This document shows, in pieces, positions 1-64,000 of a stretch of 64,000 nucleotides of DNA. The DNA lies in NCBI GenBank assembly GCA_017402445.1, contig JAFPME010000011.1:1-64000 (forward strand). Reading direction: 5' to 3'. A model generated the notes under the pieces. That model was not told the DNA's origin. It was given only the letters and a program-made list of their open reading frames with translations, and made no database searches. Within the stretch, counting starts at the first letter, position 1. Each line of letters opens with the position of its first letter. The translations under genes and the position numbers were made by a program. Origin of the DNA: Prevotella sp. Lineage in GTDB: Bacteria > Bacteroidota > Bacteroidia > Bacteroidales > Bacteroidaceae.

Positions 1-157
1 ATTCTAACAAAACAAGGGCAAAAATGGGGTATTTTGTCAAAAATCAGAAAAATTGAGAAACATTGCAAATCATTGTATATCAATTACTTTGTTGCTTTTT
101 CTTTCCTTTGTTTGAGGCGGTTATGTTCCGGCTCTGGGTACTTTTTAAAATCACTTG

Positions 158-198
158 AAATCTCGCAAGAAGCTGGAACAAGCGTTTTGCGAGATTTT
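158..198 (+). terminator. Terminator-like hairpin
   Basis: An 11-bp perfect inverted repeat has arms AAATCTCGCAA (158-168) and TTGCGAGATTT (187-197) around an 18-nt loop, followed by T-rich DNA. It probably ends a plus-strand transcript entering from the left of the window. The loop is longer than usual, so confidence is moderate. Confidence 0.5.
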
Positions 199-296
199 CA
201 TTTTTGTATGGGTTGCCTGTAAAGCTTGGCTTTCCACTCTGTAGTTGATGATTGTGTAAGCGCTGAATTATGCTTACATAATAACATATTTTCACA

Positions 297-636
297 AAAT
301 CTCGGTGGGTTTTCCAAAATAAAAATCTGGTGGACGCGTACGCGCGAATTATGAGAAAGTTTTAAAGCATTGGAAACAAAGGACTTGTGTTTTCTTTACA
401 TTTTTCGGGCTTTCAAAATGACTCATTTTACACTTGAAAATGGCGCATTTTGTCGTGCTGAATGATTCATTCCGACGAACAGAATGAGCCATTTTGCGAT
501 GTAAAACGGGCCATTTTGAAAAACAGAAAGAAAAATATTCAGTTTTTGTCCGATTCTTTTACCAAAGCAACCGTTTCCGTCTTTGTAGCATGAAGTAAAA
601 ATGTGAAACCACTTTTTTGATAAAAATATTTACAAT
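297..636 (+). repeat. Interspersed palindrome-array repeat, copy A
   Basis: This is one of five related non-coding elements in the window. The core (414-518) has five 17-bp pseudo-palindromes of the form CAAAATGrsyCATTTTG, starting at 414, 436, 458, 480 and 502, an exact 22-bp period. The left arm has the shared motif GGACGCGTACGCGCGAA (from about 332) and an AT-rich segment ending TTTCTTTACATTTTTC. The right arm has TTTTTGTCCGATTCTTTTAC and ends near TTTACAAT. The extreme left end of this copy is less well conserved than in the others. Boundaries are approximate. Confidence 0.8.
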
Positions 637-748
637 CGCAGTTCTCAATCCTCAGTTCTCGGCTTTCAACTTTCAGAACTCGGCTTTCGTTTGTAACGCC
701 AGTTCGCGTTTCGATGAAACATTGCAATAGCGCCGCGCCTCAAACATC

Positions 749-2326
749 TTAATACATTCTCGGCCTCACATAGTGGATTCTGTAGATATGGTCAAAATGA
801 TGTTCCCAGTTGTTTTTGCCTTCACCGATCTGGAATCCGTAGAAACGGGTGCCCCTCTTCTTGTATTCGGGGAGTCTGTTCAACAGGTCCTCTGTCGTTC
901 GGGGAATGAGGAAGTCGGTTATCCACAACACGTCGGCATTCATGTAGTGATTGTCTCCGCCCTCGAGCAGGGCGAAAGTGAGGCGCAGCATCTTCTCGGC
1001 GTCAGTGCCGCCACCGATAAAAGGAAAGTCACCGCGCACGAACTCGCTGTCTTTCTCCGGCTTCATTCCCATACGCTGCATGGCGCGTTTGCGCAGACGG
1101 GCACGCAGGTCGATGGGACGAATGGACACCGAGAAGTCGATGAGGAAGCAGTCGCGCTGCAGTTCCTCTGCCGTCTGTTCCAGTTTCGAGAGCAGCGCCA
1201 TCTCTATTTTCTGCGGCACGCCGTACATGCTGGCTGATGAATCGACGCATACAATCATCGGACCTCTTCTGACGGCGCGCTGCTGATGCAGTTGGCGAGC
1301 TGGCTTGTTCAGCTCCGATCGATAGCGGAACGTCTGCAGCCTACGCGTAAGGAATTTCTTGTAGAAGAGATCCTCCAGCTGCTCGTCGGCATACTGCGTC
1401 AGTTCCAGTGGTAACAGGGCATTGATGTCGTTGCCCACGGTGACACCTTCAATGTCACTGCCCGCAGAATGGTCTATCTTAAAGCGGAAACCCGTCTGCA
1501 CGGCGATATGGTCACGTCCTTCCTCTTGCACCGTTCGTCCCATGCGGCGCGCCACATCTCCGATCTCCGGGTATTTGTTTTGAATCCTGACAATGTTCAG
1601 TTTCTTCTCAAACTCACTCTCCGAGAACTGTCCGTCCATCAGATCCCAAGCCTGAGTCATCAAGGCTTCGTCGGCATTGTCGAAACGGTGGTGCTGCTCG
1701 CTCATCATTTTCATCATATTCGTAAGAGCAGCACGCGTCGAAGGCATCTTCTTGCGCACCTTTTCCCCTACCTCGCGCTGCATCTGCCGCTCCAGGGCAC
1801 CAGCCCATTCCTGCCGAAGCTTCTCCCAGTTGGCCTCGTCGCGCCATCCTTGTCGTTGGAACAGCTTCTTGGCGAACTCCTTGTTGAATCCATCCTCGCG
1901 GTGCTTTTCGTCTATGGCCGTGAGGAGCGACTGCCAGTTGTCCTTTTTCTTCTGCACCGACCACTCGCAGGTCTTCCCCATCTCGTTGCGTTCCGACCAC
2001 GACTTCTGCATGCAGAATTTCTCTTCGTGCAGACAGTCCACGACGAAGCGCCCCATGGTTTCGTAGAACACCTTCCCTGCCATCTTGCTGGTCAGCACGC
2101 GTGCCTGAATCATCGCGTCATGCGTCACTTCCACGATATAGCGCAGGATGGGGTCGTCGTACATCTGCCACGGATAGTCGGTGAGCACGTCGGTCTCCAT
2201 CTCAGGTTGCTCTCCGTTCCTCACGAAGTTCTCCAGCAACTTGAGATAATCACCAGCCGTCATCCTTCGCCTCCGGATGCGCTCCATCCAGTAGTCTACA
2301 TCGTTGTTTTTGCGCGTGTCAGTCAT
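749..2326 (-). CDS. VWA domain protein, ViaA-like
   Basis: A 525-residue protein with a C-terminal von Willebrand factor A domain. The metal-binding MIDAS site is intact: DSSAS at residues 362-366, the conserved Thr in GGGTD near 441 and an Asp in WITD near 471. The N-terminal two thirds is helical and highly charged, with no signal peptide or membrane segment, so it is expected to be cytoplasmic. Its start overlaps the end of the upstream AAA+ gene by 8 bp, so the two are translationally coupled. This is the layout of the RavA/ViaA (MoxR-VWA) chaperone pair, in which the VWA protein partners the ATPase. The client in this organism cannot be told from sequence. Confidence 0.82.
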   Translation of the reverse strand: MTDTRKNNDVDYWMERIRRRRMTAGDYLKLLENFVRNGEQPEMETDVLTDYPWQMYDDPILRYIVEVTHDAMIQARVLTSKMAGKVFYETMGRFVVDCLHEEKFCMQKSWSERNEMGKTCEWSVQKKKDNWQSLLTAIDEKHREDGFNKEFAKKLFQRQGWRDEANWEKLRQEWAGALERQMQREVGEKVRKKMPSTRAALTNMMKMMSEQHHRFDNADEALMTQAWDLMDGQFSESEFEKKLNIVRIQNKYPEIGDVARRMGRTVQEEGRDHIAVQTGFRFKIDHSAGSDIEGVTVGNDINALLPLELTQYADEQLEDLFYKKFLTRRLQTFRYRSELNKPARQLHQQRAVRRGPMIVCVDSSASMYGVPQKIEMALLSKLEQTAEELQRDCFLIDFSVSIRPIDLRARLRKRAMQRMGMKPEKDSEFVRGDFPFIGGGTDAEKMLRLTFALLEGGDNHYMNADVLWITDFLIPRTTEDLLNRLPEYKKRGTRFYGFQIGEGKNNWEHHFDHIYRIHYVRPRMY

Positions 2327-3854
2327 CCAGTTTCTCCAGTTCCTGTCTTGTCAACGCTATTTCATTGTAGAGTCCCTTCAGGTAGTCGGCCACTTCCCGG
2401 CAGTCGTCTTCGGAGAGGAAGATGTTGCCGAGGATTCCTTTCTCCCGTGTTCTCACCCTGTCGCCCAGAGTTTCCAGTTCGCTGTAATAGTCACGGTCGG
2501 TCACCTTGCCCTTGGCTACGGGAATCTGCTGTTTCTCACCTGGCTTCAGCTTCTCCACCTCGAACCTTACGCCGTCGATATACAGGTGATGGTCGTCGCG
2601 CGCCAGAATCACCTGTCGCGCACCTTCGGGGAAGTCCGCGCCGTCATAGCCGCGGATAATGGTTCGCACGGGGTTCTTCGGGTCTCTGTAGAGCACGCCC
2701 AACTGTCCCTTTTCAGCTATTTTGTAGTCTCTCATGCGTTGGTAGTCGGCAATGAAGACGTAACTGTTGCCCGTGTCATGGTCAACCAGATGGTAGTAGA
2801 AACCGTCGAAGATTTTCTTGTCGCCGTCCCTTTTCATGATGGAAGCCTTGGCTTTCCATGTGGCGCCATGCATTCTCTTCACTCTGATGTCAGCCTCAAT
2901 GGACTGTTTCATCTTGGCCAGGTCGGTGCCGTATTCAGCAAAGAGCGAGCGAATGACGATACGACGGATGTCATCCCGCTCGTCGGGCTCGTTCCACAGA
3001 CAGTGGTAGACGGGCAGGAGGTCTGTCAGATCCACTTCCTTTCGGTCTTGCAGGAAGGCCGAAGCCCGCAGCAGCTTCACGATCTTCTTCCATCGGCGGT
3101 CGCTGACATACACTTGTCGGCGCTCGTCACTGCTCGTCAACGCGACGGCCCCCAGCGCCTTGCGGATGACATGAATACACCCCAGCACGCTGTCGGCCAC
3201 GGCAATGCCCCGTATCTGCTCCGACCATTCGGCGTATTCCTCATCCGTCACCTGCCATTCGCTGTCGCACGCGACGTCGCCGTCGGCATCGTCGAGCAGC
3301 ATCCGGTCGAAACTCTCCTGTTTCTTGACGCAACCCGTTTCCACTCTGACAAGGAAACGGTCCCACAGCGCCTCCAGTCCTTCGCCCTGGGCAGGCAGTT
3401 CGTTGCTGGCAGCCACGAGCAGCTTCAGCGGCAGTCGGATTTCGCGTTCACCGTTGCGGAACAGTTTCTCGTTGATAACGGTCAGCAACGTGTTCTGTAT
3501 GGCAGGCCCCGCCTTCCATATCTCGTCTAAGAAAACGACGTCGGCCGTGGGCAGATAGCCGTCGATGGCGCGCTCATACTTGTCCGACGACTTCAGCAGC
3601 GAGATGGAAACAGGCCCGAAGATCTCGTCGGGCGTGGAGAAGCGCGACATCAGGTATTCAAAACTCCGTGCATCCCTGAATGCACTCTTCAGCCTTCGCG
3701 CCACCATCGACTTGGCAACCCCCGGCGGTCCCAGTATGATAATGCTCTCACCGGCGATGGCGGCCAGCAGTGCCAGCATCACCTCCGTCTCTTTTTCATA
3801 GATTCCCCTGTTCATTTCCTGAAGCAGGGCCTGTATACGTTCTTTCATCTTCAT
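2319..3854 (-). CDS. MoxR-family AAA+ ATPase, RavA-like
   Basis: A 511-residue AAA+ ATPase. Walker A is GPPGVAKS (about 42-49), Walker B is VVFLDE (about 106-111), and a sensor-1 Asn lies in AASNELP near 151. The MoxR-type core fills the first ~310 residues. The C-terminal ~200 residues form the extended region typical of RavA and include a charged lysine-rich segment. It is the first gene of a two-gene unit with the VWA protein. By family knowledge, RavA hexamers remodel protein complexes together with ViaA. A TATATTTG box on the minus strand at 4002-4009 is a plausible promoter, giving a leader of about 145 nt. An alternative Met is two codons in. Confidence 0.85.
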   Translation of the reverse strand: MKMKERIQALLQEMNRGIYEKETEVMLALLAAIAGESIIILGPPGVAKSMVARRLKSAFRDARSFEYLMSRFSTPDEIFGPVSISLLKSSDKYERAIDGYLPTADVVFLDEIWKAGPAIQNTLLTVINEKLFRNGEREIRLPLKLLVAASNELPAQGEGLEALWDRFLVRVETGCVKKQESFDRMLLDDADGDVACDSEWQVTDEEYAEWSEQIRGIAVADSVLGCIHVIRKALGAVALTSSDERRQVYVSDRRWKKIVKLLRASAFLQDRKEVDLTDLLPVYHCLWNEPDERDDIRRIVIRSLFAEYGTDLAKMKQSIEADIRVKRMHGATWKAKASIMKRDGDKKIFDGFYYHLVDHDTGNSYVFIADYQRMRDYKIAEKGQLGVLYRDPKNPVRTIIRGYDGADFPEGARQVILARDDHHLYIDGVRFEVEKLKPGEKQQIPVAKGKVTDRDYYSELETLGDRVRTREKGILGNIFLSEDDCREVADYLKGLYNEIALTRQELEKLDD

Positions 3855-4306
3855 GGTAACTCAATTTGTCAGAGACAGTCCGACGTGTTGAAATGGATTT
3901 TTCAGATGCCTGAACACAGAAGCCGGTCTGTCAGATCAGTGAACATCCCATTGTGTTCCGGCACGAACAGGAAGTTCATTAGGTTCTCTGCTATACTATT
4001 GCAAATATAAGCATAATTTGTAATACCACCTAACTTCATGTTGATTTACACCTCACTTTTTGCACTTTTTGTGTTCTGGATGCTTGTCTTGTCGGTTGTT
4101 TCTTGATAGCATTTTCCTCCGACAAATCCTCGGAATGGCTGTAAATCCCCAAAATATTTAGCAGAATAAAAGAAAATACGTATCTTTGCAACAGGATTTG
4201 AGACGAATAGGAAAGCCAAAAGAAGCGAACAAGACTACCGTTCTGCTCATTCCATCCCATATTGGTATTTTTGAACAGGAAAAAAAGAAAAAAGGAATCA
4301 AAAGAA
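3855..4306. other. Divergent intergenic region, ravA / flavodoxin-like gene
   Basis: No gene is supported here. The region carries promoters for both flanking genes: a minus-strand TATATTTG box at 4002-4009 for the ravA side and a plus-strand promoter at 4157-4188. The DNA between is AT-rich and shows no further strong inverted repeat that I could find by eye. Confidence 0.55.
4157..4188 (+). promoter_or_regulatory. Bacteroidetes-type promoter
   Basis: A near-consensus -33 element (TTTA, 4157-4160) is separated by 20 bp from a perfect -7 element TATCTTTG (4181-4188). It lies about 118 nt upstream of the flavodoxin-like start codon. Confidence 0.6.
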
Positions 4307-4924
4307 ATGAAGGTATTATTGATTAACGGAAGTCCCAAAGCCAACGGGAACACGTTCGCGGCATTGAGCGAAGTGGCCAAGACATTGAACGCGGAAGGCG
4401 TCGAAACGGAGATTGTCAACATCGGCAAGCAGCCGGTTCCGGGCTGCATCGCATGCGGCATGTGCGGAAAGTCAGGACGATGCACGTTCCACGACGACCC
4501 GTATTTCAAGGTCGCAAGGGCCGTGAAGGACGGTATAGACGGGCTGGTGGTCGGCTCTCCGGTCTACTATGGCGGCCCCAACGGCTCGCTGTGCGCCCTC
4601 CTCGACCGTGTGTTCTACTCGCTGTCGTCCCACTTGCAGTACAAACCGGCAGCCAGCGTAGTGGTATGCCGGCGCGGAGGGGCCTCGGCCGCTTTCGACC
4701 GGCTGAACAAATACTTCACCATGACGAACATGCCCGTGGTGAGTTCGCAGTACTGGAACATGGTCTACGGTCAGACTCCCGGCCAGGCTGCGCTCGACGA
4801 GGAAGGCATGCAGACCATGCGCACTCTGGGTCGCAACATGGCTTGGATACTGAAGAATCTGAACGTGAGCGAGAAAGGTCATCCTGAAGAGGAGTCCCGC
4901 GTCTGGACGAACTTCATCCGGTAA
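4307..4924 (+). CDS. Flavodoxin-fold NAD(P)H-dependent FMN reductase
   Basis: A 205-residue protein from the ATG at 4307. A TTG at 4262 would add a lysine-rich tail without homology character. It opens with the FMN phosphate-binding pattern of the NADPH-dependent FMN reductase/iron-sulfur flavoprotein superfamily (LLINGSPKANGNTF). It then has a Cys-rich stretch (CIACGMCGKSGRC, about residues 48-60) as in flavodoxin-family oxidoreductases, followed by VVGSPVYYGGPNG, the flavin-contact loop. It is probably a cytoplasmic reductase of quinones or other electron acceptors. The gene stands alone and converges with the GH3 gene. Confidence 0.8.
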   Translation: MKVLLINGSPKANGNTFAALSEVAKTLNAEGVETEIVNIGKQPVPGCIACGMCGKSGRCTFHDDPYFKVARAVKDGIDGLVVGSPVYYGGPNGSLCALLDRVFYSLSSHLQYKPAASVVVCRRGGASAAFDRLNKYFTMTNMPVVSSQYWNMVYGQTPGQAALDEEGMQTMRTLGRNMAWILKNLNVSEKGHPEEESRVWTNFIR

Positions 4925-4941
4925 GATCTTTACAGAATCTG

Positions 4942-4982
4942 GTGAGGTCCGTGTGCCAAGAAAGAGAAGACACGAACCTCAC
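4942..4982. terminator. Bidirectional terminator-like hairpin
   Basis: 13-bp arms, GTGAGGTCCGTGT (4942-4954) and ACACGAACCTCAC (4970-4982), pair with a single G-T mismatch between the convergent flavodoxin-like and GH3 genes. There is no long T-run on either side, so it may act as a 3'-end stabiliser rather than a strong intrinsic terminator. Confidence 0.5.
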
Positions 4983-5024
4983 ACTACTTATGACCATAGC
5001 CGGGAGCTTCCGGCAAGTAACAGC

Positions 5025-7262
5025 CTACGGCACAAAAAGGCAGCACTCACCGCGCAAAGGCAGACTGGCGGACGTGCCACCCACGCCCACAGAGACCTTT
5101 CCCGGCTCGAACATCCACGTCTGCGCAGCTTCGTCCCAATGGCAGAGGTCGGACAGACGGATGGGAATGGTCACTTCCTTACGCTCGCCAGCCTTCAAAG
5201 CCACGCGCCGGAAGCCCTTCAGCTCCTTGATTGGCCGCTCGATGGCCGATTCCGGCCGCGATACATACACCTGCGCCACTTCCTCGGCATCTACATCGGA
5301 CGTGTTGGTGAGTACGAACCCGACCTGAATACCGTCGGGCGTACGCTTCAACGAGAGGTCGCTGTACTGGAACTTGGCGTAGGAAAGCCCGTGTCCGAAG
5401 GGATAGTCCACGGCAACACCGTAGCAGTCGTACCACCTGTAGCCCACCAAGTCCTCTTCGGCATAGCGTGCCAATAGCTGTTGCTTTCTCTCGTTCGACT
5501 GGTTGTTGACCAATCCCACGAAGATGTCGCCCTGTTGATTGCCGACCATCAGCTGAGGATAGGAGCCAGTAGCGTATGCCGGAACATCGTTGAGCTGACG
5601 CGGCCAGCTCATGGGCAGCTTGCCCGAAGGTGAAACACTGCCTGTGAGCACCTCGGCCAGGGCCTGTCCGCCCATGGAACCGTTGAACCATGATGCCACC
5701 AAGGCCCCCGACACGCTGTCGACAGTCCTGACATCCACCGGTCCGCCCGACACAACGACCGTCACCAAGCGCTTGTTCGCCTTTGCCAAGGCGCGTACCA
5801 GTTCGTCCTGACCCGAAGGCAGCTCAATCGATTTGCGGTCCGAGCCTTCTGTTTCCACCTCGCGGTTGTCGCCGGCGAAGAAGATGACGAGGTCTGCACG
5901 CTTCGCAGCCTTCACAGCCTGCGCCATCAGCTGCCGGTCGGCCTTCTGTTGCGGGCGCTGTTTCTTGTCACGACTCTGACGGTCGAAGCTCTTGTAACCC
6001 GGCACGTAGGTGATGGTGGCCTTGCCGGCAAGCAGCGACTGCAGTCCTTCGAGCGGTGTTATCTCGCGTCGGGTCTTCACTCCGGCCCCCACTCCACCCT
6101 GTGCCATCTTCGTGACAGCGTTCTCGCCGATAACCGCTATGCGCCGAACGCGCTTCAAGTCGAGGGGCAACAGTCCCTCGTTCTTCATCAAGACGATGGA
6201 CCGCCGCGCGACGTCCAAAGCTACGTTCATCTCTTCCTCGTTGCCGACGGGCCGTTTGTTGGCCTCTTCTTTTGCTATGGGTCGAACGGTCAGACGCACG
6301 CGGAGGATTTCCCTGACGCGCTGATCGACGACCGATTCGCTCACCTTGCCGGCCTTCACCGAGTCAAGCAACGCCTTTCCCAAGTAGCGGTCGCCCGGCA
6401 TCTCGACGTTCAGACCTGCCGCGACGGCATCAACGGTGGAATGAACGCCGCCCCAATCGCTGATCACCATGCCCGCGAAGCCCCATTGACGGCGCAGGAT
6501 GGTGTCAAGCAGAAGCGCATTCTCAGAGCACCACCGACCATTCACTTTGTTGTAAGCAGCCATCACGCCCCAGGCATCAGCCTCTCGGACCGCCATTTCG
6601 AAGGGTCGCAGGTAGATTTCGCGCATGGCCCGGTCTGAAATGCGCACATCGACAAATCCGCGGTAGTCTTCCTGGTTGTTCAACGCGTAGTGTTTCAGGC
6701 AAACTGCCGTCCCGTCGTCCTGTGCTCCGCGCGTATAGGCCACCGACAGCATCCCGCTGAGCAGCGGATCCTCGCTCAGATACTCGTAGGTGCGCCCACC
6801 CGTCGGGATGCGCTGGATGTTCATGGCCGGTCCAAGAATCATATCCTTGCCACGCCAACGTGCTTCACGGCTCATGGCACGGCCATAGGCGTAGGCCAAG
6901 TCGGTGCTCCAGGTGGCAGCCAATGCCGAACCGGTGGGGAAGAAGGTTGCCGAGTCGGTCGTCAGATGCAGCGAATTCCACGAGTGCGGCTCCATTTCCT
7001 CACGAATGCCGAACGGTCCGTCGGCATATTCCACGTCGGCAATCCCCAACCTTGGTATGCCTGCCGAGGAGAACATGTTCTTCCCGTGCAGCATGGCTAT
7101 CTTCTCTTCAAGCGTCATGCCCTTGATGATGTCGTCAATCTGCTGCTCGTGTTGCATCAGTCGTGAGCTAAGTGTCTGTGCCTCAACCTGTCCGCAAGCG
7201 CATCCCCAGCTCATGGCTCCCGCCACCAACATCTTGATGATTTGTCTTTTCGTCGTTTTCAT
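5025..7262 (-). CDS. Glycoside hydrolase family 3 beta-glucosidase
   Basis: A 745-residue secreted enzyme with an N-terminal signal peptide (about residues 1-28). The GH3 N-terminal barrel contains the nucleophile Asp in GMVISDWGG (near D269) and the substrate-binding KHYALNNQE motif (near 190). The second domain carries the Glu-containing EVETEGSDR loop, the probable acid/base region, near 455. A C-terminal fibronectin-III-like domain (about 660-740) is typical of the BglX-type subgroup. It is expected to release glucose, or related sugars, from beta-linked oligosaccharides in the periplasm. It starts 61 bp after the truncated gene upstream and may share its transcript. Confidence 0.9.
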   Translation of the reverse strand: MKTTKRQIIKMLVAGAMSWGCACGQVEAQTLSSRLMQHEQQIDDIIKGMTLEEKIAMLHGKNMFSSAGIPRLGIADVEYADGPFGIREEMEPHSWNSLHLTTDSATFFPTGSALAATWSTDLAYAYGRAMSREARWRGKDMILGPAMNIQRIPTGGRTYEYLSEDPLLSGMLSVAYTRGAQDDGTAVCLKHYALNNQEDYRGFVDVRISDRAMREIYLRPFEMAVREADAWGVMAAYNKVNGRWCSENALLLDTILRRQWGFAGMVISDWGGVHSTVDAVAAGLNVEMPGDRYLGKALLDSVKAGKVSESVVDQRVREILRVRLTVRPIAKEEANKRPVGNEEEMNVALDVARRSIVLMKNEGLLPLDLKRVRRIAVIGENAVTKMAQGGVGAGVKTRREITPLEGLQSLLAGKATITYVPGYKSFDRQSRDKKQRPQQKADRQLMAQAVKAAKRADLVIFFAGDNREVETEGSDRKSIELPSGQDELVRALAKANKRLVTVVVSGGPVDVRTVDSVSGALVASWFNGSMGGQALAEVLTGSVSPSGKLPMSWPRQLNDVPAYATGSYPQLMVGNQQGDIFVGLVNNQSNERKQQLLARYAEEDLVGYRWYDCYGVAVDYPFGHGLSYAKFQYSDLSLKRTPDGIQVGFVLTNTSDVDAEEVAQVYVSRPESAIERPIKELKGFRRVALKAGERKEVTIPIRLSDLCHWDEAAQTWMFEPGKVSVGVGGTSASLPLRGECCLFVP

Positions 7263-7323
7263 TCCTCAAAACTTTTTTATTATTTGCATTGTCCTCATTC
7301 AATTCACTTCATCTGAAAGCCTC

Positions 7324-8370
7324 TTAATACCCCAGTCCGACATAACTGTGAGCCGGCAGGCTCAGTTCGAACACGGTCTGACCGTCGCCATAGCCATAAA
7401 AACGGTTGCGACTGGTTTTCACTTCGACAGGCTTCAGTTGTTCGCCAGAAAGGAGATTGCGCAGCACGCTCACCTTATTATTAATGACAACGCGCAGGCT
7501 GACTGCCTTGTCGTTGAAGTTCTCCACGACCAGCGTCTTGTTGTCGTAAGGGAACAGCGCCACTTTCGACGGCCCTTCGATGTAGGCCCCCACGTCTTTG
7601 CTCATGATTCGGCGAACGACATTGAGAGCTCCGGCAGGAAAGTCGTACAGGTTTCCGAAGTCATCGGGAATGGTGAGCACGAACAAGGTGCCCTTGGAAT
7701 AGGTATTGCGCAGCAGGATGGGATAGCCCGAGACACCCCCGGTGAGGGGCCGTCCGGCGCTGATTACTTCCCAGGCGTCGTTCGTGTAATACTTCACTTG
7801 CGGAATAATGAACTCCCGCTCCGCCTTACCTGCAAAGCCGAAATCGCTGACGATGGCCTTCAGGTCGCCGCAATAGAGCTCCGTGACATCAGCCAGTTGC
7901 TTGTTGATGGCTTTCAGCAGCCCGGTCGTAATGATGACATCGCCGCCACCTTTCAGCTGCTTCTTGATGCGCTCCACGAGCTGCGGGTCCTTGGCAGCCT
8001 GCTCCGTGAGCAGAATCTGCTGCTGCCCTTCCCTCCACTGCGGGTGCATGTCCATGGGCAGCCCTATCATGCCGAGGTAGTTCTGCAGGAAGTCTTCGCC
8101 AGAAGAGTGGTACGGTTTGTACGACACCAGGCCCACGGGCCTTCCCAACATGCCCACCAGCTTGTCCGTCTGGCGCAGCGTCTGGTCGGCGAACCGTGCC
8201 ATGGTCGTGGGCGTGATGGTCTTTCCGTTCTTGGTGAAAGGCGCCACCATGTCATCGTAGCGGAAGCTGTTGCCGCCGTCCTGCTGCCAGGGAGCGCGCC
8301 TGGCCGGAGTTATCTTCACCTCGGCCAGCTGCATATAGTTCCACAAAATCAGGATTGTGACGTCAGACAC
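7324..8370 (-). CDS. Unknown protein, probable 3' remnant of a larger secreted-protein gene
   Basis: The open frame encodes up to 348 residues from a GTG at 8370; the first ATG is at 8334. It has no signal peptide and begins in mid-domain. A class-I glutamine-amidotransferase-like fold (RPVGLVSYKPYHSSGEDF near 105-120) is followed by a beta-rich tail ending in SYVGLGY. Upstream the frame stays open to 8397 and abuts, in the same frame, the TGA of the pyridoxal kinase gene, so there is no room for a promoter or an N-terminal domain. From memory, similar sequences form the C-terminal half of longer Bacteroidetes polysaccharide-locus proteins; that is an inference. It is either a 5'-deleted pseudogene or a protein translated by coupling. 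Confidence 0.55.
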   Translation of the reverse strand: MSDVTILILWNYMQLAEVKITPARRAPWQQDGGNSFRYDDMVAPFTKNGKTITPTTMARFADQTLRQTDKLVGMLGRPVGLVSYKPYHSSGEDFLQNYLGMIGLPMDMHPQWREGQQQILLTEQAAKDPQLVERIKKQLKGGGDVIITTGLLKAINKQLADVTELYCGDLKAIVSDFGFAGKAEREFIIPQVKYYTNDAWEVISAGRPLTGGVSGYPILLRNTYSKGTLFVLTIPDDFGNLYDFPAGALNVVRRIMSKDVGAYIEGPSKVALFPYDNKTLVVENFNDKAVSLRVVINNKVSVLRNLLSGEQLKPVEVKTSRNRFYGYGDGQTVFELSLPAHSYVGLGY

Positions 8371-8397
8371 GTCGTCACCGGCTGTTAAGATAGGTTG

Positions 8398-9228
8398 TCA
8401 GCCCTTCACCACGCTCAGGTAGTTCTCGATGGGGATGCCGCGGTTCTTGTCTTCGTTGTTGCGGTTCAGGTCGATGAGCCGGTAGAGAGCGTCCATGGCG
8501 GCGCGCGTGGCGTGCTTCAGGGGTTCGCCGCCGAGCAGATGACCGATGAGAATGGCAGAGAACATGTCGCCCGTTCCGGGGAAATGAACAGGTATCTCCT
8601 CATAGGGCAACAGGAAGTATTCGTCCTTCAGGTGGTTGTAGCCCACCACGGCCGTGCGCCCGTCGACGCGGATGCTGGTGACGAGGGCCGAACGCGTGCC
8701 TATCCGCAGCAGGTTGTCAAGCAGATGCTTGGCCTCTTCCCACGTAACGCCTTCGGAACGATAAGCAGCCTCAGTCAGATAGCAGGCTTCCGTGTAGTTG
8801 GGGAAAATCAGGTCGGCCACCTGAATCATGTCGCGCATGCTCTGAATGGTCACCTCGGTGACGCCGTTGTAGAGCCGTCCTTCGTCGCCCATGATGGGAT
8901 CGACGAAGACGGTCGTCCCTTTCTCGGCCTGCAAGCGGCACCAGTCGGACACCAGCCGAGCCTGGGCGGGCGATGCAATGAATCCCGTCGCGATGGCGTC
9001 GAAGCTGAAACCGAGTTGTTCCCAGACGGGGAACACGCCGCGGATGTACTCCGTGGTGTCCATGATGTTGAACTTCCCGTAGTCGAGCGTGTTGCTCACC
9101 AGAGCCGTCGGGAGGTTATACACGGGGTAGCCCATATACGAAAGAATGGGCAACATGGCCGCCGTGGCCACCTTGCCATAGCCTGCCAGGTCGTTGATGA
9201 GCAGGATCTGCGTCTTCTTCTTGTTCAT
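8398..9228 (-). CDS. pdxY: Pyridoxal/pyridoxamine kinase
   Basis: A 276-residue ribokinase-fold enzyme that phosphorylates vitamin B6 vitamers to feed pyridoxal phosphate salvage. It shows the PdxY-type N-terminus INDLAGYGKVATAAMLPIL, a substrate-loop Ser/Asn (VSNTLDYG) and the anion-hole motif FPGTGDMFSA near residue 215, which carries the catalytic Asp. The length matches the family. A minus-strand TACCTTTG box (9237-9244) ends only 8 nt before the ATG, implying an almost leaderless mRNA. The stop codon is immediately followed, in frame, by the truncated reading frame downstream. Confidence 0.88.
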   Translation of the reverse strand: MNKKKTQILLINDLAGYGKVATAAMLPILSYMGYPVYNLPTALVSNTLDYGKFNIMDTTEYIRGVFPVWEQLGFSFDAIATGFIASPAQARLVSDWCRLQAEKGTTVFVDPIMGDEGRLYNGVTEVTIQSMRDMIQVADLIFPNYTEACYLTEAAYRSEGVTWEEAKHLLDNLLRIGTRSALVTSIRVDGRTAVVGYNHLKDEYFLLPYEEIPVHFPGTGDMFSAILIGHLLGGEPLKHATRAAMDALYRLIDLNRNNEDKNRGIPIENYLSVVKG

Positions 9229-9388
9229 GTCGGCTGCAAAGGTACAATTTTTTTAGGAAAACCTAATGGGTTGCACTTGAGAAAAAGACCACGCCACACT
9301 GTCGGACCGCCAATTGGCGTAAAACATAGACAGTACCGCCTATATTTCCTTAGTGCCACTCAGGGGCGGGGAACAAGCTGGAAAAAAG

Positions 9389-9802
9389 TCAGTCGGTAAC
9401 CACCTCGCCGAAATGTTGCTGCCCCCAGTCCACCAAAGCCATGACGACCGGCATCAGCGACTGGCCCGTTTCGGTCAGCGAATACTCCACGCGGGGCGGC
9501 ACTTCGGGGAACACTTCACGGTGAACAAGATGGCTCCGCTCCAGGTTCTTCAATGTCTGCGAGAGCATTTTCTGCGAACAATCGGTCATGAAACGGTGGA
9601 TTTCACTGAATCGCAGCACGCCCGTTTCGCTCCTGTTCAGCAGGAACAGTACGAGCAACGACCACTTGTCGCCGAAACGGCTGATTACATGACGGATGGG
9701 ACAGACCAGGTATTCGCTGCGCGTCTGTTCGTCACGACTCTTCTGTCGGAGCACCCTCGGCGCCTCCTGCTGCTGAGGACGATTAGCTTTCAACTCTTCC
9801 AT
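9389..9802 (-). CDS. HxlR-family transcriptional regulator
   Basis: A 137-residue winged-helix regulator. The HxlR core runs from a conserved Cys (VCPIRHV) through GDKWSLLVLFLL, the recognition helix region (KMLSQTLKNLERSHLV) and the wing (PRVEYSLTETGQSL). Family members often sense electrophiles or oxidants through that N-terminal Cys. I chose the ATG at 9802 because a minus-strand TACCTTTG -7 element (9820-9827) lies inside the longer frame that starts at 9832, so the 9832 start would not be transcribed. It is divergent from the cupin gene, and the 212-bp spacer is the likely operator region. Confidence 0.85.
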   Translation of the reverse strand: MEELKANRPQQQEAPRVLRQKSRDEQTRSEYLVCPIRHVISRFGDKWSLLVLFLLNRSETGVLRFSEIHRFMTDCSQKMLSQTLKNLERSHLVHREVFPEVPPRVEYSLTETGQSLMPVVMALVDWGQQHFGEVVTD

Positions 9803-9819
9803 AATTCTCGATTTCATCG

Positions 9820-9827
9820 CAAAGGTA
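9820..9827 (-). promoter_or_regulatory. -7 element of the HxlR regulator gene
   Basis: TACCTTTG on the minus strand, 17 nt before the chosen ATG. No clear TTTG lies 19-21 bp upstream. The site fixes the start choice for the regulator. Confidence 0.5.
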
Positions 9828-9946
9828 GTCAAAAGAAACTTAATAACCGAACAGCATGCGTTAATCTAAGTTAACAGCTGCAAAACAGAATCCCCGTAAC
9901 TGCACAATTCCTACTTTTTGGTAACTATCCCACTGAAAAGTACCTT

Positions 9947-9978
9947 CTTGCAGGATTCAAAAAATTGACGTACCTTTG
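9947..9978 (+). promoter_or_regulatory. Promoter of the cupin gene
   Basis: A -33-like CTTG (9947-9950) and a perfect -7 TACCTTTG (9971-9978) are separated by 20 bp, giving a leader of roughly 30 nt. It lies in the spacer shared with the divergent HxlR gene, so repression or activation by that regulator is a reasonable inference. Confidence 0.65.
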
Positions 9979-10014
9979 CACTGAAATCATTAACATTTAA
10001 ACAATAAAAACATC

Positions 10015-10470
10015 ATGAAACAGATTGAGACAGTAAAGACTGGTAAGAATTACAGTGCAGCGAGTGTAGGAAAAATAGACGAAATCATCGAGCACGTGCT
10101 TCCGATGGGGCCCGACATCACTATACAAGGCAAGGTGTTTGCAGGCCAGGCCGTGGGAGCAACGGGCAGTGAGCTGAGTTTCCAGACACTGGTTCCGGGA
10201 CAGGACAGCGGTTTCCTGCACACACACAAGACGCACGAGGAGCTGTACATCATCCTGAAAGGCGAAGGCCACTACCAAGTGGACGGCGACATCTTCCCCG
10301 TCAGCGAGGGAACCATCGTGCGCGTGGCACCCGACGGAAAGCGTGCACTGAAGAACACGGGCTCGGAGAACCTGACCATGCTTTGCATCCAGTACAAGGC
10401 CAACGCGTTCGGTGAGGCCGACAGCCCCATGACAGACGGCGTCATCCTGCAGGACGAGCTGAAATGGTGA
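10015..10470 (+). CDS. Cupin domain protein
   Basis: A 151-residue single-domain cupin. Metal-binding motif 1 is clear (FLHTHKTHEELYIILKGEG, residues about 63-81, with His-x-His and Glu). Motif 2 (APDGKRALKN) lacks the usual second-motif His, so metal binding may be altered. There is no signal peptide, so it is cytoplasmic. It is the probable target of the divergent HxlR regulator. Proteins of this type include small isomerases, dioxygenases and sensors; the substrate cannot be inferred. A strong terminator follows, so it is monocistronic. Confidence 0.82.
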   Translation: MKQIETVKTGKNYSAASVGKIDEIIEHVLPMGPDITIQGKVFAGQAVGATGSELSFQTLVPGQDSGFLHTHKTHEELYIILKGEGHYQVDGDIFPVSEGTIVRVAPDGKRALKNTGSENLTMLCIQYKANAFGEADSPMTDGVILQDELKW

Positions 10471-10532
10471 CAGTCTGACGCTGCGGACTGCGTCGGGAGA
10501 AGTGCCTGAGAGCATTTTTCCGCCTGTAAACG

Positions 10533-10567
10533 AAGAGCAACGGGAGCCACGCTTCCGTTGCTCTTTG
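10533..10567 (+). terminator. Terminator of the cupin gene
   Basis: 14-bp arms (10533-10546 and 10552-10565) with one G-U pair and a 5-nt loop, followed by TTTG. It overlaps the edge of repeat copy B. Confidence 0.65.
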
Positions 10568-10930
10568 TAAATATTTCTAACCAAAAAATCTTGTACGGAT
10601 TTTCTTTCATTCTACGAAGACGGAAGCAGTGGTTTCGGTAAAAGATCCGTACAAAAACCGAAGAAAAATCTTCGGCGTTTTCAAAACGGCCCATTTTACA
10701 TCGCAAAACGGCTCATTTTGCTCGTCAAAATGATTCATTCTGAACGATGAAATGGGCCGTTTTGAGGTGTAAAATGGGCCGTTTTGGAGGCCGTTATTTT
10801 GTCAATAAATTACAACTGCTTCGTTTTCAATCTTTTATAACTACCGCAAAATTCGCGCGTACGAGTCCGTCTGGTTTTTATTTTTCAGCGATGGCACTCT
10901 CAGAGGCCAAAAACGAACTTTTTGTCAACA
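10566..10930 (-). repeat. Interspersed palindrome-array repeat, copy B (inverted)
   Basis: Same family as the element near 0.3 kb, but in opposite orientation. The five 17-bp pseudo-palindromes start at 10682, 10704, 10726, 10748 and 10770, again an exact 22-bp period. Reading the minus strand, the left arm starts with TTGACAAAAAG and carries CTCTGAGAGTGCCATCG and GGACTCGTACGCGCGAA. The right arm carries a TTTTACCGAAA motif and ends near ATATTTACAA. It fills the gap between the convergent cupin and DUF4353 genes. Confidence 0.85.
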
Positions 10931-10994
10931 TAATTCAGAAATCTGAAAAGCCTGAACTTCGTCACGAAACAGAACCTCAGGCACTGAAACCGAG

Positions 10995-12476
10995 CTACAT
11001 TGTCGGCGACGAGACGACAATCTTTGCGCTGTCGTTACTGTAGATGTCGGGGACGGTGAAGTTGACGCCGTCGTAGCTGACGGTCTGTCCGCCGCTGACA
11101 TTCACGTCTTTATAGTTGACAAACTTGCAGGTGGAGGTGCTGCTGGGAGTGGTCTTCTTGCCTGCAATGCCCATCACCGTGGCTCCGTTCATCAGCACGT
11201 AGGCGTCGGTCTTGAAGGCATTGCCGCCGTCTGCGGAAGCGCATGAGAGCACTTTTCCGCCTTCCAGTACGATGTTCACGTCGCTCTTGATGCCCTGCGG
11301 CTTCGAGTCGAGCTCGGTGTTGTACTCGAAAGTGTCGCCCGTCGTGCACACGGTGAGTTCGCCGCCCGACACGGTCACCGCGCCCGTACCGTTGATGCCC
11401 TTGCCTCCGGCACCAGTACTGGTGAACGACACCGTGCCGTCGGTCATCGTGAACGCGCCTTCGGGCTTCGCTGCAGCGCAGGAAGAGAGATCGTTTTCAG
11501 AAGCTTCGTAGATGGCAGACCCCGTGGTCTGCGCCTGGATAGCGCCGCCGCTGATGAGCATGTCGCCCTCGCACTTCATCGCTCTGGCGGCATCGCCGGT
11601 CGTTATGACTGTCAGCGTGCCGCCTTTGACGATGAGCTGGCCGTTCTGAGCGTCGGTGGAGCTGCTTTTCAGGCCCACGTCGATGCCGTCGCCGGTTGAA
11701 TGGATGCTGACAACGCCGCCCTTCATCTCGAAATACTCATTCACATGCAGACCGTCGCCCACCGTGGAATAGACCAGGATGGTACCCGTCTTCTTGCCAA
11801 ATTCCACGTATTCATCGGCCGAAATGGCATGCTTCACGTTGCCAGTGACCGTCAGTGAACCTGCTCCGGTCCACTCGGAGTGGCCGTTGATGTAGAAAGC
11901 CGCCTTGTGTCCGTCCGAACCGTCGTCGGTACCGCGCAGTCCGTCGACAAGATTATTCTCTGTTCCCTCGGCCAGTTCTATCTTGATGCGCTTGCCGCAC
12001 TGTATGTTGACAGCCGCGCTGTCAGGATTCATCAGGCCAAGACCGCTGAGCACGAACGTAGATTTGTAGGGACCGTCCATGTAGAACGAACCCGCGGACG
12101 ACTCGCCGCTGAGCGTGTAGGTCACCTCCTCTGCCAGCGCATCGGCAGCGAGCAGCGTAACATGTGCGCCGTTGACCTTGGCTTCTATGTAGGGGGCTAT
12201 GTTTCCGGCGATGACTACCTCTGCCGATGTCGCGCCATAGATGACGCTGACGGTGTTGTCGGCAACCGGGTCGTCGTTCAGTTCAATCATTGTGATGTCG
12301 GCGATGTTGTAAGAACGGCTGCCAACGGTGAGCGTCGTGCCGTCGGTGTAGGTCATCTCACCGGCCTGAGCTGCAGGAATGGCGTAGGTGACGTTGCCCT
12401 GCCGGATGTTCATTGTCTGTGCTGACGTTGCGAGAGCACATGTCAGGGCTGTCAGGAAAAGGACTATCTTTTTCAT
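10995..12476 (-). CDS. Secreted carbohydrate-binding domain (DUF4353-like) protein
   Basis: A 493-residue protein with an N-terminal signal peptide (about 1-19, LTALTCALATSAQ). After a short beta domain (about 20-75), the remainder is a Gly/Asp/Ser-rich right-handed beta-helix-like array with recurring turns such as GDGLHVNEYFEMKGG, STGDGIDVG and GTGAVTVSGGELTV. This pattern matches the DUF4353 carbohydrate-binding family of Bacteroidetes surface proteins. Its start codon overlaps the stop of the upstream small secreted-protein gene by 4 bp (ATGA), so the two are co-translated. Sugar specificity cannot be inferred. Confidence 0.75.
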   Translation of the reverse strand: MKKIVLFLTALTCALATSAQTMNIRQGNVTYAIPAAQAGEMTYTDGTTLTVGSRSYNIADITMIELNDDPVADNTVSVIYGATSAEVVIAGNIAPYIEAKVNGAHVTLLAADALAEEVTYTLSGESSAGSFYMDGPYKSTFVLSGLGLMNPDSAAVNIQCGKRIKIELAEGTENNLVDGLRGTDDGSDGHKAAFYINGHSEWTGAGSLTVTGNVKHAISADEYVEFGKKTGTILVYSTVGDGLHVNEYFEMKGGVVSIHSTGDGIDVGLKSSSTDAQNGQLIVKGGTLTVITTGDAARAMKCEGDMLISGGAIQAQTTGSAIYEASENDLSSCAAAKPEGAFTMTDGTVSFTSTGAGGKGINGTGAVTVSGGELTVCTTGDTFEYNTELDSKPQGIKSDVNIVLEGGKVLSCASADGGNAFKTDAYVLMNGATVMGIAGKKTTPSSTSTCKFVNYKDVNVSGGQTVSYDGVNFTVPDIYSNDSAKIVVSSPTM

Positions 12477-12874
12477 TTCACTGCTATTTTAATGGTTTTC
12501 TCACCGTTTTTCATCAGATAGACTCCTTGCGAGAGGGCTTGACGGGCACGCTCCACGCTGCCGTAACGGCCCACGAGGGCTCCTGCCGTGGTATAGATTT
12601 CGACGTCGCCGCTGACTGACGGGTCGGCAACGAGGGCCTCGATGGCCGTCGGTTCGTCGTTGGAGAAGAACATCTTCTGCAGGCTTTTCAGTTCGACAAC
12701 GGTGTTGTCGCTGGCCACGAGGTAGCCGTCAGCGAAGGTAAACGTCAGTCCGGTGGCTCTCAGCGATACGGTGGTGCCGTCGGTCTTCTGCAACACGAGG
12801 TATTTGTAGTCGGAAGCCTTCGCGGCATGGCCCATGCAGCAGGCGAAGGCGATGAAAACAAGAAAACGTCTCAT
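12473..12874 (-). CDS. Small secreted protein with T9SS-like C-terminal domain
   Basis: A 133-residue protein from the ATG at 12874. The longer frame adds a tail encoded across the promoter and is rejected. It has a signal peptide (about 1-20, FIAFACCMGHAAKA) and a ~50-residue beta domain of the kind preceding sorting domains (KTDGTTVSLRATGLTFTFAD). The C-terminus (VEIYTTAGALVGRY through YLMKNGEKTIKIAVK) resembles a type IX secretion sorting signal. There is almost no passenger between these parts. It is the first gene of a pair with the DUF4353 protein and has a consensus promoter. Confidence 0.7.
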   Translation of the reverse strand: MRRFLVFIAFACCMGHAAKASDYKYLVLQKTDGTTVSLRATGLTFTFADGYLVASDNTVVELKSLQKMFFSNDEPTAIEALVADPSVSGDVEIYTTAGALVGRYGSVERARQALSQGVYLMKNGEKTIKIAVK

Positions 12875-12913
12875 AAGCTTCAATCTATAAAAAAACAGTA
12901 TTATTAATGTTGG

Positions 12914-12945
12914 CAAAGATAATGCTTTTTTATTATACTGACAAA
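12914..12945 (-). promoter_or_regulatory. Promoter of the small secreted-protein/DUF4353 pair
   Basis: Perfect Bacteroidetes promoter on the minus strand: TTTG (12942-12945), 20-bp spacer, TATCTTTG (12914-12921), about 40 nt before the ATG. Confidence 0.75.
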
Positions 12946-12983
12946 TTATTATCAACAAACAGGTATATTTTTCAAGCAAATCG

Positions 12984-13014
12984 TTTGTCGTACAGGCAAA
13001 AATGTATAAATTTG
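12984..13014 (+). promoter_or_regulatory. Promoter of the six-hairpin glycosidase-like gene
   Basis: TTTG (12984-12987), 19-bp spacer, TAAATTTG (13007-13014), with the ATG 26 nt downstream. It sits back-to-back with the divergent promoter at 12914-12945. Confidence 0.7.
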
Positions 13015-13040
13015 CACTCAAACAACAAACTACCGTGAAA

Positions 13041-15158
13041 ATGAAGAGAACTGTGCTATGTTTCCTCTGCTCTCTGCTTGCACTCTTTGCGCAGGGTCAG
13101 ATTGACCGCCACGCCGTGGTCCGCCGCAACAATCCCGTCGTCGAGCGCCTCGACCGACTGTCGTCGCTCACCGTAGGCAACGGAGGATTCGCCTTTACCG
13201 TCGATGCCACCGGTCTGCAGACCTTCCCCGAATACTACGAGAGCGGCGTCCCCCTGGGCACGATGAGCGACTGGGGCTGGCACTCGTTTCCCAATACTGA
13301 GAACTATCGCGCCGAAGAAGCACTCAAGGAGTACGACTTTGGCCATCACAGCGGCGTGCATGGCACCTACAGCGTGGAGAACCGGGGCGACGAACGGTCG
13401 CGGGCAGCGGCCAACTACCTGCGCGCCAATCCGCACCGGCTGCATCTAGGCTGCATCGGCTTCGACATTCCCCTGGCCGACACGGCCCGCGTGGAGCCGA
13501 AGGGTCAGTCCATCGAGCTGTGGGAAGGGCACATGCTGAGCACCTTCGGCTACGGAGGGAAAGGCTATGTCACGTTCACATGGGTGCATCCCGACCGCGA
13601 CATCGTCTACGCCGGCTACATGACCGACAGCGAAAAGCCGCTCGCCGTGCGATTCCGATTCCCTTATCCCACGGGGAAGCACACCGACTCGGGCTGCGAC
13701 TGGGCGCCCCATGCCAACAACCGCACCGACATCGTCAGGCAGGACAGCTCGTCGGTCGTCCTGCGGCGCACGCTCGATGCCACCACCTACTACGTCAGCA
13801 TCCGCTGGGAAGCTCCGGCCACTTTCACCTGCACGGCCGACAACGACTACCGACTGACGCCGCGCGAGCAGGGTCTGACCTTCTCGTGCGAATACTCCGA
13901 GCAGATGCCACAGACGGAAGCGCCCGTCAGCACCGTAGCAATAGAAGAGACAAAGAGCCACTGGCGCCGTTACTGGGAGCAGGGAGCCATCATCGACTTC
14001 TCACACTGCACCGACCCGCGGGCCAAGGAGCTGGAGCGGCGCGCCGTGCTGAGCCAATACCTGCTGGCCGTGAACTGTGCCGGCGACACACCGCCGCAGG
14101 AAACAGGCCTCACCTACAACTCATGGTTCGGCAAATACCATCTGGAAATGATCTGGTGGCATCAGGCTCAGTTCGCCCTTTGGGGCCACCCCGAACTGCT
14201 GGAACGCTCGCTCGACTGGTATTTCCAGGCTGCACCGAAAGCCCGCGAGATAGCGCGCCGACAAGGGTTCGACGGCCTGCGCTGGATGAAGATGACCGAT
14301 CCGAGCGCCGAGGAGGCACCGTCGAAGGTGGGCAGCTTCCTCATCTGGCAGCAGCCACACCTTATTTATTTAGCAGATCTGCTGCGGCGTGCTGAAAAGA
14401 ACGGCAACGGCCGACGACTGCTCGACAAGTTCGGCCCGCTGGTCAACGAGACGGCGGCCTTCATGTTCGACTTCGCCGACTTCGACAAAAAGGGTGACCG
14501 CTACATACTGAAAGGCATCATTCCGGCACAGGAGACGCTCCGCGCCGCCGAAACGGTGAATCCGCCCTTCGAACTCTCCTACTGGCACTGGGGCATGCAG
14601 ACCGCCCTGCAGTGGCAACAGCTCAGGAACGAGACTCAGAACACGGCGTGGCAGCGCATGGTTGGCAAGCTTTCAAAGCTCGCAGCCAACAAAGACGGGC
14701 TCTATATCGCCGCCGAGTCAGCCAAGGACACGTATACGGACATACGTTTCACGAGCGACCATCCAGCATTGCTCGGTGCTTACGGCATCATGCCGGCCAC
14801 ACCGCAGGTGGACGCACGCATCATGCGCAACACGCTCCTCTGGATATGGGACAACTGGAACTGGAACAAGACGTGGGGATGGGACTACCCGATGGTGGCC
14901 ATGACGGCCGCAAGGCTGGGAGAAGCGCAGAAAGCCGTCGACGCCCTGCTCATGGACAAGCGCACGAACACCTATCTCGTCAGCGGACATAACTATCAAG
15001 ACCAGCGGCTGCGCCTCTATCTGCCCGGCAACGGCGGATTGCTCACGGCACTGGCAATGATGTGTGCCGGATGGGACGGCTGCACCGAGCGCAATCCAGG
15101 CTTCCCCAAGGACGGCAAGTGGGACGTCCGCTGGGAAGGATTGCTGCCGATGCCCTGA
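13041..15158 (+). CDS. Secreted six-hairpin glycosidase-like protein (GH65/GH95-like)
   Basis: A 705-residue protein from the ATG at 13041, which follows the promoter and opens a signal peptide (FLCSLLALFAQG). The N-terminal ~290 residues look like a beta-sandwich that begins with the substrate-facing LTVGNGGFAFTVDATG. The C-terminal ~400 residues form an alpha-toroid with HLEMIWWHQAQFALWG (probable catalytic or sugar-binding Glu region) and WGWDYPMVAMTAARLG. These patterns fit the GH65/GH95 clan-like fold, but I cannot assign a family or substrate. It is likely periplasmic. No partner gene follows in the same direction before aldA, which has its own promoter. Confidence 0.7.
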   Translation: MKRTVLCFLCSLLALFAQGQIDRHAVVRRNNPVVERLDRLSSLTVGNGGFAFTVDATGLQTFPEYYESGVPLGTMSDWGWHSFPNTENYRAEEALKEYDFGHHSGVHGTYSVENRGDERSRAAANYLRANPHRLHLGCIGFDIPLADTARVEPKGQSIELWEGHMLSTFGYGGKGYVTFTWVHPDRDIVYAGYMTDSEKPLAVRFRFPYPTGKHTDSGCDWAPHANNRTDIVRQDSSSVVLRRTLDATTYYVSIRWEAPATFTCTADNDYRLTPREQGLTFSCEYSEQMPQTEAPVSTVAIEETKSHWRRYWEQGAIIDFSHCTDPRAKELERRAVLSQYLLAVNCAGDTPPQETGLTYNSWFGKYHLEMIWWHQAQFALWGHPELLERSLDWYFQAAPKAREIARRQGFDGLRWMKMTDPSAEEAPSKVGSFLIWQQPHLIYLADLLRRAEKNGNGRRLLDKFGPLVNETAAFMFDFADFDKKGDRYILKGIIPAQETLRAAETVNPPFELSYWHWGMQTALQWQQLRNETQNTAWQRMVGKLSKLAANKDGLYIAAESAKDTYTDIRFTSDHPALLGAYGIMPATPQVDARIMRNTLLWIWDNWNWNKTWGWDYPMVAMTAARLGEAQKAVDALLMDKRTNTYLVSGHNYQDQRLRLYLPGNGGLLTALAMMCAGWDGCTERNPGFPKDGKWDVRWEGLLPMP

Positions 15159-15251
15159 TGTTCAAGGCCAACTGACGGCCTCAGAAAGTTCTGCCGATGA
15201 AGTGTCCGAGGCCGAGACATTTGATAAATTGTTATAAATATTTGACAATTA

Positions 15252-15283
15252 TTTGTCACTTACAATTATATTTCCTATCTTTG
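15252..15283 (+). promoter_or_regulatory. Promoter of aldA
   Basis: Perfect match: TTTG (15252-15255), 20-bp spacer, TATCTTTG (15276-15283), leaving a leader of about 58 nt before the ATG. Confidence 0.75.
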
Positions 15284-15344
15284 TAACTGATTTACAAGCT
15301 ACGAAACATCTTTAACCTATTAAAACTTTATAATTATTACACAC

Positions 15345-16784
15345 ATGAAAGACTTGAAAATGTATATCAACGGCAAGTTCGTTGAGAGCCGTTCAGGCGA
15401 GTGGATTGAAGTTTTGAACCCCAGTACGGAGGAAGTAACGAGCCGTCAGCCAGCCGGTACGGTGGAAGACGTGAACGAAGCCGTCGAAGCTGCCTACGTC
15501 GCTCAGAAGAAATGGGCGAAGGTGCCCGCTGCCGAGCGCGCCGTCTACCTGCACAAGATGGCCGACGGCATCCGTGCCAACTTCGACAAGTTCCAGGAAA
15601 TCCTTGTCCGCGAACAGGGAAAGACGCAGGCTCTGGCTGCTACCGAGGTTGGTGTCACAGCTACTTACTTCGATTACATGGCAGAATTTGCACGCCGTAT
15701 CGAGGGTGAAGTGATTCAGAGCGACGCACCCAACGAGACCATGATTCTCGTGAAGAAGCCGATTGGCGTGGCTGCTGGCATTCTGCCGTGGAACTTCCCG
15801 TTCTTCCTCATTGCACGCAAGGCTGCGGCTGCCCTCATCACGGGCTGTTCTATCGTCATCAAACCGGCACAGATCACACCGGAAAACTGCTGCGAATTCT
15901 GCAAAATCGTCGATGAAAGCGGACTTCCTGCAGGATTGTTCAATGTCGTGACAGGTAAAGGCTCGCTCGTCGGCAACGCTCTGGCCAGCCATCCGAAAGT
16001 AGGCATCGTCAGTCTGACTGGTTCTGTAGGCGCAGGCGTGAAGATCATGGAGGCTGCTGCTCCCAACATCACGAAAGTATCGCTCGAACTGGGCGGTAAG
16101 GCTCCTGCCATCGTCTTCCCAGATGCTGACCTCGAGCTGGCAGCCCAGGCCATTCTGGAGAGCCGCATCGGCAACACGGGCCAGATTTGCAACAATGCAG
16201 AGCGCGTTTATGTGCACAAGGACGTGAAGAAAGAGTTCACAGACATCATCGTGAAGAAGTTCGAGGCTGTCCGCTTCGGCAATCCTGCTGTCGACAAGGA
16301 CGTTGACATGGGTCCGCTCGTAGAGAAAGCAGCACTCGAAAGCGTCACAGCCAAGGTGAACCACGCCGTAGAACAGGGCGCAAAGGTGCTCTGTGGCGGA
16401 AAACCTGCAGGCGGAAAGGGTTACTTCTATCCCGCAACGGTGCTCGACAACTGCACACAGGACATGGACATTATACACGAAGAGACCTTTGGTCCGGTGC
16501 TTCCGCTCGTTGAATTCGACAATATCGACCAGGTCATCGAGTGGGCCAACGACTGCGAATACGGTCTGGCTTCGAGCGTCTTCACAAAGGACATCGACAC
16601 AGCTACACGCATCTGCCGCGAGATTGAGTTCGGAGAAACCTACATCAACCGCATGCACTTCGAGGCCATTCAGGGCTTCCACGCAGGCGTGAAGAAGAGC
16701 GGTATCGGCGGTGCTGACGGTAAGCACGGCATGGAAGAGTACCTTGTCACCAAGGTTGTCTACTTAGACACTCACTACGAATAA
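15345..16784 (+). CDS. aldA: Aldehyde dehydrogenase, lactaldehyde dehydrogenase type
   Basis: 479 residues, the same length as E. coli AldA, and alignable to it by eye along its whole length. The NAD-binding segment is GILPWNFPFFLIARK (about 145-159). The catalytic Glu is in SLELGGKAP (about 248) and the catalytic Cys is in NTGQICNNAE (about 282). It should oxidise L-lactaldehyde, or glycolaldehyde, to the acid with NAD+, in fucose/rhamnose catabolism or aldehyde detoxification. It has its own consensus promoter. Its 3' neighbour is now a group II intron in antisense, which separates it from the hairpin that probably terminated it. Confidence 0.9.
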   Translation: MKDLKMYINGKFVESRSGEWIEVLNPSTEEVTSRQPAGTVEDVNEAVEAAYVAQKKWAKVPAAERAVYLHKMADGIRANFDKFQEILVREQGKTQALAATEVGVTATYFDYMAEFARRIEGEVIQSDAPNETMILVKKPIGVAAGILPWNFPFFLIARKAAAALITGCSIVIKPAQITPENCCEFCKIVDESGLPAGLFNVVTGKGSLVGNALASHPKVGIVSLTGSVGAGVKIMEAAAPNITKVSLELGGKAPAIVFPDADLELAAQAILESRIGNTGQICNNAERVYVHKDVKKEFTDIIVKKFEAVRFGNPAVDKDVDMGPLVEKAALESVTAKVNHAVEQGAKVLCGGKPAGGKGYFYPATVLDNCTQDMDIIHEETFGPVLPLVEFDNIDQVIEWANDCEYGLASSVFTKDIDTATRICREIEFGETYINRMHFEAIQGFHAGVKKSGIGGADGKHGMEEYLVTKVVYLDTHYE

Positions 16785-16810
16785 TCGAACAGGAATCATC
16801 ATCCAATCGA

Positions 16811-16909
16811 GTAGGAGGTAAACACTAATCGTAGGTGTTTATCTCCTACTTTCGTGTTTACCGACCTCTCACACCACCGTACGTGCCGTTCGGCATACGG
16901 CGGTTCCTA
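16811..16909 (-). ncRNA. Group II intron domains V and VI
   Basis: Domain V is a hairpin whose strands ACCGCCGTATGCCG and the pairing GCACGTACGGTGGT (about 16873-16905) match the catalytic domain of bacterial introns. Domain VI pairs GGTAAACAC (16854-16862) with GTGTTTACC (16817-16825), positions on the plus strand. The stop codon of the intron protein lies at the edge of domain V, as usual for this class. Confidence 0.75.
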
Positions 16910-18313
16910 ATTTGGGTGCCATTCGAGATATGAATCCAGTAGGCATGGATAGCCCTGTTTCTTCAAGTTGCCATTGGAGATGGTACTCAGCAGGATTGGA
17001 CTGCGTGATATGCGCCAGTAACCCAAACGCGTGTTGCCCCACATATAGGCTTGGTGCTTCTCAACACCACACTTGATGAGGTTTGCCACCTTAGTCTTGG
17101 GGTTCTTCCATGCCTTCCATATACACATACGGATGCGACGGCGAAGCCATTCGTCGGTCTCTTCAAGGAATCGCTTCATGTTGGCAAGGTGGTAGTACCC
17201 CACCCAACCGCGCACGTACTCCGACAGTTTCCGCTTCCTCTTGTCGTAGCCCCAGCCATTGCTTCGACGTGTCAGGTCTTTCAACGCGGACTTCATCTTC
17301 GACTTTGACTTGGGATGAACACAGAGTTGGCATCTGCCTTTCTGCACGTAGAAGGAATAACCGAGGTATTTCACACCTCCCACATACGACACGACGGTCT
17401 TTTCCTTGTTCACCTTCAAATGGAGTTTCTTCTCGACAAACGCTGTTATCGTCTCACGCACTCGCTCTGCCGCCCGCTTGGACTTGCAGAATATCAGCGC
17501 ATCATCGGCGTAGCGGACAAACGGGTGTCTGCGACGTATGAGTTCCTTGTCCAGCTCGTTAAGCATAATATTGCTCAACAGAGGGCTCAGCGGTCCTCCC
17601 TGCGGAGTACCCTCATCGCTCGACTCAAACAGCCCGTGACTGATTACACCGCTGCGCAGATATTTGTGTATAAGACTGACCACACGACCGTCCTTTATCG
17701 TACGGCCAAGTATCTCTATGAGGCGGCTATGGCACACCGTGTCGAAGAAACGCTCAAGGTCGAGGTCGACTACATACTTATAGCCTTCATCGACTATCCT
17801 CTGCGCTCCCCTCAGTGCGTCGTGACAGCCCTTCCCAGGACGGAAACCGAAACTCCAATGGGAAAACTGCTTCTCATAGATTGGGGTCAGTACTTGATTG
17901 ATGGCTTGCTGCACCAACCGGTCTACGACCGTCGGGATACCCAAAAGGCGCATCTTGCCATTGTCCTTCGGTATCTCTACGCGACGGACGGGATTCGGAC
18001 GGTAGGAACCGTCCTGCAAGGAGCGGGTCAGAGTTTCCTTGTTGGCCAGAAGCCATGGAAGCAGATGCTCGCATGGCATTCCGTCGATACCGCCACAACC
18101 CTTGTTCATCATCACCGATTTATAGGCGCGGTTCAGATTCGACGGGTCGAGGATAGCTTCCAACAGATGCTCCTTGTCGAATGGAACTTCCACGATGTTG
18201 TCTTCTGTCATCCACATGAAAGTCTGCACCCCCTCATACCTTTCGGATTCCGTCCTATTCCTTTGAGGGTGGCCAATGACATCTGACAGAGTTTTCTGCA
18301 TTCTTGCTTTCAT
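16907..18313 (-). CDS. ltrA: Group II intron reverse transcriptase/maturase
   Basis: A 468-residue intron-encoded protein. The reverse transcriptase domain covers about 50-330, with GIDGM (75-79), RVEIPK and LGIPTVVDRLVQQAI (RT2), GFRPGKGCHDAL (RT3), DLERFFDTV (RT4) and GTPQGGPLSPLL (235-246). The catalytic motif YADD is at 268-271. The maturase (X) domain follows at about 340-440. There is no DNA-binding/HNH endonuclease extension, as expected for class C. It promotes splicing and retrohoming of its host RNA. The frame is intact, so the intron may be active. Confidence 0.92.
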   Translation of the reverse strand: MKARMQKTLSDVIGHPQRNRTESERYEGVQTFMWMTEDNIVEVPFDKEHLLEAILDPSNLNRAYKSVMMNKGCGGIDGMPCEHLLPWLLANKETLTRSLQDGSYRPNPVRRVEIPKDNGKMRLLGIPTVVDRLVQQAINQVLTPIYEKQFSHWSFGFRPGKGCHDALRGAQRIVDEGYKYVVDLDLERFFDTVCHSRLIEILGRTIKDGRVVSLIHKYLRSGVISHGLFESSDEGTPQGGPLSPLLSNIMLNELDKELIRRRHPFVRYADDALIFCKSKRAAERVRETITAFVEKKLHLKVNKEKTVVSYVGGVKYLGYSFYVQKGRCQLCVHPKSKSKMKSALKDLTRRSNGWGYDKRKRKLSEYVRGWVGYYHLANMKRFLEETDEWLRRRIRMCIWKAWKNPKTKVANLIKCGVEKHQAYMWGNTRLGYWRISRSPILLSTISNGNLKKQGYPCLLDSYLEWHPN

Positions 18314-18741
18314 ACGGTAACGTTCAATTACTTATCGCTTAATTTAGGTTCAGTCCTTCACGGAGCGTTATCGACTACTCCGCTACTATGACCTCGGCTG
18401 ACTTCTCACGGTTCGTTGTTACTGCGCACCTTTCGTAATAGAAACTATTCAATGCGTCCGTGAGACCTCCTCGGATAAGGGCAATGTCTTTCCATCTTAT
18501 GCCCGCCACATTTACACCAACCGTTCCGAATAGCAATAGGGCTTTGGTTTGTTGTGCAACCTTACCCACGGTCAAATGCCTTGTATGTGGTTCCTGTTCG
18601 TCAGGCCAGATGTTTGCCGCCGACTTCTTTCAGATTCCACCTCGCAGTGGACACCCTTGTCTTGGCCTGTGTGATTTCCGCTATTAGGGCTCACTCGGGA
18701 CTCTCACCCGTTAGACATTGCTCATGCCGAGCATACACAGC

Positions 18742-18775
18742 AAAGCCCTTTCTCCGAACTTGGTGAAAGGGCTTT
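18742..18775. terminator. Convergent terminator used as intron target
   Basis: Perfect 11-bp arms AAAGCCCTTTC (18742-18752) and GAAAGGGCTTT (18765-18775) with a 12-nt loop, reading as a hairpin on both strands. On the minus strand it lies downstream of dgt and forms the 5' exon of the group IIC intron. Before insertion it would have lain between the convergent aldA and dgt genes and could have served both. Confidence 0.75.
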
Positions 18776-18974
18776 CATGATGGCTTTGACAAACCGTTAA
18801 CAAGTTAACAAAAATGTAACAGCTGCCCGTTTTTCATCCGACATCAGTTAAGACGATGGGTCTTTGAAATGGTTTAGAAAACAACTGGAAGCATCAGTTT
18901 TTGCCCATTTCATCGATGAATCACAGATTTCTGAAAGACTCTGCCAACGCTTTTGATTCCTTTTCTCAGCAACA

Positions 18975-20312
18975 TTAAACAATAGGAAGCGAGATTCCGT
19001 TGATTTTCTGGAAGATGTCAAGCGCATAGACATCTGTCATGCCACTGATGTAGTCGATGATGGCCATAATGCGGGTCTGCAGGTCGGGGCTGTCAATGTA
19101 GTACTGGCTGCTGACACGCTGGATAATTTGTTTGGAATAAAAGCGGTCGGGATGCCGTGCTGCCTCGATCATCACCTCCATCAGGTTGTCAATGATGCGG
19201 AAACCAGACAACTCAACGTCGAGAACGGGTTTGCTGCGGTATATCTTTTCCACGCTGAGAGAGGCGCACTGGCGGTAGGCTTGCAGCTGTTGTTCGGGGA
19301 TATGATCGATTAATGCACCCTCAAAAGCTCCTGAAAGAATATCTTCTTCGTGCTCGCAAAAGACGCGAGCACACTCGTTTTCCAGTTTTCCGATGACGCA
19401 GGCACGCATGTAGACCACCTTTTCGTTGTCGTCGGTGATGCCTTCATCAACAATACGTTGGCGGATACTCTGCTTGACAGGGTCGTCGAAAAAAGCGAGA
19501 AGTAGGCGCTCCGTATCATCGAACGATAGGATGCGCAGTTTGTGAGCATCCTCAATGTCCATGATTTCGTAGCAGATGTCGTCTGCAGCTTCGACAAGAT
19601 AGACCAGCGGATGACGCACATAACGGAGCGGTTCGCCAGGCTGTGAAGTACAAAAAACGCCCATTTCATCGGCGATACGCTGATAAATGGGTCTGTCTAT
19701 ATCGAAAAAGCCGAACTTCCCCTTCTTTCCTGCTGCCGACGACGAGCACGGATACTTCACAATGCTGCCCAACATGGAGTACGTCATGACGAAGCCTCCG
19801 TCGCGACGGCCCTTGAACCGATGCGTCAGTAGGTGGAAGGCATTGGCATTTCCCTCAAAATGTGTGATGTCATTCCAAAACTCCGGCGTCACTTCTTTCT
19901 GCAAATCCATGCCCGGACCCTCCCTGAAGAAAGCCTGAATGGCTTTTTCGCCACTGTGGCCGAAGGGCGGATTGCCCATGTCGTGAGCCAGACAGGCTGT
20001 ACTTACAATCGTTCCGATCTGCGGAAAGAGCGTGTTGTCCAGTTCAGGACGCTGCTTCAGAATGGCATGAGCGACATCGTTACCCAACGACATGCCCACA
20101 CTGGCCACTTCGAGCGAATGTGTCAGCCGGTTATGCACGAAGACACTGCCAGGCAAGGGGAACACCTGTGTCTTGTTCTGCAAGCGCCGAAAGGGAGCAG
20201 AGAAAATCAAACGGTCGTAGTCGCGCTTGAATTCAGAGCGGTCGTCGTGCCGTTCGGTGTGACGATTCTCCTGTCCGAGACGTTTGGCGGTGATGAGTTG
20301 ATTCCAGTCCAT
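18975..20312 (-). CDS. dgt: Deoxyguanosinetriphosphate triphosphohydrolase family protein
   Basis: A 445-residue HD-domain dNTPase that converts dNTP to deoxynucleoside and triphosphate and so limits nucleotide pools. The HD signature is visible: RLTHSLEVASVG supplies one metal His and LAHDMGNPPFGHSGE the HD pair (near residue 110). I chose the ATG at 20312 (MDWNQLIT) because family members start this way and because the promoter -7 box ends only 9 nt before the alternative ATG at 20321. About 200 bp of non-coding DNA separates its end from the terminator hairpin. Confidence 0.88.
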   Translation of the reverse strand: MDWNQLITAKRLGQENRHTERHDDRSEFKRDYDRLIFSAPFRRLQNKTQVFPLPGSVFVHNRLTHSLEVASVGMSLGNDVAHAILKQRPELDNTLFPQIGTIVSTACLAHDMGNPPFGHSGEKAIQAFFREGPGMDLQKEVTPEFWNDITHFEGNANAFHLLTHRFKGRRDGGFVMTYSMLGSIVKYPCSSSAAGKKGKFGFFDIDRPIYQRIADEMGVFCTSQPGEPLRYVRHPLVYLVEAADDICYEIMDIEDAHKLRILSFDDTERLLLAFFDDPVKQSIRQRIVDEGITDDNEKVVYMRACVIGKLENECARVFCEHEEDILSGAFEGALIDHIPEQQLQAYRQCASLSVEKIYRSKPVLDVELSGFRIIDNLMEVMIEAARHPDRFYSKQIIQRVSSQYYIDSPDLQTRIMAIIDYISGMTDVYALDIFQKINGISLPIV

Positions 20313-20329
20313 TGCTTTCATAATTCTTG

Positions 20330-20361
20330 CAAATGTACGCAATTGTTTCCAACACAGCAAA
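20330..20361 (-). promoter_or_regulatory. Promoter of dgt
   Basis: Minus-strand TTTG (20358-20361), 20-bp spacer, TACATTTG (20330-20337). The predicted leader is only about 14 nt to the chosen ATG. Confidence 0.7.
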
Positions 20362-20517
20362 TTTTTCTGCGGTTTTCCTGTGTCTTACGCTATTGTTTCC
20401 ACCGTTTTACACGGTTTTGAATGCCTTTGTCACTACCGCTTGCACACGTTTTTTCCTTAAATGAAGCCGTTTTGCGTTAATTCTTCAAAACATGACGGCT
20501 ATATCAGCGTTTTTTCG

Positions 20518-20525
20518 TAACTTTG
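20518..20525 (+). promoter_or_regulatory. -7 element before the DUF4359-like gene
   Basis: TAACTTTG, 28 nt before the ATG; no clear -33 partner. It is the only promoter-like site I see ahead of the envelope gene cluster. Confidence 0.45.
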
Positions 20526-20553
20526 CCAGCAAAACAACAAAGAGCGCAAGAAC

Positions 20554-21096
20554 ATGAAAAAACTGATGTTTCTCGTCATCGTACTGCTGGTGGCAGTACT
20601 CATGACGCTGACCCGCCCCAACAAAGCGGAGCACAAGGAGGCCATGATGAAGGCTGTGAAAGAACTGGTCGACGAGGAAGCCGAGAATAAAGGGTTCAAG
20701 GACAACGGCCTGACACGCTTCGGCAAGAACGTGGTCAACAAAGCCATTGAGCTGGCCTTGGGCTCGAAACTGAAGCTTGACGACTACTATCTGTTCAATA
20801 CGACGCACGTCCGCATGGACGGTAAGGACAAGCTCCTGTCTGTCGGCATGTTCGGTCATGTGTTCACTTTCGACAAGAAGATGCTGCGTGAGGCGCTCGA
20901 AGAAGGTGACGAGAGCCCGACTGACGAAGAAAAAGCAGCGGCCAAGGCTGAAAAGAAGCGTCTGAAGGCTGAGCTGAAAGAACAAAAGCGCAAAGAACGC
21001 GCCGAACGCAAGGAGCAGAAGCGCAAGGAGCGCGAAGCCAAGCGTGAGCAGAAGCGCAAGGAACGCGAGGCAAAGAAAGCCGAGAGCGAAGAGTGA
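20554..21096 (+). CDS. DUF4359-like membrane-anchored protein with charged repeat tail
   Basis: A 180-residue protein with one N-terminal hydrophobic segment (about 3-20) that acts as a signal anchor, and a small globular domain (about 25-115) resembling DUF4359. The long Lys/Arg/Glu tail contains three successive 11-residue repeats: KEQKRKERAER (142-152), KEQKRKEREAK (153-163) and REQKRKEREAK (164-174). The tail should form a single charged helix. Function is unknown. It is first in a same-strand series leading to dut and envelope lipoproteins. Confidence 0.65.
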   Translation: MKKLMFLVIVLLVAVLMTLTRPNKAEHKEAMMKAVKELVDEEAENKGFKDNGLTRFGKNVVNKAIELALGSKLKLDDYYLFNTTHVRMDGKDKLLSVGMFGHVFTFDKKMLREALEEGDESPTDEEKAAAKAEKKRLKAELKEQKRKERAERKEQKRKEREAKREQKRKEREAKKAESEE

Positions 21097-21189
21097 AATC
21101 TAAGGAACAAGAGTTGAAAAGAGAGGAGTGAAGAGCGAAGAATGATAATTGCAAAGCGAAGAATGAAGCGTGAAAGTGATGTTTTACGG

Positions 21190-21993
21190 ATGCCATTCAG
21201 GCTGATATTGCCATTGGCGATGACATTGCTGCTGACAACGGCCTGCCGAAGCGACGACGACGAGCTGAAGCGCGAAGCACTGCCCTTCAACATGGAGCGC
21301 GAAGCCGAAATCATCGAAGGCTTGACACAGCGGCAAGCCATCTATTCGGGCAACGGAACGTACACCTTGAACATAGCAGACGCAAGCATCGTCTCGGCCG
21401 AATACGTGCCTTCTGCCAGCGGTTTCGACTATGGCGGCATCGTGGTGAAAGGTCTGAAGAAAGGCAAAACGACCATCACCGTCACCGATACGAAGGTGCA
21501 GCGAAGCGTAGACATCGCGGTGAAGGTCATTTCCTCGAACTTCTACATGATGAGCATGGCGCAAAGCCGTCACCCTTCGCTGAAGCCCGACCTGGTCAGC
21601 TGCTTCATTCCGAGCGACAAAGAGCAGCGCGACGTCCTGTTCTTCGTACAAAAAGGAGGCGGACTGCTCTTTTTCACCCGCGGAACCTACAGTACCATGA
21701 CCGAAGGCGACGCCGACTACGTGGTGATGAGATACCCATGCTCGTCGGAAGACAATACCATGAGCGATGCCGAGGGAGCCGTCATGACGGAACATAAGTT
21801 CCTACTGAAAGGCAGCAGCCGCGATGCACTCGACATTTTGCAGGCTCGCGGTCCGCTGACAGGCCGTTTCACGGACCCCGGGCAGCTGATTCCCGTCCAC
21901 CTCGCTGAGGTTGGGCTGCCGTACGAAATGGAGGCAAACATCAAGTTCGGTCCATTCTACACGCTGCCCATCCCGTTCGGATACTTGGAATGA
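21190..21993 (+). CDS. Lipoprotein with Ig-like domain, unknown function
   Basis: 267 residues from the ATG at 21190, which directly opens a lipoprotein signal (LAMTLLLTTAC, lipid Cys at 19). In-frame ATGs at 21142 and 21163 would add a charged tail. Residues about 40-115 look like a bacterial Ig-like (BIG2) fold ending in KGKTTITVTD. The rest contains hydrophobic beta strands (RDVLFFVQKGGGLLFFTRG) and no motif I recognise. It should be anchored in the outer or inner membrane. The preceding spacer is purine-rich, as is the end of the upstream gene. Confidence 0.65.
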   Translation: MPFRLILPLAMTLLLTTACRSDDDELKREALPFNMEREAEIIEGLTQRQAIYSGNGTYTLNIADASIVSAEYVPSASGFDYGGIVVKGLKKGKTTITVTDTKVQRSVDIAVKVISSNFYMMSMAQSRHPSLKPDLVSCFIPSDKEQRDVLFFVQKGGGLLFFTRGTYSTMTEGDADYVVMRYPCSSEDNTMSDAEGAVMTEHKFLLKGSSRDALDILQARGPLTGRFTDPGQLIPVHLAEVGLPYEMEANIKFGPFYTLPIPFGYLE

Positions 21994-22028
21994 ACAAGGA
22001 GTAAAGAATTCAAAACCTGTACATAAAA

Positions 22029-22466
22029 ATGATAAAGATAAAAGTCGTAAACAAAGGACATCAGCAACTGCCACGCTATGCCACGCCAATGAGCGCAGGA
22101 ATGGACCTGCGCGCCAACCTCGACGAACCCATCACGCTGCAACCCATGCAGCGCGCGCTGGTGAAGACGGGCCTGTACATCGCACTGCCCGAAGGCTACG
22201 AGGCACAGATACGCCCACGAAGCGGACTAGCCCTGAAGCATGGCATCACCGTCCTGAACTCACCCGGCACCATCGATGCCGACTATCGCGGCGAAATTGG
22301 AGTCTGCCTGATCAACCTCTCGGCCGAGGAATTCGTCATCAACGACGGCGAACGCATCGCTCAGATGGTCATCGCGCGCCACGAGCAAGTCGATTTTGAA
22401 GTCGTACAGAAGCTCGACGAAACCGAACGCGGAGCCGGAGGATACGGACACACCGGCGTGAAGTGA
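22029..22466 (+). CDS. dut: dUTP diphosphatase
   Basis: 145 residues with all five trimeric dUTPase motifs in order: [18 protein letters not shown], the uracil-binding [13 protein letters not shown] with catalytic Asp, GERIAQMVI, and the C-terminal glycine-rich arm [10 protein letters not shown]. It hydrolyses dUTP to dUMP, keeping uracil out of DNA and supplying thymidylate synthesis. It lies 35 bp after the lipoprotein gene and upstream of TPR and DUF4292 genes, an arrangement I recall from other Bacteroidales. Confidence 0.95.
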
Positions 22467-22575
22467 CAACCACCATCGTCGCCGACAGCAGACTTCAGGG
22501 TCCGGTCACCGTGCACGCCACGCCTGCACAAGGCCGCAACCCGTCTGAAAAAAGCGACGACATGACATTTCAAAC

Positions 22576-24360
22576 ATGACACGAAAAATCATTCTCTGCA
22601 TTTGCTTCTGTGCCATCACACTGCTGATGGGCTCGTGCGGCAGTTCCATGAACGCGCCAACGCCCCGCAAGACAGCACTCACGACGGCACCCAAGCCACT
22701 GACACCCCTGTCGGAAAACGACAACCTGCGATTCAAGTACTTCTACTACGAAGCCCTCAACCAGCAGACACAGGGACACTACGACGCGGCCTTCGAACTG
22801 CTGCGCCACTGTCTCACCATCAATCCCAACGCTGCCGAGGCATACTTCAGCCTTTCGGCCTACTATGCCGAGCTCAATCAGGATTCGATGGCACTCGTCT
22901 GCATGAAGCAGGCTGCCGAACTGTCGCCCGACAACGACATCTATCAGGAACGTCTCGCCGATGCCTATATCGGCGTGAAGAACTTCCCCGAAGCCACCAA
23001 AGCCTTCGAGCAGCTCTATGCCTCGCACAAGAACCGCACCGACGTGCTCGAAACCATCCTGAAGCTCTACAGCTACCAAGAAGACTACGACAACGTCATC
23101 CGCACGCTCGACCGCATCGAAGCCGTCGAGGGCAGCAACGAGCAGATAGCACTCGGCCGCATGCGCGTCTACTCCCTGCGCGGTGAGAAGAAGAAAGAGC
23201 TCAACGAGCTGAAGAAACTGGCCGACAAGTACCCCAACGACATGAACTACCGCGTGATGATGGGCAACTGGCTGCTGCAGAACGGGAAGTCGTACGAGGC
23301 CCTTCAGGAATATAACAAGGTGCTGAAAGAAGAGCCTGGCAACCTTGCCGTGCGCATGTCGCTCCTCGACTACTACCGCAGTCAGGACAAGGACAGCATC
23401 GCCAACATGATGCAGGAGCAGATGCTCGTCAGCAACGACGTCCCCTTCGGCACCAAGATGCAGCTCATGCGCAACGTGGTGCAATGGAACGAGGAACACG
23501 GAGGCGACAGCACACAGGTGCTGAACATCTTCAAGCGCATTCTCGCACAGCCGCAGCAAGAGTCCGACATGGCAGAACTCATGGCAGCATACATGAAGGT
23601 GAAGAACATGCCGCAGGACAGCATCGACAACGTTCTGGAGCACGCTCTGCGCATAGAGCCCGACAACGCATCCGTACGCATGCAGCTCCTGCAGGCAGCA
23701 TGGGCCGCCGAGAAAACCGACCGCATCATCAGCCTCTCCGAACAAGGCGTGGAGTACAACCCCGAAGAAATGGTGTTCTACTACTTCCTCGCGCTCGCCA
23801 ACTACCAAAAGAACGACCGCGACCAGGCACTTCACGCTCTGCGACAGGGTGCAGCGCAAATCAACGCACAGACCGACAAGGACCTCGCATCCGAGTTCTA
23901 CGGACTCATGGGCGAAATCCTGCATGACAAGGGGCGCGAACAGGAAGCATTCGCCGCCTACGACAGCTGTCTGCACTACAAACCCGACAACCTCGGCACG
24001 CTGAACAACTACGCCTACTACCTCAGCCTGAAGCGCACTGACCTGCAAAAGGCCGAGCAGATGAGCTACCGCACCATCAAGGCAGAGCCCAACAACGCCA
24101 CCTTCCTCGACACCTACGCCTGGATCCTGTTCGAAGAAGAGCGCTACGAGGAAGCCAAAATCTACATCGACCAGACGCTGCTGAACGACTCTGTGCCCTC
24201 AGGCGTGGTGCTCGAGCACGCCGGAGACATCTATGCCATGACCGGAGACATGGAGAAAGCCGTCGAATTCTGGCAGAAGGCCGTCGATGCCGGGCACGAC
24301 AGCAAGGTGCTCCTACGCAAGATCAGAAACCGAAAATACATCAGAGAAGATGAGAAATAA
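22576..24360 (+). CDS. TPR-repeat lipoprotein
   Basis: A 594-residue lipoprotein (signal ITLLMGSC, lipid Cys at 21). From about residue 50 to the end it is a string of tetratricopeptide-type helical hairpins, for example GHYDAAFELLRHCLTINPNA and NLGTLNNYAYYLSLKRTDLQKA. Such solenoids scaffold protein complexes in the envelope. Its last 11 bp overlap the DUF4292 gene, so the two are translationally coupled. The partner is unknown; context suggests an envelope-assembly role with the next two genes. Confidence 0.82.
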   Translation: MTRKIILCICFCAITLLMGSCGSSMNAPTPRKTALTTAPKPLTPLSENDNLRFKYFYYEALNQQTQGHYDAAFELLRHCLTINPNAAEAYFSLSAYYAELNQDSMALVCMKQAAELSPDNDIYQERLADAYIGVKNFPEATKAFEQLYASHKNRTDVLETILKLYSYQEDYDNVIRTLDRIEAVEGSNEQIALGRMRVYSLRGEKKKELNELKKLADKYPNDMNYRVMMGNWLLQNGKSYEALQEYNKVLKEEPGNLAVRMSLLDYYRSQDKDSIANMMQEQMLVSNDVPFGTKMQLMRNVVQWNEEHGGDSTQVLNIFKRILAQPQQESDMAELMAAYMKVKNMPQDSIDNVLEHALRIEPDNASVRMQLLQAAWAAEKTDRIISLSEQGVEYNPEEMVFYYFLALANYQKNDRDQALHALRQGAAQINAQTDKDLASEFYGLMGEILHDKGREQEAFAAYDSCLHYKPDNLGTLNNYAYYLSLKRTDLQKAEQMSYRTIKAEPNNATFLDTYAWILFEEERYEEAKIYIDQTLLNDSVPSGVVLEHAGDIYAMTGDMEKAVEFWQKAVDAGHDSKVLLRKIRNRKYIREDEK

Positions 24361-25264
24361 CACTCTTACAATCGCTGCCAGCCTCCTGCTGGCCATGGCC
24401 ACGGGCCTCGCCTCATGTGCTTCAAAGAAGGCCGTCACCGACAACATTGCCGTTGCCACGCCCGGCGCGGCCGTCAGCACGCCCTCACCCGCCGAGGTCA
24501 ACGCCAAGGAGCGTGCCCTCAGCTTCGCACGCAAAGTGGCTGCCAACGCCGTCGACTGCCAGAACATCACGTCGAAGATTGAGTTCAACCTCAAAAGCGG
24601 CACCAAGGACATCACCGTCAGCGGAAAGCTCATGATGCGACGCGACGATGTCATACGCATTCAGCTACAAGTGCCGCTGCTCGGAATGGAAGCCGGACGG
24701 TTGGAATTTACAAAGGACTACGTCATGATTGTCGACCGCATCCACTCGGAGTACGTCAAGGGCGACTACAACCAGGTGTCGTTCCTCAAGAACAACGGGC
24801 TCAACTTCAACTCCCTGCAGGCGCTCTTCTGGAACCAGCTCTTCGTGCCCGGCGAACAGAACGTCACGGAAGCCATGCTCAACCACTTCACCGTGAACAT
24901 GGACAAGGCCGACAAGCCTACACTCGCACTGAACCGCGACAACATGAGCTATCTCTGGAACACCGACAACCAAACAGGACGCATCAACAGCGTGGAGGCC
25001 GAATACGGAACGAAAAAGACGAAAGGAAACACCAAGCTCACTTGCACCTACGACGACTTCAAGACGCTCAACGGCAAGCCGTTCCCCCACTCCATCGTGC
25101 TCAACATGAACACCTCTGCCACACAGAAGGCTCGCAACATCACGATGGGAATACTGATGAAAAAGGTGAGCAACGACGATGACTGGGAGACACGGACCAC
25201 CCTGACCAAGAAATACAAGCAGGTAAGTGTCGACGACGTGATGAAAAAACTCATGAATCTGTAA
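24350..25264 (+). CDS. DUF4292 family lipoprotein
   Basis: 304 residues from the ATG at 24350, which opens a lipoprotein signal (LAMATGLASC, lipid Cys at 23). The body is beta-rich with motifs of the DUF4292 family (SGKLMMRRDDVIRIQLQVPL, GMEAGRLEFTKDYVMIVDR), which resembles LolA/LolB-like half-barrels. A lipid- or lipoprotein-handling role is therefore plausible but unproven. It starts within the TPR gene and stops directly against the next start codon (TAA then ATG with no gap). Confidence 0.82.
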   Translation: MRNNTLTIAASLLLAMATGLASCASKKAVTDNIAVATPGAAVSTPSPAEVNAKERALSFARKVAANAVDCQNITSKIEFNLKSGTKDITVSGKLMMRRDDVIRIQLQVPLLGMEAGRLEFTKDYVMIVDRIHSEYVKGDYNQVSFLKNNGLNFNSLQALFWNQLFVPGEQNVTEAMLNHFTVNMDKADKPTLALNRDNMSYLWNTDNQTGRINSVEAEYGTKKTKGNTKLTCTYDDFKTLNGKPFPHSIVLNMNTSATQKARNITMGILMKKVSNDDDWETRTTLTKKYKQVSVDDVMKKLMNL

Positions 25265-26917
25265 ATGAAAAAAATACTAATCATACTCACTGCCCTGCTC
25301 TGCATCGCGACAACGCAGGCGCAGAACAAAAAAGGCTCTGCCAAAGGCAAGGCCAGTACGACGACCGTAGCCAGAAAGGGAAACGCCAAAGGAAAGGCGT
25401 CGGCCAACAACAAGACACAGAAAACGAAAACGCAGACGAAGAACACAAAGAACAAAGGAAAAGGCAAGCAGGCCAACGAATACACCAACGCCGACATCAA
25501 GAACCTGCAGAAACAACGAGCCGACGTGCAGAAAAAGCTCAAAGAGCACGAACGCATGCTGCAGGCCAACAAGGCCGACGTGAAGCAACGAATGGCTAAC
25601 CTGATCACCATCAACAGTGAAATCTCCGAACAGCAGAAGACCATTACCGGCATTGAACAGGACATCAGCCATCTCGACGGTAACATCGACCTGCTCAAGG
25701 CACAGCTCAACACGCTCGAGAAACAGCTCGAGCAGCACCGCGAGCGCTACGTCAAGAGCATGCGCTACATGGCACGCAACCGGAACATACAGGACCGCAT
25801 GATGTTCATCTTCTCAGCCAAGGACTTTGCACAGATGTACCGACGCATCCGCTTCATCCGCGAGTACGCTGCCTACCAGAGAGCACAGGGGGAAGAGGTC
25901 AAAGCCAAGCAGGAACAGATTGCAGCCAAGCACAAGGAACTGGCCAGCGTGCGCCAGAAGAAGAACGTGCTGCTCTCAAAGGGGAAAAAGGCACAGGCCA
26001 CCCTGCAGGAGAAGCAGGACGAACAGCAGAAGATGGTGAACAACCTGAAGAGCCAGCAGAAGACCATACAGGGCATCATCGACGACCAGCATAAGAAAGA
26101 CGCTGCCCTCAACGCCGAGATAGACAGGCTCATCGCCATCGAAGTGGCAAAGGCAAAGGCGCGCGCCGAAGAGGAAGCACGCAAGAAGGCAGCCGAAGCG
26201 GCCGAGGCCAAGAAGCGTCGCGCTGAGGAGCTGCGGAAGAAAAAGGCGGCTGCCGAGGCCGCCGAACGCGAGAACGAACGGCGCATAGCTGAAGCCAAGA
26301 AGCGCGAAGACAAAGCAAAGGAGGAAGCGCGGCGCGCTGCACGGCGCGATGAGGCCGCCAAGAAGAAAGCCGAACGCGAGGCACTGCAAGCCGAAGCCGA
26401 CCGCAAAGCGGCTGAGCGCAAAGCGGATGCCGACCGCCGACGCCACGAGAAGGACGTGGCCGAGAGTGCCAAGAAGAACGAGGAGGCACTGACCATGTCG
26501 TCCGTAGACCGCAAGCTGAGCAACAACTTCGAGAGCAACCGCGGCCGTCTGCCCATGCCCATCACAGGGCCTTACCGCGTCGTCAGCCACTACGGACAGT
26601 ACAACGTGGAGGGACTGAAGAACGTGACGCTCGACAACAAGGGCATCAGCATACGCGGACAGGCAGGCGCACAGGCGCGGGCCATCTTCAGCGGCGAAGT
26701 GAGTGCCGTGTTCAACTTCGACGGTTCCAGCGTCGTCATGGTGCGTCACGGCAGCTACATCTCCGTCTACTGCAACCTGAAGTCTGTCAGCGTGCACCGT
26801 GGACAACACGTGGACACACGCCAGACGCTCGGAACCATCGGCTCCGACAACATTCTGCAGTTCCAGCTGCGCCGTGAAACGAAGAAACTCAACCCGGAAG
26901 TGTGGCTCGGCAGATAG
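25265..26917 (+). CDS. EnvC/NlpD-like M23-fold activator protein (degenerate LytM)
   Basis: A 550-residue protein with a signal peptide (about 1-19), a Lys/Gly-rich linker, long coiled coils (about 65-240 and an Ala/Glu/Lys-rich helix at about 280-410) and a C-terminal LytM/M23 domain (about 430-550). The zinc-ligand positions are lost: the HxGxD-type site reads NKGISI and the terminal HLHFE-type site reads ILQFQLR. Like E. coli EnvC, it is therefore predicted to regulate peptidoglycan amidases rather than cut peptidoglycan. It is coupled to the DUF4292 gene and ends the cluster. Confidence 0.82.
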   Translation: MKKILIILTALLCIATTQAQNKKGSAKGKASTTTVARKGNAKGKASANNKTQKTKTQTKNTKNKGKGKQANEYTNADIKNLQKQRADVQKKLKEHERMLQANKADVKQRMANLITINSEISEQQKTITGIEQDISHLDGNIDLLKAQLNTLEKQLEQHRERYVKSMRYMARNRNIQDRMMFIFSAKDFAQMYRRIRFIREYAAYQRAQGEEVKAKQEQIAAKHKELASVRQKKNVLLSKGKKAQATLQEKQDEQQKMVNNLKSQQKTIQGIIDDQHKKDAALNAEIDRLIAIEVAKAKARAEEEARKKAAEAAEAKKRRAEELRKKKAAAEAAERENERRIAEAKKREDKAKEEARRAARRDEAAKKKAEREALQAEADRKAAERKADADRRRHEKDVAESAKKNEEALTMSSVDRKLSNNFESNRGRLPMPITGPYRVVSHYGQYNVEGLKNVTLDNKGISIRGQAGAQARAIFSGEVSAVFNFDGSSVVMVRHGSYISVYCNLKSVSVHRGQHVDTRQTLGTIGSDNILQFQLRRETKKLNPEVWLGR

Positions 26918-26960
26918 CCGCAACGTGAAAAACGAGGCAGGACTTCCGTAGGAAAAAAGC

Positions 26961-27329
26961 GGACAAAAAGCTCCGTTTTGCGCTCTGAGAGTGCCATCGT
27001 TCTGAAATAAAAATCCGGCGGACGCGTACACGCGAAATATGAGAGAGTTTTAAAATACTGAAAGCAAGCGACTTGTATTTTCTTTACATTTTTCACGCTT
27101 TCAAAACGACTCATTTTACACTTCAAAACGGCCCTTTTCATCGTTCAGAATGAATCATTCTGGCGAGCAGAATGGGCCGTTTTGCGATGTAAAACAGCTC
27201 ATTTTGAAAAACGGCACGACATTTTCTCCTGTTTTGTTTGGATTTTTTACCGAAAAAGAACGGATCGGCACTCTAAAATGATAAAAAATCTGTGCAGGAT
27301 TTTTCGGTACAAAATGTTTACAATTGACA
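26961..27329 (+). repeat. Interspersed palindrome-array repeat, copy C
   Basis: Five 17-bp pseudo-palindromes start at 27102, 27124, 27146, 27168 and 27190 (exact 22-bp period). The left arm has GGACAAAAAG, CTCTGAGAGTGCCATCG and GGACGCGTACACGCGAA. The right arm shows an inverted pair TACCGAAAAA (about 27249) and TTTTTCGGTA (about 27300), and ends near GTTTACAA. It lies downstream of the EnvC-like gene and is the only copy located between genes of the same orientation. Confidence 0.85.
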
Positions 27330-27687
27330 ACCGACTGCTGACCGATGAGCAGTGGTTGATGGCAGCAGACTGCTACAGACGTACTTGTAAATGGATTACT
27401 TCCTGAATCCGGACAAACTTGAAGTCGTCTGAAACAGAACGACTTACGCATGTTTTGTGAAAGTAATTGTTCTACGTTTTGACAAACTTTCAAAACCGTA
27501 ATGATGCAAAAGTTTTCCAAAACGAAAAGATAACATACTGACATTCAGCGACTTGACATTTTTTAACGCGACAAAAGTTATCCAAAAGGACAAACATTAA
27601 ACTATTTATAGTATCTTTGCAATGCCGTTCAGGATAACGGCAATTCCAATCAACATTCATAGAAAACCCAAAACTCTATCAGTCAAT
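27330..27687 (+). promoter_or_regulatory. nrdDG upstream region
   Basis: No gene is seen. A -7 element TATCTTTG lies at 27612-27619, giving a leader of about 65 nt; no good -33 match is visible. Upstream are two copies of a 17-bp motif, CAAAAGTTnTCCAAAAs, at 27507-27523 and 27572-27588, exactly 65 bp apart on the same strand. They are candidate operator sites for control of anaerobic ribonucleotide reductase. I did not find an obvious NrdR box. Confidence 0.5.
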
Positions 27688-29931
27688 ATGATACAGACAG
27701 TTGTGAAGCGCGACGGGCGTATCGTGGGCTTCAACGAACAGAAAATCATGGCAGCCATCCGCAAGGCTATGCTTCACACGAAGCAGGGCGACGACGAGAC
27801 GCTGATTCAACAGATTGCAGACAGCATCAGCGTGAACGGACAGCCACAGATGACGGTGGAGGACATTCAGGACTCGGTGGAGATGGAGCTGATGAAGAGT
27901 GCACGCAAAGACGTGGCTCAGAAATACATTGCCTACCGCCACCAGCGCTCTGTAGCCCGCAAAGCGAAGACGCGCGACATCTTCCTTGAGATTATCAACA
28001 TCAAGAACAACGACGTGACGCGTGAGAACGCAAACATGAACGCCGACACGCCTGCGGGCATGATGATGAAGTTCTCGAGCGAGTCGACAAAACCTTTCGT
28101 CGACGACTACCTGCTCTCGGAAGAGGTCCGCGACGCGGTGATGCACAACTACATCCACATTCACGACAAGGACTACTACCCAACGAAATCGCTCACCTGC
28201 GTGCAGCATCCGCTGGACAACATACTGGAGCACGGATTCTACGCCGGCCACGGCAGCAGCCGACCCGCCAAGCGCATTGAGACGGCTTCGATGCTGGCTT
28301 GCATCTCCATGGAGACGGCACAGAACGAAATGCACGGCGGTCAGGCCATCCCGGCTTTCGACTTCTACCTGGCTCCCTTCGTGCGCGCGTCATATATAGA
28401 AGAGGTGAAGAATCTGGAACAGCTGACAGGCAAAAACCTGCAACACCTGTACGAGAGACAGTTCAGGGACTACGAGAAGAAAGCACTGGACAACCTGGAG
28501 GGCGAAGAACGGCTGGTGCAGCACGCCGTGAACAAAACGGTGGCACGCGTGCACCAGGCCATGGAAGCGTTCATCCACAACATGAACACCATCCACTCGC
28601 GAGGCGGTAACCAGGTGGTCTTTTCGAGCATCAACTACGGAACGGACACGTCGGCCGAGGGCCGCTGTGTCATGCGCGAGATACTGATTTCGACCTACGA
28701 GGGCGTTGGCAACGGCGAGACGGCCATCTTCCCCATTCAGATATGGAAGAAGAAGCGCGGGGTGAACTACCTGCCCGAGGATCCGAACTACGACCTCTAC
28801 CTGCTGGCATGCAAGGTGACAGCGCGACGATTCTTCCCGAACTTCCTGAATCTGGACGCCTCGTTCAACCAAAGCGAGGAATGGCGCGCAGACGACCCGA
28901 AACGCTACCTGCACGAAGTGGCAACGATGGGCTGCCGCACACGTGTCTTTGAGAACCGCTTCGGTCCGAAGACGAGCGTCGGACGCGGAAACTTGTCGTT
29001 CACCACGATCAACATCGTGCGCCTGGCCATCGAGTGCATGGGCATCGAGGACAAGGAACAGCGCATCAACACGTTCTTCGCGAAGCTGGACCAGACACTC
29101 GACATCACGGCGAAGCAGCTCTGTGACCGCTTTGAGTTCCAAAAGACGGCCTTCGCCAAGCAGTTCCCGCTGCTGATGAACAGTCTGTGGATTGGCTGCG
29201 AAGGGCTGAAACCGAACGACAAGGTGGAGAAAGTGATCAACCAGGGCACGCTGGGCATCGGTTTCATCGGTTTGGCGGAGTGTCTGGTGGCACTGATCGG
29301 CAAGCATCATGGCGAAAGCGAAGAGGCTCAGCAGCTGGGACTGCGCATCGTCACGTACATGCGCGACCGCATCACGGATTTTTCGGAGCGCTTCCAGCAC
29401 AACTTCTCCGTGTTGGCCACGCCGGCAGAAGGTCTGTCGGGCAAGTTCACAAAGGTGGACCGCAAGGACTTCGGCGTGATTCCCGGCGTGACGGACCGCG
29501 ACTACTACACGAACTCGAACCACGTACCCGTATATTATAAATGTACGGCACGCCATAAGGCGGAGGTGGAGGCTCCCTATCACAACCTGACACGCGGCGG
29601 TCACATCTTCTACGTGGAGATAGACGGTGACGCCACGCACAATCCGGAGGTGATTATGAACATCGTGGACATGATGGACCGCTACGACATGGGCTACGGC
29701 TCGGTGAACCACAACCGCAACCGCTGCATGGACTGCGGCTACGAGAATGCTGATCCGAACATGCACGTGTGCCCGAAGTGCGGAAGCCGCAACATTGACC
29801 GTCTGCAACGCATCACAGGCTATCTGGTCGGAACGACCGACCGATGGAATCACGGCAAGCTGTGCGAGCTGAACGACCGCGTGACGCACGTGGACAGCGG
29901 CAACCAGCTGTCGCTCTTCGACCGTCTGTGA
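27688..29931 (+). CDS. nrdD: Anaerobic ribonucleoside-triphosphate reductase
   Basis: 747 residues from the ATG at 27688; an upstream in-frame ATG at 27622 overlaps the promoter leader and is rejected. It has an N-terminal ATP-cone (VVKRDGRIVGFNEQKI) and the large barrel with YFPTKSLTC-like and GGNQVVFSSINYGTDTS segments. A C-terminal zinc site (CMDCGYENADPNMHVCPKC) and the glycyl-radical loop (RITGYLVGTTDRWN, near 710-723) complete the enzyme. It reduces NTPs to dNTPs under anoxia after activation by NrdG, encoded 44 bp downstream. Confidence 0.95.
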   Translation: MIQTVVKRDGRIVGFNEQKIMAAIRKAMLHTKQGDDETLIQQIADSISVNGQPQMTVEDIQDSVEMELMKSARKDVAQKYIAYRHQRSVARKAKTRDIFLEIINIKNNDVTRENANMNADTPAGMMMKFSSESTKPFVDDYLLSEEVRDAVMHNYIHIHDKDYYPTKSLTCVQHPLDNILEHGFYAGHGSSRPAKRIETASMLACISMETAQNEMHGGQAIPAFDFYLAPFVRASYIEEVKNLEQLTGKNLQHLYERQFRDYEKKALDNLEGEERLVQHAVNKTVARVHQAMEAFIHNMNTIHSRGGNQVVFSSINYGTDTSAEGRCVMREILISTYEGVGNGETAIFPIQIWKKKRGVNYLPEDPNYDLYLLACKVTARRFFPNFLNLDASFNQSEEWRADDPKRYLHEVATMGCRTRVFENRFGPKTSVGRGNLSFTTINIVRLAIECMGIEDKEQRINTFFAKLDQTLDITAKQLCDRFEFQKTAFAKQFPLLMNSLWIGCEGLKPNDKVEKVINQGTLGIGFIGLAECLVALIGKHHGESEEAQQLGLRIVTYMRDRITDFSERFQHNFSVLATPAEGLSGKFTKVDRKDFGVIPGVTDRDYYTNSNHVPVYYKCTARHKAEVEAPYHNLTRGGHIFYVEIDGDATHNPEVIMNIVDMMDRYDMGYGSVNHNRNRCMDCGYENADPNMHVCPKCGSRNIDRLQRITGYLVGTTDRWNHGKLCELNDRVTHVDSGNQLSLFDRL

Positions 29932-29975
29932 CGGCAATATGAACAAGAACCATTTTACCTTTCATTATTTATAGA

Positions 29976-30476
29976 ATGCTTTCCATAATCGATATCGTTG
30001 AAGACACCATGGTCGACGGTCCTGGTTTCCGAACGTCTGTCTATTGTGCAGGCTGTCCCAACGCCTGTCCGGGTTGCCATAACCCACAGACATGGGACAT
30101 CAGCCACGGACATCAAATGACGACTTCGGAAATCATGACTGTCATCATGGCGGATCCTTTTGCCAATGTCACCTTCAGCGGTGGAGACCCGATGTATCAG
30201 GCTGAGGGATTCACGGAACTGGCACAAGCCATCCACGCGCAATCCCAAAAGACTATCTGGTGCTTCACGGGCTACACCTTCGAGACACTGATGCGCATGC
30301 CGAAGCAGCGCGCTCTGCTCGAAGAGCTGGATGTGCTGGTGGACGGCCCCTTCATCGAGGCTCAGCGCGACGCGGACCTCTACTTCAGAGGCAGCCGCAA
30401 CCAACGTCTCATCGACGTGAAGAAGTCGCTGGCCGCTGGTCGGGTTGTCATTTATGACTATCAGCCACGCGCTTGA
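29976..30476 (+). CDS. nrdG: Anaerobic ribonucleotide reductase-activating protein
   Basis: A 166-residue radical SAM protein. The cluster motif CPNACPGC (CxxxCxxC) sits near residue 27, followed by HNPQTWD as in NrdG proteins. The SAM-contact motif FSGGDPMYQ is near residue 67. It uses SAM and a 4Fe-4S cluster to create the glycyl radical on NrdD. The gene forms a two-gene operon with nrdD and is followed by a strong terminator. Confidence 0.95.
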   Translation: MLSIIDIVEDTMVDGPGFRTSVYCAGCPNACPGCHNPQTWDISHGHQMTTSEIMTVIMADPFANVTFSGGDPMYQAEGFTELAQAIHAQSQKTIWCFTGYTFETLMRMPKQRALLEELDVLVDGPFIEAQRDADLYFRGSRNQRLIDVKKSLAAGRVVIYDYQPRA

Positions 30477-30494
30477 GCATGTTTATGGAAAAGC

Positions 30495-30556
30495 AAAAAA
30501 ATTGCACCGTTCTCCATCTAAGTGATTAGACCGGAGAAACGGTGCAATTTTTACGT
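30495..30556 (+). terminator. Intrinsic terminator of nrdDG
   Basis: A long stem pairs AAAAATTGCACCGTTCTCC (about 30496-30515) with GGAGAAACGGTGCAATTTTT (30533-30552), with one unpaired base. The A- and T-tracts at the ends allow action in either direction. A second-strand role for the minus-strand PL9 gene, which ends at 30646, is likely. Confidence 0.8.
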
Positions 30557-30645
30557 TGTTGGGAGGCTACGCCCTACTGGTTGTTCAATACTTGCGGAAC
30601 CGTCATCACGCAATGACGATTCCGTTCACAGTACTTTTATGTGGG

Positions 30646-32817
30646 TCATTTGACCAAAACCTTAGCCGTTGCAACCAATCCTTTGTTGTCGGTGACACGC
30701 AGAAGTGCGATGCCACGAGGCAAACGTACAGCTGTAGTATGTCCGGCAAAGTCGTGCAGCGTGTGCATACGTCCGGCAGCATCGCTGACAGTCAGCTGGA
30801 GCTGTCGGATGTCGGGTGCTCCTGCAATGGTGATGAGTGAAAGCCCACCGGCTGTCTGCTGCACGCTGATCTGGCCCTGCAAGGGTTCCACGGTGATGCT
30901 TCCGACTGATGTTTCCTGTTCCTCGCCATATTCGTAGGCACCTAAGTCGGGGGCAGCCCCGAGGTAGCTGATGCCATTGACGGGAATACCACGGTAGACG
31001 GTCGGTTCGACAGGCGTACCCCGATCAATGAGCATGGATTCCTGGCGCAACCTGGCAAATGTAGAGTATGGCAGAGAGCCGTCTGACTGGCGCGGTGCAA
31101 TGAGCTCGGCATGATTGTCGACAGAGACGAACTGCTCGGGGGCCGCATAGCGGAACTCACTTGTGACAACGGTGAGACGGGCCTGCGTGGTGTCAATCTC
31201 CACACGCCCATAAAGGCCGTTCTGTCCGTTCTCACCAGCTTTCCACGAGCCGTCCTTATTCTTCTTGTCGGTCGTTGCGCGGTCGTTGATGGCGACACAA
31301 TTGGTGAGTCGAGCCTCATGGCCTTCTGCTATCTTCTCGAAGATGCGATAGCTATAGGCTTTGGAACCGATGCTCTTCAGCGTGAAACCGGTGCAGTTGT
31401 TCAGAATGATGTCACCAGCATTGTGGTTCTGGTCGAATCCCTTCGCCTTGTTGCATACAGCCAGGCAGCGGTTCATGTACAGATTCATCGCTCCTTGGTT
31501 AGAACCCATCTTGAATCCGTTACCGTTACCGTCGGGAGCCAGCGTTTCCTCATCAAGAAAGCCGTTCTTATAGGCAATGCAGTGCTCCAGCACAATGCTC
31601 ATGTCGTCGGGCTGTCCGCTGTCTTGCTTGTAGAAGACATCCCATCCGTCGTCGCTGTTGAGCCATGCACGACAACCATAAAAGTAGTTACCGTCACCGA
31701 CGGAAATCTTCGGCGCGAAGCCGTCGGCGTCACCTTGTCCTTCGTCGCAGTTCAGATAGGAGTCACAGTTGACCACTCTGTTCCACGAGGCAAGGTTCTT
31801 CATCTGAAGTCCGGTGTCGCCGTTTTTGTAGAAATTGCATTCTTCAATGAGATTGTCGTGAGCCTGATAGTCAGCATATCCTGTACTCGATTCGCGCTCA
31901 ATGAGCAATCCGTTGTCACTGGCATTTGTGATGTCGATGCGATAGAAGTGCCAATAGGAGGCACTAAGGCGTATGCCCTGCTGCGGATTATCGGAATGTT
32001 TGTGGTAAGGCATGGCAGAGAAGTCAAGAACAGCGCGTCCATCGACAGCTTTCAAGGTGATGAGCTTGTCTGGTTTACCACAGTTGCTGATGTCAATACG
32101 CGCATCGTAGACATACGTACCAGCCTTCATACAGATGGTATCGCCAGGTCCGACCAACCGAACGGCCTGTTTCAGCGAGAAGAACGGATGCGCCTCGGAA
32201 CCGTCGGCGGTAGCATCGTCACCGTCAGGGGAGCACCAGAATGTGTCAATGACACCGTTGTCCTCAGTAGGATCGGTGTCTCCTTGCTCTTCTGCGTCGT
32301 AAGGATAGACAGCGACATTGTCAACATCGCAGTCGTTTGAACCGTTATCGTTCTCTATTTTGATGCGATTCACTGCTTCGTCGCGCACAAAAACCGTGTT
32401 GTGAAGGGCTGTATTCTTGTTGAATTCCTTCGCCAAGGTCCAAGTCGCACCTTCATCAGTAGAGACATATACGCGTAGGTATTTGCCTGTGCGGCCTTCA
32501 TCGAATGTCACACGGTTCACGCCACGCCGCACAACGGGTGTAATGACATAGGAGCCACTCTTCTGCATGCGCAGATCGGCTAAGGAGCCGTCTTTCACAT
32601 AGTTTGTTTTCATGGACTCGCCCAGTACGACATACGCACGGAGGAAGCGCCATTCTCCCTGCCCTTCCACCGTTGTGGCGTACTCTTCAGCAGCTTGTTC
32701 CTTCGTGACAAGATTGACATCGTCGAAAGTCTGGATGAAATAGGGCTCTGACTGTGCCAGTGTCACGACGACAGAGCATAGCAGTCCCACAACTGCTATC
32801 ATTCTTCTGGTATACAT
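30646..32817 (-). CDS. Secreted PL9-like pectate lyase
   Basis: A 723-residue protein with a signal peptide (about 1-21) and an N-terminal beta-sandwich (about 25-170). The right-handed beta-helix (about 190-590) carries the hallmark motifs of polysaccharide lyase family 9: DADGFAPK with the candidate catalytic Lys, GCRAWLNSDDGWD, GNGFKMG and GFDQNHN. The C-terminal ~80 residues (LTVSDAAGRM through GLVATAKVLVK) resemble a type IX secretion sorting domain. It likely cleaves polygalacturonate by beta-elimination at the cell surface. No SusC/SusD pair lies nearby. Confidence 0.8.
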   Translation of the reverse strand: MYTRRMIAVVGLLCSVVVTLAQSEPYFIQTFDDVNLVTKEQAAEEYATTVEGQGEWRFLRAYVVLGESMKTNYVKDGSLADLRMQKSGSYVITPVVRRGVNRVTFDEGRTGKYLRVYVSTDEGATWTLAKEFNKNTALHNTVFVRDEAVNRIKIENDNGSNDCDVDNVAVYPYDAEEQGDTDPTEDNGVIDTFWCSPDGDDATADGSEAHPFFSLKQAVRLVGPGDTICMKAGTYVYDARIDISNCGKPDKLITLKAVDGRAVLDFSAMPYHKHSDNPQQGIRLSASYWHFYRIDITNASDNGLLIERESSTGYADYQAHDNLIEECNFYKNGDTGLQMKNLASWNRVVNCDSYLNCDEGQGDADGFAPKISVGDGNYFYGCRAWLNSDDGWDVFYKQDSGQPDDMSIVLEHCIAYKNGFLDEETLAPDGNGNGFKMGSNQGAMNLYMNRCLAVCNKAKGFDQNHNAGDIILNNCTGFTLKSIGSKAYSYRIFEKIAEGHEARLTNCVAINDRATTDKKNKDGSWKAGENGQNGLYGRVEIDTTQARLTVVTSEFRYAAPEQFVSVDNHAELIAPRQSDGSLPYSTFARLRQESMLIDRGTPVEPTVYRGIPVNGISYLGAAPDLGAYEYGEEQETSVGSITVEPLQGQISVQQTAGGLSLITIAGAPDIRQLQLTVSDAAGRMHTLHDFAGHTTAVRLPRGIALLRVTDNKGLVATAKVLVK

Positions 32818-32999
32818 ATTAATAGTAGTCTTTAAGTAAAATTTGCGATATTAAAATGAACAGGCACGCACTTCACAGACTTAGTGTTCGAAGACACTTC
32901 GATGACCGCGGCGTCAAAAGTACTGTGGAGCACATGCCTGCCAGGAGTTGAATCATTGATGAGCAGTCGGCAACGATGGCACTGATAAGCCCACAGACC

Positions 33000-34412
33000 T
33001 TACATATATCCCAGCCAACGCAGAATATCGTTGAGATTAGCAACGACCATAAGCAGAATCAGGATGCTGAAGCCGACATATTCTGCCCGGATCATGAACG
33101 TCTCCGACGGTTTGCGACGCGTGATGATCTCATAGAGCAAGAAAAGGACGTGTCCTCCGTCGAGAGCAGGAATGGGTAGGATGTTCATAAAGGCAAGGAT
33201 AATGCTCAGGAAGGCGGTCATCAGCCAGAACTGGTGCCAATCCCAATAAGAGGGGAAAAGACTTCCGATGGCACCGAAGCCACCAAGCGACTTAGCTCCG
33301 TCAGCAGATGCGACGTATCTCAAGTCACCTACATATCCACTCAGCACGTTCCAACCATACTTGATGCCTGCCGGCAGACTACTGAGGAAGCTATATGAAA
33401 CTTTCGTAGGCTCATAATAATTGTAGATTGTCGTCTGTCCTACACCAAGCAACAGCTCCTGCGACAGCACCAGTTGAACAGTGTCTGCATCGAGTTGAGC
33501 GACATTTTTTACCAGTTGCGCCTTGAACGGTTCGTTCTGGCGCGCATAAACCAGTTGAACGGTGCGCAGTTTGAGACTGTCGGCAGACGTTTTTGCAGCT
33601 GTCATCATGTCGTTCAGGACACCAATCTGGTAGGTGAACTCATTCCACGAATCCACTTTTTTCCCGTTGATGGCCAGAATGCGGTCCCCCTTGCGCAAAC
33701 CAGCCTTCTCGGCAGGCGTTCCGGGAATCACACTGTCAAGCTCAGCAGGAACAAACGGACGCGCAAAAGCAGGATCGGCCTGCAGCATTTGCAGCAGACT
33801 CATGTCTTCCGGCATATTGATATCTATCAGTTTGCCATTTCGTTTCACCTTGACAGTATTCGCATCAGCGATGTGACGGTATAGGTCAACATCAAACTTC
33901 TCGAAAGTTTTATCATCATAGCCCACCAGCATGTCGTGGTCCTGGAAGCCGATAGCCTTTGCCTCTTCGTTGAACTTGAAGCCCATGGTCATGTCCTTGG
34001 CAGCCATGTAGGAGTCGCCCCACACGAAAAGGACCATGGAATAGATGAACAATGCCAGCAGAAAGTTCACAAGAACGCCTCCGATCATGATAAGCAGCCG
34101 TTGCCACGCAGGCTTTGAGCGAAACTCCCAGGGTTGTACAGGTTGTTTCATCTGTTCTGTATCGAAGCTCTCATCAATCATTCCGGCAATTTTGCAGTAG
34201 CCTCCGAGAGGCAGCCAACCCACACCATAGGCAGTTTCGCTGTTCTTTGGTTTCCATTCAAAAAGATGGAACCACGGATCGAAGAAGAGATAGAATTTCT
34301 CAACGCGTACGCCGAAGAGTTTCGAGAAGAAGAAATGTCCGCCTTCGTGCAGCAGCACCAGCAGCGAAATGGCCAGCATGAACTGGAGGAGTCTTATAAA
34401 AAATATTTCCAT
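33000..34412 (-). CDS. rseP: RIP metalloprotease (site-2 protease)
   Basis: A 470-residue inner-membrane zinc protease. The first membrane helix carries HEGGH (residues 22-26), an HExxH zinc site. A PDZ domain follows in the middle (PGTPAEKAGLRKGDRILAIN, near 235). The last membrane section has the second zinc motif NILPIPALDGGH (near 412). It cleaves transmembrane segments of anti-sigma factors or signal peptides. It is last in the minus-strand series tsaB-DUF4290-murA-rimM-dxr-rseP, 126 bp after dxr. Confidence 0.93.
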   Translation of the reverse strand: MEIFFIRLLQFMLAISLLVLLHEGGHFFFSKLFGVRVEKFYLFFDPWFHLFEWKPKNSETAYGVGWLPLGGYCKIAGMIDESFDTEQMKQPVQPWEFRSKPAWQRLLIMIGGVLVNFLLALFIYSMVLFVWGDSYMAAKDMTMGFKFNEEAKAIGFQDHDMLVGYDDKTFEKFDVDLYRHIADANTVKVKRNGKLIDINMPEDMSLLQMLQADPAFARPFVPAELDSVIPGTPAEKAGLRKGDRILAINGKKVDSWNEFTYQIGVLNDMMTAAKTSADSLKLRTVQLVYARQNEPFKAQLVKNVAQLDADTVQLVLSQELLLGVGQTTIYNYYEPTKVSYSFLSSLPAGIKYGWNVLSGYVGDLRYVASADGAKSLGGFGAIGSLFPSYWDWHQFWLMTAFLSIILAFMNILPIPALDGGHVLFLLYEIITRRKPSETFMIRAEYVGFSILILLMVVANLNDILRWLGYM

Positions 34413-34538
34413 TGTTATTCTGAGTTTTTAACAAGAGATTTTTTCGGGTGTATTGAATATTGTTTTTTGTAAATAAAAGAATTGATGTCACCGGAAACAG
34501 AAACCTGACAGAACCGTCAACAGGAACAGCCTGACAGC

Positions 34539-35687
34539 CTAAAGCAGGCTGGCAGCAATCGTCCGCGATTCGGCATCGGTCTTGAAATACGTATCAAGCG
34601 ACGGGTTGGCGTCGAAAGTGGCGCGTTCCATGGTCTGTTCAATGATCTGAGCCATCTGTGAAAATGAGCAACGGTCGTTTCGGAAAGCCTCGTTCACAAT
34701 CTCGTTGGCGGCATTGACGATGCAGGGCATGTTGCCACCGCGCTTGATGGCTTCGAAGGCCAGGGCCAGACAGCGGAACTTCTTCAAGTCTGGCTCGAAG
34801 AACTCCAGCGGATGCTTGAACAAATCCAGACGTTCCCCAGACAGTGAAAGGCGGTTGGGGAACGAGAAAGCATACTGAATGGGCAGCCGCATGTCGGGAA
34901 CTCCAAGCTGAGCCTTCACTGAACCGTCGCAGAACTGCACTGCACTGTGCACAATGCTTTGCGGATGAACGAGCACCTGTATTCTTTCCGCCGGAACGCC
35001 AAAGAGCCATTTCGCCTCTATCACCTCAAAACCTTTATTCATCAGCGAAGCAGAATCGATGGTAATCTTCGCCCCCATGTCCCAAGTGGGGTGACGCAGT
35101 GCATCAGCAGCCTTCACCCGAGCGATCTGTTCCTCGCTCATCGTGCGGAACGGCCCGCCGGAACACGTCAGCAATATTTTCTCTATGGCATTGTCACCCT
35201 CCCCCACCAGACTCTGGAAGATGGCAGAATGCTCGCTGTCTACAGGCAAAATGGGCACATGATACTCGTTTGCCAGCTGGCAGATGAGCTCACCGGCCAC
35301 CACGAGCGTCTCTTTGTTGGCCAGACATATCTTCTTCTTTGCCTTGATGGCATGTACGGTAGGCGACAGACCGGCAAAACCTACCATGGCAGTAAGCACC
35401 ATGTCGATGGGATCGGCCTCCACAATGTCGTCAAGAGCCTGTTTTCCGGCGTACACCTTGATGTCGGGTTCGTCGGACAGCAATTCCTTCAGCTCTTCGT
35501 AATGCGCTTCGTTGGCAATGACGACGGCTGCGGGCTTGAATTTCCGGGCCTGCGCCGCCAGCTGTTCGACGCGGTTATTGGCCGTGAGACAGTACACTTC
35601 GTACAAGTCTCGGTGCTCTTCAATCACTTCAAGAGCTTGCGTGCCGATACTTCCGGTTGAGCCGAGTATGGCAATTTGTTTCTTCAT
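34539..35687 (-). CDS. dxr: 1-deoxy-D-xylulose-5-phosphate reductoisomerase
   Basis: 382 residues from the ATG at 35687, which gives the expected N-terminus MKKQIAILGSTGSIGTQ, a Rossmann NADPH site; Met codons at 35690 and 35705 are also possible. Other hallmarks are LANKETLVVAGE, the metal-binding PVDSEHSAIFQ and the substrate loop HPQSIVHSAVQFCDGS. It makes 2-C-methyl-D-erythritol 4-phosphate in the non-mevalonate isoprenoid pathway, which supplies undecaprenyl phosphate for the lipid II steps encoded elsewhere in this window. Confidence 0.95.
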   Translation of the reverse strand: MKKQIAILGSTGSIGTQALEVIEEHRDLYEVYCLTANNRVEQLAAQARKFKPAAVVIANEAHYEELKELLSDEPDIKVYAGKQALDDIVEADPIDMVLTAMVGFAGLSPTVHAIKAKKKICLANKETLVVAGELICQLANEYHVPILPVDSEHSAIFQSLVGEGDNAIEKILLTCSGGPFRTMSEEQIARVKAADALRHPTWDMGAKITIDSASLMNKGFEVIEAKWLFGVPAERIQVLVHPQSIVHSAVQFCDGSVKAQLGVPDMRLPIQYAFSFPNRLSLSGERLDLFKHPLEFFEPDLKKFRCLALAFEAIKRGGNMPCIVNAANEIVNEAFRNDRCSFSQMAQIIEQTMERATFDANPSLDTYFKTDAESRTIAASLL

Positions 35688-35833
35688 CATCTTTTTCTCT
35701 ATCACTAAAGCGACCTTTTCTTTCCCGTTTTTGAACGAAAACCTCTTGTCAGAAACTTCCGACAGCCCCGTTCATTCGTGCACAGGAAAACACATTCAGC
35801 CACTATAAAAACATTCTGTTCTCAACACAGTTC

Positions 35834-36355
35834 TTACAAGTCGAGCAAACCCTCGGGCAATCGCATGCGGATTTCACGCTTTTCAGTGTCCACATCGCTG
35901 ATCCAGTCCTCAGCAGCCGGTATCAGCAAGTTCTTTCCGTCGGGTGTTGCGACATCGAACAGCACATTTTCCGTCGAATCGTCAACCGAACTGATGCTTC
36001 CGACGACCTTACCGAGCTGTTCGTCAACCAGACGAAAACCCACAATCTGGGCCCACGTCATCTCTTCGTCATCGTTTTGTGCCAGCCGACGAGGAAAGAA
36101 AACGTCGCTGTTCGTCAGTTCGCGAGCCCGTTCCACCGTGCTGATGCCCTCAAGCTTCAGCAGAGCCGTCTCGCCGGAACGAAAACGATACTCCTCGATG
36201 AAGAACGGAACCAGTATTCCTTCTGTCTCGACAATGAGATAGTCGGCATCGACACGGTCAAACACGTCGTCGCTGAACATGAACGACAGCTCTCCCCTGA
36301 CGCCGTGCGGCTTTCCCAAACGGCCTATTTTGTAGACGTCCTCTTGTTTAATCAT
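35834..36355 (-). CDS. rimM: Ribosome maturation factor RimM
   Basis: 173 residues with the two RimM domains. The N-terminal barrel begins IGRLGKPHGVRGEL, and the C-terminal PRC-barrel contains VVGSISSVDDSTENVLFDV and LLIPAAEDWISDVD. It assists 30S head assembly by binding S19. It lies between murA (50 bp) and dxr (146 bp) on the same strand, an order shared with other Bacteroidales. No anomalies were seen. Confidence 0.93.
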   Translation of the reverse strand: MIKQEDVYKIGRLGKPHGVRGELSFMFSDDVFDRVDADYLIVETEGILVPFFIEEYRFRSGETALLKLEGISTVERARELTNSDVFFPRRLAQNDDEEMTWAQIVGFRLVDEQLGKVVGSISSVDDSTENVLFDVATPDGKNLLIPAAEDWISDVDTEKREIRMRLPEGLLDL

Positions 36356-36405
36356 TCGTTTTTCTTCTTCAAAGCCTCAGGACAAGTCCTCTCCTTGCTC
36401 GTTTA

Positions 36406-37716
36406 TTATTGGTTTTCTCGCTTGATGTGAGCACCCAGTGCATTCAGACGGGCCTCTATGTTCTCGTATCCGCGGTCTATCTGGGCAATATTGTTGATAC
36501 GGCTGGTGCCATTGGCACTCAGAGCGGCAATGAGCAGCGCGATGCCCGCACGGATGTCGGGGCTCGACATGCGCCCGGCGCGCAGCCTCAGCTTGCGGTC
36601 GTGACCGATGACGACGGCCCTGTGTGGGTCACAAAGTATGATCTGCGCACCCATGTCAATCAGCTTGTCGACGAAGAACAGTCGGCTCTCGAACATTTTC
36701 TGATGGATGAGCACCGACCCGCGTGCCTGCGTGGCCACTACGAGCAGCACGGACAGCAAGTCGGGGGTCAGTCCCGGCCACGGTGCATCAGCAAGCGTCA
36801 TGATGGAACCGTCGATAAACGACTCCACGACGTAGTGCGTCTGTCGCGGAATGAAGAGGTCGTCGCCCTCCGTTTTGATTTTCACGCCGAGTCGGCGAAA
36901 AGCATCGGGAATGATGCCGAGGTCGCTCAGCGACACGTCCTTGATGCGGATGCCGTCGCCCACCATGGCAGCCATGCCGATGAACGACCCCACTTCAATC
37001 ATGTCGGGCAGCAGACGGTGACTCGCACCGTGCAGGCGGTCGGCCCCTTCGATGCTGATCAGGTTGCTGCCGATGCCATTGATGCGCGCTCCCATGCGGC
37101 AAAGCAGTCGGCAAAGCTGCTGTATGTAGGGTTCGCAGGCAGCATTGTAGATGGTTGTCGTGCCTTTCGCCAGCGCAGCCGCCATGATGATGTTGGCCGT
37201 ACCGGTGACCGATGCCTCGTCGAGCAGCATGTAGCGCCCCTTCAGTCGGGGAGAATGAATCTCGTAGACATTACGATCCTCAACGAAATCGAACTTCGCG
37301 CCAAGGTATTTGAAGCCCAGGAAGTGCGTATCCAGACGGCGCCGACCGATCTTGTCGCCACCGGGTTCTGCCACGATGGCCCTGCCGAAGCGCGTCAGCA
37401 GCGGCCCGATCATCAGCACCGAGCCTCTCAGCGCGGCACACTTGCGCACGAACTCGTCGCTGCCGAGGTACTCCAGATTCACCTCGTCGGCCTGAAAGGC
37501 GTAGCAGCCCTTCGCGCGCTGCGTCACCTTCACGTTGATGTCGCGCAGCAACTGTATCAGGTTGTTCACGTCGAGAATGTCGGGAACATTGCTGATTTCC
37601 ACCTCCTCGTCCGTAAGCAACGTGGCACAAATCACCTGCAGGGCCTCATTCTTGGCTCCCTGCGGAGTGATTTCGCCCTTCAGGAGATGTCCTCCTTCAA
37701 TGACAAATGAGTCCAT
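36406..37716 (-). CDS. murA: UDP-N-acetylglucosamine 1-carboxyvinyltransferase
   Basis: A 436-residue EPSP-synthase-fold enzyme that transfers enolpyruvate from PEP to UDP-GlcNAc, the first committed step of peptidoglycan synthesis. The N-terminal GAKNEALQVI motif is intact. The active-site loop reads EPGGDKIGRRRLD: the residue matching E. coli Cys115 is Asp121. That exchange is known from naturally fosfomycin-insensitive MurA enzymes, so this protein is predicted not to be alkylated by the drug. It is co-directional with the DUF4290 gene (26 bp upstream) and rimM. Confidence 0.95.
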   Translation of the reverse strand: MDSFVIEGGHLLKGEITPQGAKNEALQVICATLLTDEEVEISNVPDILDVNNLIQLLRDINVKVTQRAKGCYAFQADEVNLEYLGSDEFVRKCAALRGSVLMIGPLLTRFGRAIVAEPGGDKIGRRRLDTHFLGFKYLGAKFDFVEDRNVYEIHSPRLKGRYMLLDEASVTGTANIIMAAALAKGTTTIYNAACEPYIQQLCRLLCRMGARINGIGSNLISIEGADRLHGASHRLLPDMIEVGSFIGMAAMVGDGIRIKDVSLSDLGIIPDAFRRLGVKIKTEGDDLFIPRQTHYVVESFIDGSIMTLADAPWPGLTPDLLSVLLVVATQARGSVLIHQKMFESRLFFVDKLIDMGAQIILCDPHRAVVIGHDRKLRLRAGRMSSPDIRAGIALLIAALSANGTSRINNIAQIDRGYENIEARLNALGAHIKRENQ

Positions 37717-37742
37717 AGAAATACTGGTTTTACTTCGGAGGA

Positions 37743-38342
37743 TTATTTTTTCTTCTTCGAACGCTGGCCTTGCTGACTGCGTTCGGTGATTTTCTCAAAC
37801 TTGAAACGGTCCAGATCCAGCTGGATCACACCGTCGGTGAAGCGTGCCATGTCGTCGGCTATCTTCTCTTCCTCGTTCGAGCTGTGCCCCCACTGCACGA
37901 GGTCACGCTTCATCTGGTTGGCCGTCAGCCGCATCAGTTCGTCGCGCTCGTCGCCTGCCGGCATGCTCTTCAGCTTCTCGAACAGCTCGAACACCAGCTT
38001 GCCGTAGTGCCTCACAGGTATGTGGGCCATCGGATAGGACAGCGGTTCCGGCTTGGTCTTCATCTTGCGGGCGTCGCTCACGTCGTACGGATAGTCGATG
38101 TCGAGCTTGAAATCACTCATGATGGCCAGGTGGTCCCAGAGCTTGCGCTTGTTGTCGGCCGTGTCCAGGGTCTTCGAGTACATGCGCTCCATGATGTTTA
38201 CGATGGTCTGAGCGCAGCGTTGCCGCTCTTCCTTCGTAGGCAAGCCGACGGCATGGTCCACCATGTTCTGTATTTCCCTGCCGTACTCGGGCAAGATCAA
38301 CCGCTCGCGCTGCGTATTGTAGTCTAATCCTTCGATGTTCAT
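37743..38342 (-). CDS. DUF4290 family protein
   Basis: A 199-residue soluble, mostly helical protein. It begins with the family-typical LDYNTQRERLILPEYGREIQ and ends with a Lys-rich tail (QQGQRSKKKK). The family is confined largely to Bacteroidetes and its function is unknown. It is tightly linked to tsaB (15 bp upstream) and murA (26 bp downstream), so it is co-expressed with them. There is no signal peptide and no catalytic motif that I recognise. Confidence 0.85.
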   Translation of the reverse strand: MNIEGLDYNTQRERLILPEYGREIQNMVDHAVGLPTKEERQRCAQTIVNIMERMYSKTLDTADNKRKLWDHLAIMSDFKLDIDYPYDVSDARKMKTKPEPLSYPMAHIPVRHYGKLVFELFEKLKSMPAGDERDELMRLTANQMKRDLVQWGHSSNEEEKIADDMARFTDGVIQLDLDRFKFEKITERSQQGQRSKKKK

Positions 38343-38357
38343 ATCCTTTTTCTTTGT

Positions 38358-39047
38358 TTATAACAGTTTTTTGGGTTGCTTGGCCACGAAATCTTTCAGG
38401 TAGAAAGGCACGAAGTAGGCCACGTCTTCAAACTCTCCGTTCAGGAAACGGCGCTCTGCCAGCGGCTGCATGTACTTGGCCAGCGGTTCGATGCCTTCGA
38501 TGAGGTGCGCGTTCGGATGGTTGATGGTGTCCATGCACTTCGCGGCACCGGGCCCGAAGAAGTACACCGGATGCTCGTCAAGGTAGCCACGGTAGGTGTC
38601 TGCGTTCACGACGTCAGCGCCCACGGGCCGTATTTCGCGCAGGGCACGGTCGTAGACGGCGGCGTAGACTTCCATGCGGCGCGCATCGAGCATCGGGCAG
38701 ACGAGCGCATCGTCTTCCAGCTCGTGGCGCAGCAGCACGGGCACGCAGAGCAGCTGCAGCGTAGGCACGCCGATAAGTTTCAGGTCGCGCCCGTAACAGA
38801 TGCCTTTCGCCATCGACACGCCGATGCGAAGTCCCGTGTACGAGCCGGGACCGCAACTCACGGCCACCGCATCGAACGGGATGCCGTGGTTATCGGTAAA
38901 CGACATCGCCTCGTCCATCATCGTTCCAAGCCGCTCGGCATGGTTCGGACCGCTGTGGTCCGCCTGGTCAAAAATGCACTGCCCGTTTTCCGATACGGCC
39001 ACCGAGCACACCGTGGCGCTCGTTTCTATATGCAGTATGCAAGCCAT
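38358..39047 (-). CDS. tsaB: tRNA threonylcarbamoyladenosine biosynthesis protein TsaB
   Basis: A 229-residue ASKHA-fold protein. It starts ILHIETSATVCSVAVSENG and contains the family motif VSCGPGSYTGLRIGVSMAKG (about residues 65-84), which identifies TsaB/YeaZ. It scaffolds TsaD and TsaE in making t6A37 on ANN-decoding tRNAs. It heads the minus-strand operon through murA, with a -7 element TACCTTTG at 39078-39085 some 30 nt before the ATG. Confidence 0.93.
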   Translation of the reverse strand: MACILHIETSATVCSVAVSENGQCIFDQADHSGPNHAERLGTMMDEAMSFTDNHGIPFDAVAVSCGPGSYTGLRIGVSMAKGICYGRDLKLIGVPTLQLLCVPVLLRHELEDDALVCPMLDARRMEVYAAVYDRALREIRPVGADVVNADTYRGYLDEHPVYFFGPGAAKCMDTINHPNAHLIEGIEPLAKYMQPLAERRFLNGEFEDVAYFVPFYLKDFVAKQPKKLL

Positions 39048-39077
39048 TCTTTTTTCTTCCTTTATTTAAATAATGTG

Positions 39078-39085
39078 CAAAGGTA
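39078..39085 (-). promoter_or_regulatory. -7 element of the tsaB-murA operon
   Basis: Minus-strand TACCTTTG, 30 nt before the tsaB start codon. No TTTG at the expected upstream distance. It is divergent from the yicC -7 element at 39215-39222. Confidence 0.5.
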
Positions 39086-39214
39086 CTCATTTTTCGAGCA
39101 ATACGTGCACGTTTCAGGGAATTTAACGCGGAAGCACGGTTCGCCCGCACTTCCCTGCGGTTGGCGACTGTAAGAAAAAACGCTGCAGATAGCCGCTGAT
39201 TGAAGAAAAATGCG

Positions 39215-39222
39215 TAACTTTG
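39215..39222 (+). promoter_or_regulatory. -7 element of yicC-gmk-nadD
   Basis: TAACTTTG, 27 nt before the yicC start codon, without an obvious -33 partner. Confidence 0.5.
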
Positions 39223-39249
39223 CAAGCACTAAAACAGCTTAGAGGCATT

Positions 39250-40125
39250 ATGATACAATCCATGACTGGCTACGGCAAGGCTGTCGTCGCCTTTAACGAA
39301 AAGAAAATCAACGTTGAAATCAAGTCGCTCAACTCCAAACAGCTCGACCTGAACACGCGCATCGCACCTCTCTACCGCGAGAAGGAAATGGAAATGAGGC
39401 AGATGGTGGCCACGGCGCTCGTCCGCGGAAAGGTGGACTTCAGCATCTGGGTGGAAAAGGAAGCCGGCACAGACGCCACGCCGGTGAATGCAGCCCTCGT
39501 CGAAAACTACTACCGACAGCTGAAGGACATCGCCGAGAAGACAGGCATTCCCGAACCGCAAGACTGGTTTTCAACCCTCATGCGCATGCCTGACGTCACC
39601 ACAAAGACCGAAGTGGAGGAGCTGACAGACGAAGAATGGGAAGCCGCAAAGCAGGCCATCGGCCAGGCCATCGACGCTCTGGTGGAGTTCCGGCGCCAGG
39701 AAGGTGCCGCCCTGCAGCGCAAATTCACCGAGAAAATCGACAACATCGCCGCCCTGCTTGCCAGCATCGAGCCTTTCGAGAAGCAGCGCGTAGAGAAAAT
39801 CCGCAGCCGCATCGTTGAGGGACTGAAGTCGATTCCCGAAGTGGACTACGACAAGAACCGCCTCGAACAGGAGCTCATCTACTACATAGAGAAGCTGGAC
39901 ATCAGCGAAGAAAAGCAGCGGTTGCAGAACCACCTGAAGTATTTCCGTGAGACCATGCTGCAGACCGACTGCCAGGGCAAAAAGCTCGGTTTCATCGCGC
40001 AGGAGATGGGTCGCGAGATCAACACCACCGGTTCAAAGAGCAACCAGGCCGAGATGCAGAACATCGTGGTCAGGATGAAGGACGAACTGGAGCAAATCAA
40101 GGAACAAGTACTTAACGCACTGTAG
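39250..40125 (+). CDS. yicC: YicC family protein (RNA-directed stress-response family)
   Basis: 291 residues from the ATG at 39250, giving the invariant YicC start SMTGYGKA; a GTG/TTG-type start further upstream falls on the promoter. The C-terminal DUF1732 region shows DISEEKQRLQNHL and the glycine-rich GKKLGFIAQEMGREINTTGSKS. Family members are reported to act as endoribonucleases or adaptors in RNA decay. It heads the conserved yicC-gmk-nadD operon, with only 3 bp before gmk. Confidence 0.9.
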   Translation: MIQSMTGYGKAVVAFNEKKINVEIKSLNSKQLDLNTRIAPLYREKEMEMRQMVATALVRGKVDFSIWVEKEAGTDATPVNAALVENYYRQLKDIAEKTGIPEPQDWFSTLMRMPDVTTKTEVEELTDEEWEAAKQAIGQAIDALVEFRRQEGAALQRKFTEKIDNIAALLASIEPFEKQRVEKIRSRIVEGLKSIPEVDYDKNRLEQELIYYIEKLDISEEKQRLQNHLKYFRETMLQTDCQGKKLGFIAQEMGREINTTGSKSNQAEMQNIVVRMKDELEQIKEQVLNAL

Positions 40126-40128
40126 GAC

Positions 40129-40704
40129 ATGAAAGGAAAACTGATCATCATTTCCGCTCCCAGCGGATCGGGCAAGAGCACCATCATCAACTGGCTCATG
40201 AACGAACACCCCGAACTGAACCTCGCTTTCTCCGTCAGCTGCACCAGCCGATCACCGCGAGGAACGGAGCAGAACGGTGTGGAATACTTCTTCCTCACGC
40301 CCGAAGCATTCAGGCAACGCATCGCCAACGACGAGTTCCTGGAGTACGAGGAGGTCTACGAAGGCAGATTCTACGGCACGCTCAAGGCTCAGGTGGAGCA
40401 GCAGCGCACCGACGGACAGAACGTTGTCTTCGACGTCGACGTCAAGGGGGGCTGCAACATCAAGCAGCACTACGGCGACGAAGCGCTGAGCCTCTTCATC
40501 CAGCCGCCGTCCATTGAAGCGCTCAGGCAGCGACTTGAAGGCCGGGGCACCGACAGCAGCGAGGTTATTGAGCAGCGCCTGCAGCGAGCAGCCTTCGAAC
40601 TGACCTTCGCCGAGAAGTTCGACCGCGTGGTCATCAACGACGACCTGGCCACTGCCGAGGCCGAGGCCTACCGCATCATCAAGTCTTTCATCGACAAAGC
40701 ATGA
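40129..40704 (+). CDS. gmk: Guanylate kinase
   Basis: 191 residues with P-loop APSGSGKST (about 9-17), the GMP-binding SCTSRSPRGTEQNGVEYFF, and the lid/Asp region VVFDVDVKGGCNIKQ. It phosphorylates GMP to GDP for nucleotide and (p)ppGpp pools. It overlaps nadD by 4 bp (ATGA), so translation is coupled. Confidence 0.95.
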   Translation: MKGKLIIISAPSGSGKSTIINWLMNEHPELNLAFSVSCTSRSPRGTEQNGVEYFFLTPEAFRQRIANDEFLEYEEVYEGRFYGTLKAQVEQQRTDGQNVVFDVDVKGGCNIKQHYGDEALSLFIQPPSIEALRQRLEGRGTDSSEVIEQRLQRAAFELTFAEKFDRVVINDDLATAEAEAYRIIKSFIDKA

Positions 40705-41279
40705 GCCGGAAGCGCGTCGGAATCTTCGGAGGGTCGTTCAATCCCGTACACTTCGGACACATACGTCTGGCCCGCCAACTGCGCCAGCTGGCGGGACTCG
40801 ACGAGGTGTGGCTGATGGTTTCGCCGCAAAACCCGTTCAAAACCAACCAGACACTGCTCGACGACGACAAACGGCTGCAGCTGGTGCAGCTGGCACTGAA
40901 GCGCGAAAAAGGGCTCGTCGCTTCCGATTTTGAATTTCGCTTGCCCAAGCCTTCCTACACATGGAACACGTTGCAAGCGCTCGCACAGTCTTTTCCCGAA
41001 CACGAATTCACCCTGCTCATCGGTGCAGACAACTGGATCTCGTTTCCAAAATGGTACCATGCTGACGACATCCTGAGCCGCTACAGCATCGTGGTGTACC
41101 CCAGGAAGAACTCCGACATCGACGTAAACTCGCTGCCACCCAACGTGACCTTAGTCAACACAAAGCTCATTCCCATCAGCAGCACGCAGGTGCGCCGCCG
41201 CATAGCCGAAGGGAAAAACATCGAACGGCTCGTTCCGAAAGCCGTCGCCAGACTCATTCACGAAGAGCATCTGTACTGA
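40701..41279 (+). CDS. nadD: Nicotinate-nucleotide adenylyltransferase
   Basis: 192 residues with the nucleotidyltransferase motif GGSFNPVHFGHIRLA (about 10-24), LIGADNWISFPKWY in the middle, and the C-terminal ISSTQVRRRIAEGK motif. It adenylates nicotinate mononucleotide in NAD synthesis. It is last in the yicC-gmk-nadD operon. No terminator hairpin is obvious before repeat copy D, 62 bp downstream. Confidence 0.95.
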   Translation: MSRKRVGIFGGSFNPVHFGHIRLARQLRQLAGLDEVWLMVSPQNPFKTNQTLLDDDKRLQLVQLALKREKGLVASDFEFRLPKPSYTWNTLQALAQSFPEHEFTLLIGADNWISFPKWYHADDILSRYSIVVYPRKNSDIDVNSLPPNVTLVNTKLIPISSTQVRRRIAEGKNIERLVPKAVARLIHEEHLY

Positions 41280-41341
41280 AAACACAGGAAAAAAGACTGC
41301 CTTAACACTTATGAAACAAGCGACGAAGAAATCTGAAAAAG

Positions 41342-41706
41342 CTTGACAAAAACCCCGTTTTTGCCTTCTGTGAAGGCCATCATTTCAAAATAAAAATCAG
41401 ACGGACGCGTACGCGCGAAATATGAAGACTTTTTAAAACACTGAAGACAAAGCACTTGTATTTTCTTTACAAAAGAATGGCTTGTAAAATGACTCATTTT
41501 GCAATTCAAAACGGTCCATTTCATCGTTCAAAATGAATCATTCTGTCGCGCAGAACGGCTCATTTTGCAAAGTAAAACGGCTCATTTTGAAAAAGCATCC
41601 GGTTTTTCTTTCGTTTTTGTCCGATTCTTTTCACGTTTCAACCCAAATCGTTGTTCTAAAACGAACAAAAATCCATGCAGAATTTTTCGGTAACTTTTAT
41701 TGACAA
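41342..41706 (+). repeat. Interspersed palindrome-array repeat, copy D
   Basis: Five pseudo-palindromes start at 41485, 41507, 41529, 41551 and 41573, an exact 22-bp period. The left end is TTGACAAAAACCCCGTTTTTG, itself an inverted repeat, followed by GGACGCGTACGCGCGAA. The right arm carries TTTTTGTCCGATTCTTTT and ends at TTTTTCGGTAAC and TTGACA. It lies between convergent nadD and the N-acyltransferase gene, directly followed by the 65-bp tandem array. Confidence 0.85.
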
Positions 41707-41728
41707 AAACCACCTCGCCGCAGCCCCA

Positions 41729-41923
41729 TCCGTCCCGTAAGCTGCGTCACTGACGCAGCCCCAACACCAACAACCAGCCTCATCGCACACCCTTCCGTCC
41801 CGTAAGCTGCGTCACTGACGCAGCCCCAACACACAACAACCACCTCATCGCAAACCCATCCGTCCCGTAAGCTGCGTCACTGACGCAGCCCCAACACCAA
41901 CAACCAGCCTCACCGCAGCCCCA
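41729..41923. repeat. Tandem array of three 65-bp hairpin units
   Basis: Units start at 41729, 41794 and 41859. Each has TCCGTCCCGTAA, then a perfect inverted repeat GCTGCGTCACTGACGCAGC (8-bp stem, 3-nt loop), then a G-poor linker such as CCCCAACACCAACAACC. The copies are nearly identical apart from a few linker bases. The array lies between nadD and the 3' end of the glycine-lipid N-acyltransferase gene. Nothing in it looks coding. It could stabilise 3' ends of the minus-strand transcript or be a REP-like repeat. Confidence 0.85.
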
Positions 41924-41953
41924 GCCCGGCCCACGACCCCGACCGGCCGCACC

Positions 41954-42946
41954 TCACTTCTTCTCCTTGTAGATGACCTTGTTGGCGCCGCTGGTGATAA
42001 ACATAGCCTCGGGGTGCTCTTTGATGTAGCTGTCGATATGGCGTACGCGCTTGTCTTCCAGTATTTCGTCAACAGCAATCAGGATGCCCGTCTCCTCAAC
42101 ATCGCCGAAACCATCGTTGATAGCCGTGCCGAAGAGCTTCATGGTGGGACTCAGTCCCATGTATGCGTTCACCAACGGCGGAATGTTGTAGCCCATGCTG
42201 CGTATTTCGCGGTTCAGAATGCGGTAGTCTTCCTTGAAGGATCCACCCGAGAAGAGCGCCTCCAACTCCTGTGGATCAGCCTCTATTTTCAGCGGTTTCA
42301 TCGGCGTTATGAGGTTGTCCTTGTCGTCGAAGTACTTCTTCAGGAAGAAGAGAATCATGTCGCGGCCCTTACGGACATACGACGGGTACATAGTCATTTT
42401 TCCGAAGAAGTATTTCACGTTGGGGAAGATGACGGTCAGCGCGCCCAGACCATCCCAAAGGTTGTCGAGGGCGAAGATGCTCTTTGTGTTGCGCTGCACG
42501 TTCTGATACTCCAGCGCTACGAACGAGCGTCCGAGCTCCACGGTGTAGGGCATGTATTCGTCGAGGAAGCGCTGTGAGAAGCTGAACATGTGGCTCGTGG
42601 CCAGGATGGGCTGGCCCTTGTCGTCAATCTGCCAGTCGGTGCCGAGCAGGTAGCGGTAGCCCCCGATGATGTCTTCTGCCTCGGGATTCCACACGATGAG
42701 CTGCTTGTAACAGTTCTCGCAGGTGTCGAATTCGTCAATGTCCATCGACTTGCCGGTGCCGCCGCCCGCCTCACGGAATGCGATTTCGCGCAGTCGCCCT
42801 ATTTCTTTCATCACGTTGGGAGCGTCGTGCGCGGTGACGACATAGATTTCATTGTGGCTTTTGTTGGTCATGCGGAGCTGACGTTCCGGCGTCAGCTCGC
42901 TTTTCAGCAAATCTCTGCTTACGGGTGGGATGATTGGTTGTTCCAT
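41954..42946 (-). CDS. glsB: Acyl-ACP-dependent N-acyltransferase, glycine-lipid type (GlsB-like)
   Basis: 330 residues from the ATG at 42946; the longer frame runs back into the intergenic region and is rejected. It has a GNAT-like N-terminal half with IGRLREIAFREAGGGTG and DIIGGYRYLLG, resembling OlsB/hemolysin-type N-acyltransferases, and a C-terminal extension with VRHIDSYIKEHPEAMF. With the adjacent O-acyltransferase it matches the GlsB/GlsA pair known to make glycine lipids in Bacteroides. It is predicted to transfer a 3-hydroxyacyl chain to glycine at the inner membrane. It is transcribed after the acyltransferase gene, with a 101-bp gap. Confidence 0.72.
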   Translation of the reverse strand: MEQPIIPPVSRDLLKSELTPERQLRMTNKSHNEIYVVTAHDAPNVMKEIGRLREIAFREAGGGTGKSMDIDEFDTCENCYKQLIVWNPEAEDIIGGYRYLLGTDWQIDDKGQPILATSHMFSFSQRFLDEYMPYTVELGRSFVALEYQNVQRNTKSIFALDNLWDGLGALTVIFPNVKYFFGKMTMYPSYVRKGRDMILFFLKKYFDDKDNLITPMKPLKIEADPQELEALFSGGSFKEDYRILNREIRSMGYNIPPLVNAYMGLSPTMKLFGTAINDGFGDVEETGILIAVDEILEDKRVRHIDSYIKEHPEAMFITSGANKVIYKEKK

Positions 42947-43047
42947 TGGTTGGTGTTTTACGGAGGCCGGGTATTTATGTTTTGATGGTTTGTTTCGCTG
43001 ATTGGAACAGGATGCTGTCACGGCTGCACGCTGGCGTCGCTGCGCGT

Positions 43048-43875
43048 TCAGAGCTTGTACACCTGCTCTTTGACCCACTGCGCCCACTGCGTGTGCGACT
43101 TCTGGCGGTCGAAGGTCTGCCAGGGGATGGGTTTCCCGATGGTGACGGTAAACGATTTTCCTACGTTTTTGTACATTTCATCGACAAGAAAGAGCATGGC
43201 GATGTTCACCTTCTTGATGTGCTTGTCGCAGAAATTGGAGAGCTTGTAGAAACGCTCCGAGTTCTGCCCGCCGAAATGAATCGGCACGACGTCGCGCTGA
43301 TATTGGATGCTCTTCGTGACGAACGTCTTCTTCCACTCGAGGTCGCGCACCTCGTCGCCGCGCTTTCTCGAGCACAGTCCGGCGGGGAACATGAGCATGT
43401 GGTTCTTGCTCTGGAAGCCAGCTTCCACCATGGCGGGGAAAGAACGGCTCTGCGCCCCGGTCTTGTTGATGGGGATGCAGAGGGGCGCCAGTCCCGGAAG
43501 ATTCATCAGGATGTCGTTCACCAGGTAGCGGAAACGACTGTCGTAGTGACGGCCGATGATGCTGCCGAGCGCAACACCGTCTATGCCGCCGAGCGGATGG
43601 TTCGACACGAAGGTGTAGAGCCGTCCGTCGTCAGGGTCGGGCAGGTTCTCGCTGCCCTCCACGCGGAGGTCCATCTGCAGGTACTTCACACAAGCCTCCA
43701 GCCACGGTGTGCCCTTCAGCTCGCGGCTGTCCCACAGGAAAGCGTTCACTTCGTCCTGATGGACAATGCGCTTCAGCCACGACACCAGCGGTTTGGGCAC
43801 CCACTTGGCCTTGCTGCCCATCTTCGACCGCAGAATATCCTCTACGTCGACTGTTTTTTGAGTAATTGTCTGCAT
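43048..43875 (-). CDS. glsA: PlsC-like O-acyltransferase, glycine-lipid type (GlsA-like)
   Basis: 275 residues from the ATG at 43875; upstream in-frame starts fall across a candidate TATTTTTG promoter box at 43895-43902. The acyltransferase motif is SNHPLGGIDG (near 107), with the acceptor-site motif MFPAGLCSRKRG (near 162) and PIHFGGQNSERFY. It is predicted to add the second acyl chain to N-acyl-glycine. No clear membrane-spanning helix is present, so it should be peripheral on the inner membrane. It precedes the N-acyltransferase gene. Confidence 0.72.
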   Translation of the reverse strand: MQTITQKTVDVEDILRSKMGSKAKWVPKPLVSWLKRIVHQDEVNAFLWDSRELKGTPWLEACVKYLQMDLRVEGSENLPDPDDGRLYTFVSNHPLGGIDGVALGSIIGRHYDSRFRYLVNDILMNLPGLAPLCIPINKTGAQSRSFPAMVEAGFQSKNHMLMFPAGLCSRKRGDEVRDLEWKKTFVTKSIQYQRDVVPIHFGGQNSERFYKLSNFCDKHIKKVNIAMLFLVDEMYKNVGKSFTVTIGKPIPWQTFDRQKSHTQWAQWVKEQVYKL

Positions 43876-44249
43876 GTTTTTTGAAAACAATATGCAAAAA
43901 TACATATATTTTTCGAAACTCATTACACTTTTGCCGAAAAATATTCTTTTTACATGGTTTATTGTCACATATATAAGGGTTATATTCACTTTTGGTTAGC
44001 AAGAAGGCTGTGTTTGAAGCAAAGGAACAGACGTTCGTCACAAGGAAAACGGACCGCAGGCGCGGCATGTGACTGCAACGGCTGCATTTCAGCTCGGAGT
44101 AAACAAGTCAGGAGCATGTCGGCAAATGATGTGTTTTTGCTGAAAATCAAAAAAAATAAATCTTTTTTGAAAAAAAAGTGGGGAAAAGTGGGGAATTGTG
44201 GTGGAAAAGTATTACCTTTGTGGCAAATTCGTTTTTAAAAGAAGTACAC
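43876..44249. other. Divergent region between glsA and the dcw cluster
   Basis: No gene is seen. On the glsA side there is a minus-strand TATTTTTG box (43895-43902). The ~200 bp in the middle shows no structure I recognise. The mraZ side carries the MraZ-type operator and -7 box. Confidence 0.55.
44179..44220 (+). promoter_or_regulatory. mraZ promoter with MraZ-type operator repeats
   Basis: Two perfect TGGGG repeats (44179-44183, 44189-44193) and a third imperfect TGGTG (44199-44203) are each separated by exactly 5 bp. This is the TGGGN-N5 pattern bound by MraZ in other bacteria. The repeats lie just upstream of a TACCTTTG -7 box (44213-44220), which is 29 nt before the mraZ ATG. They cover the place where a -33 element would be, so autorepression by MraZ is the natural inference. 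Confidence 0.75.
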
Positions 44250-44735
44250 ATGCGATTTGTAGGTACCATAGAGGCAAAGACCGATGCGAAAGGACGGGCA
44301 TTCCTTCCCGCCACATTCCGCAAGGAACTGCAGGCTGCTGGCAAGCTGACGATGATGCTCCGCAAGGACATCTTCGAGCCTTGTCTGGTGCTCTATCCCG
44401 AATCGGTGTGGAATGAGCGCGTGGACACGCTGTCGCGCCGGCTGAGCATCTGGAACAGGGCTCACCAGCGCATCATGCGCCAGTTCATGAGCGACGTGGA
44501 GGAGGTATCGCTCGACGCCAACGGGCGATTCCTCATCCCGAAGCGCTATCTGGAGATGGCCGGTATCAACACCGACATCAAGTTCATCGGCACAGGCGCC
44601 ACCATTGAAATCTGGAGCGGCGAGAACACACAGGAACCGTTCCTCTCGCCCGACGAGTTCGGACAGGCACTGGAGGACGTGATGGGGCAGGAAAATCCCC
44701 TGTCGGCGAACACTCTTGAAAACATCATCAGATAA
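44250..44735 (+). CDS. mraZ: Transcriptional regulator MraZ
   Basis: 161 residues from the ATG at 44250. It has two SpoVT/AbrB-like half-repeats: FVGTIEAKTDAKGRAFLPATFRKEL at the N-terminus and DVEEVSLDANGRFLIPKRYL in the middle, each with the DAxGRxxxP signature. MraZ controls the division and cell-wall cluster that it heads. The TGGGG direct repeats immediately upstream are its probable binding site. The next gene, rsmH, starts 12 bp downstream. Confidence 0.95.
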   Translation: MRFVGTIEAKTDAKGRAFLPATFRKELQAAGKLTMMLRKDIFEPCLVLYPESVWNERVDTLSRRLSIWNRAHQRIMRQFMSDVEEVSLDANGRFLIPKRYLEMAGINTDIKFIGTGATIEIWSGENTQEPFLSPDEFGQALEDVMGQENPLSANTLENIIR

Positions 44736-44747
44736 CGCCCTGACACG

Positions 44748-45671
44748 ATGGCTATAACGGCAGAGACATACCATGTGCCGGTGCTCCTCGACGAGAGCAT
44801 CAACGGTCTGGGACTGAAACCTGGGGGAATCTATGTTGACGTCACTTTCGGCGGAGGCGGCCACAGCCGCGAAATCCTGAAGCGGCTCGGGGCGGAAGGG
44901 CACCTGTTCAGCTTCGATCAGGACGCCGATGCCGAGCGCAACATCCTTCCCAACCCCAACTTCACGTTCGTGCGCAGCAACTTCAGATACCTGAAGAACT
45001 GGATGCGCTACTACGAGGTGGAGCAGATTGACGGTCTGCTGGCCGACCTCGGTGTCTCAAGCCACCACTTCGACGACGAGACTCGCGGGTTCAGCTTCCG
45101 CTTTGATGCACCGCTCGACATGCGAATGAACAAGCGCGCGGGCCTGACGGCAGCCGACATCCTGAACAACGCAGACGAAAGCCGGTTGGCCGACATCTTC
45201 TTCCTCTATGGAGAGCTGAAGCAGTCGCGACGCATAGCAGCGGCCATCGTCAAGGCCAGGACACAGAAAACCATCTCGACGACCCAGGATTTGCTGAACG
45301 TCGTGAACCCGTTCTTCGCCCGCGAACGCGAGAAGAAGGACATGGCAAAACTGTTTCAGGCACTGCGCATCGAAGTGAACCACGAGATGTCTGCCCTGCG
45401 CGACATGCTGATGGCTGCCAGCGAGCTGCTCCGACCGGGCGGCCGCCTGTCGGTCATCACCTATCACTCTCTCGAAGACCGCATCGTGAAGAACATCATG
45501 CGCACGGGAAATGCTGAGGGTAAGGTGGAAAAGGACTTCTACGGGCACATAGAGACACCGTTTGTGACTGTGGGCAAGGTGATACAGCCTTCGGCTGAAG
45601 AACAGCAACGCAACCCGCGAAGCCGCAGTGCGAAACTGAGAATCGCCGAAAAACGGACAGAGAACGAGTAA
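44748..45671 (+). CDS. rsmH: 16S rRNA (cytosine1402-N4)-methyltransferase
   Basis: 307 residues. The SAM-binding motif is YVDVTFGGGGHSREIL (about 29-44). Further family motifs are LLADLGVSSHHFDD and GFSFRFDAPLDMRMN, with the C-terminal RLSVITYHSLEDRIVK. It methylates C1402 in the ribosomal P site. It is the second gene of the dcw cluster, as in most bacteria. Confidence 0.95.
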   Translation: MAITAETYHVPVLLDESINGLGLKPGGIYVDVTFGGGGHSREILKRLGAEGHLFSFDQDADAERNILPNPNFTFVRSNFRYLKNWMRYYEVEQIDGLLADLGVSSHHFDDETRGFSFRFDAPLDMRMNKRAGLTAADILNNADESRLADIFFLYGELKQSRRIAAAIVKARTQKTISTTQDLLNVVNPFFAREREKKDMAKLFQALRIEVNHEMSALRDMLMAASELLRPGGRLSVITYHSLEDRIVKNIMRTGNAEGKVEKDFYGHIETPFVTVGKVIQPSAEEQQRNPRSRSAKLRIAEKRTENE

Positions 45672-45686
45672 AGACAACATACAGAA

Positions 45687-46370
45687 ATGAGCGAAGAAAA
45701 AAACAACCTGACCGCCAACTCGCCAGCCGACGAGGATGAGCTGCTGCCCACGGAGGCCGAACTGGCCGGTGAGAAGCTGCCCATGGCCACGGTTGTGGAA
45801 ACAGTCAACGGCCCGGCTGAGGCCCCTGCTTCGCCCAACAATGAGGAAAAACAGCCAACCGAGGAGCCACCGCTGCGAAAGAAAGCGGCCTCGAAGAAGT
45901 CGGCCCCGGAAGCCGAACAGCCACTGAAGCGGAAATCCGACGGCAACAAAGCAGCCGACGACAACATCTCCGAGCTGGAACAGGCCATGAAAGACCAGGC
46001 CCGCGAGGACGAGAAGCCACAATCTACCAGCTTTTCGCTAAGAAAGATTCTTGGTGGCGACTGGCTGACGGCCGAACTGCTGAGACGACAAATAGGTGTC
46101 ATACTGCTCGTCACGGGCTTCATCATCGTCTACATCTCCAACCGCTACAGTTGCCAGAAAGACATGTTGGAGATAGACCGACTGAACGCAGAGCTCATCG
46201 ACGCCAAATACAGGGCGTTGTCGAGCACAAGCGAGCTGACGGAGCGCTGCCGCGAGAGCAATGTGCTCGAAATGTTGAAGGAGAACAAGGACAGCGTGCT
46301 GAAGATTGCCAGCCAGCCTCCCTACATCATCACCGTCCCAGACAACTACGTTCGGATTAATAATAAATAA
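45687..46370 (+). CDS. ftsL: FtsL-like cell division protein
   Basis: A 227-residue bitopic protein. The long cytoplasmic N-terminus (about 1-130) is rich in Glu, Pro, Ala and Lys and probably disordered. One membrane helix follows (about 136-151, IGVILLVTGFIIVYIS), then a short periplasmic coiled coil (MLEIDRLNAELIDAKYRALSS). Position and topology fit FtsL, which links FtsQ and FtsI in the divisome, but sequence similarity is low, as usual for this family. The N-terminus is far longer than that of E. coli FtsL. Confidence 0.82.
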   Translation: MSEEKNNLTANSPADEDELLPTEAELAGEKLPMATVVETVNGPAEAPASPNNEEKQPTEEPPLRKKAASKKSAPEAEQPLKRKSDGNKAADDNISELEQAMKDQAREDEKPQSTSFSLRKILGGDWLTAELLRRQIGVILLVTGFIIVYISNRYSCQKDMLEIDRLNAELIDAKYRALSSTSELTERCRESNVLEMLKENKDSVLKIASQPPYIITVPDNYVRINNK

Positions 46371-46402
46371 GTATACATTAATATATAATAAAGAGAGACG
46401 AT

Positions 46403-48553
46403 ATGGGTAGTTTCTTTGAAAGAGAAAAAATCATACCTCGATACAAGATCATCGGCTTCCTGATGGTCCTGCTCGGGCTGCTCATCTTGGGAAAGGCTCT
46501 CTACACGGCTACCGTGAAGCGCGACTACTGGAGCGTGGTGGCCGACAGGCTGAAACGTGACAGCGTGGAAGTGAAACCTGTCCGAGGCAACATTCTCAGC
46601 AGCGACGGGCGGCTCATGGCCAGCAGCATACCTGAATACAAGCTCTTCATGGACTTCAAAGCGCTCTCGGACAGCAAGGCCGACACACTCTGGACAGACT
46701 CGTTGGTGAACGTCATCTGCGAAGGTCTGCACGACATCTTCCCCGAACGGTCGGTTCAGGCGTTCAAGGACAGTCTGGAACGAGGCCGTGCCCGCATGAG
46801 CCGCAACTACCCTATATGGCCGCGACGCGTCAGTTACGACACGTACTCGGAGGTGAAGAAGCTGCCCATTTTCTGCCTGCGCTCGTTCCAGGGAGGGTTC
46901 CATGTAGAAGAATATAACTCGCGCAACCACCCATTCGGCTCACTGGCAGGGCGAACGGTGGGCGAAATGTACGGAGCAAAGGACTCGGCCAAGTGCGGTC
47001 TGGAGCAGTACTTCGACAGCACCCTGCGCGGCAAGCCCGGCGTGGTGCAGCGCAAGAAAGTGCTGAACAAATACCTGAGCATCACCGAACGGCCGCCCGT
47101 TGACGGTGCCGACATCATCACGACCATCGACGTGGGCATGCAGGACCTGGCCGAGCGCGCTGTCATTGAAGAACTGAAGGAAATCAACGGCAACGTGGGC
47201 GTGGCCATCGTCATGGAAGTGAAGACAGGCGACGTAAAAGCCATCGTGAACATGCAGAAATGCGCCGACGGCGAATACCGCGAACGGCAGAACCACGCCG
47301 TGAGCGACTTGCTGGAACCCGGATCGGTGTTCAAGACGGCATCGCTGATGGTGGCTCTCGACGACGGTGTCGTCGACACTACGTACAAGGTAGATTGCTC
47401 TGGCGGAACGTACGACATGCACGGAGCGAAGATGCGCGACCACAACTGGCATCGTGGCGGCTATGGCATCCTGTCGTTTGGGCAGACACTGGAATACAGT
47501 TCAAATATCGGCGTCAGCCGAATCATCGATGAGCACTACGGAAAGAATCCCGAGAAATTCGTCGAAGGGCTGCGGCGCATCGGCATAGCATCCGACCTGG
47601 AGATACCTCTTGTAGGTTCGGCTGCCCCACGCATCCGCATGCCGAAGAAGAACGCCCGCGGACAGTACACAAACTGGAGCAAGACGGCCTTGGCCTGGAT
47701 GAGCATCGGCTACGAAACGCAGGTACCGCCCATCTCGACGCTGACATTCTACAACGCCATTGCCAACGACGGGCGGATGATGCGGCCACGCTTCGTGAAG
47801 CAAATCGTGAAGGACGGGCAGGTGCTGCAGGAATTCAAGCCGCAGGTCATCAAGGAAAGAATCTGCAAGGAGTCCACCCTGCGCAAGATGCAGACCATAC
47901 TGTACCACGTGGTGAGCCAGGGACTGGGCAAGAAAGCCGGGTCGCGCTCGTTCAAAGTAGCCGGGAAAACAGGCACAGCACAGATTTCGAAAGGTGTGGG
48001 AGGTTACAAGACCGGACAGATGAACTATCTGCTCTCGTTTGCAGGCTACTTCCCGGCCGACAAGCCACGCTACAGCTGCATCGTCTGCATACAGAAATCA
48101 GGACTGCCTGCATCGGGCGGCGGCATGAGTGGTGTGGTGTTCCACAACATTTCGGAAGGCATCATGGCCCAAGACGTAAAACTCGACGTGAACGATGCGC
48201 GCGACTCGCTCAGTATCCTGATGCCCGACGTGAAGGGAGGCAACCTGATTCCCGCTGACTACGTGCTGACACAGCTCGGCATCAGGACTGCATTCGACTG
48301 GACCAGTGACGGAAAACCCGTATGGGGAACAGCCACCCGTACCCCCAATGACGTGCAGCTGACGAAGACCGAGGTCACAGACGACTCGCTGGTCCCGAAC
48401 GTTCGCGGCATGGGTGCACGCGATGCTGTCTACATGATGGAAAGCCGTGGCATCAAAGTGAGAATAGAAGGTCGCGGAAAGGTTGTGGCTCAGAGTCTCG
48501 GACCCGGCATGCGCTACAGAAAAGGAGAAACTTGTTCGTTAAAATTGAATTGA
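46403..48553 (+). CDS. ftsI: Septal peptidoglycan transpeptidase (FtsI/PBP) with PASTA domain
   Basis: A 716-residue class B penicillin-binding protein. A membrane anchor (about 14-32) is followed by the pedestal domain. The transpeptidase domain has the catalytic SVFK at 308-311, SSN at 366-368 and KTG at 522-524. A PASTA domain closes the protein (about 655-716, VPNVRGMGARDAVYMM). It cross-links septal peptidoglycan and is the beta-lactam target. The C-terminal PASTA domain is lacking in E. coli FtsI but present in SpoVD-type enzymes. Confidence 0.93.
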   Translation: MGSFFEREKIIPRYKIIGFLMVLLGLLILGKALYTATVKRDYWSVVADRLKRDSVEVKPVRGNILSSDGRLMASSIPEYKLFMDFKALSDSKADTLWTDSLVNVICEGLHDIFPERSVQAFKDSLERGRARMSRNYPIWPRRVSYDTYSEVKKLPIFCLRSFQGGFHVEEYNSRNHPFGSLAGRTVGEMYGAKDSAKCGLEQYFDSTLRGKPGVVQRKKVLNKYLSITERPPVDGADIITTIDVGMQDLAERAVIEELKEINGNVGVAIVMEVKTGDVKAIVNMQKCADGEYRERQNHAVSDLLEPGSVFKTASLMVALDDGVVDTTYKVDCSGGTYDMHGAKMRDHNWHRGGYGILSFGQTLEYSSNIGVSRIIDEHYGKNPEKFVEGLRRIGIASDLEIPLVGSAAPRIRMPKKNARGQYTNWSKTALAWMSIGYETQVPPISTLTFYNAIANDGRMMRPRFVKQIVKDGQVLQEFKPQVIKERICKESTLRKMQTILYHVVSQGLGKKAGSRSFKVAGKTGTAQISKGVGGYKTGQMNYLLSFAGYFPADKPRYSCIVCIQKSGLPASGGGMSGVVFHNISEGIMAQDVKLDVNDARDSLSILMPDVKGGNLIPADYVLTQLGIRTAFDWTSDGKPVWGTATRTPNDVQLTKTEVTDDSLVPNVRGMGARDAVYMMESRGIKVRIEGRGKVVAQSLGPGMRYRKGETCSLKLN

Positions 48554-48556
48554 TAT

Positions 48557-50005
48557 ATGAAGCTTAGCTTGTTATTGAAGAACATCAACCCGCTCCAGGT
48601 GGTCGGAAACGACGACGTGGAAATAACGGGTATCAACATAGACAGCCGCAAGATAGCAGCCGGACACCTGTTCGTGGCCATGAAAGGCACGCAGGTGGAC
48701 GGTCATCAGTTTATCGGGAAAGCCATTGGACAGGGCGCCGTTGCCGTGCTCTGCGAGGACTTACCTGCCGACACGTCGGACGCTACTTACGTTCAGGTGG
48801 CGAGCACCGAGGATGCCGTGGGAAAGGTAGCCACGCTGTTCTACGGCGATCCGTCTTCGAAAATGAAGCTCGTAGGCGTGACTGGAACCAACGGAAAGAC
48901 CACCATCGCTACACTGCTCTACAATCTGTTCCGCAAGCTGGGCTATCGTTGCGGACTGCTCTCTACAGTTTGCAACTACATAGAGGACGAGGCTGTTCCC
49001 GCAAGCCATACTACACCCGACCCCATCGAGCTGAACCAGCTGCTGGCACGCATGGTGGACGCAGGCTGCCAGTATGCATTCATGGAGTGTTCCAGCCATG
49101 CCATCCATCAGAAGCGCATCGGCGGACTGAAGTTCGCCGGGGGTATTTTCACCAATCTGACGCGCGACCACATGGATTACCACAAGACTGTGGAGAACTA
49201 CCGCAACGCGAAGAAGGCGTTCTTCGACGCATTGCCAAAGTCGGCATTCGCCATCACGAACGCTGATGACAAGAACGGAATGGTGATGGTGCAGAACACA
49301 AAGGCCACTGTGAAGACCTATTCCACCCGGACAATGGCTGATTTCAGGGCACGTCTGCTGGAATGCCACTTCGAAGGCATGTATCTCGACATCGACGGCC
49401 ACGAGGTGGGAGTGCAGTTTATCGGTAAGTTCAACGTGAGCAATCTACTCGCCGTCTACGGCACCGCACTGATGTTGGGACAGAAAGCAGAGGACGTCCT
49501 GCTGGTTATGAGCACGCTGAAGAGCGTCAGCGGACGTCTGGAGCCCATCCGCTCGCCCGAAGGATTCACGGCCATCGTAGACTATGCTCACACTCCCGAC
49601 GCCTTGGAGAACGTGCTGAAAGCCATCCATGAGGTGCTCAACGGCAAGGGAAGGGTGATAACCGTATGCGGAGCAGGCGGAAACCGCGACAAAGGCAAGC
49701 GTCCGATCATGGCACAGGAAGCCGTGAAGCAGAGCGACCGCGTCATCATCACAAGCGACAACCCGCGCTTCGAGGATCCGCAAGACATCATCAACGACAT
49801 GCTGTCAGGACTCGACAAGCAGCAGATGAAGAAAGTGGTGGCCATCACCGACCGCAGGGAAGCCATCCGCACGGCCTGTATGATGGCGCAGAAGGGCGAT
49901 GTCATCCTCATTGCCGGCAAAGGACATGAGGACTATCAGGAGATAAAGGGCGTGAAGCACCACTTCGACGACCGCGAGGTGGTCCGCGACATCTTCGCCC
50001 AGTGA
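48557..50005 (+). CDS. murE: UDP-MurNAc-L-Ala-D-Glu:meso-diaminopimelate ligase
   Basis: A 482-residue Mur ligase with ATP loop [14 protein letters not shown] (near 110) and the central [14 protein letters not shown]. The amino-acid specificity loop [10 protein letters not shown] contains the DNPR motif that marks meso-diaminopimelate addition. It follows ftsI by 3 bp. It adds the third residue of the stem peptide in the cytoplasm, so the wall is predicted to be of the meso-DAP type. Confidence 0.95.
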
Positions 50006-50100
50006 GCAAGAAGGCGTCCAATCCTGCCAAGTCACACCCACAACAGCTGTCAACAACAGCCCAACCAATCGATTCACACTCAGAAAACCCGTAACAGAAT

Positions 50101-51372
50101 ATGTTATATTACTTCTTTAGATTTCTCGAGCACTACAACATACCAGGTTCGCACATGTGGAGCTACATCTCCTTCCGTGCGCTGCTGACATTGATTCTCT
50201 CGCTGATCATCTCAGCATGGTTCGGCGAACACTTCATCAAGTTTATGAAGCGGCGCAACATTTCGGAGACAGCGCGCGACGCGAGCATCGATCCCTTCGG
50301 AGAGAAGAAGAAAGGTGTGCCTACCATGGGCGGTATCATCATCATCGTCAGCATCCTGGTTCCCGTCTTGCTGCTCGGACGTATGCGAAACATCTACCTC
50401 ATTCTGATGATCGTAACGACAGTCTGGCTGGGATTCCTGGGTTTTCTGGACGATTATATCAAGATATTCCGACGCAACAAAGATGGCCTGAAGGGCAAAT
50501 ACAAGATCGTGGGCCAGGTGAGCATCGGACTCATCGTGGGATTGACGCTCTGGCTGAGCCCCGATGCGAAAATCAATGAGAACCTGACTCTTGAGAAACA
50601 GAACAAGACGGAGACAGTCATTCACAAGTCAGAAGCGGTGAAATCGCTGAAAACGACCATCCCATTCGTGAAAAACCATGACTTAGACTACTCTAAGATC
50701 ATGGGATTCATGGGTGAAAACAGCCGCGCTGCCGGATGGGTACTATTCGTCGTGATGACCATACTCGTAGTGACAGCTGTCTCCAACGGAGCCAACCTGA
50801 ACGACGGAATGGACGGGATGTGCGCAGGCAATTCTGCCATCATCGGCGTTGCGCTGGGTATTCTGGCCTACGTAAGCAGTCACATTGAATACGCGGCCTA
50901 CTTCAACATCATGTTCATACCCGGTTCACAGGAACTGGTTATCTTTGTCTGCGCCTTTGTGGGTGCCATGGTTGGTTTCCTCTGGTACAATGCCTACCCC
51001 GCACAGGTGTTCATGGGCGACACAGGCTCGCTCACTATCGGTGGCATCATCGGCGTCATTGCGGTGATTATACACAAGGAACTGCTGCTTCCAATCCTTT
51101 GCGGCATCTTTTTCGTGGAGAGTCTCAGCGTCATCGTACAGACACAGGTGTTCAAATACTACAAGAAAAAGGGCCAGCGTGTACGCGTTTTCCGTGCAAC
51201 GCCTATCCACGACAACTTCCGCAAGCTGGATTCGCAGCTCGACCAAACGAGCCGATACATATTCAAGAAATGGCCTGAGCGCCAGTTCCATGAGTCGAAA
51301 ATCACATTCCGCTTCTGGATTGTAACACTCATACTGACAGCCATCACCATTATCACGTTGAAAATCAGATAG
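50101..51372 (+). CDS. mraY: Phospho-MurNAc-pentapeptide-transferase
   Basis: A 423-residue polytopic membrane enzyme with about ten helices. It moves phospho-MurNAc-pentapeptide onto undecaprenyl phosphate to make lipid I. Conserved cytoplasmic-face motifs are GVPTMGGIIII, the Asp pair in FLDDYIKI, the metal-site loop NLNDGMDGM and GDTGSL near 300. It is about 60 residues longer than E. coli MraY. The extra sequence includes a charged loop near 165-205 (NLTLEKQNKTETVIHKS), as in other Bacteroidetes. Confidence 0.95.
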   Translation: MLYYFFRFLEHYNIPGSHMWSYISFRALLTLILSLIISAWFGEHFIKFMKRRNISETARDASIDPFGEKKKGVPTMGGIIIIVSILVPVLLLGRMRNIYLILMIVTTVWLGFLGFLDDYIKIFRRNKDGLKGKYKIVGQVSIGLIVGLTLWLSPDAKINENLTLEKQNKTETVIHKSEAVKSLKTTIPFVKNHDLDYSKIMGFMGENSRAAGWVLFVVMTILVVTAVSNGANLNDGMDGMCAGNSAIIGVALGILAYVSSHIEYAAYFNIMFIPGSQELVIFVCAFVGAMVGFLWYNAYPAQVFMGDTGSLTIGGIIGVIAVIIHKELLLPILCGIFFVESLSVIVQTQVFKYYKKKGQRVRVFRATPIHDNFRKLDSQLDQTSRYIFKKWPERQFHESKITFRFWIVTLILTAITIITLKIR

Positions 51373-51472
51373 AGTAAGTACGAAATCTGTGTTGGAAGGA
51401 AAAGAAAGATAGCAACAAGGATGTGAAAGACCGAAATTATTCGGAAAAGAAAAAGAAGGAGTAAGAGAAGTT

Positions 51473-52804
51473 ATGAAGAAAATCGTTGTTTTAGGAGCTG
51501 CTGAAAGTGGCGCAGGAGCAGCCGTTCTGGCCAAGAAAGAAGGATACGATGTTTTCGTATCCGACATGGGAACAATCAAGGACCGCTACAAGAACATGCT
51601 CGATGGGCACGGAATTGAATGGGAAGAAGGTCATCATACGGAAGAAAAGATTCTCGATGCCGACGAAGTCATCAAGAGTCCTGGCATACCCGACGAAGCT
51701 CCGATGATTCAGAAGATCATCGCCAAGGGCATTCATATCATCAGCGAAATAGAATTTGCCGGCCGTTACACGAACTCGAAGATGATTTGCATCACGGGAT
51801 CGAACGGAAAGACGACAACGACATCGCTCATCTACCATATATTCAAGGCTGCCGGATACGATGCCGGACTGGCTGGAAACATTGGACATTCGCTCGCCTT
51901 GCAAGTCGCAGAAGAGCCACACGAATACTATATTATTGAATTGTCTTCGTTCCAGCTCGACAATATGTATGATTTCAGAGCCAACGTGGCCGTCTTGCTG
52001 AACATTACGCCCGACCATCTGGACCGGTACCAAAACAACATGCAGAACTACGTGGATGCAAAAATGCGCATCATCCGCAACCAGACACCCGAAGACGCAT
52101 TCATCTACTGGAACGACGACCCCATCATCAGCCGCGAGCTGAAGAAGTACGACATCAAGTCCGTGCAGCTCCCGTTCTCTGAACTGAAGGAGAAAGGCTC
52201 CATCGGTTACATCGAAGAAGGACAGTACAAGATTGAATACCCCACACCGTTCAACATGGAACAGGAGGAGCTGTCGCTGACCGGCAAGCACAACATCTAC
52301 AACTCGCTCGCTGCTGGTATCGCTTCGAACGTGAGCGGCATCAAGAAAGAAATCATCCGCAAAAGCCTCAGCGACTTCCCCGGTGTGGAACATCGTTTGG
52401 AAAAAGTCTGCATGGTAGGCGGTGTGGAATACATCAACGACTCTAAGGCAACAAACGTGGACGCATGCTGGTATGCTTTGGAAAGCATGAAGACCCCGAC
52501 CATTCTCATCATTGGAGGAAAGGACAAGGGAAACGACTACGAACCTATCAAGGAGCTGGTCAGGCAGAAATGCGCCGGACTTGTATATCTCGGCGCTGAC
52601 AATCAGAAACTGCACGACAACTTCGACGGAATGGGTATTCCCGTGCGCGACACCCACTCGATGAAAGAATGTGTGGAGGCCTGCTACGAAATGGCAAAGC
52701 CCGGTATGACGGTGCTACTCTCCCCCTGCTGCGCTTCGTTTGACCTGTTCAAGAACATGGAAGACCGTGGCGAACAGTTCAAGACGCTCGTGCGCAACCT
52801 ATAA
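51473..52804 (+). CDS. murD: UDP-N-acetylmuramoylalanine:D-glutamate ligase
   Basis: A 443-residue Mur ligase. The N-terminal Rossmann-like start is IVVLGAAESGAGAAVLAKKEG, the P-loop is ITGSNGKTTTTSLIYHIF (near 104), and the C-terminal domain contains YINDSKATNVDACWYAL and LIIGGKDKGNDY. It adds D-glutamate, the second stem-peptide residue. It is part of the contiguous dcw operon, 100 bp after mraY. Confidence 0.95.
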   Translation: MKKIVVLGAAESGAGAAVLAKKEGYDVFVSDMGTIKDRYKNMLDGHGIEWEEGHHTEEKILDADEVIKSPGIPDEAPMIQKIIAKGIHIISEIEFAGRYTNSKMICITGSNGKTTTTSLIYHIFKAAGYDAGLAGNIGHSLALQVAEEPHEYYIIELSSFQLDNMYDFRANVAVLLNITPDHLDRYQNNMQNYVDAKMRIIRNQTPEDAFIYWNDDPIISRELKKYDIKSVQLPFSELKEKGSIGYIEEGQYKIEYPTPFNMEQEELSLTGKHNIYNSLAAGIASNVSGIKKEIIRKSLSDFPGVEHRLEKVCMVGGVEYINDSKATNVDACWYALESMKTPTILIIGGKDKGNDYEPIKELVRQKCAGLVYLGADNQKLHDNFDGMGIPVRDTHSMKECVEACYEMAKPGMTVLLSPCCASFDLFKNMEDRGEQFKTLVRNL

Positions 52805-52849
52805 GAAAACGAGGAAACGACCACAGAACATTAAGAAAATGCAATAAGT

Positions 52850-54136
52850 ATGTTCGACAAACTATCGCGAATCAAGATAAAAGGCGACGGCATCATTTGG
52901 ATGGTGTTCTTCTTCCTCTGCATCATCAGCGTGCTTGAAGTGTACAGCGCTTCCAGCGCGCTGACCTACAAGGCCGGCAACTACTGGAAGCCCGTGCTAT
53001 ACCACACTTCGCTCATTCTGGTAGGTGTGGGATTCATGGTGCTGACGATGAACATCAAGTGCAAATACTTCAAGCTCGTGACGCCATTCGCACTGTTGTT
53101 CTCCATCCTCATGCTCATAGCCGTATTGGTAATGGGACAGAGCACGAATGGTGCCCAGCGTTGGATAGGACTCTTTGGCATCCAGTTCCAGCCTTCCGAG
53201 CTGGCAAAAGGCGCTGTCATCCTGGCTGAAGCACAGATACTGAGTGCCATGCAGACCATCGACGGGGCCGATCGGCGCGCGTTCAAATACATATTATATG
53301 TGTCATTACCCATCATTTGCCTCATCGGAATGGAGAACCTTTCCACGGCAGCACTCCTGTTCCTGACCGTCATCGTCATGATGTTCATCGGAAGAGTGCC
53401 CAAGCACCAACTGGGACAACTGCTCGGTGTTCTGGCAGTAATAGGCGTATTTGTCATCGCAATGGTATGGATGATCGGCGACGAGGAAGATGCCAAGCCG
53501 AAGGATGAGGAAAAACTGGCCATGATCGAGCAAGTGAAAGACGAAACCGATGCTAATATATTCATGAAGGCGTACAACAAAGTGTTCCACCGAGCCAGCA
53601 CATGGAAGGCACGCATCATGGATTTCATCGACAACAGGGAGATAAGGCCCGAGGATGTGGACCTCGAAGGCAAGGGAGCACAGAAAGCCCACGCTGCCAT
53701 TGCCATCGCAACGTCGAACGTGGTAGGCAAGGGACCAGGCAATTCCGTTGAGCGTGACTTCCTGTCGCAGGCATTCTCCGACTTCATCTATGCCATCATC
53801 ATCGAGGAAATGGGCATCTGGGGAGCTGCCGGCGTCTGTCTGCTGTACATCATCCTGCTATTCCGCACAGCAACCATTGCCAACCGTTGCGCTAACGTCT
53901 TCCCGGCGCTGCTCATCATCGGCATTGCCCTGTTGCTCGTCACGCAGGCCATGTTCAACATGTGCGTAGCCGTCGGACTGGCACCCGTCACAGGTCAGCC
54001 GCTTCCGCTCATCAGTAAAGGCGGCACAAGTACGATTGTCAACTGCGTTTACATCGGAGTCATTCTCAGCGTCAGCTACACGGCGAAGAAGAAAGACGAC
54101 CAACCAGACATGAAACCGCGTCGCGTAGCAGCATAA
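52850..54136 (+). CDS. ftsW: Septal peptidoglycan glycosyltransferase FtsW
   Basis: A 428-residue SEDS-family polytopic membrane protein. It shows early VYSASSALTYKAGNYW, GAQRWIGLFGIQFQPSELAK (near 110) with the family's Gln-Pro-Ser-Glu element, and late GQPLPLISKGGTS. A large soluble insertion (about 205-275, EDAKPKDEEKLAMIEQ and following) separates two membrane blocks and is characteristic of Bacteroidetes. It polymerises lipid II with FtsI at the septum. Confidence 0.93.
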   Translation: MFDKLSRIKIKGDGIIWMVFFFLCIISVLEVYSASSALTYKAGNYWKPVLYHTSLILVGVGFMVLTMNIKCKYFKLVTPFALLFSILMLIAVLVMGQSTNGAQRWIGLFGIQFQPSELAKGAVILAEAQILSAMQTIDGADRRAFKYILYVSLPIICLIGMENLSTAALLFLTVIVMMFIGRVPKHQLGQLLGVLAVIGVFVIAMVWMIGDEEDAKPKDEEKLAMIEQVKDETDANIFMKAYNKVFHRASTWKARIMDFIDNREIRPEDVDLEGKGAQKAHAAIAIATSNVVGKGPGNSVERDFLSQAFSDFIYAIIIEEMGIWGAAGVCLLYIILLFRTATIANRCANVFPALLIIGIALLLVTQAMFNMCVAVGLAPVTGQPLPLISKGGTSTIVNCVYIGVILSVSYTAKKKDDQPDMKPRRVAA

Positions 54137-54176
54137 AAGGCCGGTTCACAGTAGAAAAAAGAAAAAGAAATACATC

Positions 54177-55286
54177 ATGGAAAAGGAGCTTAGAGTCATC
54201 ATCAGTGGAGGCGGCACAGGAGGTCACATCTTCCCAGCCGTATCCATTGCCAATGCCATCAGGAAGAACCACCCGGAAGCAAAGATTCTGTTCGTGGGTG
54301 CGCTCGGTCGCATGGAGATGCAGCGCGTCCCGCAGGCAGGTTACGAAATCAAGGGACTTCCCATAGAAGGTTTCAACCGCAAGAACCTGCTGAAAAACGT
54401 CAAGGTTCTCTACAAAATATGGAAATGCCAGCGCATGGCAAAAAAGATTATCAGCGAGTTCAAGCCACAGGTGGCCGTCGGTGTCGGCGGATATGCCAGT
54501 GGTCCGACGCTGAACAAAGCCGCAGCAATGGGCATACCCTGCCTCATCCAGGAACAGAACAGCTACGCAGGTGTGACAAACAAGCTTTTGGCCAAAAAGG
54601 CTGCGAAGATATGTGTGGCCTACGAAGGCATGGAGCGTTTCTTCCCTGCCGACAAAATCATGCTCACCGGAAATCCCGTCAGACAACAACTGCTCGATAC
54701 AAAGCTCACAAAAGCAGAAGCCCTGAAGACATTCGGTCTTGATCCGCAGAAGAAAACCATCCTCATTGTCGGCGGAAGCTTGGGCGCAAGAACCGTGAAC
54801 GAGAGCGTTCTTCAGCATCTTAACGACATTCGTTCAAGCAACGTACAGATAATCTGGCAGACAGGGAAGTACTACTACAGCGAAATGCTGAAGGAACTGA
54901 ACAACCATGAAGCAGTACCCACACTCAAGCCGACCGACTTCATCGCCGACATGGGTGCTGCATACAAGGCTGCCGACCTCGTCATCAGCCGTGCCGGAGC
55001 CAGCAGCATCTCCGAATTTTGCCTATTGGGCACTCCTGTCATTCTGGTACCGTCGCCCAATGTGGCCGAGGACCACCAGACAAAGAACGCCATGGCGCTG
55101 GTCAACAAGGACGCCGCCCTCTACGTCAAGGATGCCGAGGCACGTGAAAAAGTCATCGCCCTCGCTTTGGAAACTGTCAACGACGGCTCACGTCTTGCCA
55201 CTCTGAGCGCCAACATCAAGAAAATGGCACTTCCCGACTCTGCCGACATCATCGCAAAAGAGGTTGTCAAACTCGCATGGAGATAA
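54177..55286 (+). CDS. murG: Lipid II synthase (N-acetylglucosaminyltransferase MurG)
   Basis: A 369-residue GT-B glycosyltransferase. The N-terminal glycine-rich loop is SGGGTGGHIFPAVSIA, with AVGVGGYASGPTLNKA in the lipid I-binding half. UDP-GlcNAc-site elements IVGGSLGARTVNE and SRAGASSISEF are near 200 and 270. It adds GlcNAc to lipid I on the inner face of the inner membrane. The stop codon lies 70 bp before the chosen murC start. Confidence 0.95.
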   Translation: MEKELRVIISGGGTGGHIFPAVSIANAIRKNHPEAKILFVGALGRMEMQRVPQAGYEIKGLPIEGFNRKNLLKNVKVLYKIWKCQRMAKKIISEFKPQVAVGVGGYASGPTLNKAAAMGIPCLIQEQNSYAGVTNKLLAKKAAKICVAYEGMERFFPADKIMLTGNPVRQQLLDTKLTKAEALKTFGLDPQKKTILIVGGSLGARTVNESVLQHLNDIRSSNVQIIWQTGKYYYSEMLKELNNHEAVPTLKPTDFIADMGAAYKAADLVISRAGASSISEFCLLGTPVILVPSPNVAEDHQTKNAMALVNKDAALYVKDAEAREKVIALALETVNDGSRLATLSANIKKMALPDSADIIAKEVVKLAWR

Positions 55287-55356
55287 TCGCCTGCGGTCCA
55301 AAGACAGGCATACCGAAGCAGAATCGGTGAAACAAAAAAAAGAAACAACAAGAAGA

Positions 55357-56742
55357 ATGGAACTGAAAGACATCAAATCTGTTTATTTCGTTGGTGCTGG
55401 CGGCATCGGCATGAGCGCTATTGCCCGCTATTTTCTGAAAAAGGGAATGGTGGTGGCTGGCTACGACAAGACACCGTCGGCACTCACTGAGCGTCTGAAA
55501 GACGAAGGGGCGCTGATCCACTACGAAGAAAACGTAGACGAGATTCCCCAAGCCTGCAAGAATCCGCAGAAGACGCTTGTCATCTACACGCCTGCCGTAC
55601 CTGCCGACCATGCCGAACTGGTCTACTTCCGCGAGAACAACTTCGAGATACAGAAGCGCGCACAGGTGCTCGGAACGCTCACCCGCGCCCACAAGGGCCT
55701 CTGTTTTGCCGGCACACACGGCAAGACTACCACGTCTACCATGTGCGCTCACATCATGCACCAATCATCGATGGACTGCAACGCCTTCCTCGGGGGCATA
55801 TCAAAAAACTACGGAACGAACTACATTCTCTCCGACGAGAGCGACTACGTCGTCATCGAGGCAGATGAGTTCGACCGTTCCTTCCACTGGCTACGCCCCT
55901 GGATGACTGTCATCACGAGCACCGATCCAGACCACCTCGACATCTACGGGACAAAGGAAGCCTATCTTGAAAGCTTCCGTCACTACACAACACTCATCAA
56001 ACCGGGCGGAGCACTCATCATCCACAAAGGCTTGGAGATGAAAGCCAACCCGCAAGAAGGCGTGCGCGTCTATGAATACAGTCGCGACGAGGGCGATTTC
56101 CACGCCAGCAACGTGAAGATCGAGAACGGAGAAATAACCTTCGACTTCATCTCGCCCATCGAGAACGTCAGCAACATCCGGCTCGGACAGCCCATTCCCA
56201 TCAACATCGAGAACGGTATCGCAGCCATGGCCATGGCACAGCTCAACGGATGCACAGCCGAAGAACTGCGCTACGGCCTTCAGACCTACCGCGGAGTGGA
56301 TCGCCGTTTCGACTTCAAGCTGAAGACCGACCGCATCGTCTTCCTCTCCGACTACGCTCACCACCCGAAGGAAATCTACCAAAGCGCACGTAGCATACGC
56401 GAGCTTTACAGCGACCGGAAGATCACTGCCATCTTCCAACCCCACCTTTACACACGTACACGTGACTTCTACCGCGACTTCGCCGACAGTCTGAGTCAGC
56501 TCGACGAGGTCATTCTCACGGAAATATACCCCGCCCGCGAAGAGCCGATAGAAGGAGTTACCTCGAAACTCATCTACGACAACCTGCGCGAAGGCGTCGA
56601 AAAACAAATCATCCGAAAGGACGACGTACTGCAGTTCGTCAGCAGTCGCGACTTCGACGTTCTCGTTGTGCTCGGTGCCGGCGACCTTGACAACCAGGTA
56701 CCGCAAATAGAAAAGATACTGCGACAGAAATACGGACTCTGA
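55357..56742 (+). CDS. murC: UDP-N-acetylmuramate:L-alanine ligase
   Basis: 461 residues from the ATG at 55357, which gives MELKDIKSVYFVGAGGIGMSAIARYF, the expected N-terminal nucleotide-binding start. An earlier in-frame ATG at 55264 would overlap murG and add a hydrophilic leader. The ATP loop is AGTHGKTTTSTMCAH (near 112) and the C-terminal domain starts around ITAIFQPHLYTRTRDFY. It attaches the first stem-peptide residue, L-alanine. The order murD-ftsW-murG-murC is standard for the cluster. Confidence 0.95.
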   Translation: MELKDIKSVYFVGAGGIGMSAIARYFLKKGMVVAGYDKTPSALTERLKDEGALIHYEENVDEIPQACKNPQKTLVIYTPAVPADHAELVYFRENNFEIQKRAQVLGTLTRAHKGLCFAGTHGKTTTSTMCAHIMHQSSMDCNAFLGGISKNYGTNYILSDESDYVVIEADEFDRSFHWLRPWMTVITSTDPDHLDIYGTKEAYLESFRHYTTLIKPGGALIIHKGLEMKANPQEGVRVYEYSRDEGDFHASNVKIENGEITFDFISPIENVSNIRLGQPIPINIENGIAAMAMAQLNGCTAEELRYGLQTYRGVDRRFDFKLKTDRIVFLSDYAHHPKEIYQSARSIRELYSDRKITAIFQPHLYTRTRDFYRDFADSLSQLDEVILTEIYPAREEPIEGVTSKLIYDNLREGVEKQIIRKDDVLQFVSSRDFDVLVVLGAGDLDNQVPQIEKILRQKYGL

Positions 56743-56778
56743 TTAACGATCATCCTGACATTAAAGAAGGAAACAAAC

Positions 56779-57759
56779 ATGATGAAATTGCACATCAACT
56801 GGAAGAAAACAGCCATCGCCCTGCTCGACATCCTGCTTGCAGCCTACCTGGTGCTGGCCATGACCTCGTTCAACAAACCGGACGAGACACAGAAGATGTG
56901 CACAAAAGTGACCATCAACATCACCGACGAGAACACCAACGGCTTCCTCAGCCCGCCTGAAATCAAGCGCATCCTCGAAGGGAAGAAGCTCTACCCGCTG
57001 GAAAAAAGAATGACCACTGTCAATCCGCGCGACGTCGAGGAGGTTCTGAAAAAGAGTCCTTTCGTCAGCACCGCCGAATGCTACAAGACACAGAACGGAC
57101 ACGTCTGCATCAGCGTCACGCAGCGACTGCCCATCGTCCGCATTAAGAGCATCACCGGCGACGACTACTACGTCGACGACAAGGGAGGCATCATGGCCAG
57201 CTCGAAGTACACCAGCGACCTCGTCATCGCATCGGGCTACATCACAAAGGAGTTCGCACAAGTCTACATCACACCACTCATGCAGGTGTTGATGGAGAGC
57301 GAGTTCTGGAAAAACCAGATTGTACAGATCAACGTCATGCCCGACAAAGGCATCGAACTCGTGCCACGCGTGGGCGACCACATCATCTACATGGGCTACC
57401 TGCCGACCGCCAAGACAAAGGAGGAACGCTTTGCACGCATCAGCGACTTCCTCGACAGGAAGCTCGAACGGCTGGAGAAGTTCTACCGCTACGGCCTCAG
57501 CCAGGCTGGATGGAACCGTTACCACTACATCAGCTTAGAATACGACAACCAAATCATCTGTAAAAAGAACGCCAACCTCTTCCCGTTGCCTGAACCGGCC
57601 AAGCCTGCCGAGACGGACAGCGCGAAGCAGAAGAAACCCGACGACGAAACCATTACAGAGCTTCCGCGCGACAGTTCAGGCCCTGACAAGCCGAAGAGCA
57701 CGCCGCCGGCCGTGAAGAAACAAGAGAAAAAGAACGAAAACAACAAAAAACAAGTATAG
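56779..57759 (+). CDS. ftsQ: Cell division protein FtsQ
   Basis: 326 residues with one N-terminal membrane helix (about 12-28). A POTRA-like domain follows (about 45-110, including NGFLSPPEIKRILEGKKLYPL and KKSPFVSTAECY), then a beta domain to about 255 and a Lys/Pro-rich tail ending in KKQEKKNENNKKQV. It bridges cytoplasmic and periplasmic divisome parts via FtsL. The charged C-terminal tail is longer than in E. coli. The gap to ftsA is 3 bp. Confidence 0.88.
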   Translation: MMKLHINWKKTAIALLDILLAAYLVLAMTSFNKPDETQKMCTKVTINITDENTNGFLSPPEIKRILEGKKLYPLEKRMTTVNPRDVEEVLKKSPFVSTAECYKTQNGHVCISVTQRLPIVRIKSITGDDYYVDDKGGIMASSKYTSDLVIASGYITKEFAQVYITPLMQVLMESEFWKNQIVQINVMPDKGIELVPRVGDHIIYMGYLPTAKTKEERFARISDFLDRKLERLEKFYRYGLSQAGWNRYHYISLEYDNQIICKKNANLFPLPEPAKPAETDSAKQKKPDDETITELPRDSSGPDKPKSTPPAVKKQEKKNENNKKQV

Positions 57760-57762
57760 CGT

Positions 57763-59229
57763 ATGGCAGAATTTATCGTAGCAATCGAACTCGGATCATC
57801 CAAGATGACCGGTATTGCGGGAAAGAAGAACATCGACGGCAGCATCACCGTGCTCGCCGTGGTGAAGGAAGAGTCAAGCTCTTTCATCCGCAAGGGCGTC
57901 ATTTACAACATCGACAAGACCGCCCAGTGTATCTCGAACATCGTCAAAAAGCTCACCGCGAAACTCAAGACAAGCATCACACATGTCTACGTAGGCGTGG
58001 GCGGGCAGTCGATACGCAGCATGAAGAACGTGATTGTGAAGAATCTGCCTGCCGACACCATCGTCACACAGGAGATGGTGAACGAACTGATGGACGCCAA
58101 CCGCAATATGACGTACCAGGATCAGGAAATCCTCGACGCAGCCACGCAGGAATACAAGGTTGACAACCAGTATCAGATGGACCCTGTAGGCATTCAGTGC
58201 TCAAGGCTCGAAGGCAACTTCCTCAACATCCTGTGGAGAAAAATGTTCTACCGCAACCTGAACAAGTGCTTCGACCTCGCAGGAGTAGCCATCGCCGAGA
58301 TGTATCTGGCACCGCTCGCGCTGGCCGACAGCGTACTGACCGACGCCGAGAAGCGCTCAGGATGCGCTCTCGTGGACCTCGGAGCTGACACCACCACCGT
58401 CAGCGTTTACTACAAGAACATCCTCCGCCACCTGGCTGTCATCCCACTGGGCAGCAACAACATCACAAAGGACATTGCATCGCTGCAGATGGAGGAAAGT
58501 AACGCTGAGCAGATGAAGCTCAAGTACGGCAGTGCCTGGACCGACAACGGCGAGATAGACAACCAGCTGACACTCAGCATCGACGCCGAGCGCAAGGTGG
58601 AACAGCGCAAGTTCATCGAGATTGTAGAGGGGCGAATGGAGGAAATCATTGAAAACGTGTGGTACCAAGTGCCCACAGAATATGCCGACCGGCTGCTCGG
58701 CGGCATCATTCTCACCGGCGGCGGTGCCAACATGAAGAATATCGAAACGGCTTTCCGCAACCACACACACATCGAAAAAATCCGGATTGCCAAGTTCGTG
58801 CAGCTCAGCATCACAGCAAAGGACAACGACATCACTGCTCGCAACGGCATGATGAACACCGTGCTCGGACTGCTCGCCAAGGGCGACATGAACTGTGCAG
58901 GCAGCGAGGTGGACCCCAACGCCGACCTCTTTGCCGAGAACAAGCCCGCCACACAGGCCACCGACATCCACCGCGAGCCCCGAAAGGCCAACGAGCTGAG
59001 CCCGGGCGTCGTGCAGACAGAAGCCGAGAAGCTGAAGGCCGAGGAGGAACGACGCAAGCAGGAAGAGGCTGAAGAGGCCATCCGCAAGGCCGAGATCGAA
59101 GCCGAGGAGGCTCGCCTCAAGGCTGAAGAGGAAGAACGCAAGCGCAAGGAGGACAGCGGTCTGAAGAAGACAGGCAAGAAACTGAAGAACTTCCTGAAGA
59201 AACTCATAACTGAAACCGAGGACGAATAA
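57763..59229 (+). CDS. ftsA: Cell division protein FtsA
   Basis: A 488-residue actin-fold ATPase that tethers FtsZ to the membrane. It shows phosphate-binding IELGSSKMTGIAGKK at the N-terminus, the 1C/SHS2-region KTSITHVYVGVGGQSI, LVDLGADTTTVSVYY (near 205) and ILTGGGANMKNIE (near 320). After the core (~400) comes a Glu/Lys/Arg/Ala-rich coiled stretch (about 423-470). The protein ends in an amphipathic helix, KKLKNFLKKLI, which should serve as the membrane-targeting sequence. The coiled linker is an extension relative to E. coli FtsA. Confidence 0.93.
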   Translation: MAEFIVAIELGSSKMTGIAGKKNIDGSITVLAVVKEESSSFIRKGVIYNIDKTAQCISNIVKKLTAKLKTSITHVYVGVGGQSIRSMKNVIVKNLPADTIVTQEMVNELMDANRNMTYQDQEILDAATQEYKVDNQYQMDPVGIQCSRLEGNFLNILWRKMFYRNLNKCFDLAGVAIAEMYLAPLALADSVLTDAEKRSGCALVDLGADTTTVSVYYKNILRHLAVIPLGSNNITKDIASLQMEESNAEQMKLKYGSAWTDNGEIDNQLTLSIDAERKVEQRKFIEIVEGRMEEIIENVWYQVPTEYADRLLGGIILTGGGANMKNIETAFRNHTHIEKIRIAKFVQLSITAKDNDITARNGMMNTVLGLLAKGDMNCAGSEVDPNADLFAENKPATQATDIHREPRKANELSPGVVQTEAEKLKAEEERRKQEEAEEAIRKAEIEAEEARLKAEEEERKRKEDSGLKKTGKKLKNFLKKLITETEDE

Positions 59230-59333
59230 GTCTCAGTTCAGGTCTTTTCACATCAGGCAACGGGCCGCTATGAGGAAACTCCGGGGCCTGTTCCTCCCAG
59301 ATAAAATCCAGTAATCCCAGAAAAAACAGAATT

Positions 59334-60659
59334 ATGGCAGACAATAATAAATTCGACATACTCGACTTCGGAGAGCCCGAAAAAGAGAATAGCATCATCA
59401 AAGTGATTGGTGTAGGCGGTGGCGGCGGCAATGCCGTGAACCACATGTACCGCGAAGGCATCCACGACGTGACCTTCGTGCTCTGCAACACCGACAACCA
59501 GGCGCTCAACGACTCGCCCGTGCCCGTGCATCTGCAGCTCGGCAAGGAGGGTCTCGGAGCAGGAAACAAGCCCGAAAAGGCCCGTCAGGCAGCCGAAGAG
59601 AGCATCGACGACGTGCGCAACATGCTCAACGACGGCACTAAGATGGCTTTCATCACCGCCGGCATGGGCGGCGGAACGGGCACGGGTGCCGCTCCGGTCA
59701 TCGCGCGTGTCAGCAAGGAGCTCGACATTCTCACCGTGGGCATCGTCACCATTCCCTTCCGCTTCGAAGGCCCGAAGAAGATTGACCAGGCCCTCGACGG
59801 CGTGGAAGAAATGGCCAAGCACGTGGATGCACTGCTCGTCATCAACAACGAACGGCTGCGCGAAATCTATCCTGAGCTCACCGTGCTCGACGCTTTCGCC
59901 AAGGCCGACGACACACTGTCCGTGGCAGCCAAGTCGATAGCAGAGATCATTACCGTGCACGGACTCATCAACCTCGACTTCAACGACGTGAAGACAGTGC
60001 TGAAGGACGGTGGCGTGGCCATCATGTCTACCGGTTTCGGCGAAGGCGAAGGCCGCGTGAAGAAGGCCATCGAAGACGCCCTGAACTCACCGCTGCTCAA
60101 CGACAACGACGTCTTCAACTCGAAGAAGATCCTGCTCAGCATCTCCTTCTGCTCGGACAAGCAGTCGAAGACGGGCCTGATGATGGAAGAGATGAACGAC
60201 GTGAACGACTTCATGGCCAAGTTCGGCAACGACTTCGAGATAAAATGGGGACTGGCCACCGATCCCGAGCTGGGCGACAAGGTGAAAGTGACCATCCTCG
60301 CAACGGGATTCGGCATCGAGGACGTAGACGGCATGGGCGCACACTTCACCAAGCGCACGCAGGAAGAAGCCGACCGCATCGCTGCCGAGGAAGAGAAAGC
60401 CGCCGAACGCCAGGACCGCCGCAACCGCTACTACGGCAAGGACGGCTCCACAGCCCAGTACAAGCGGCGCCCGCACATCTTCATCTTCCGCCAAGAGGAC
60501 CTCGACAACGACGATGTTATCAGCGACGTGGAGCAAACACCGACCTACAAGCGCACGCGCCAGGTGCTCGACGAGATCCGCAACAAAGCCGCAGGCCACG
60601 TGAAGGCCAACGACGACGACAAGCGTGAAGCCATTCAGGGGACCATCAAGTTCGGATAA
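59334..60659 (+). CDS. ftsZ: Cell division protein FtsZ
   Basis: A 441-residue tubulin-like GTPase. The N-terminal glycine-rich strand is KVIGVGGGGGNAVNHM, the tubulin signature is GMGGGTGTGAAPVIA (near 106), and the T7-loop region has NLDFNDVKTVL. The tail after about 345 is basic and variable. The usual C-terminal FtsA-binding peptide is not at the very end; the nearest match is TPTYKR at about 402-407, followed by ~34 more residues ending in GTIKFG. It polymerises into the division ring. Confidence 0.95.
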   Translation: MADNNKFDILDFGEPEKENSIIKVIGVGGGGGNAVNHMYREGIHDVTFVLCNTDNQALNDSPVPVHLQLGKEGLGAGNKPEKARQAAEESIDDVRNMLNDGTKMAFITAGMGGGTGTGAAPVIARVSKELDILTVGIVTIPFRFEGPKKIDQALDGVEEMAKHVDALLVINNERLREIYPELTVLDAFAKADDTLSVAAKSIAEIITVHGLINLDFNDVKTVLKDGGVAIMSTGFGEGEGRVKKAIEDALNSPLLNDNDVFNSKKILLSISFCSDKQSKTGLMMEEMNDVNDFMAKFGNDFEIKWGLATDPELGDKVKVTILATGFGIEDVDGMGAHFTKRTQEEADRIAAEEEKAAERQDRRNRYYGKDGSTAQYKRRPHIFIFRQEDLDNDDVISDVEQTPTYKRTRQVLDEIRNKAAGHVKANDDDKREAIQGTIKFG

Positions 60660-60750
60660 GCCATTCGCCCGGCCTTGCATAAGGAACAGCTCTGACTGAC
60701 CCGCACGAAAAAGAAACCGTTAGTCAAACCTTTTTAAAAAAAATAAAACA

Positions 60751-61200
60751 ATGACACTATTCGATCAGATAAGCAACGACATCAAGGAGGCCATGAAGGC
60801 ACGTGACAAGGTTCGCCTCGAAACCCTCCGAAACATCAAGAAAGTATTCCTCGAAGCAAAGACAGCTCCGGGTGCCAACGACACTCTCGAGGATGCCGAC
60901 GCACTCAAGATCATCGCCAAGCTGGCCAAGCAGGGACGCGAAACGGCCGTCACCTACACACAGGCAGGGCGTCAGGACCTGGCCGACGCAGAGCTGGCAC
61001 AGGTGGAAGTGCTGGAAAGCTACCTGCCCAAGCAGCTCGACGAAGCCGAAATCGAAGCCGTCGTGCGCGACATCATCGCGCAGACAGGCGCCACGAGCAT
61101 GAAAGACATGGGCAAGGTGATGGGAACAGCCACCAAGCAGCTGGCCGGACAGGCCGACGGACGCGTGGTCTCTGCCATCGTCAAGAAGCTCTTATCATAG
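60751..61200 (+). CDS. yqeY: GatB/YqeY domain protein
   Basis: A 149-residue all-helical protein of the YqeY family, related to the tail domain of the GatB amidotransferase subunit. It starts TLFDQISNDIKEAMKARDKVRLETLRNI and ends GTATKQLAGQADGRVVSAIVKKLL. The family binds tRNA-like substrates, but its role is not established. It lies 91 bp after ftsZ on the same strand and is followed by a strong terminator, so it probably ends the dcw transcript. Confidence 0.88.
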   Translation: MTLFDQISNDIKEAMKARDKVRLETLRNIKKVFLEAKTAPGANDTLEDADALKIIAKLAKQGRETAVTYTQAGRQDLADAELAQVEVLESYLPKQLDEAEIEAVVRDIIAQTGATSMKDMGKVMGTATKQLAGQADGRVVSAIVKKLLS

Positions 61201-61283
61201 ACATACCGTACACATAACAGACGAAACTTAATACTACAAGAAAGTAAAAACCTAACTCATACAACTAAAAACCATAATACGTG

Positions 61284-61318
61284 CCGCCCCCACTCGCGAG
61301 AGTCAGGGCGGTTTTTTT
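61284..61318 (+). terminator. Intrinsic terminator after yqeY
   Basis: A GC-rich stem pairs CCGCCC (61284-61289) with GGGCGG (61306-61311), extended by partial ACTC/GAGT pairing, and is followed by seven T residues (61312-61318). This is a textbook rho-independent terminator at the end of the dcw cluster. Confidence 0.88.
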
Positions 61319-61363
61319 ATGCACTTGCCGTACATGACGGACCGTCGCCGCCGTCTGAAGTAT

Positions 61364-61728
61364 CCTGACAAAAAGCCGGAAAAAGTGCTCTGAGAATCGA
61401 AAATTCTGAAACTAACTTGAAGACGGTCGCATATACGCGAATTTCAGAGATGTCCTAAAACGCTGGACTTCAGCATCTTGTCTTTTCTTTACAAAATAAA
61501 CGGTTAGCAAAATGGGCCATTTTACGCTTCAAAACGGCTCTTTTTGGCGCGCAGAATGATTCATTTTGAAGCGCAGAACGGGCCATTTTGCGATGTAAAA
61601 TGAGCCGTTTTGAAAATCAGGCAGGTTTTTCGGCCTGTTTTGTAAGGATTATTTTCCGAAGAAAGTGCTTCCGGCCTCAAAAAACGAACAGTTTTCCTGA
61701 CAGGATTTTTCGGTATTTTTTGTTGACA
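61364..61728 (+). repeat. Interspersed palindrome-array repeat, copy E
   Basis: Five pseudo-palindromes start at 61508, 61530, 61552, 61574 and 61596 (exact 22-bp period). The left end is TGACAAAAAG with CTCTGAGAAT. The GC-rich left-arm motif is diverged here (GACGGTCGCATATACGCGAA), making this the most divergent copy outside the core. The right end is GGATTTTTCGGTA then TTGACA. It lies between the dcw terminator and the convergent recO gene. Confidence 0.82.
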
Positions 61729-61741
61729 GTTGCGACCGGCG

Positions 61742-62467
61742 TCAGCCCCATAAATCCCTCACGACGGCAAGCGACTGCAGTTCGGGAAAGTTGGGAACAT
61801 GCAGCCGATAGTAGTGAACAATGACGTCGATGATGCGGTTGCGGTCGTCGTGGCTCATGCGGAAGAGGTGCATCGACTCATAGTTCATGCGCATGAGCGT
61901 GTTGATGCGCGCCGCATCCTCGGCTCCCAGGTAGTCGGTATGCATCGGAATGCGCTTGCTGAACGAGGCGGCACGCAGGTCGAAGACGTCGCCTTCCTGA
62001 TAGTCCTCGATGAAAGGGAAGAAACCGATGAATCGCGACAGCCTCATCATGAAGACAAGATGGAAGTTGGCAACGGCCGTCTGGCAGCCGTCGAGCCACA
62101 TCAGGCTGCTCTCCACGTAGCTGAAAAGACTGGGGTTGTGCTGCTCGTCGCGCGTACTGTAATACAAGAACTCGGAAAGAAAGAGTGCGATGCTGAGCTT
62201 GCGCGCATCGAAGGGGATGGAACTGTAGGGATGGACGATGCGGGCATCGCGCAGCCGCTGCAACCCTTCGCGCTGCCTGACGTCGAGTTCCACCTCCAGC
62301 AGCGTGAGCGGCTGAAAATACTGAGCCTTCAGGCGTCCCACCTGCGTCTTCGGGACAGACGTGACAACCGACACTCGTCCCTCTTCCTCGGTGAGCAGCT
62401 CGACGATGAGCTTTCGCTCACCGTACTTCAAATGCCTGATTACAATGGCTTTCGTCTTAGTCAGCAT
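61742..62467 (-). CDS. recO: DNA repair protein RecO
   Basis: 241 residues from the ATG at 62467, giving the family-type start TKTKAIVIRHLKYGERKLIV with the OB-fold. A longer frame from 62569 runs through the promoter and the neighbouring tRNA promoter and is rejected. The helical C-terminal domain has the usual length, but no Cys4 zinc motif is visible, as in many Bacteroidetes RecO. It helps RecF/RecR load RecA on SSB-coated gaps. Repeat copy E abuts its stop codon within 14 bp. Confidence 0.9.
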   Translation of the reverse strand: MLTKTKAIVIRHLKYGERKLIVELLTEEEGRVSVVTSVPKTQVGRLKAQYFQPLTLLEVELDVRQREGLQRLRDARIVHPYSSIPFDARKLSIALFLSEFLYYSTRDEQHNPSLFSYVESSLMWLDGCQTAVANFHLVFMMRLSRFIGFFPFIEDYQEGDVFDLRAASFSKRIPMHTDYLGAEDAARINTLMRMNYESMHLFRMSHDDRNRIIDVIVHYYRLHVPNFPELQSLAVVRDLWG

Positions 62468-62472
62468 AGGTG

Positions 62473-62480
62473 CAAAATTA
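62473..62480 (-). promoter_or_regulatory. -7 element of recO
   Basis: Minus-strand TAATTTTG ending 5 nt before the recO ATG, which implies an essentially leaderless transcript. The -33 match is poor. Confidence 0.45.
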
Positions 62481-62518
62481 CGAATTTTTGGGTAAACGAG
62501 AAAAAAAACAACGGAAAA

Positions 62519-62550
62519 TTTGGCCAATTGGAAAAATATACCTACCTTTG
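62519..62550 (+). promoter_or_regulatory. Promoter of tRNA-Glu
   Basis: Perfect TTTG (62519-62522), 20-bp spacer, TACCTTTG (62543-62550), 20 nt before the mature tRNA. It is back-to-back with the recO promoter and may also drive rpsT. Confidence 0.78.
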
Positions 62551-62570
62551 CACCCGCTAAAATAGGCAAT

Positions 62571-62642
62571 GGTCCCTTCGTCTATCGGTTAGGACGAGAG
62601 ATTTTCATTCTCTAAAGAGGAGTTCGACTCTCCTAGGGACTA
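62571..62642 (+). tRNA. tRNA-Glu (TTC)
   Basis: 72-nt cloverleaf. The acceptor stem is GGTCCCT with AGGGACT, the D-arm GTCT...GGAC, the anticodon stem AGAGA/TCTCT with loop TTTTCAT (anticodon TTC), and the T-arm AGGAG-TTCGACT-CTCCT. The discriminator is A. CCA is not encoded, so it must be added after transcription. One acceptor pair is G-U, as common for tRNA-Glu. Confidence 0.95.
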
Positions 62643-62801
62643 CAACATCTGCCATCGCGCAGCCGATGCGCTAACGCGAGATTCCCACGAGGTGCTCACG
62701 CAAACAGGTGGCAGAGGATTCATCACGAATCCGCTCAGGGCAGCGGCAAGCGTAAGACCCAAGAGCTTTATTAAATTCATCTTAATCATTTCAAAAACAA
62801 A

Positions 62802-63056
62802 ATGGCAAACCACAAATCATCCGAGAAGAGAATCCGCCAGACCAAAACAAGGACTCTTCACAATCGTTATTATGCTAAAACCATGCGCAATGCCGTACGT
62901 AAGCTGCGCGCGCTGACCGACAAGGACGAGGCCGTCAAGCTGTACCCGAAAGTACAGAAAATGCTTGACAAGCTGGCTAAGAAAAACATTATCCACAAGA
63001 ACAAGGCAGCCAACCTGAAGTCGAGCCTCAGCAAGCATATCAACAAATTAGGGTAA
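62802..63056 (+). CDS. rpsT: 30S ribosomal protein S20
   Basis: An 84-residue, Lys/Arg-rich helical protein. It has the S20 start [29 protein letters not shown]-type segment and the C-terminal [20 protein letters not shown]. It binds 16S rRNA in the 30S body. The 159-nt spacer after the tRNA contains no clear promoter of its own, so read-through from the tRNA promoter or a processed leader is likely. A strong terminator follows. Confidence 0.95.
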
Positions 63057-63083
63057 TAGACTTTTCATAGGCACAATACAGTA

Positions 63084-63125
63084 GAGGGAGTCGCATCCGT
63101 GAGGATACGACTCCCTCATTTTATA
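63084..63125 (+). terminator. Intrinsic terminator of rpsT
   Basis: A 15-bp stem with one mismatch (63084-63098 with 63103-63117, GAGGGAGTCG...CGACTCCCTC) and a GTGA tetraloop, followed by ATTTTATATT. Confidence 0.82.
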
Positions 63126-63179
63126 TTATATTTATTACTTTTTCACAACTGAAAGACGCGACATTTGGCGTTTTTTTCG

Positions 63180-63187
63180 TATCTTTG
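63180..63187 (+). promoter_or_regulatory. -7 element of gyrB
   Basis: TATCTTTG, 25 nt before the gyrB ATG. A TTTG lies only 12 bp upstream (63164-63167), too close for the normal spacing. Confidence 0.5.
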
Positions 63188-63212
63188 CACCATTATTACA
63201 GAGAAAGAAGAA

Positions 63213-64000
63213 ATGGCAGAAATTCAGAACAACGAAGCTAACTATTCAGCCAGTAACATACAGGTGCTCGAAGGTCTTGAGGCCGTGCGCAAGCGTCCTG
63301 CTATGTACATCGGCGACATCAGCGAGAAAGGCCTGCACCACCTGGTCAACGAGACGGTGGACAACTCCATCGACGAAGCCATGGCAGGCTACTGCACCCA
63401 CATAGAAGTCACCATCAACGAAGATAACTCCATCACCGTGCAGGACAACGGACGAGGCATCCCCGTCGACGAGCACGAAAAAATGCACAAGTCGGCCCTG
63501 GAGGTCGTCATGACCGTGCTCCACGCAGGCGGTAAGTTCGACAAAGGCTCATACAAGGTGTCGGGCGGACTCCACGGCGTGGGTGTGAGCTGCGTCAACG
63601 CGCTGTCATCGCACATGATGTCGCAGGTCTTTCGCGACGGAAAAATCTACCAACAGGAGTACGAGAAGGGAAAACCGCTCTATCCCGTCAAAGTGGTAGG
63701 CGAAACCGAACTCAGGGGCACGCGCCAGCAGTTCTGGCCCGACTCAACCATCTTCACCACGACAGAGTACAAATACGACATCATCGCCAAGCGTATGCGC
63801 GAACTGGCCTATCTGAACGCCGGCATCACCATCACGCTGACCGACCTGCGCCCCAACGACGAAGGCAACCTGCGCCAGCCTGAGGTGTTCCACGCCAAGG
63901 ACGGACTGAAAGAGTTCGTGCGCTACGTGGACCGCCACCGTTCGCACCTCTTCGACGACGTCATCTACCTGAAGACCGAGAAGCAGGGCATCCCCATTGA
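63213..64000 (+). CDS. gyrB: DNA gyrase subunit B (partial, continues past the window)
   Basis: The first ~262 residues of GyrB, cut by the window edge. The ATP-binding GHKL fold is clear: LEGLEAVRKRPAMYIGD, NETVDNSIDEAMAG with the catalytic Glu and Mg-binding Asn, VQDNGRGIPVD, and the lid GGLHGVGVSCVNAL. With GyrA it introduces negative supercoils; this subunit binds ATP and is the coumarin target. It has its own -7 element after the rpsT terminator. Confidence 0.95.
   Translation, partial: MAEIQNNEANYSASNIQVLEGLEAVRKRPAMYIGDISEKGLHHLVNETVDNSIDEAMAGYCTHIEVTINEDNSITVQDNGRGIPVDEHEKMHKSALEVVMTVLHAGGKFDKGSYKVSGGLHGVGVSCVNALSSHMMSQVFRDGKIYQQEYEKGKPLYPVKVVGETELRGTRQQFWPDSTIFTTTEYKYDIIAKRMRELAYLNAGITITLTDLRPNDEGNLRQPEVFHAKDGLKEFVRYVDRHRSHLFDDVIYLKTEKQGIPI

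Follow-up and report, generated by a model that had tools for sequence, protein, structure and literature searches.

Five elements in the window, by which the whole analysed stretch of 64,000 nucleotides from a Prevotella genome is meant, belong to a non-coding repeat that is dispersed over intergenic sites. Its fixed part is an array of dyads in helical phase, with the general form (C/T)AAAA-N7-TTTT(G/A) recurring every 22 bp in species-specific versions. As the letters of this array change between species while its geometry stays fixed, the data point to a putative role in DNA shaping or protein docking. All five cores measure 105 bp and hold five units each, with unit starts exactly 22 bp apart (Table 1). 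An earlier note on this DNA had described five such elements, the second inverted, with 17-bp dyads at 22 bp, which was confirmed in five of five cases. Its element limits gave the right places but left ends that were too short, since by eye the true ends lie approximately 9-35 bp further out (at about 262, 10939, 26950, 41332 and 61354), and its consensus CArAAyGrsyCATTyTG describes the units with zero to three mismatches each, being mismatch-free in only 3 of 25. A search of the window against Rfam at gathering score gave four matches (group II intron parts, tRNA), none of them at any element.

Table 1 Positions of the repeat elements and their core arrays in the window
Feature	Position	Strand	Description
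Element E1	262..637	+	left arm, five-unit core, right arm; starts GCTGAATTATG..., finishes ...ATTTACAATC; ends by eye
E1 core array	414-518	+	five 17-bp units in 22-bp steps
Element E2	10565..10939	-	inverted; ends by eye
E2 core array	10682-10786	-	followed by terminator-like hairpin 10676-10657(-)
Element E3	26950..27324	+	flanked by peptidase M23 gene and nrdD; ends by eye
E3 core array	27102-27206	+	
Element E4	41332..41706	+	between convergent ORFs (ending at 41279 on + and 41954 on -); ends by eye
E4 core array	41485-41589	+	
Element E5	61354..61729	+	between yqeY-like gene and ORF at 61799; ends by eye
E5 core array	61508-61612	+	

The genome scan proposed in the earlier note was carried out and yielded at least 79 sites (78 near full length, one partial) in 1.87 Mb of an approximately 51%-complete genome, a lower bound obtained via the core from 150 scored of 703 first-look candidates. 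In all 79 sites listed, genomic length equals model span and the core is free of net indels. When ten further copies from a 464-kb sample were anchored by their arms alone, the reference core length was obtained with at least one arm pair in nine; two of these nine read +1 with the arms of E4, and the tenth copy reads +1 or +2 (three more anchored copies, E1, E3 and E4, had supplied the arms and were not counted). Among 19 arrays sampled from this genome, two have a sixth, degenerate unit. Searching 400 kb of it for runs of at least four equally spaced palindromes gave 12 runs at 22 bp and none at any other spacing between 12 and 44 bp; hence, the regular 22-bp runs are not due to chance. Two 400-kb samples of relatives contained no 22-bp run of four or more palindromes, and one even-centred 41-bp run occurred in genome G016. 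Substitution divergence between copies is similar in the core (0.214 per site) and the left arm (0.239), yet indels number 0 in the core of 33 copies, while the arms have 0.11-0.19 per 100 bp; the copies compared had been retrieved with a core-centred blastn query, and pairs of copies are not independent. Selection acting on unit spacing is thus a fair inference, in agreement with the original proposal of a selected array with 22-bp helical phasing. Variable unit number or spacing had been named as grounds for giving up that proposal; the copies of the window's genome gave no such grounds, while across the genus the number varies (about three to seven) and the spacing hardly at all.

Arrays of this class were found in 99 of 200 sampled genomes of the genus versus 3 of 197 genomes sampled from the rest of the order, the other 101 genus genomes being without match; as 21 candidates were scored per genome and single matches were taken unread, these figures are not copy counts. 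The R2 pattern had been built from arrays of eight genomes which it later found, plus P. nigrescens. Array counts likewise vary with script thresholds (42-52 in P. falsenii). Pairs of strong units over five genomes number 384 at 22 bp versus 2 at 21 or 23 bp, and strict three-unit runs in six samples number 0, 1, 105, 0 and 0 at 20, 21, 22, 23 and 24 bp, respectively, the sole 21-bp run lying in genome G000. A looser scan of P. falsenii returned 25 three-unit runs at 23 bp versus 48 at 22 bp, and a true 23-bp spacing was rejected: 23 of these runs share sequence with a 22-bp run and 24 depend on a threshold-level unit, which marks them as register echoes. In an alignment of 35 arrays from nine genomes, which is gapless by construction because a fixed 22-bp step was used to choose its windows, the A/T tracts form the conserved columns and the 7-bp centres are variable. 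In several relatives, P. falsenii among them, dyad symmetry is confined to the AAAA/TTTT ends, the 7-bp centre being asymmetric. The former description as five palindromes therefore suits the window's genome, but not the class. What the 22-bp dyad spacing does provide is an A- or T-tract every 11 bp on one helix face.

Array sites are long intergenic gaps. Only 1 of 134 arrays over four genomes, and 0 of 19 sampled in the window's genome, lies inside a long ORF. Some arrays are overlapped by short ORFs. Relative to the number of gaps, arrays are most frequent between convergent genes (39/85, versus 26/93 divergent and 56/228 tandem; p = 0.001), and gene 3' ends are favoured in three of four genomes, genome G004 showing no convergent excess. 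A promoter or terminator module was rejected, since, of 46 window-type copies, the 37 that are flanked by genes on either side show no fixed gene orientation and scans of E2 and E5 gave few sites. Phage or plasmid origin was also discarded, E3 being without match in phage and plasmid collections; the falsenii-type pattern matches one viral contig, 112 bases from the start of a 7.4-kb stretch of the 63-kb contig, which is presumed to be flanking host DNA.

We tentatively infer that the array works at the DNA level, quite possibly as a platform for phased bending or protein docking, with a loose resemblance to BIMEs. It would act as duplex DNA in the form of a curved, in-phase platform, to which a single protein that has dyad symmetry and reads the tracts (a nucleoid protein or a wrapper of gyrase type) would bind cooperatively in those long gaps where transcription units end, as is thought for BIMEs, while the element itself would spread and persist as a non-autonomous repeat. 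Not being the part that is read, the 7-bp centres would be free to turn over between species, in contrast to the spacing. This platform is supported by the 22-bp spacing counts, the indel-free cores, the conserved tracts, the distribution centred on the genus, the arrays at orthologous sites, the convergent-gap excess and the lack of RNA-type covariation (the latter and the orthologous sites are treated below). It is further supported by the vector sum of A/T tracts at 10.5 bp/turn, which amounts to 7.1-11.5 in arrays versus 2.9-3.4 beside them, an excess that is partly circular, since arrays were chosen by their tracts, and shrinks or vanishes at 10.0 bp/turn. As for gyrase, the available part of the source describes a 10.75-bp period in its arms and an excess of its sites in BIME-2 (PMC6379681). 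Against the platform, about half of the sampled genus genomes are without match, so that the array is dispensable; arrays also turn over at syntenic sites (see below); curvature alone would not require strict A/T alternation; and genome G004, besides its missing convergent excess, often has exact inverted neighbour units, which fit hairpins better. Conservation could also reflect young copies only, against which a divergence of 20-25% and the genus-wide constancy argue. If a docking or bending platform is indeed present, tens to hundreds of phased sites per Prevotella genome, missing from many sister species, would constitute a natural experiment, and ideas on how chromosomes are organised, from phased tracts and wrapping by gyrase to the handling of supercoils between convergent genes, would become directly testable.

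A bolder version, possible although doubtful, is a genus-wide geometric code in which only the tract spacing and the dyad arrangement (11 + 11 bp) would be inherited and selected, with a single conserved protein of the DNA-wrapping or polymerising kind as its reader. The intervening sequence could then be swapped between species at hundreds of sites in each genome with function kept, as a bacterial counterpart of a positioning signal between transcription units.

Comparison of orthologous sites reveals both persistence and turnover. Four arrays are common to orthologous sites in different species, and in orthologous arrays of P. falsenii and genome G108 the 7-bp centres have been replaced as blocks with the linkers largely kept. 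At three of seven mappable syntenic sites, the array is wholly or mostly absent from the sister species; hence, the array itself also turns over. An insertion of approximately 460 bp in P. falsenii carries an array inside and is missing from P. nigrescens, P. pallens and G108; by eye, its edges display inverted ends and, nearby, an 8-bp direct repeat as possible duplication. One G108 array is missing at the syntenic P. falsenii site, and one P. nigrescens array is without arms and may have grown in place.

Such turnover brings in the rather unlikely alternative of a purely selfish, non-autonomous mobile repeat, in which the array would be the recognition or packaging site of a mobilising enzyme and bring no benefit to the host. 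The copies are indeed dispersed over all gene contexts and share their arms, and both the P. falsenii insertion and the G108 array without syntenic counterpart would fit. Moreover, a ACGTRARTTCGGYRTAAGAA-like end lies within 500 bp of 17 of 42 P. falsenii arrays, 5 of the 42 being located between two such ends in inverted orientation, and the same ends lie on either side of transposase genes of the IS982 type in P. nigrescens and G108. Enclosure of arrays by IS982-type ends is, however, rare elsewhere (1/53 in G108, 0/6 in P. nigrescens, 0/20 in G004, 0/19 in G000), and pairs of such ends are absent from 464 kb of the window's genome. No terminal inverted repeats were seen in the window's family; nine aligned copies of one subtype have sharp ends without inverted repeat (by eye), so that the terminal inverted repeats and target duplication of an IS982-type MITE were not found in this genome. 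The four arrays at orthologous sites and the armless P. nigrescens array likewise speak against a merely selfish repeat, and conserved spacing is not required of a passenger that is simply carried along. RAYT mobilisation was rejected, as PF01797, searched in ten genomes and found in six, is absent from array-rich P. falsenii and from G012 (one match in G004, two in G010, one weak match in G000 with E 2.5e-7), so that its presence does not track array abundance. The protein-site and mobile-element candidates of the earlier note may both hold. Even if only selfish, the repeat would be an example of helical geometry kept despite much sequence change, and it would unite the described repeat PINSR (see below) and uncatalogued repeats of the genus as one class.

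An improbable alternative is a hairpin element that would act either at the RNA level, through 3'-end stem-loops, as a terminator or as an mRNA stabiliser, or in the form of an extruded cruciform. The E3 stretch 27080-27217 folds at -46.1 (+) and -53.5 (-) kcal/mol, with z of -7.07 and -7.44 versus shuffles, the preference for gene 3' ends would be expected, and a terminator-like hairpin adjoins E2. In G004, pairing of units at no fewer than 15 of the 17 positions was seen for 26 of 110 adjacent versus 3 of 67 next-but-one cases, with 24 different centres among 34 such adjacent pairs at loop 5, and the fourth centre of P. falsenii arrays matches the second or third slightly above shuffles (p = 0.029). 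In 33 window-type cores, however, neither one long hairpin nor five short ones score better than shuffles, and mismatches of the G-T type are as frequent as A-C ones (0.087 vs 0.093), so that no strand is favoured; the G004 pairs, counted without orientation, have 35 G-T and 51 A-C. Hence, the structured-RNA candidate raised earlier was dropped for the window's family, covariation and strand asymmetry being absent in 33 copies despite the strong folds. Also against hairpins, divergent genes flank 26 of the 121 arrays that could be placed, and terminator-like sites are few in the two elements scanned (around E2 3 versus 0.6 in shuffles, around E5 2 versus 0.8). Fourth-centre matching is not enriched in G108 (p = 0.73), where u2-u4 matches are up but u3-u4 matches down; matching centres were therefore rejected as structure and read as subfamily history. 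Very improbable, finally, is an array devoid of function, made regular by recent amplification, slippage and template switching: the block-swapped centres and exact inverted copies in adjacent units are as expected from template switching, many genus genomes do without the array, and subfamily descent confounds shuffle tests (u2 is unlike u3 in 45 of 45 G108 arrays), but slippage alters unit number and spacing, whereas the spacing is nearly fixed genus-wide and indels present in the arms are missing from the core.

The array finds partial parallels in known systems. Going by the available parts of the literature, clusters of A-tracts and 11-bp A-T periodicity also comprise helically phased tracts linked to curvature and supercoiling, yet they are statistical and genome-wide, while the 22-bp array belongs to a discrete element that is copied and has its dyads at fixed spacing. 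We know of no REP feature equivalent to exact 22-bp phasing with free centres. REPs and BIMEs resemble the array as many intergenic palindromic units, with alternating orientation in BIMEs, and protein and gyrase binding has been reported or proposed for them in the accessible portions of the sources (PMC2817692, PMC3733652, PMC6379681), one of which (PMC3733652) does not name Prevotella in that portion. As far as those portions go, REPs differ in being tied to RAYT transposases, of which none was found in P. falsenii.

The nearest described repeats are PINSR and BrickBuilt; 22-bp Prevotella arrays are not described in the literature covered, which mostly excludes subscription papers. BrickBuilt, a MITE of Porphyromonas gingivalis with 19 copies, consists, according to the part of the source available, of leader, 23-nt bricks (1 to 22.8) in tandem and tail, is always intergenic, occurs like the present family in Bacteroidales, and bears IS5-type terminal inverted repeats (PMC4596501). 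Judged by that description, the window's family differs by its 22-bp period, by five units in nearly every copy and by tract geometry kept across a genus; neither 23-nt repeats of varying number nor terminal inverted repeats were found, the core length being near-constant in copies anchored by their arms. PINSR, a repeat of the Prevotella intermedia/nigrescens group, very likely belongs to the 22-bp array class or is related to it. It is described, in the accessible part of the source, as a 188-bp intergenic, non-coding repeat with 177-184 copies, without terminal inverted repeats and in one clade only, about three quarters of its sites being conserved between two strains, and it was reported from P. 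falsenii and P. nigrescens (PMC4755523). The window's family is likewise intergenic, non-coding and of high copy number (at least 79), whereas its element is approximately 375 bp long, and that part of the PINSR source mentions no internal 22-bp array (PMC4755523). The two reported hosts carry many 22-bp arrays, and the earlier note, which recognised no described family, thus very likely needs correction on this point. Window element E3 has no blastn match in a plasmid collection containing a P. nigrescens record. In P. falsenii, the arrays sit within a shared stretch of approximately 200 bp, and the P. falsenii element matches this same record with 76% over 70%.

The five elements of the window and the five units in each of their 105-bp cores, spaced at exact 22-bp steps, were confirmed by reading and aligning the stretches; the earlier note was thus correct on this observation and even understated it. 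The consensus CArAAyGrsyCATTyTG proposed there is approximate, as only 3 of the 25 window units fit it without mismatch, and by eye the left ends lie 9-35 bp beyond the positions first given. The genome of the window, an assembly of 1.87 Mb in 44 contigs with 50.69% completeness (window = G000:C29:1-64000), contains at least 40 sites according to blastn with the third element (40 of 85 candidates scored; second and fifth elements not among them). With a sequence-only model of 33 window-type cores (R1; gap-free alignment over 121 columns), at least 79 sites were obtained (150 of 703 candidates scored), and each of the 79 listed sites is exactly as long in the genome as the span of the model. 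Because these sites had been found via the core, the arms were used as anchors, too. Among ten copies in 464 kb of this genome, excluding the three that supplied the arms, nine displayed the reference core length when measured from one arm pair or more (two of the nine read +1 with the arms of the fourth element), and the core of the remaining copy measured +1 or +2. Pairwise substitutions per site in the 33 copies amounted to 0.239 (left arm), 0.214 (core) and 0.396 (right arm); the corresponding indel frequencies were 0.189, 0.000 and 0.110 events per 100 aligned bp, with pairs not being independent.

The same spacing recurs in other members of the genus. This genus is Prevotella, as the earlier note had it: the window's genome is placed in one genus with G017, a genome that over 13.7 kb is identical to P. 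falsenii DSM 22864. Of 35 relatives from this genus searched with R1, 13 gave weak matches, as did none of 24 others. At one examined locus per relative, script-called AAAA-N7-TTTT arrays with 22-bp period were present in eight of nine relatives, and the ninth (G016) carries, by eye, a degenerate array; the 7-bp centres of the units are species-specific. Over about 400 kb sampled per genome, arrays were abundant in P. falsenii and the relative G004, less frequent in the genome of the window, and essentially lacking in G016 and a further relative, G024. Strong-unit pairs 22 bp apart numbered 50 in the window's genome, 120 in P. falsenii, 37 in G004, 161 in the relative G108 and 16 in P. nigrescens, compared with 1, 0, 0, 0 and 1 pairs at 21 or 23 bp. 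Strict three-unit runs in six samples were found 105 times at 22 bp, once at 21 bp and never at 20, 23 or 24 bp. Under looser scanning criteria, 25 runs at 23 bp appeared in P. falsenii, 23 of them overlapping a 22-bp run and 24 resting on a threshold unit. A second model (R2), made from 35 arrays of nine genomes in windows chosen at fixed 22-bp steps, matched 99 of 200 genus genomes at E <= 1e-4 (46 of 86 good genomes), eight of the 99 having contributed input arrays, and 3 of 197 genomes elsewhere in the order, the window's own left aside. At dnaB loci of Prevotella-type genomes, arrays were called in 8 of 80, among others in P. falsenii, P. disiens, P. brunnea and P. bivia, with periods of 22 bp (15), 21 bp (2) and 23 bp (1); inspection by eye leaves the AT-rich row for P. 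amnii and two of the three for P. bivia, likewise AT-rich, in doubt. In 21.5 kb of P. pallens, which is closely related to P. falsenii, no array was called.

A dispersed repeat that is very likely of this kind has been described before. According to its publication, PINSR of P. intermedia and P. nigrescens is a 188-bp repeat with 177-184 intergenic copies in P. intermedia, occurs also in P. nigrescens, P. falsenii and P. disiens, lacks terminal inverted repeats and occupies sites mostly conserved between two strains (PMC4755523). The P. falsenii element matches eight places in P. nigrescens NZ_CP082843.1; the array scan of P. nigrescens detected eight arrays in one 100-kb stretch and zero in a second 100 kb annotated as conjugative-transfer rich. 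Compared by description rather than consensus, the PINSR core very likely corresponds to the 22-bp arrays of P. falsenii and P. nigrescens and, on the same basis, the window element is very likely a distant PINSR relative. The element is a dispersed intergenic repeat, with PINSR very likely an already described member of this kind; the new part is the array geometry conserved across the genus.

Of 134 arrays in four genomes, a single one falls inside a long ORF. For gaps of at least 200 bp, classified from gene calls by a simple ORF rule, the counts were 39 arrays for 85 convergent gaps, 26 for 93 divergent ones and 56 for 228 tandem ones (p = 0.001), with G004 alone lacking the convergent excess; in G108, an array is present in 47 of the 104 gaps of this size. 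In tandem gaps, the share of arrays closer to the upstream stop was 15 of 17 for P. falsenii, 7 of 9 for G004, 14 of 24 for G108 and 2 of 6 for the window's genome. The array is common to both species at four of seven mappable syntenic sites; the comparison of P. falsenii with G108 accounts for three of them (alignments of 2.6-5.3 kb) and that of P. nigrescens with G108 for one (3.2 kb). At the other sites, a P. falsenii array is missing from G108, P. nigrescens and P. pallens, a G108 array is missing in P. falsenii, and the site of a P. nigrescens array exceeds its G108 counterpart by about 110 bp. This last array, beside maf, is arm-less (see table), and G108 has only degenerate unit-like sequence there. 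Whole 7-bp centres were exchanged in two of the three shared P. falsenii-G108 pairs (e.g. CCGTAGG for GCGGCTC) with linkers largely kept; the third pair shows fewer differences and a last unit differing by 1 bp in length, and the P. nigrescens-G108 pair has identical centres. In G108 (loci L219-L238), second and third unit centres differ, always as types, in 45 of 45 arrays, which may reflect founder history or subfamily descent.

The arrays combine fixed spacing, conserved A/T tracts, variable centres and intergenic placement with, in some cases, long residence in place. We tentatively favor the array as a DNA-level platform, which would act as duplex DNA recognized by shape and phase. At 10.5 bp per turn, the A/T-tract vector sum reaches 7.1-11.5 within arrays vs 2.9-3.4 alongside, an excess that is partly by construction and small or absent at 10.0 bp per turn. 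The flanking arms of E. coli gyrase show a 10.75-bp GC period, and gyrase sites are overrepresented in the palindromic intergenic repeat BIME-2 (PMC6379681); gyrase or a nucleoid protein is therefore a testable candidate reader.

That the array is a purely selfish repeat appears rather unlikely. In P. falsenii, 5 of 42 arrays are enclosed by IS982-type ends and 17 of 42 have such an end within 500 bp. One MITE-like insertion (L241, see table) has no counterpart at the corresponding position of P. nigrescens, P. pallens and G108 and shows, by eye, an 8-bp direct repeat near its edges with a two-base offset on one side. In G108 and P. nigrescens, these ends also border transposases whose scores exceed the NCBIfam IS982 cut-off. 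In the window's genome, no array between IS982-type ends occurred among 19 sampled arrays, and in one element subtype the two ends do not form inverted repeats. Mobility is also compatible with a platform, as an element could be both at once. Separately, P. falsenii loci L153-L172 contain inverted IS982-type end pairs forming a short MITE-like family, 13 of 24 pairs under 700 bp being spaced 135-141 bp; their ends resemble those of MITE239 as printed in PMC4596501.

A function as hairpin or RNA is improbable. The window core is an overall quasi-palindrome matching its own reverse complement and folds well in computation, and adjacent G004 units pair at 15 or more of 17 positions in 26 of 110 cases, often as exact inverted copies, which template switching or hairpin selection would give. 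Across the 33 window-type cores, none of five pairing measures rose above shuffles (long hairpin 78.6% vs 79.8% of cells paired, five short hairpins 88.5% vs 88.9%). The correct register outscores slid ones by a wide margin, which is expected when units are alike. Long-hairpin mismatches are G-T 0.087 and A-C 0.093, and pairing and mismatch data together fit duplex DNA rather than selected RNA. An array without any function is very improbable for a repeat of such constant spacing. Beyond the arrays, a group II intron and a tRNA gene were noted in the window (see table).

Positions of single features in the window and in two relatives
Feature	Sequence	Positions	Strand	Remark
Arm-less array	L206 (P. 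nigrescens)	2301-2410		fills gap between maf and gamma carbonic-anhydrase gene
MITE-like insertion with 22-bp array	L241 (P. falsenii)	8560-9020		~460 bp, inverted IS982-type ends
Group II intron	window	16806-18651	-	D1-D4 parts and Intron_gpII match
RVT/maturase ORF	window	16907-18313		inside the group II intron region
tRNA-Glu (TTC)	window	62571-62643	+
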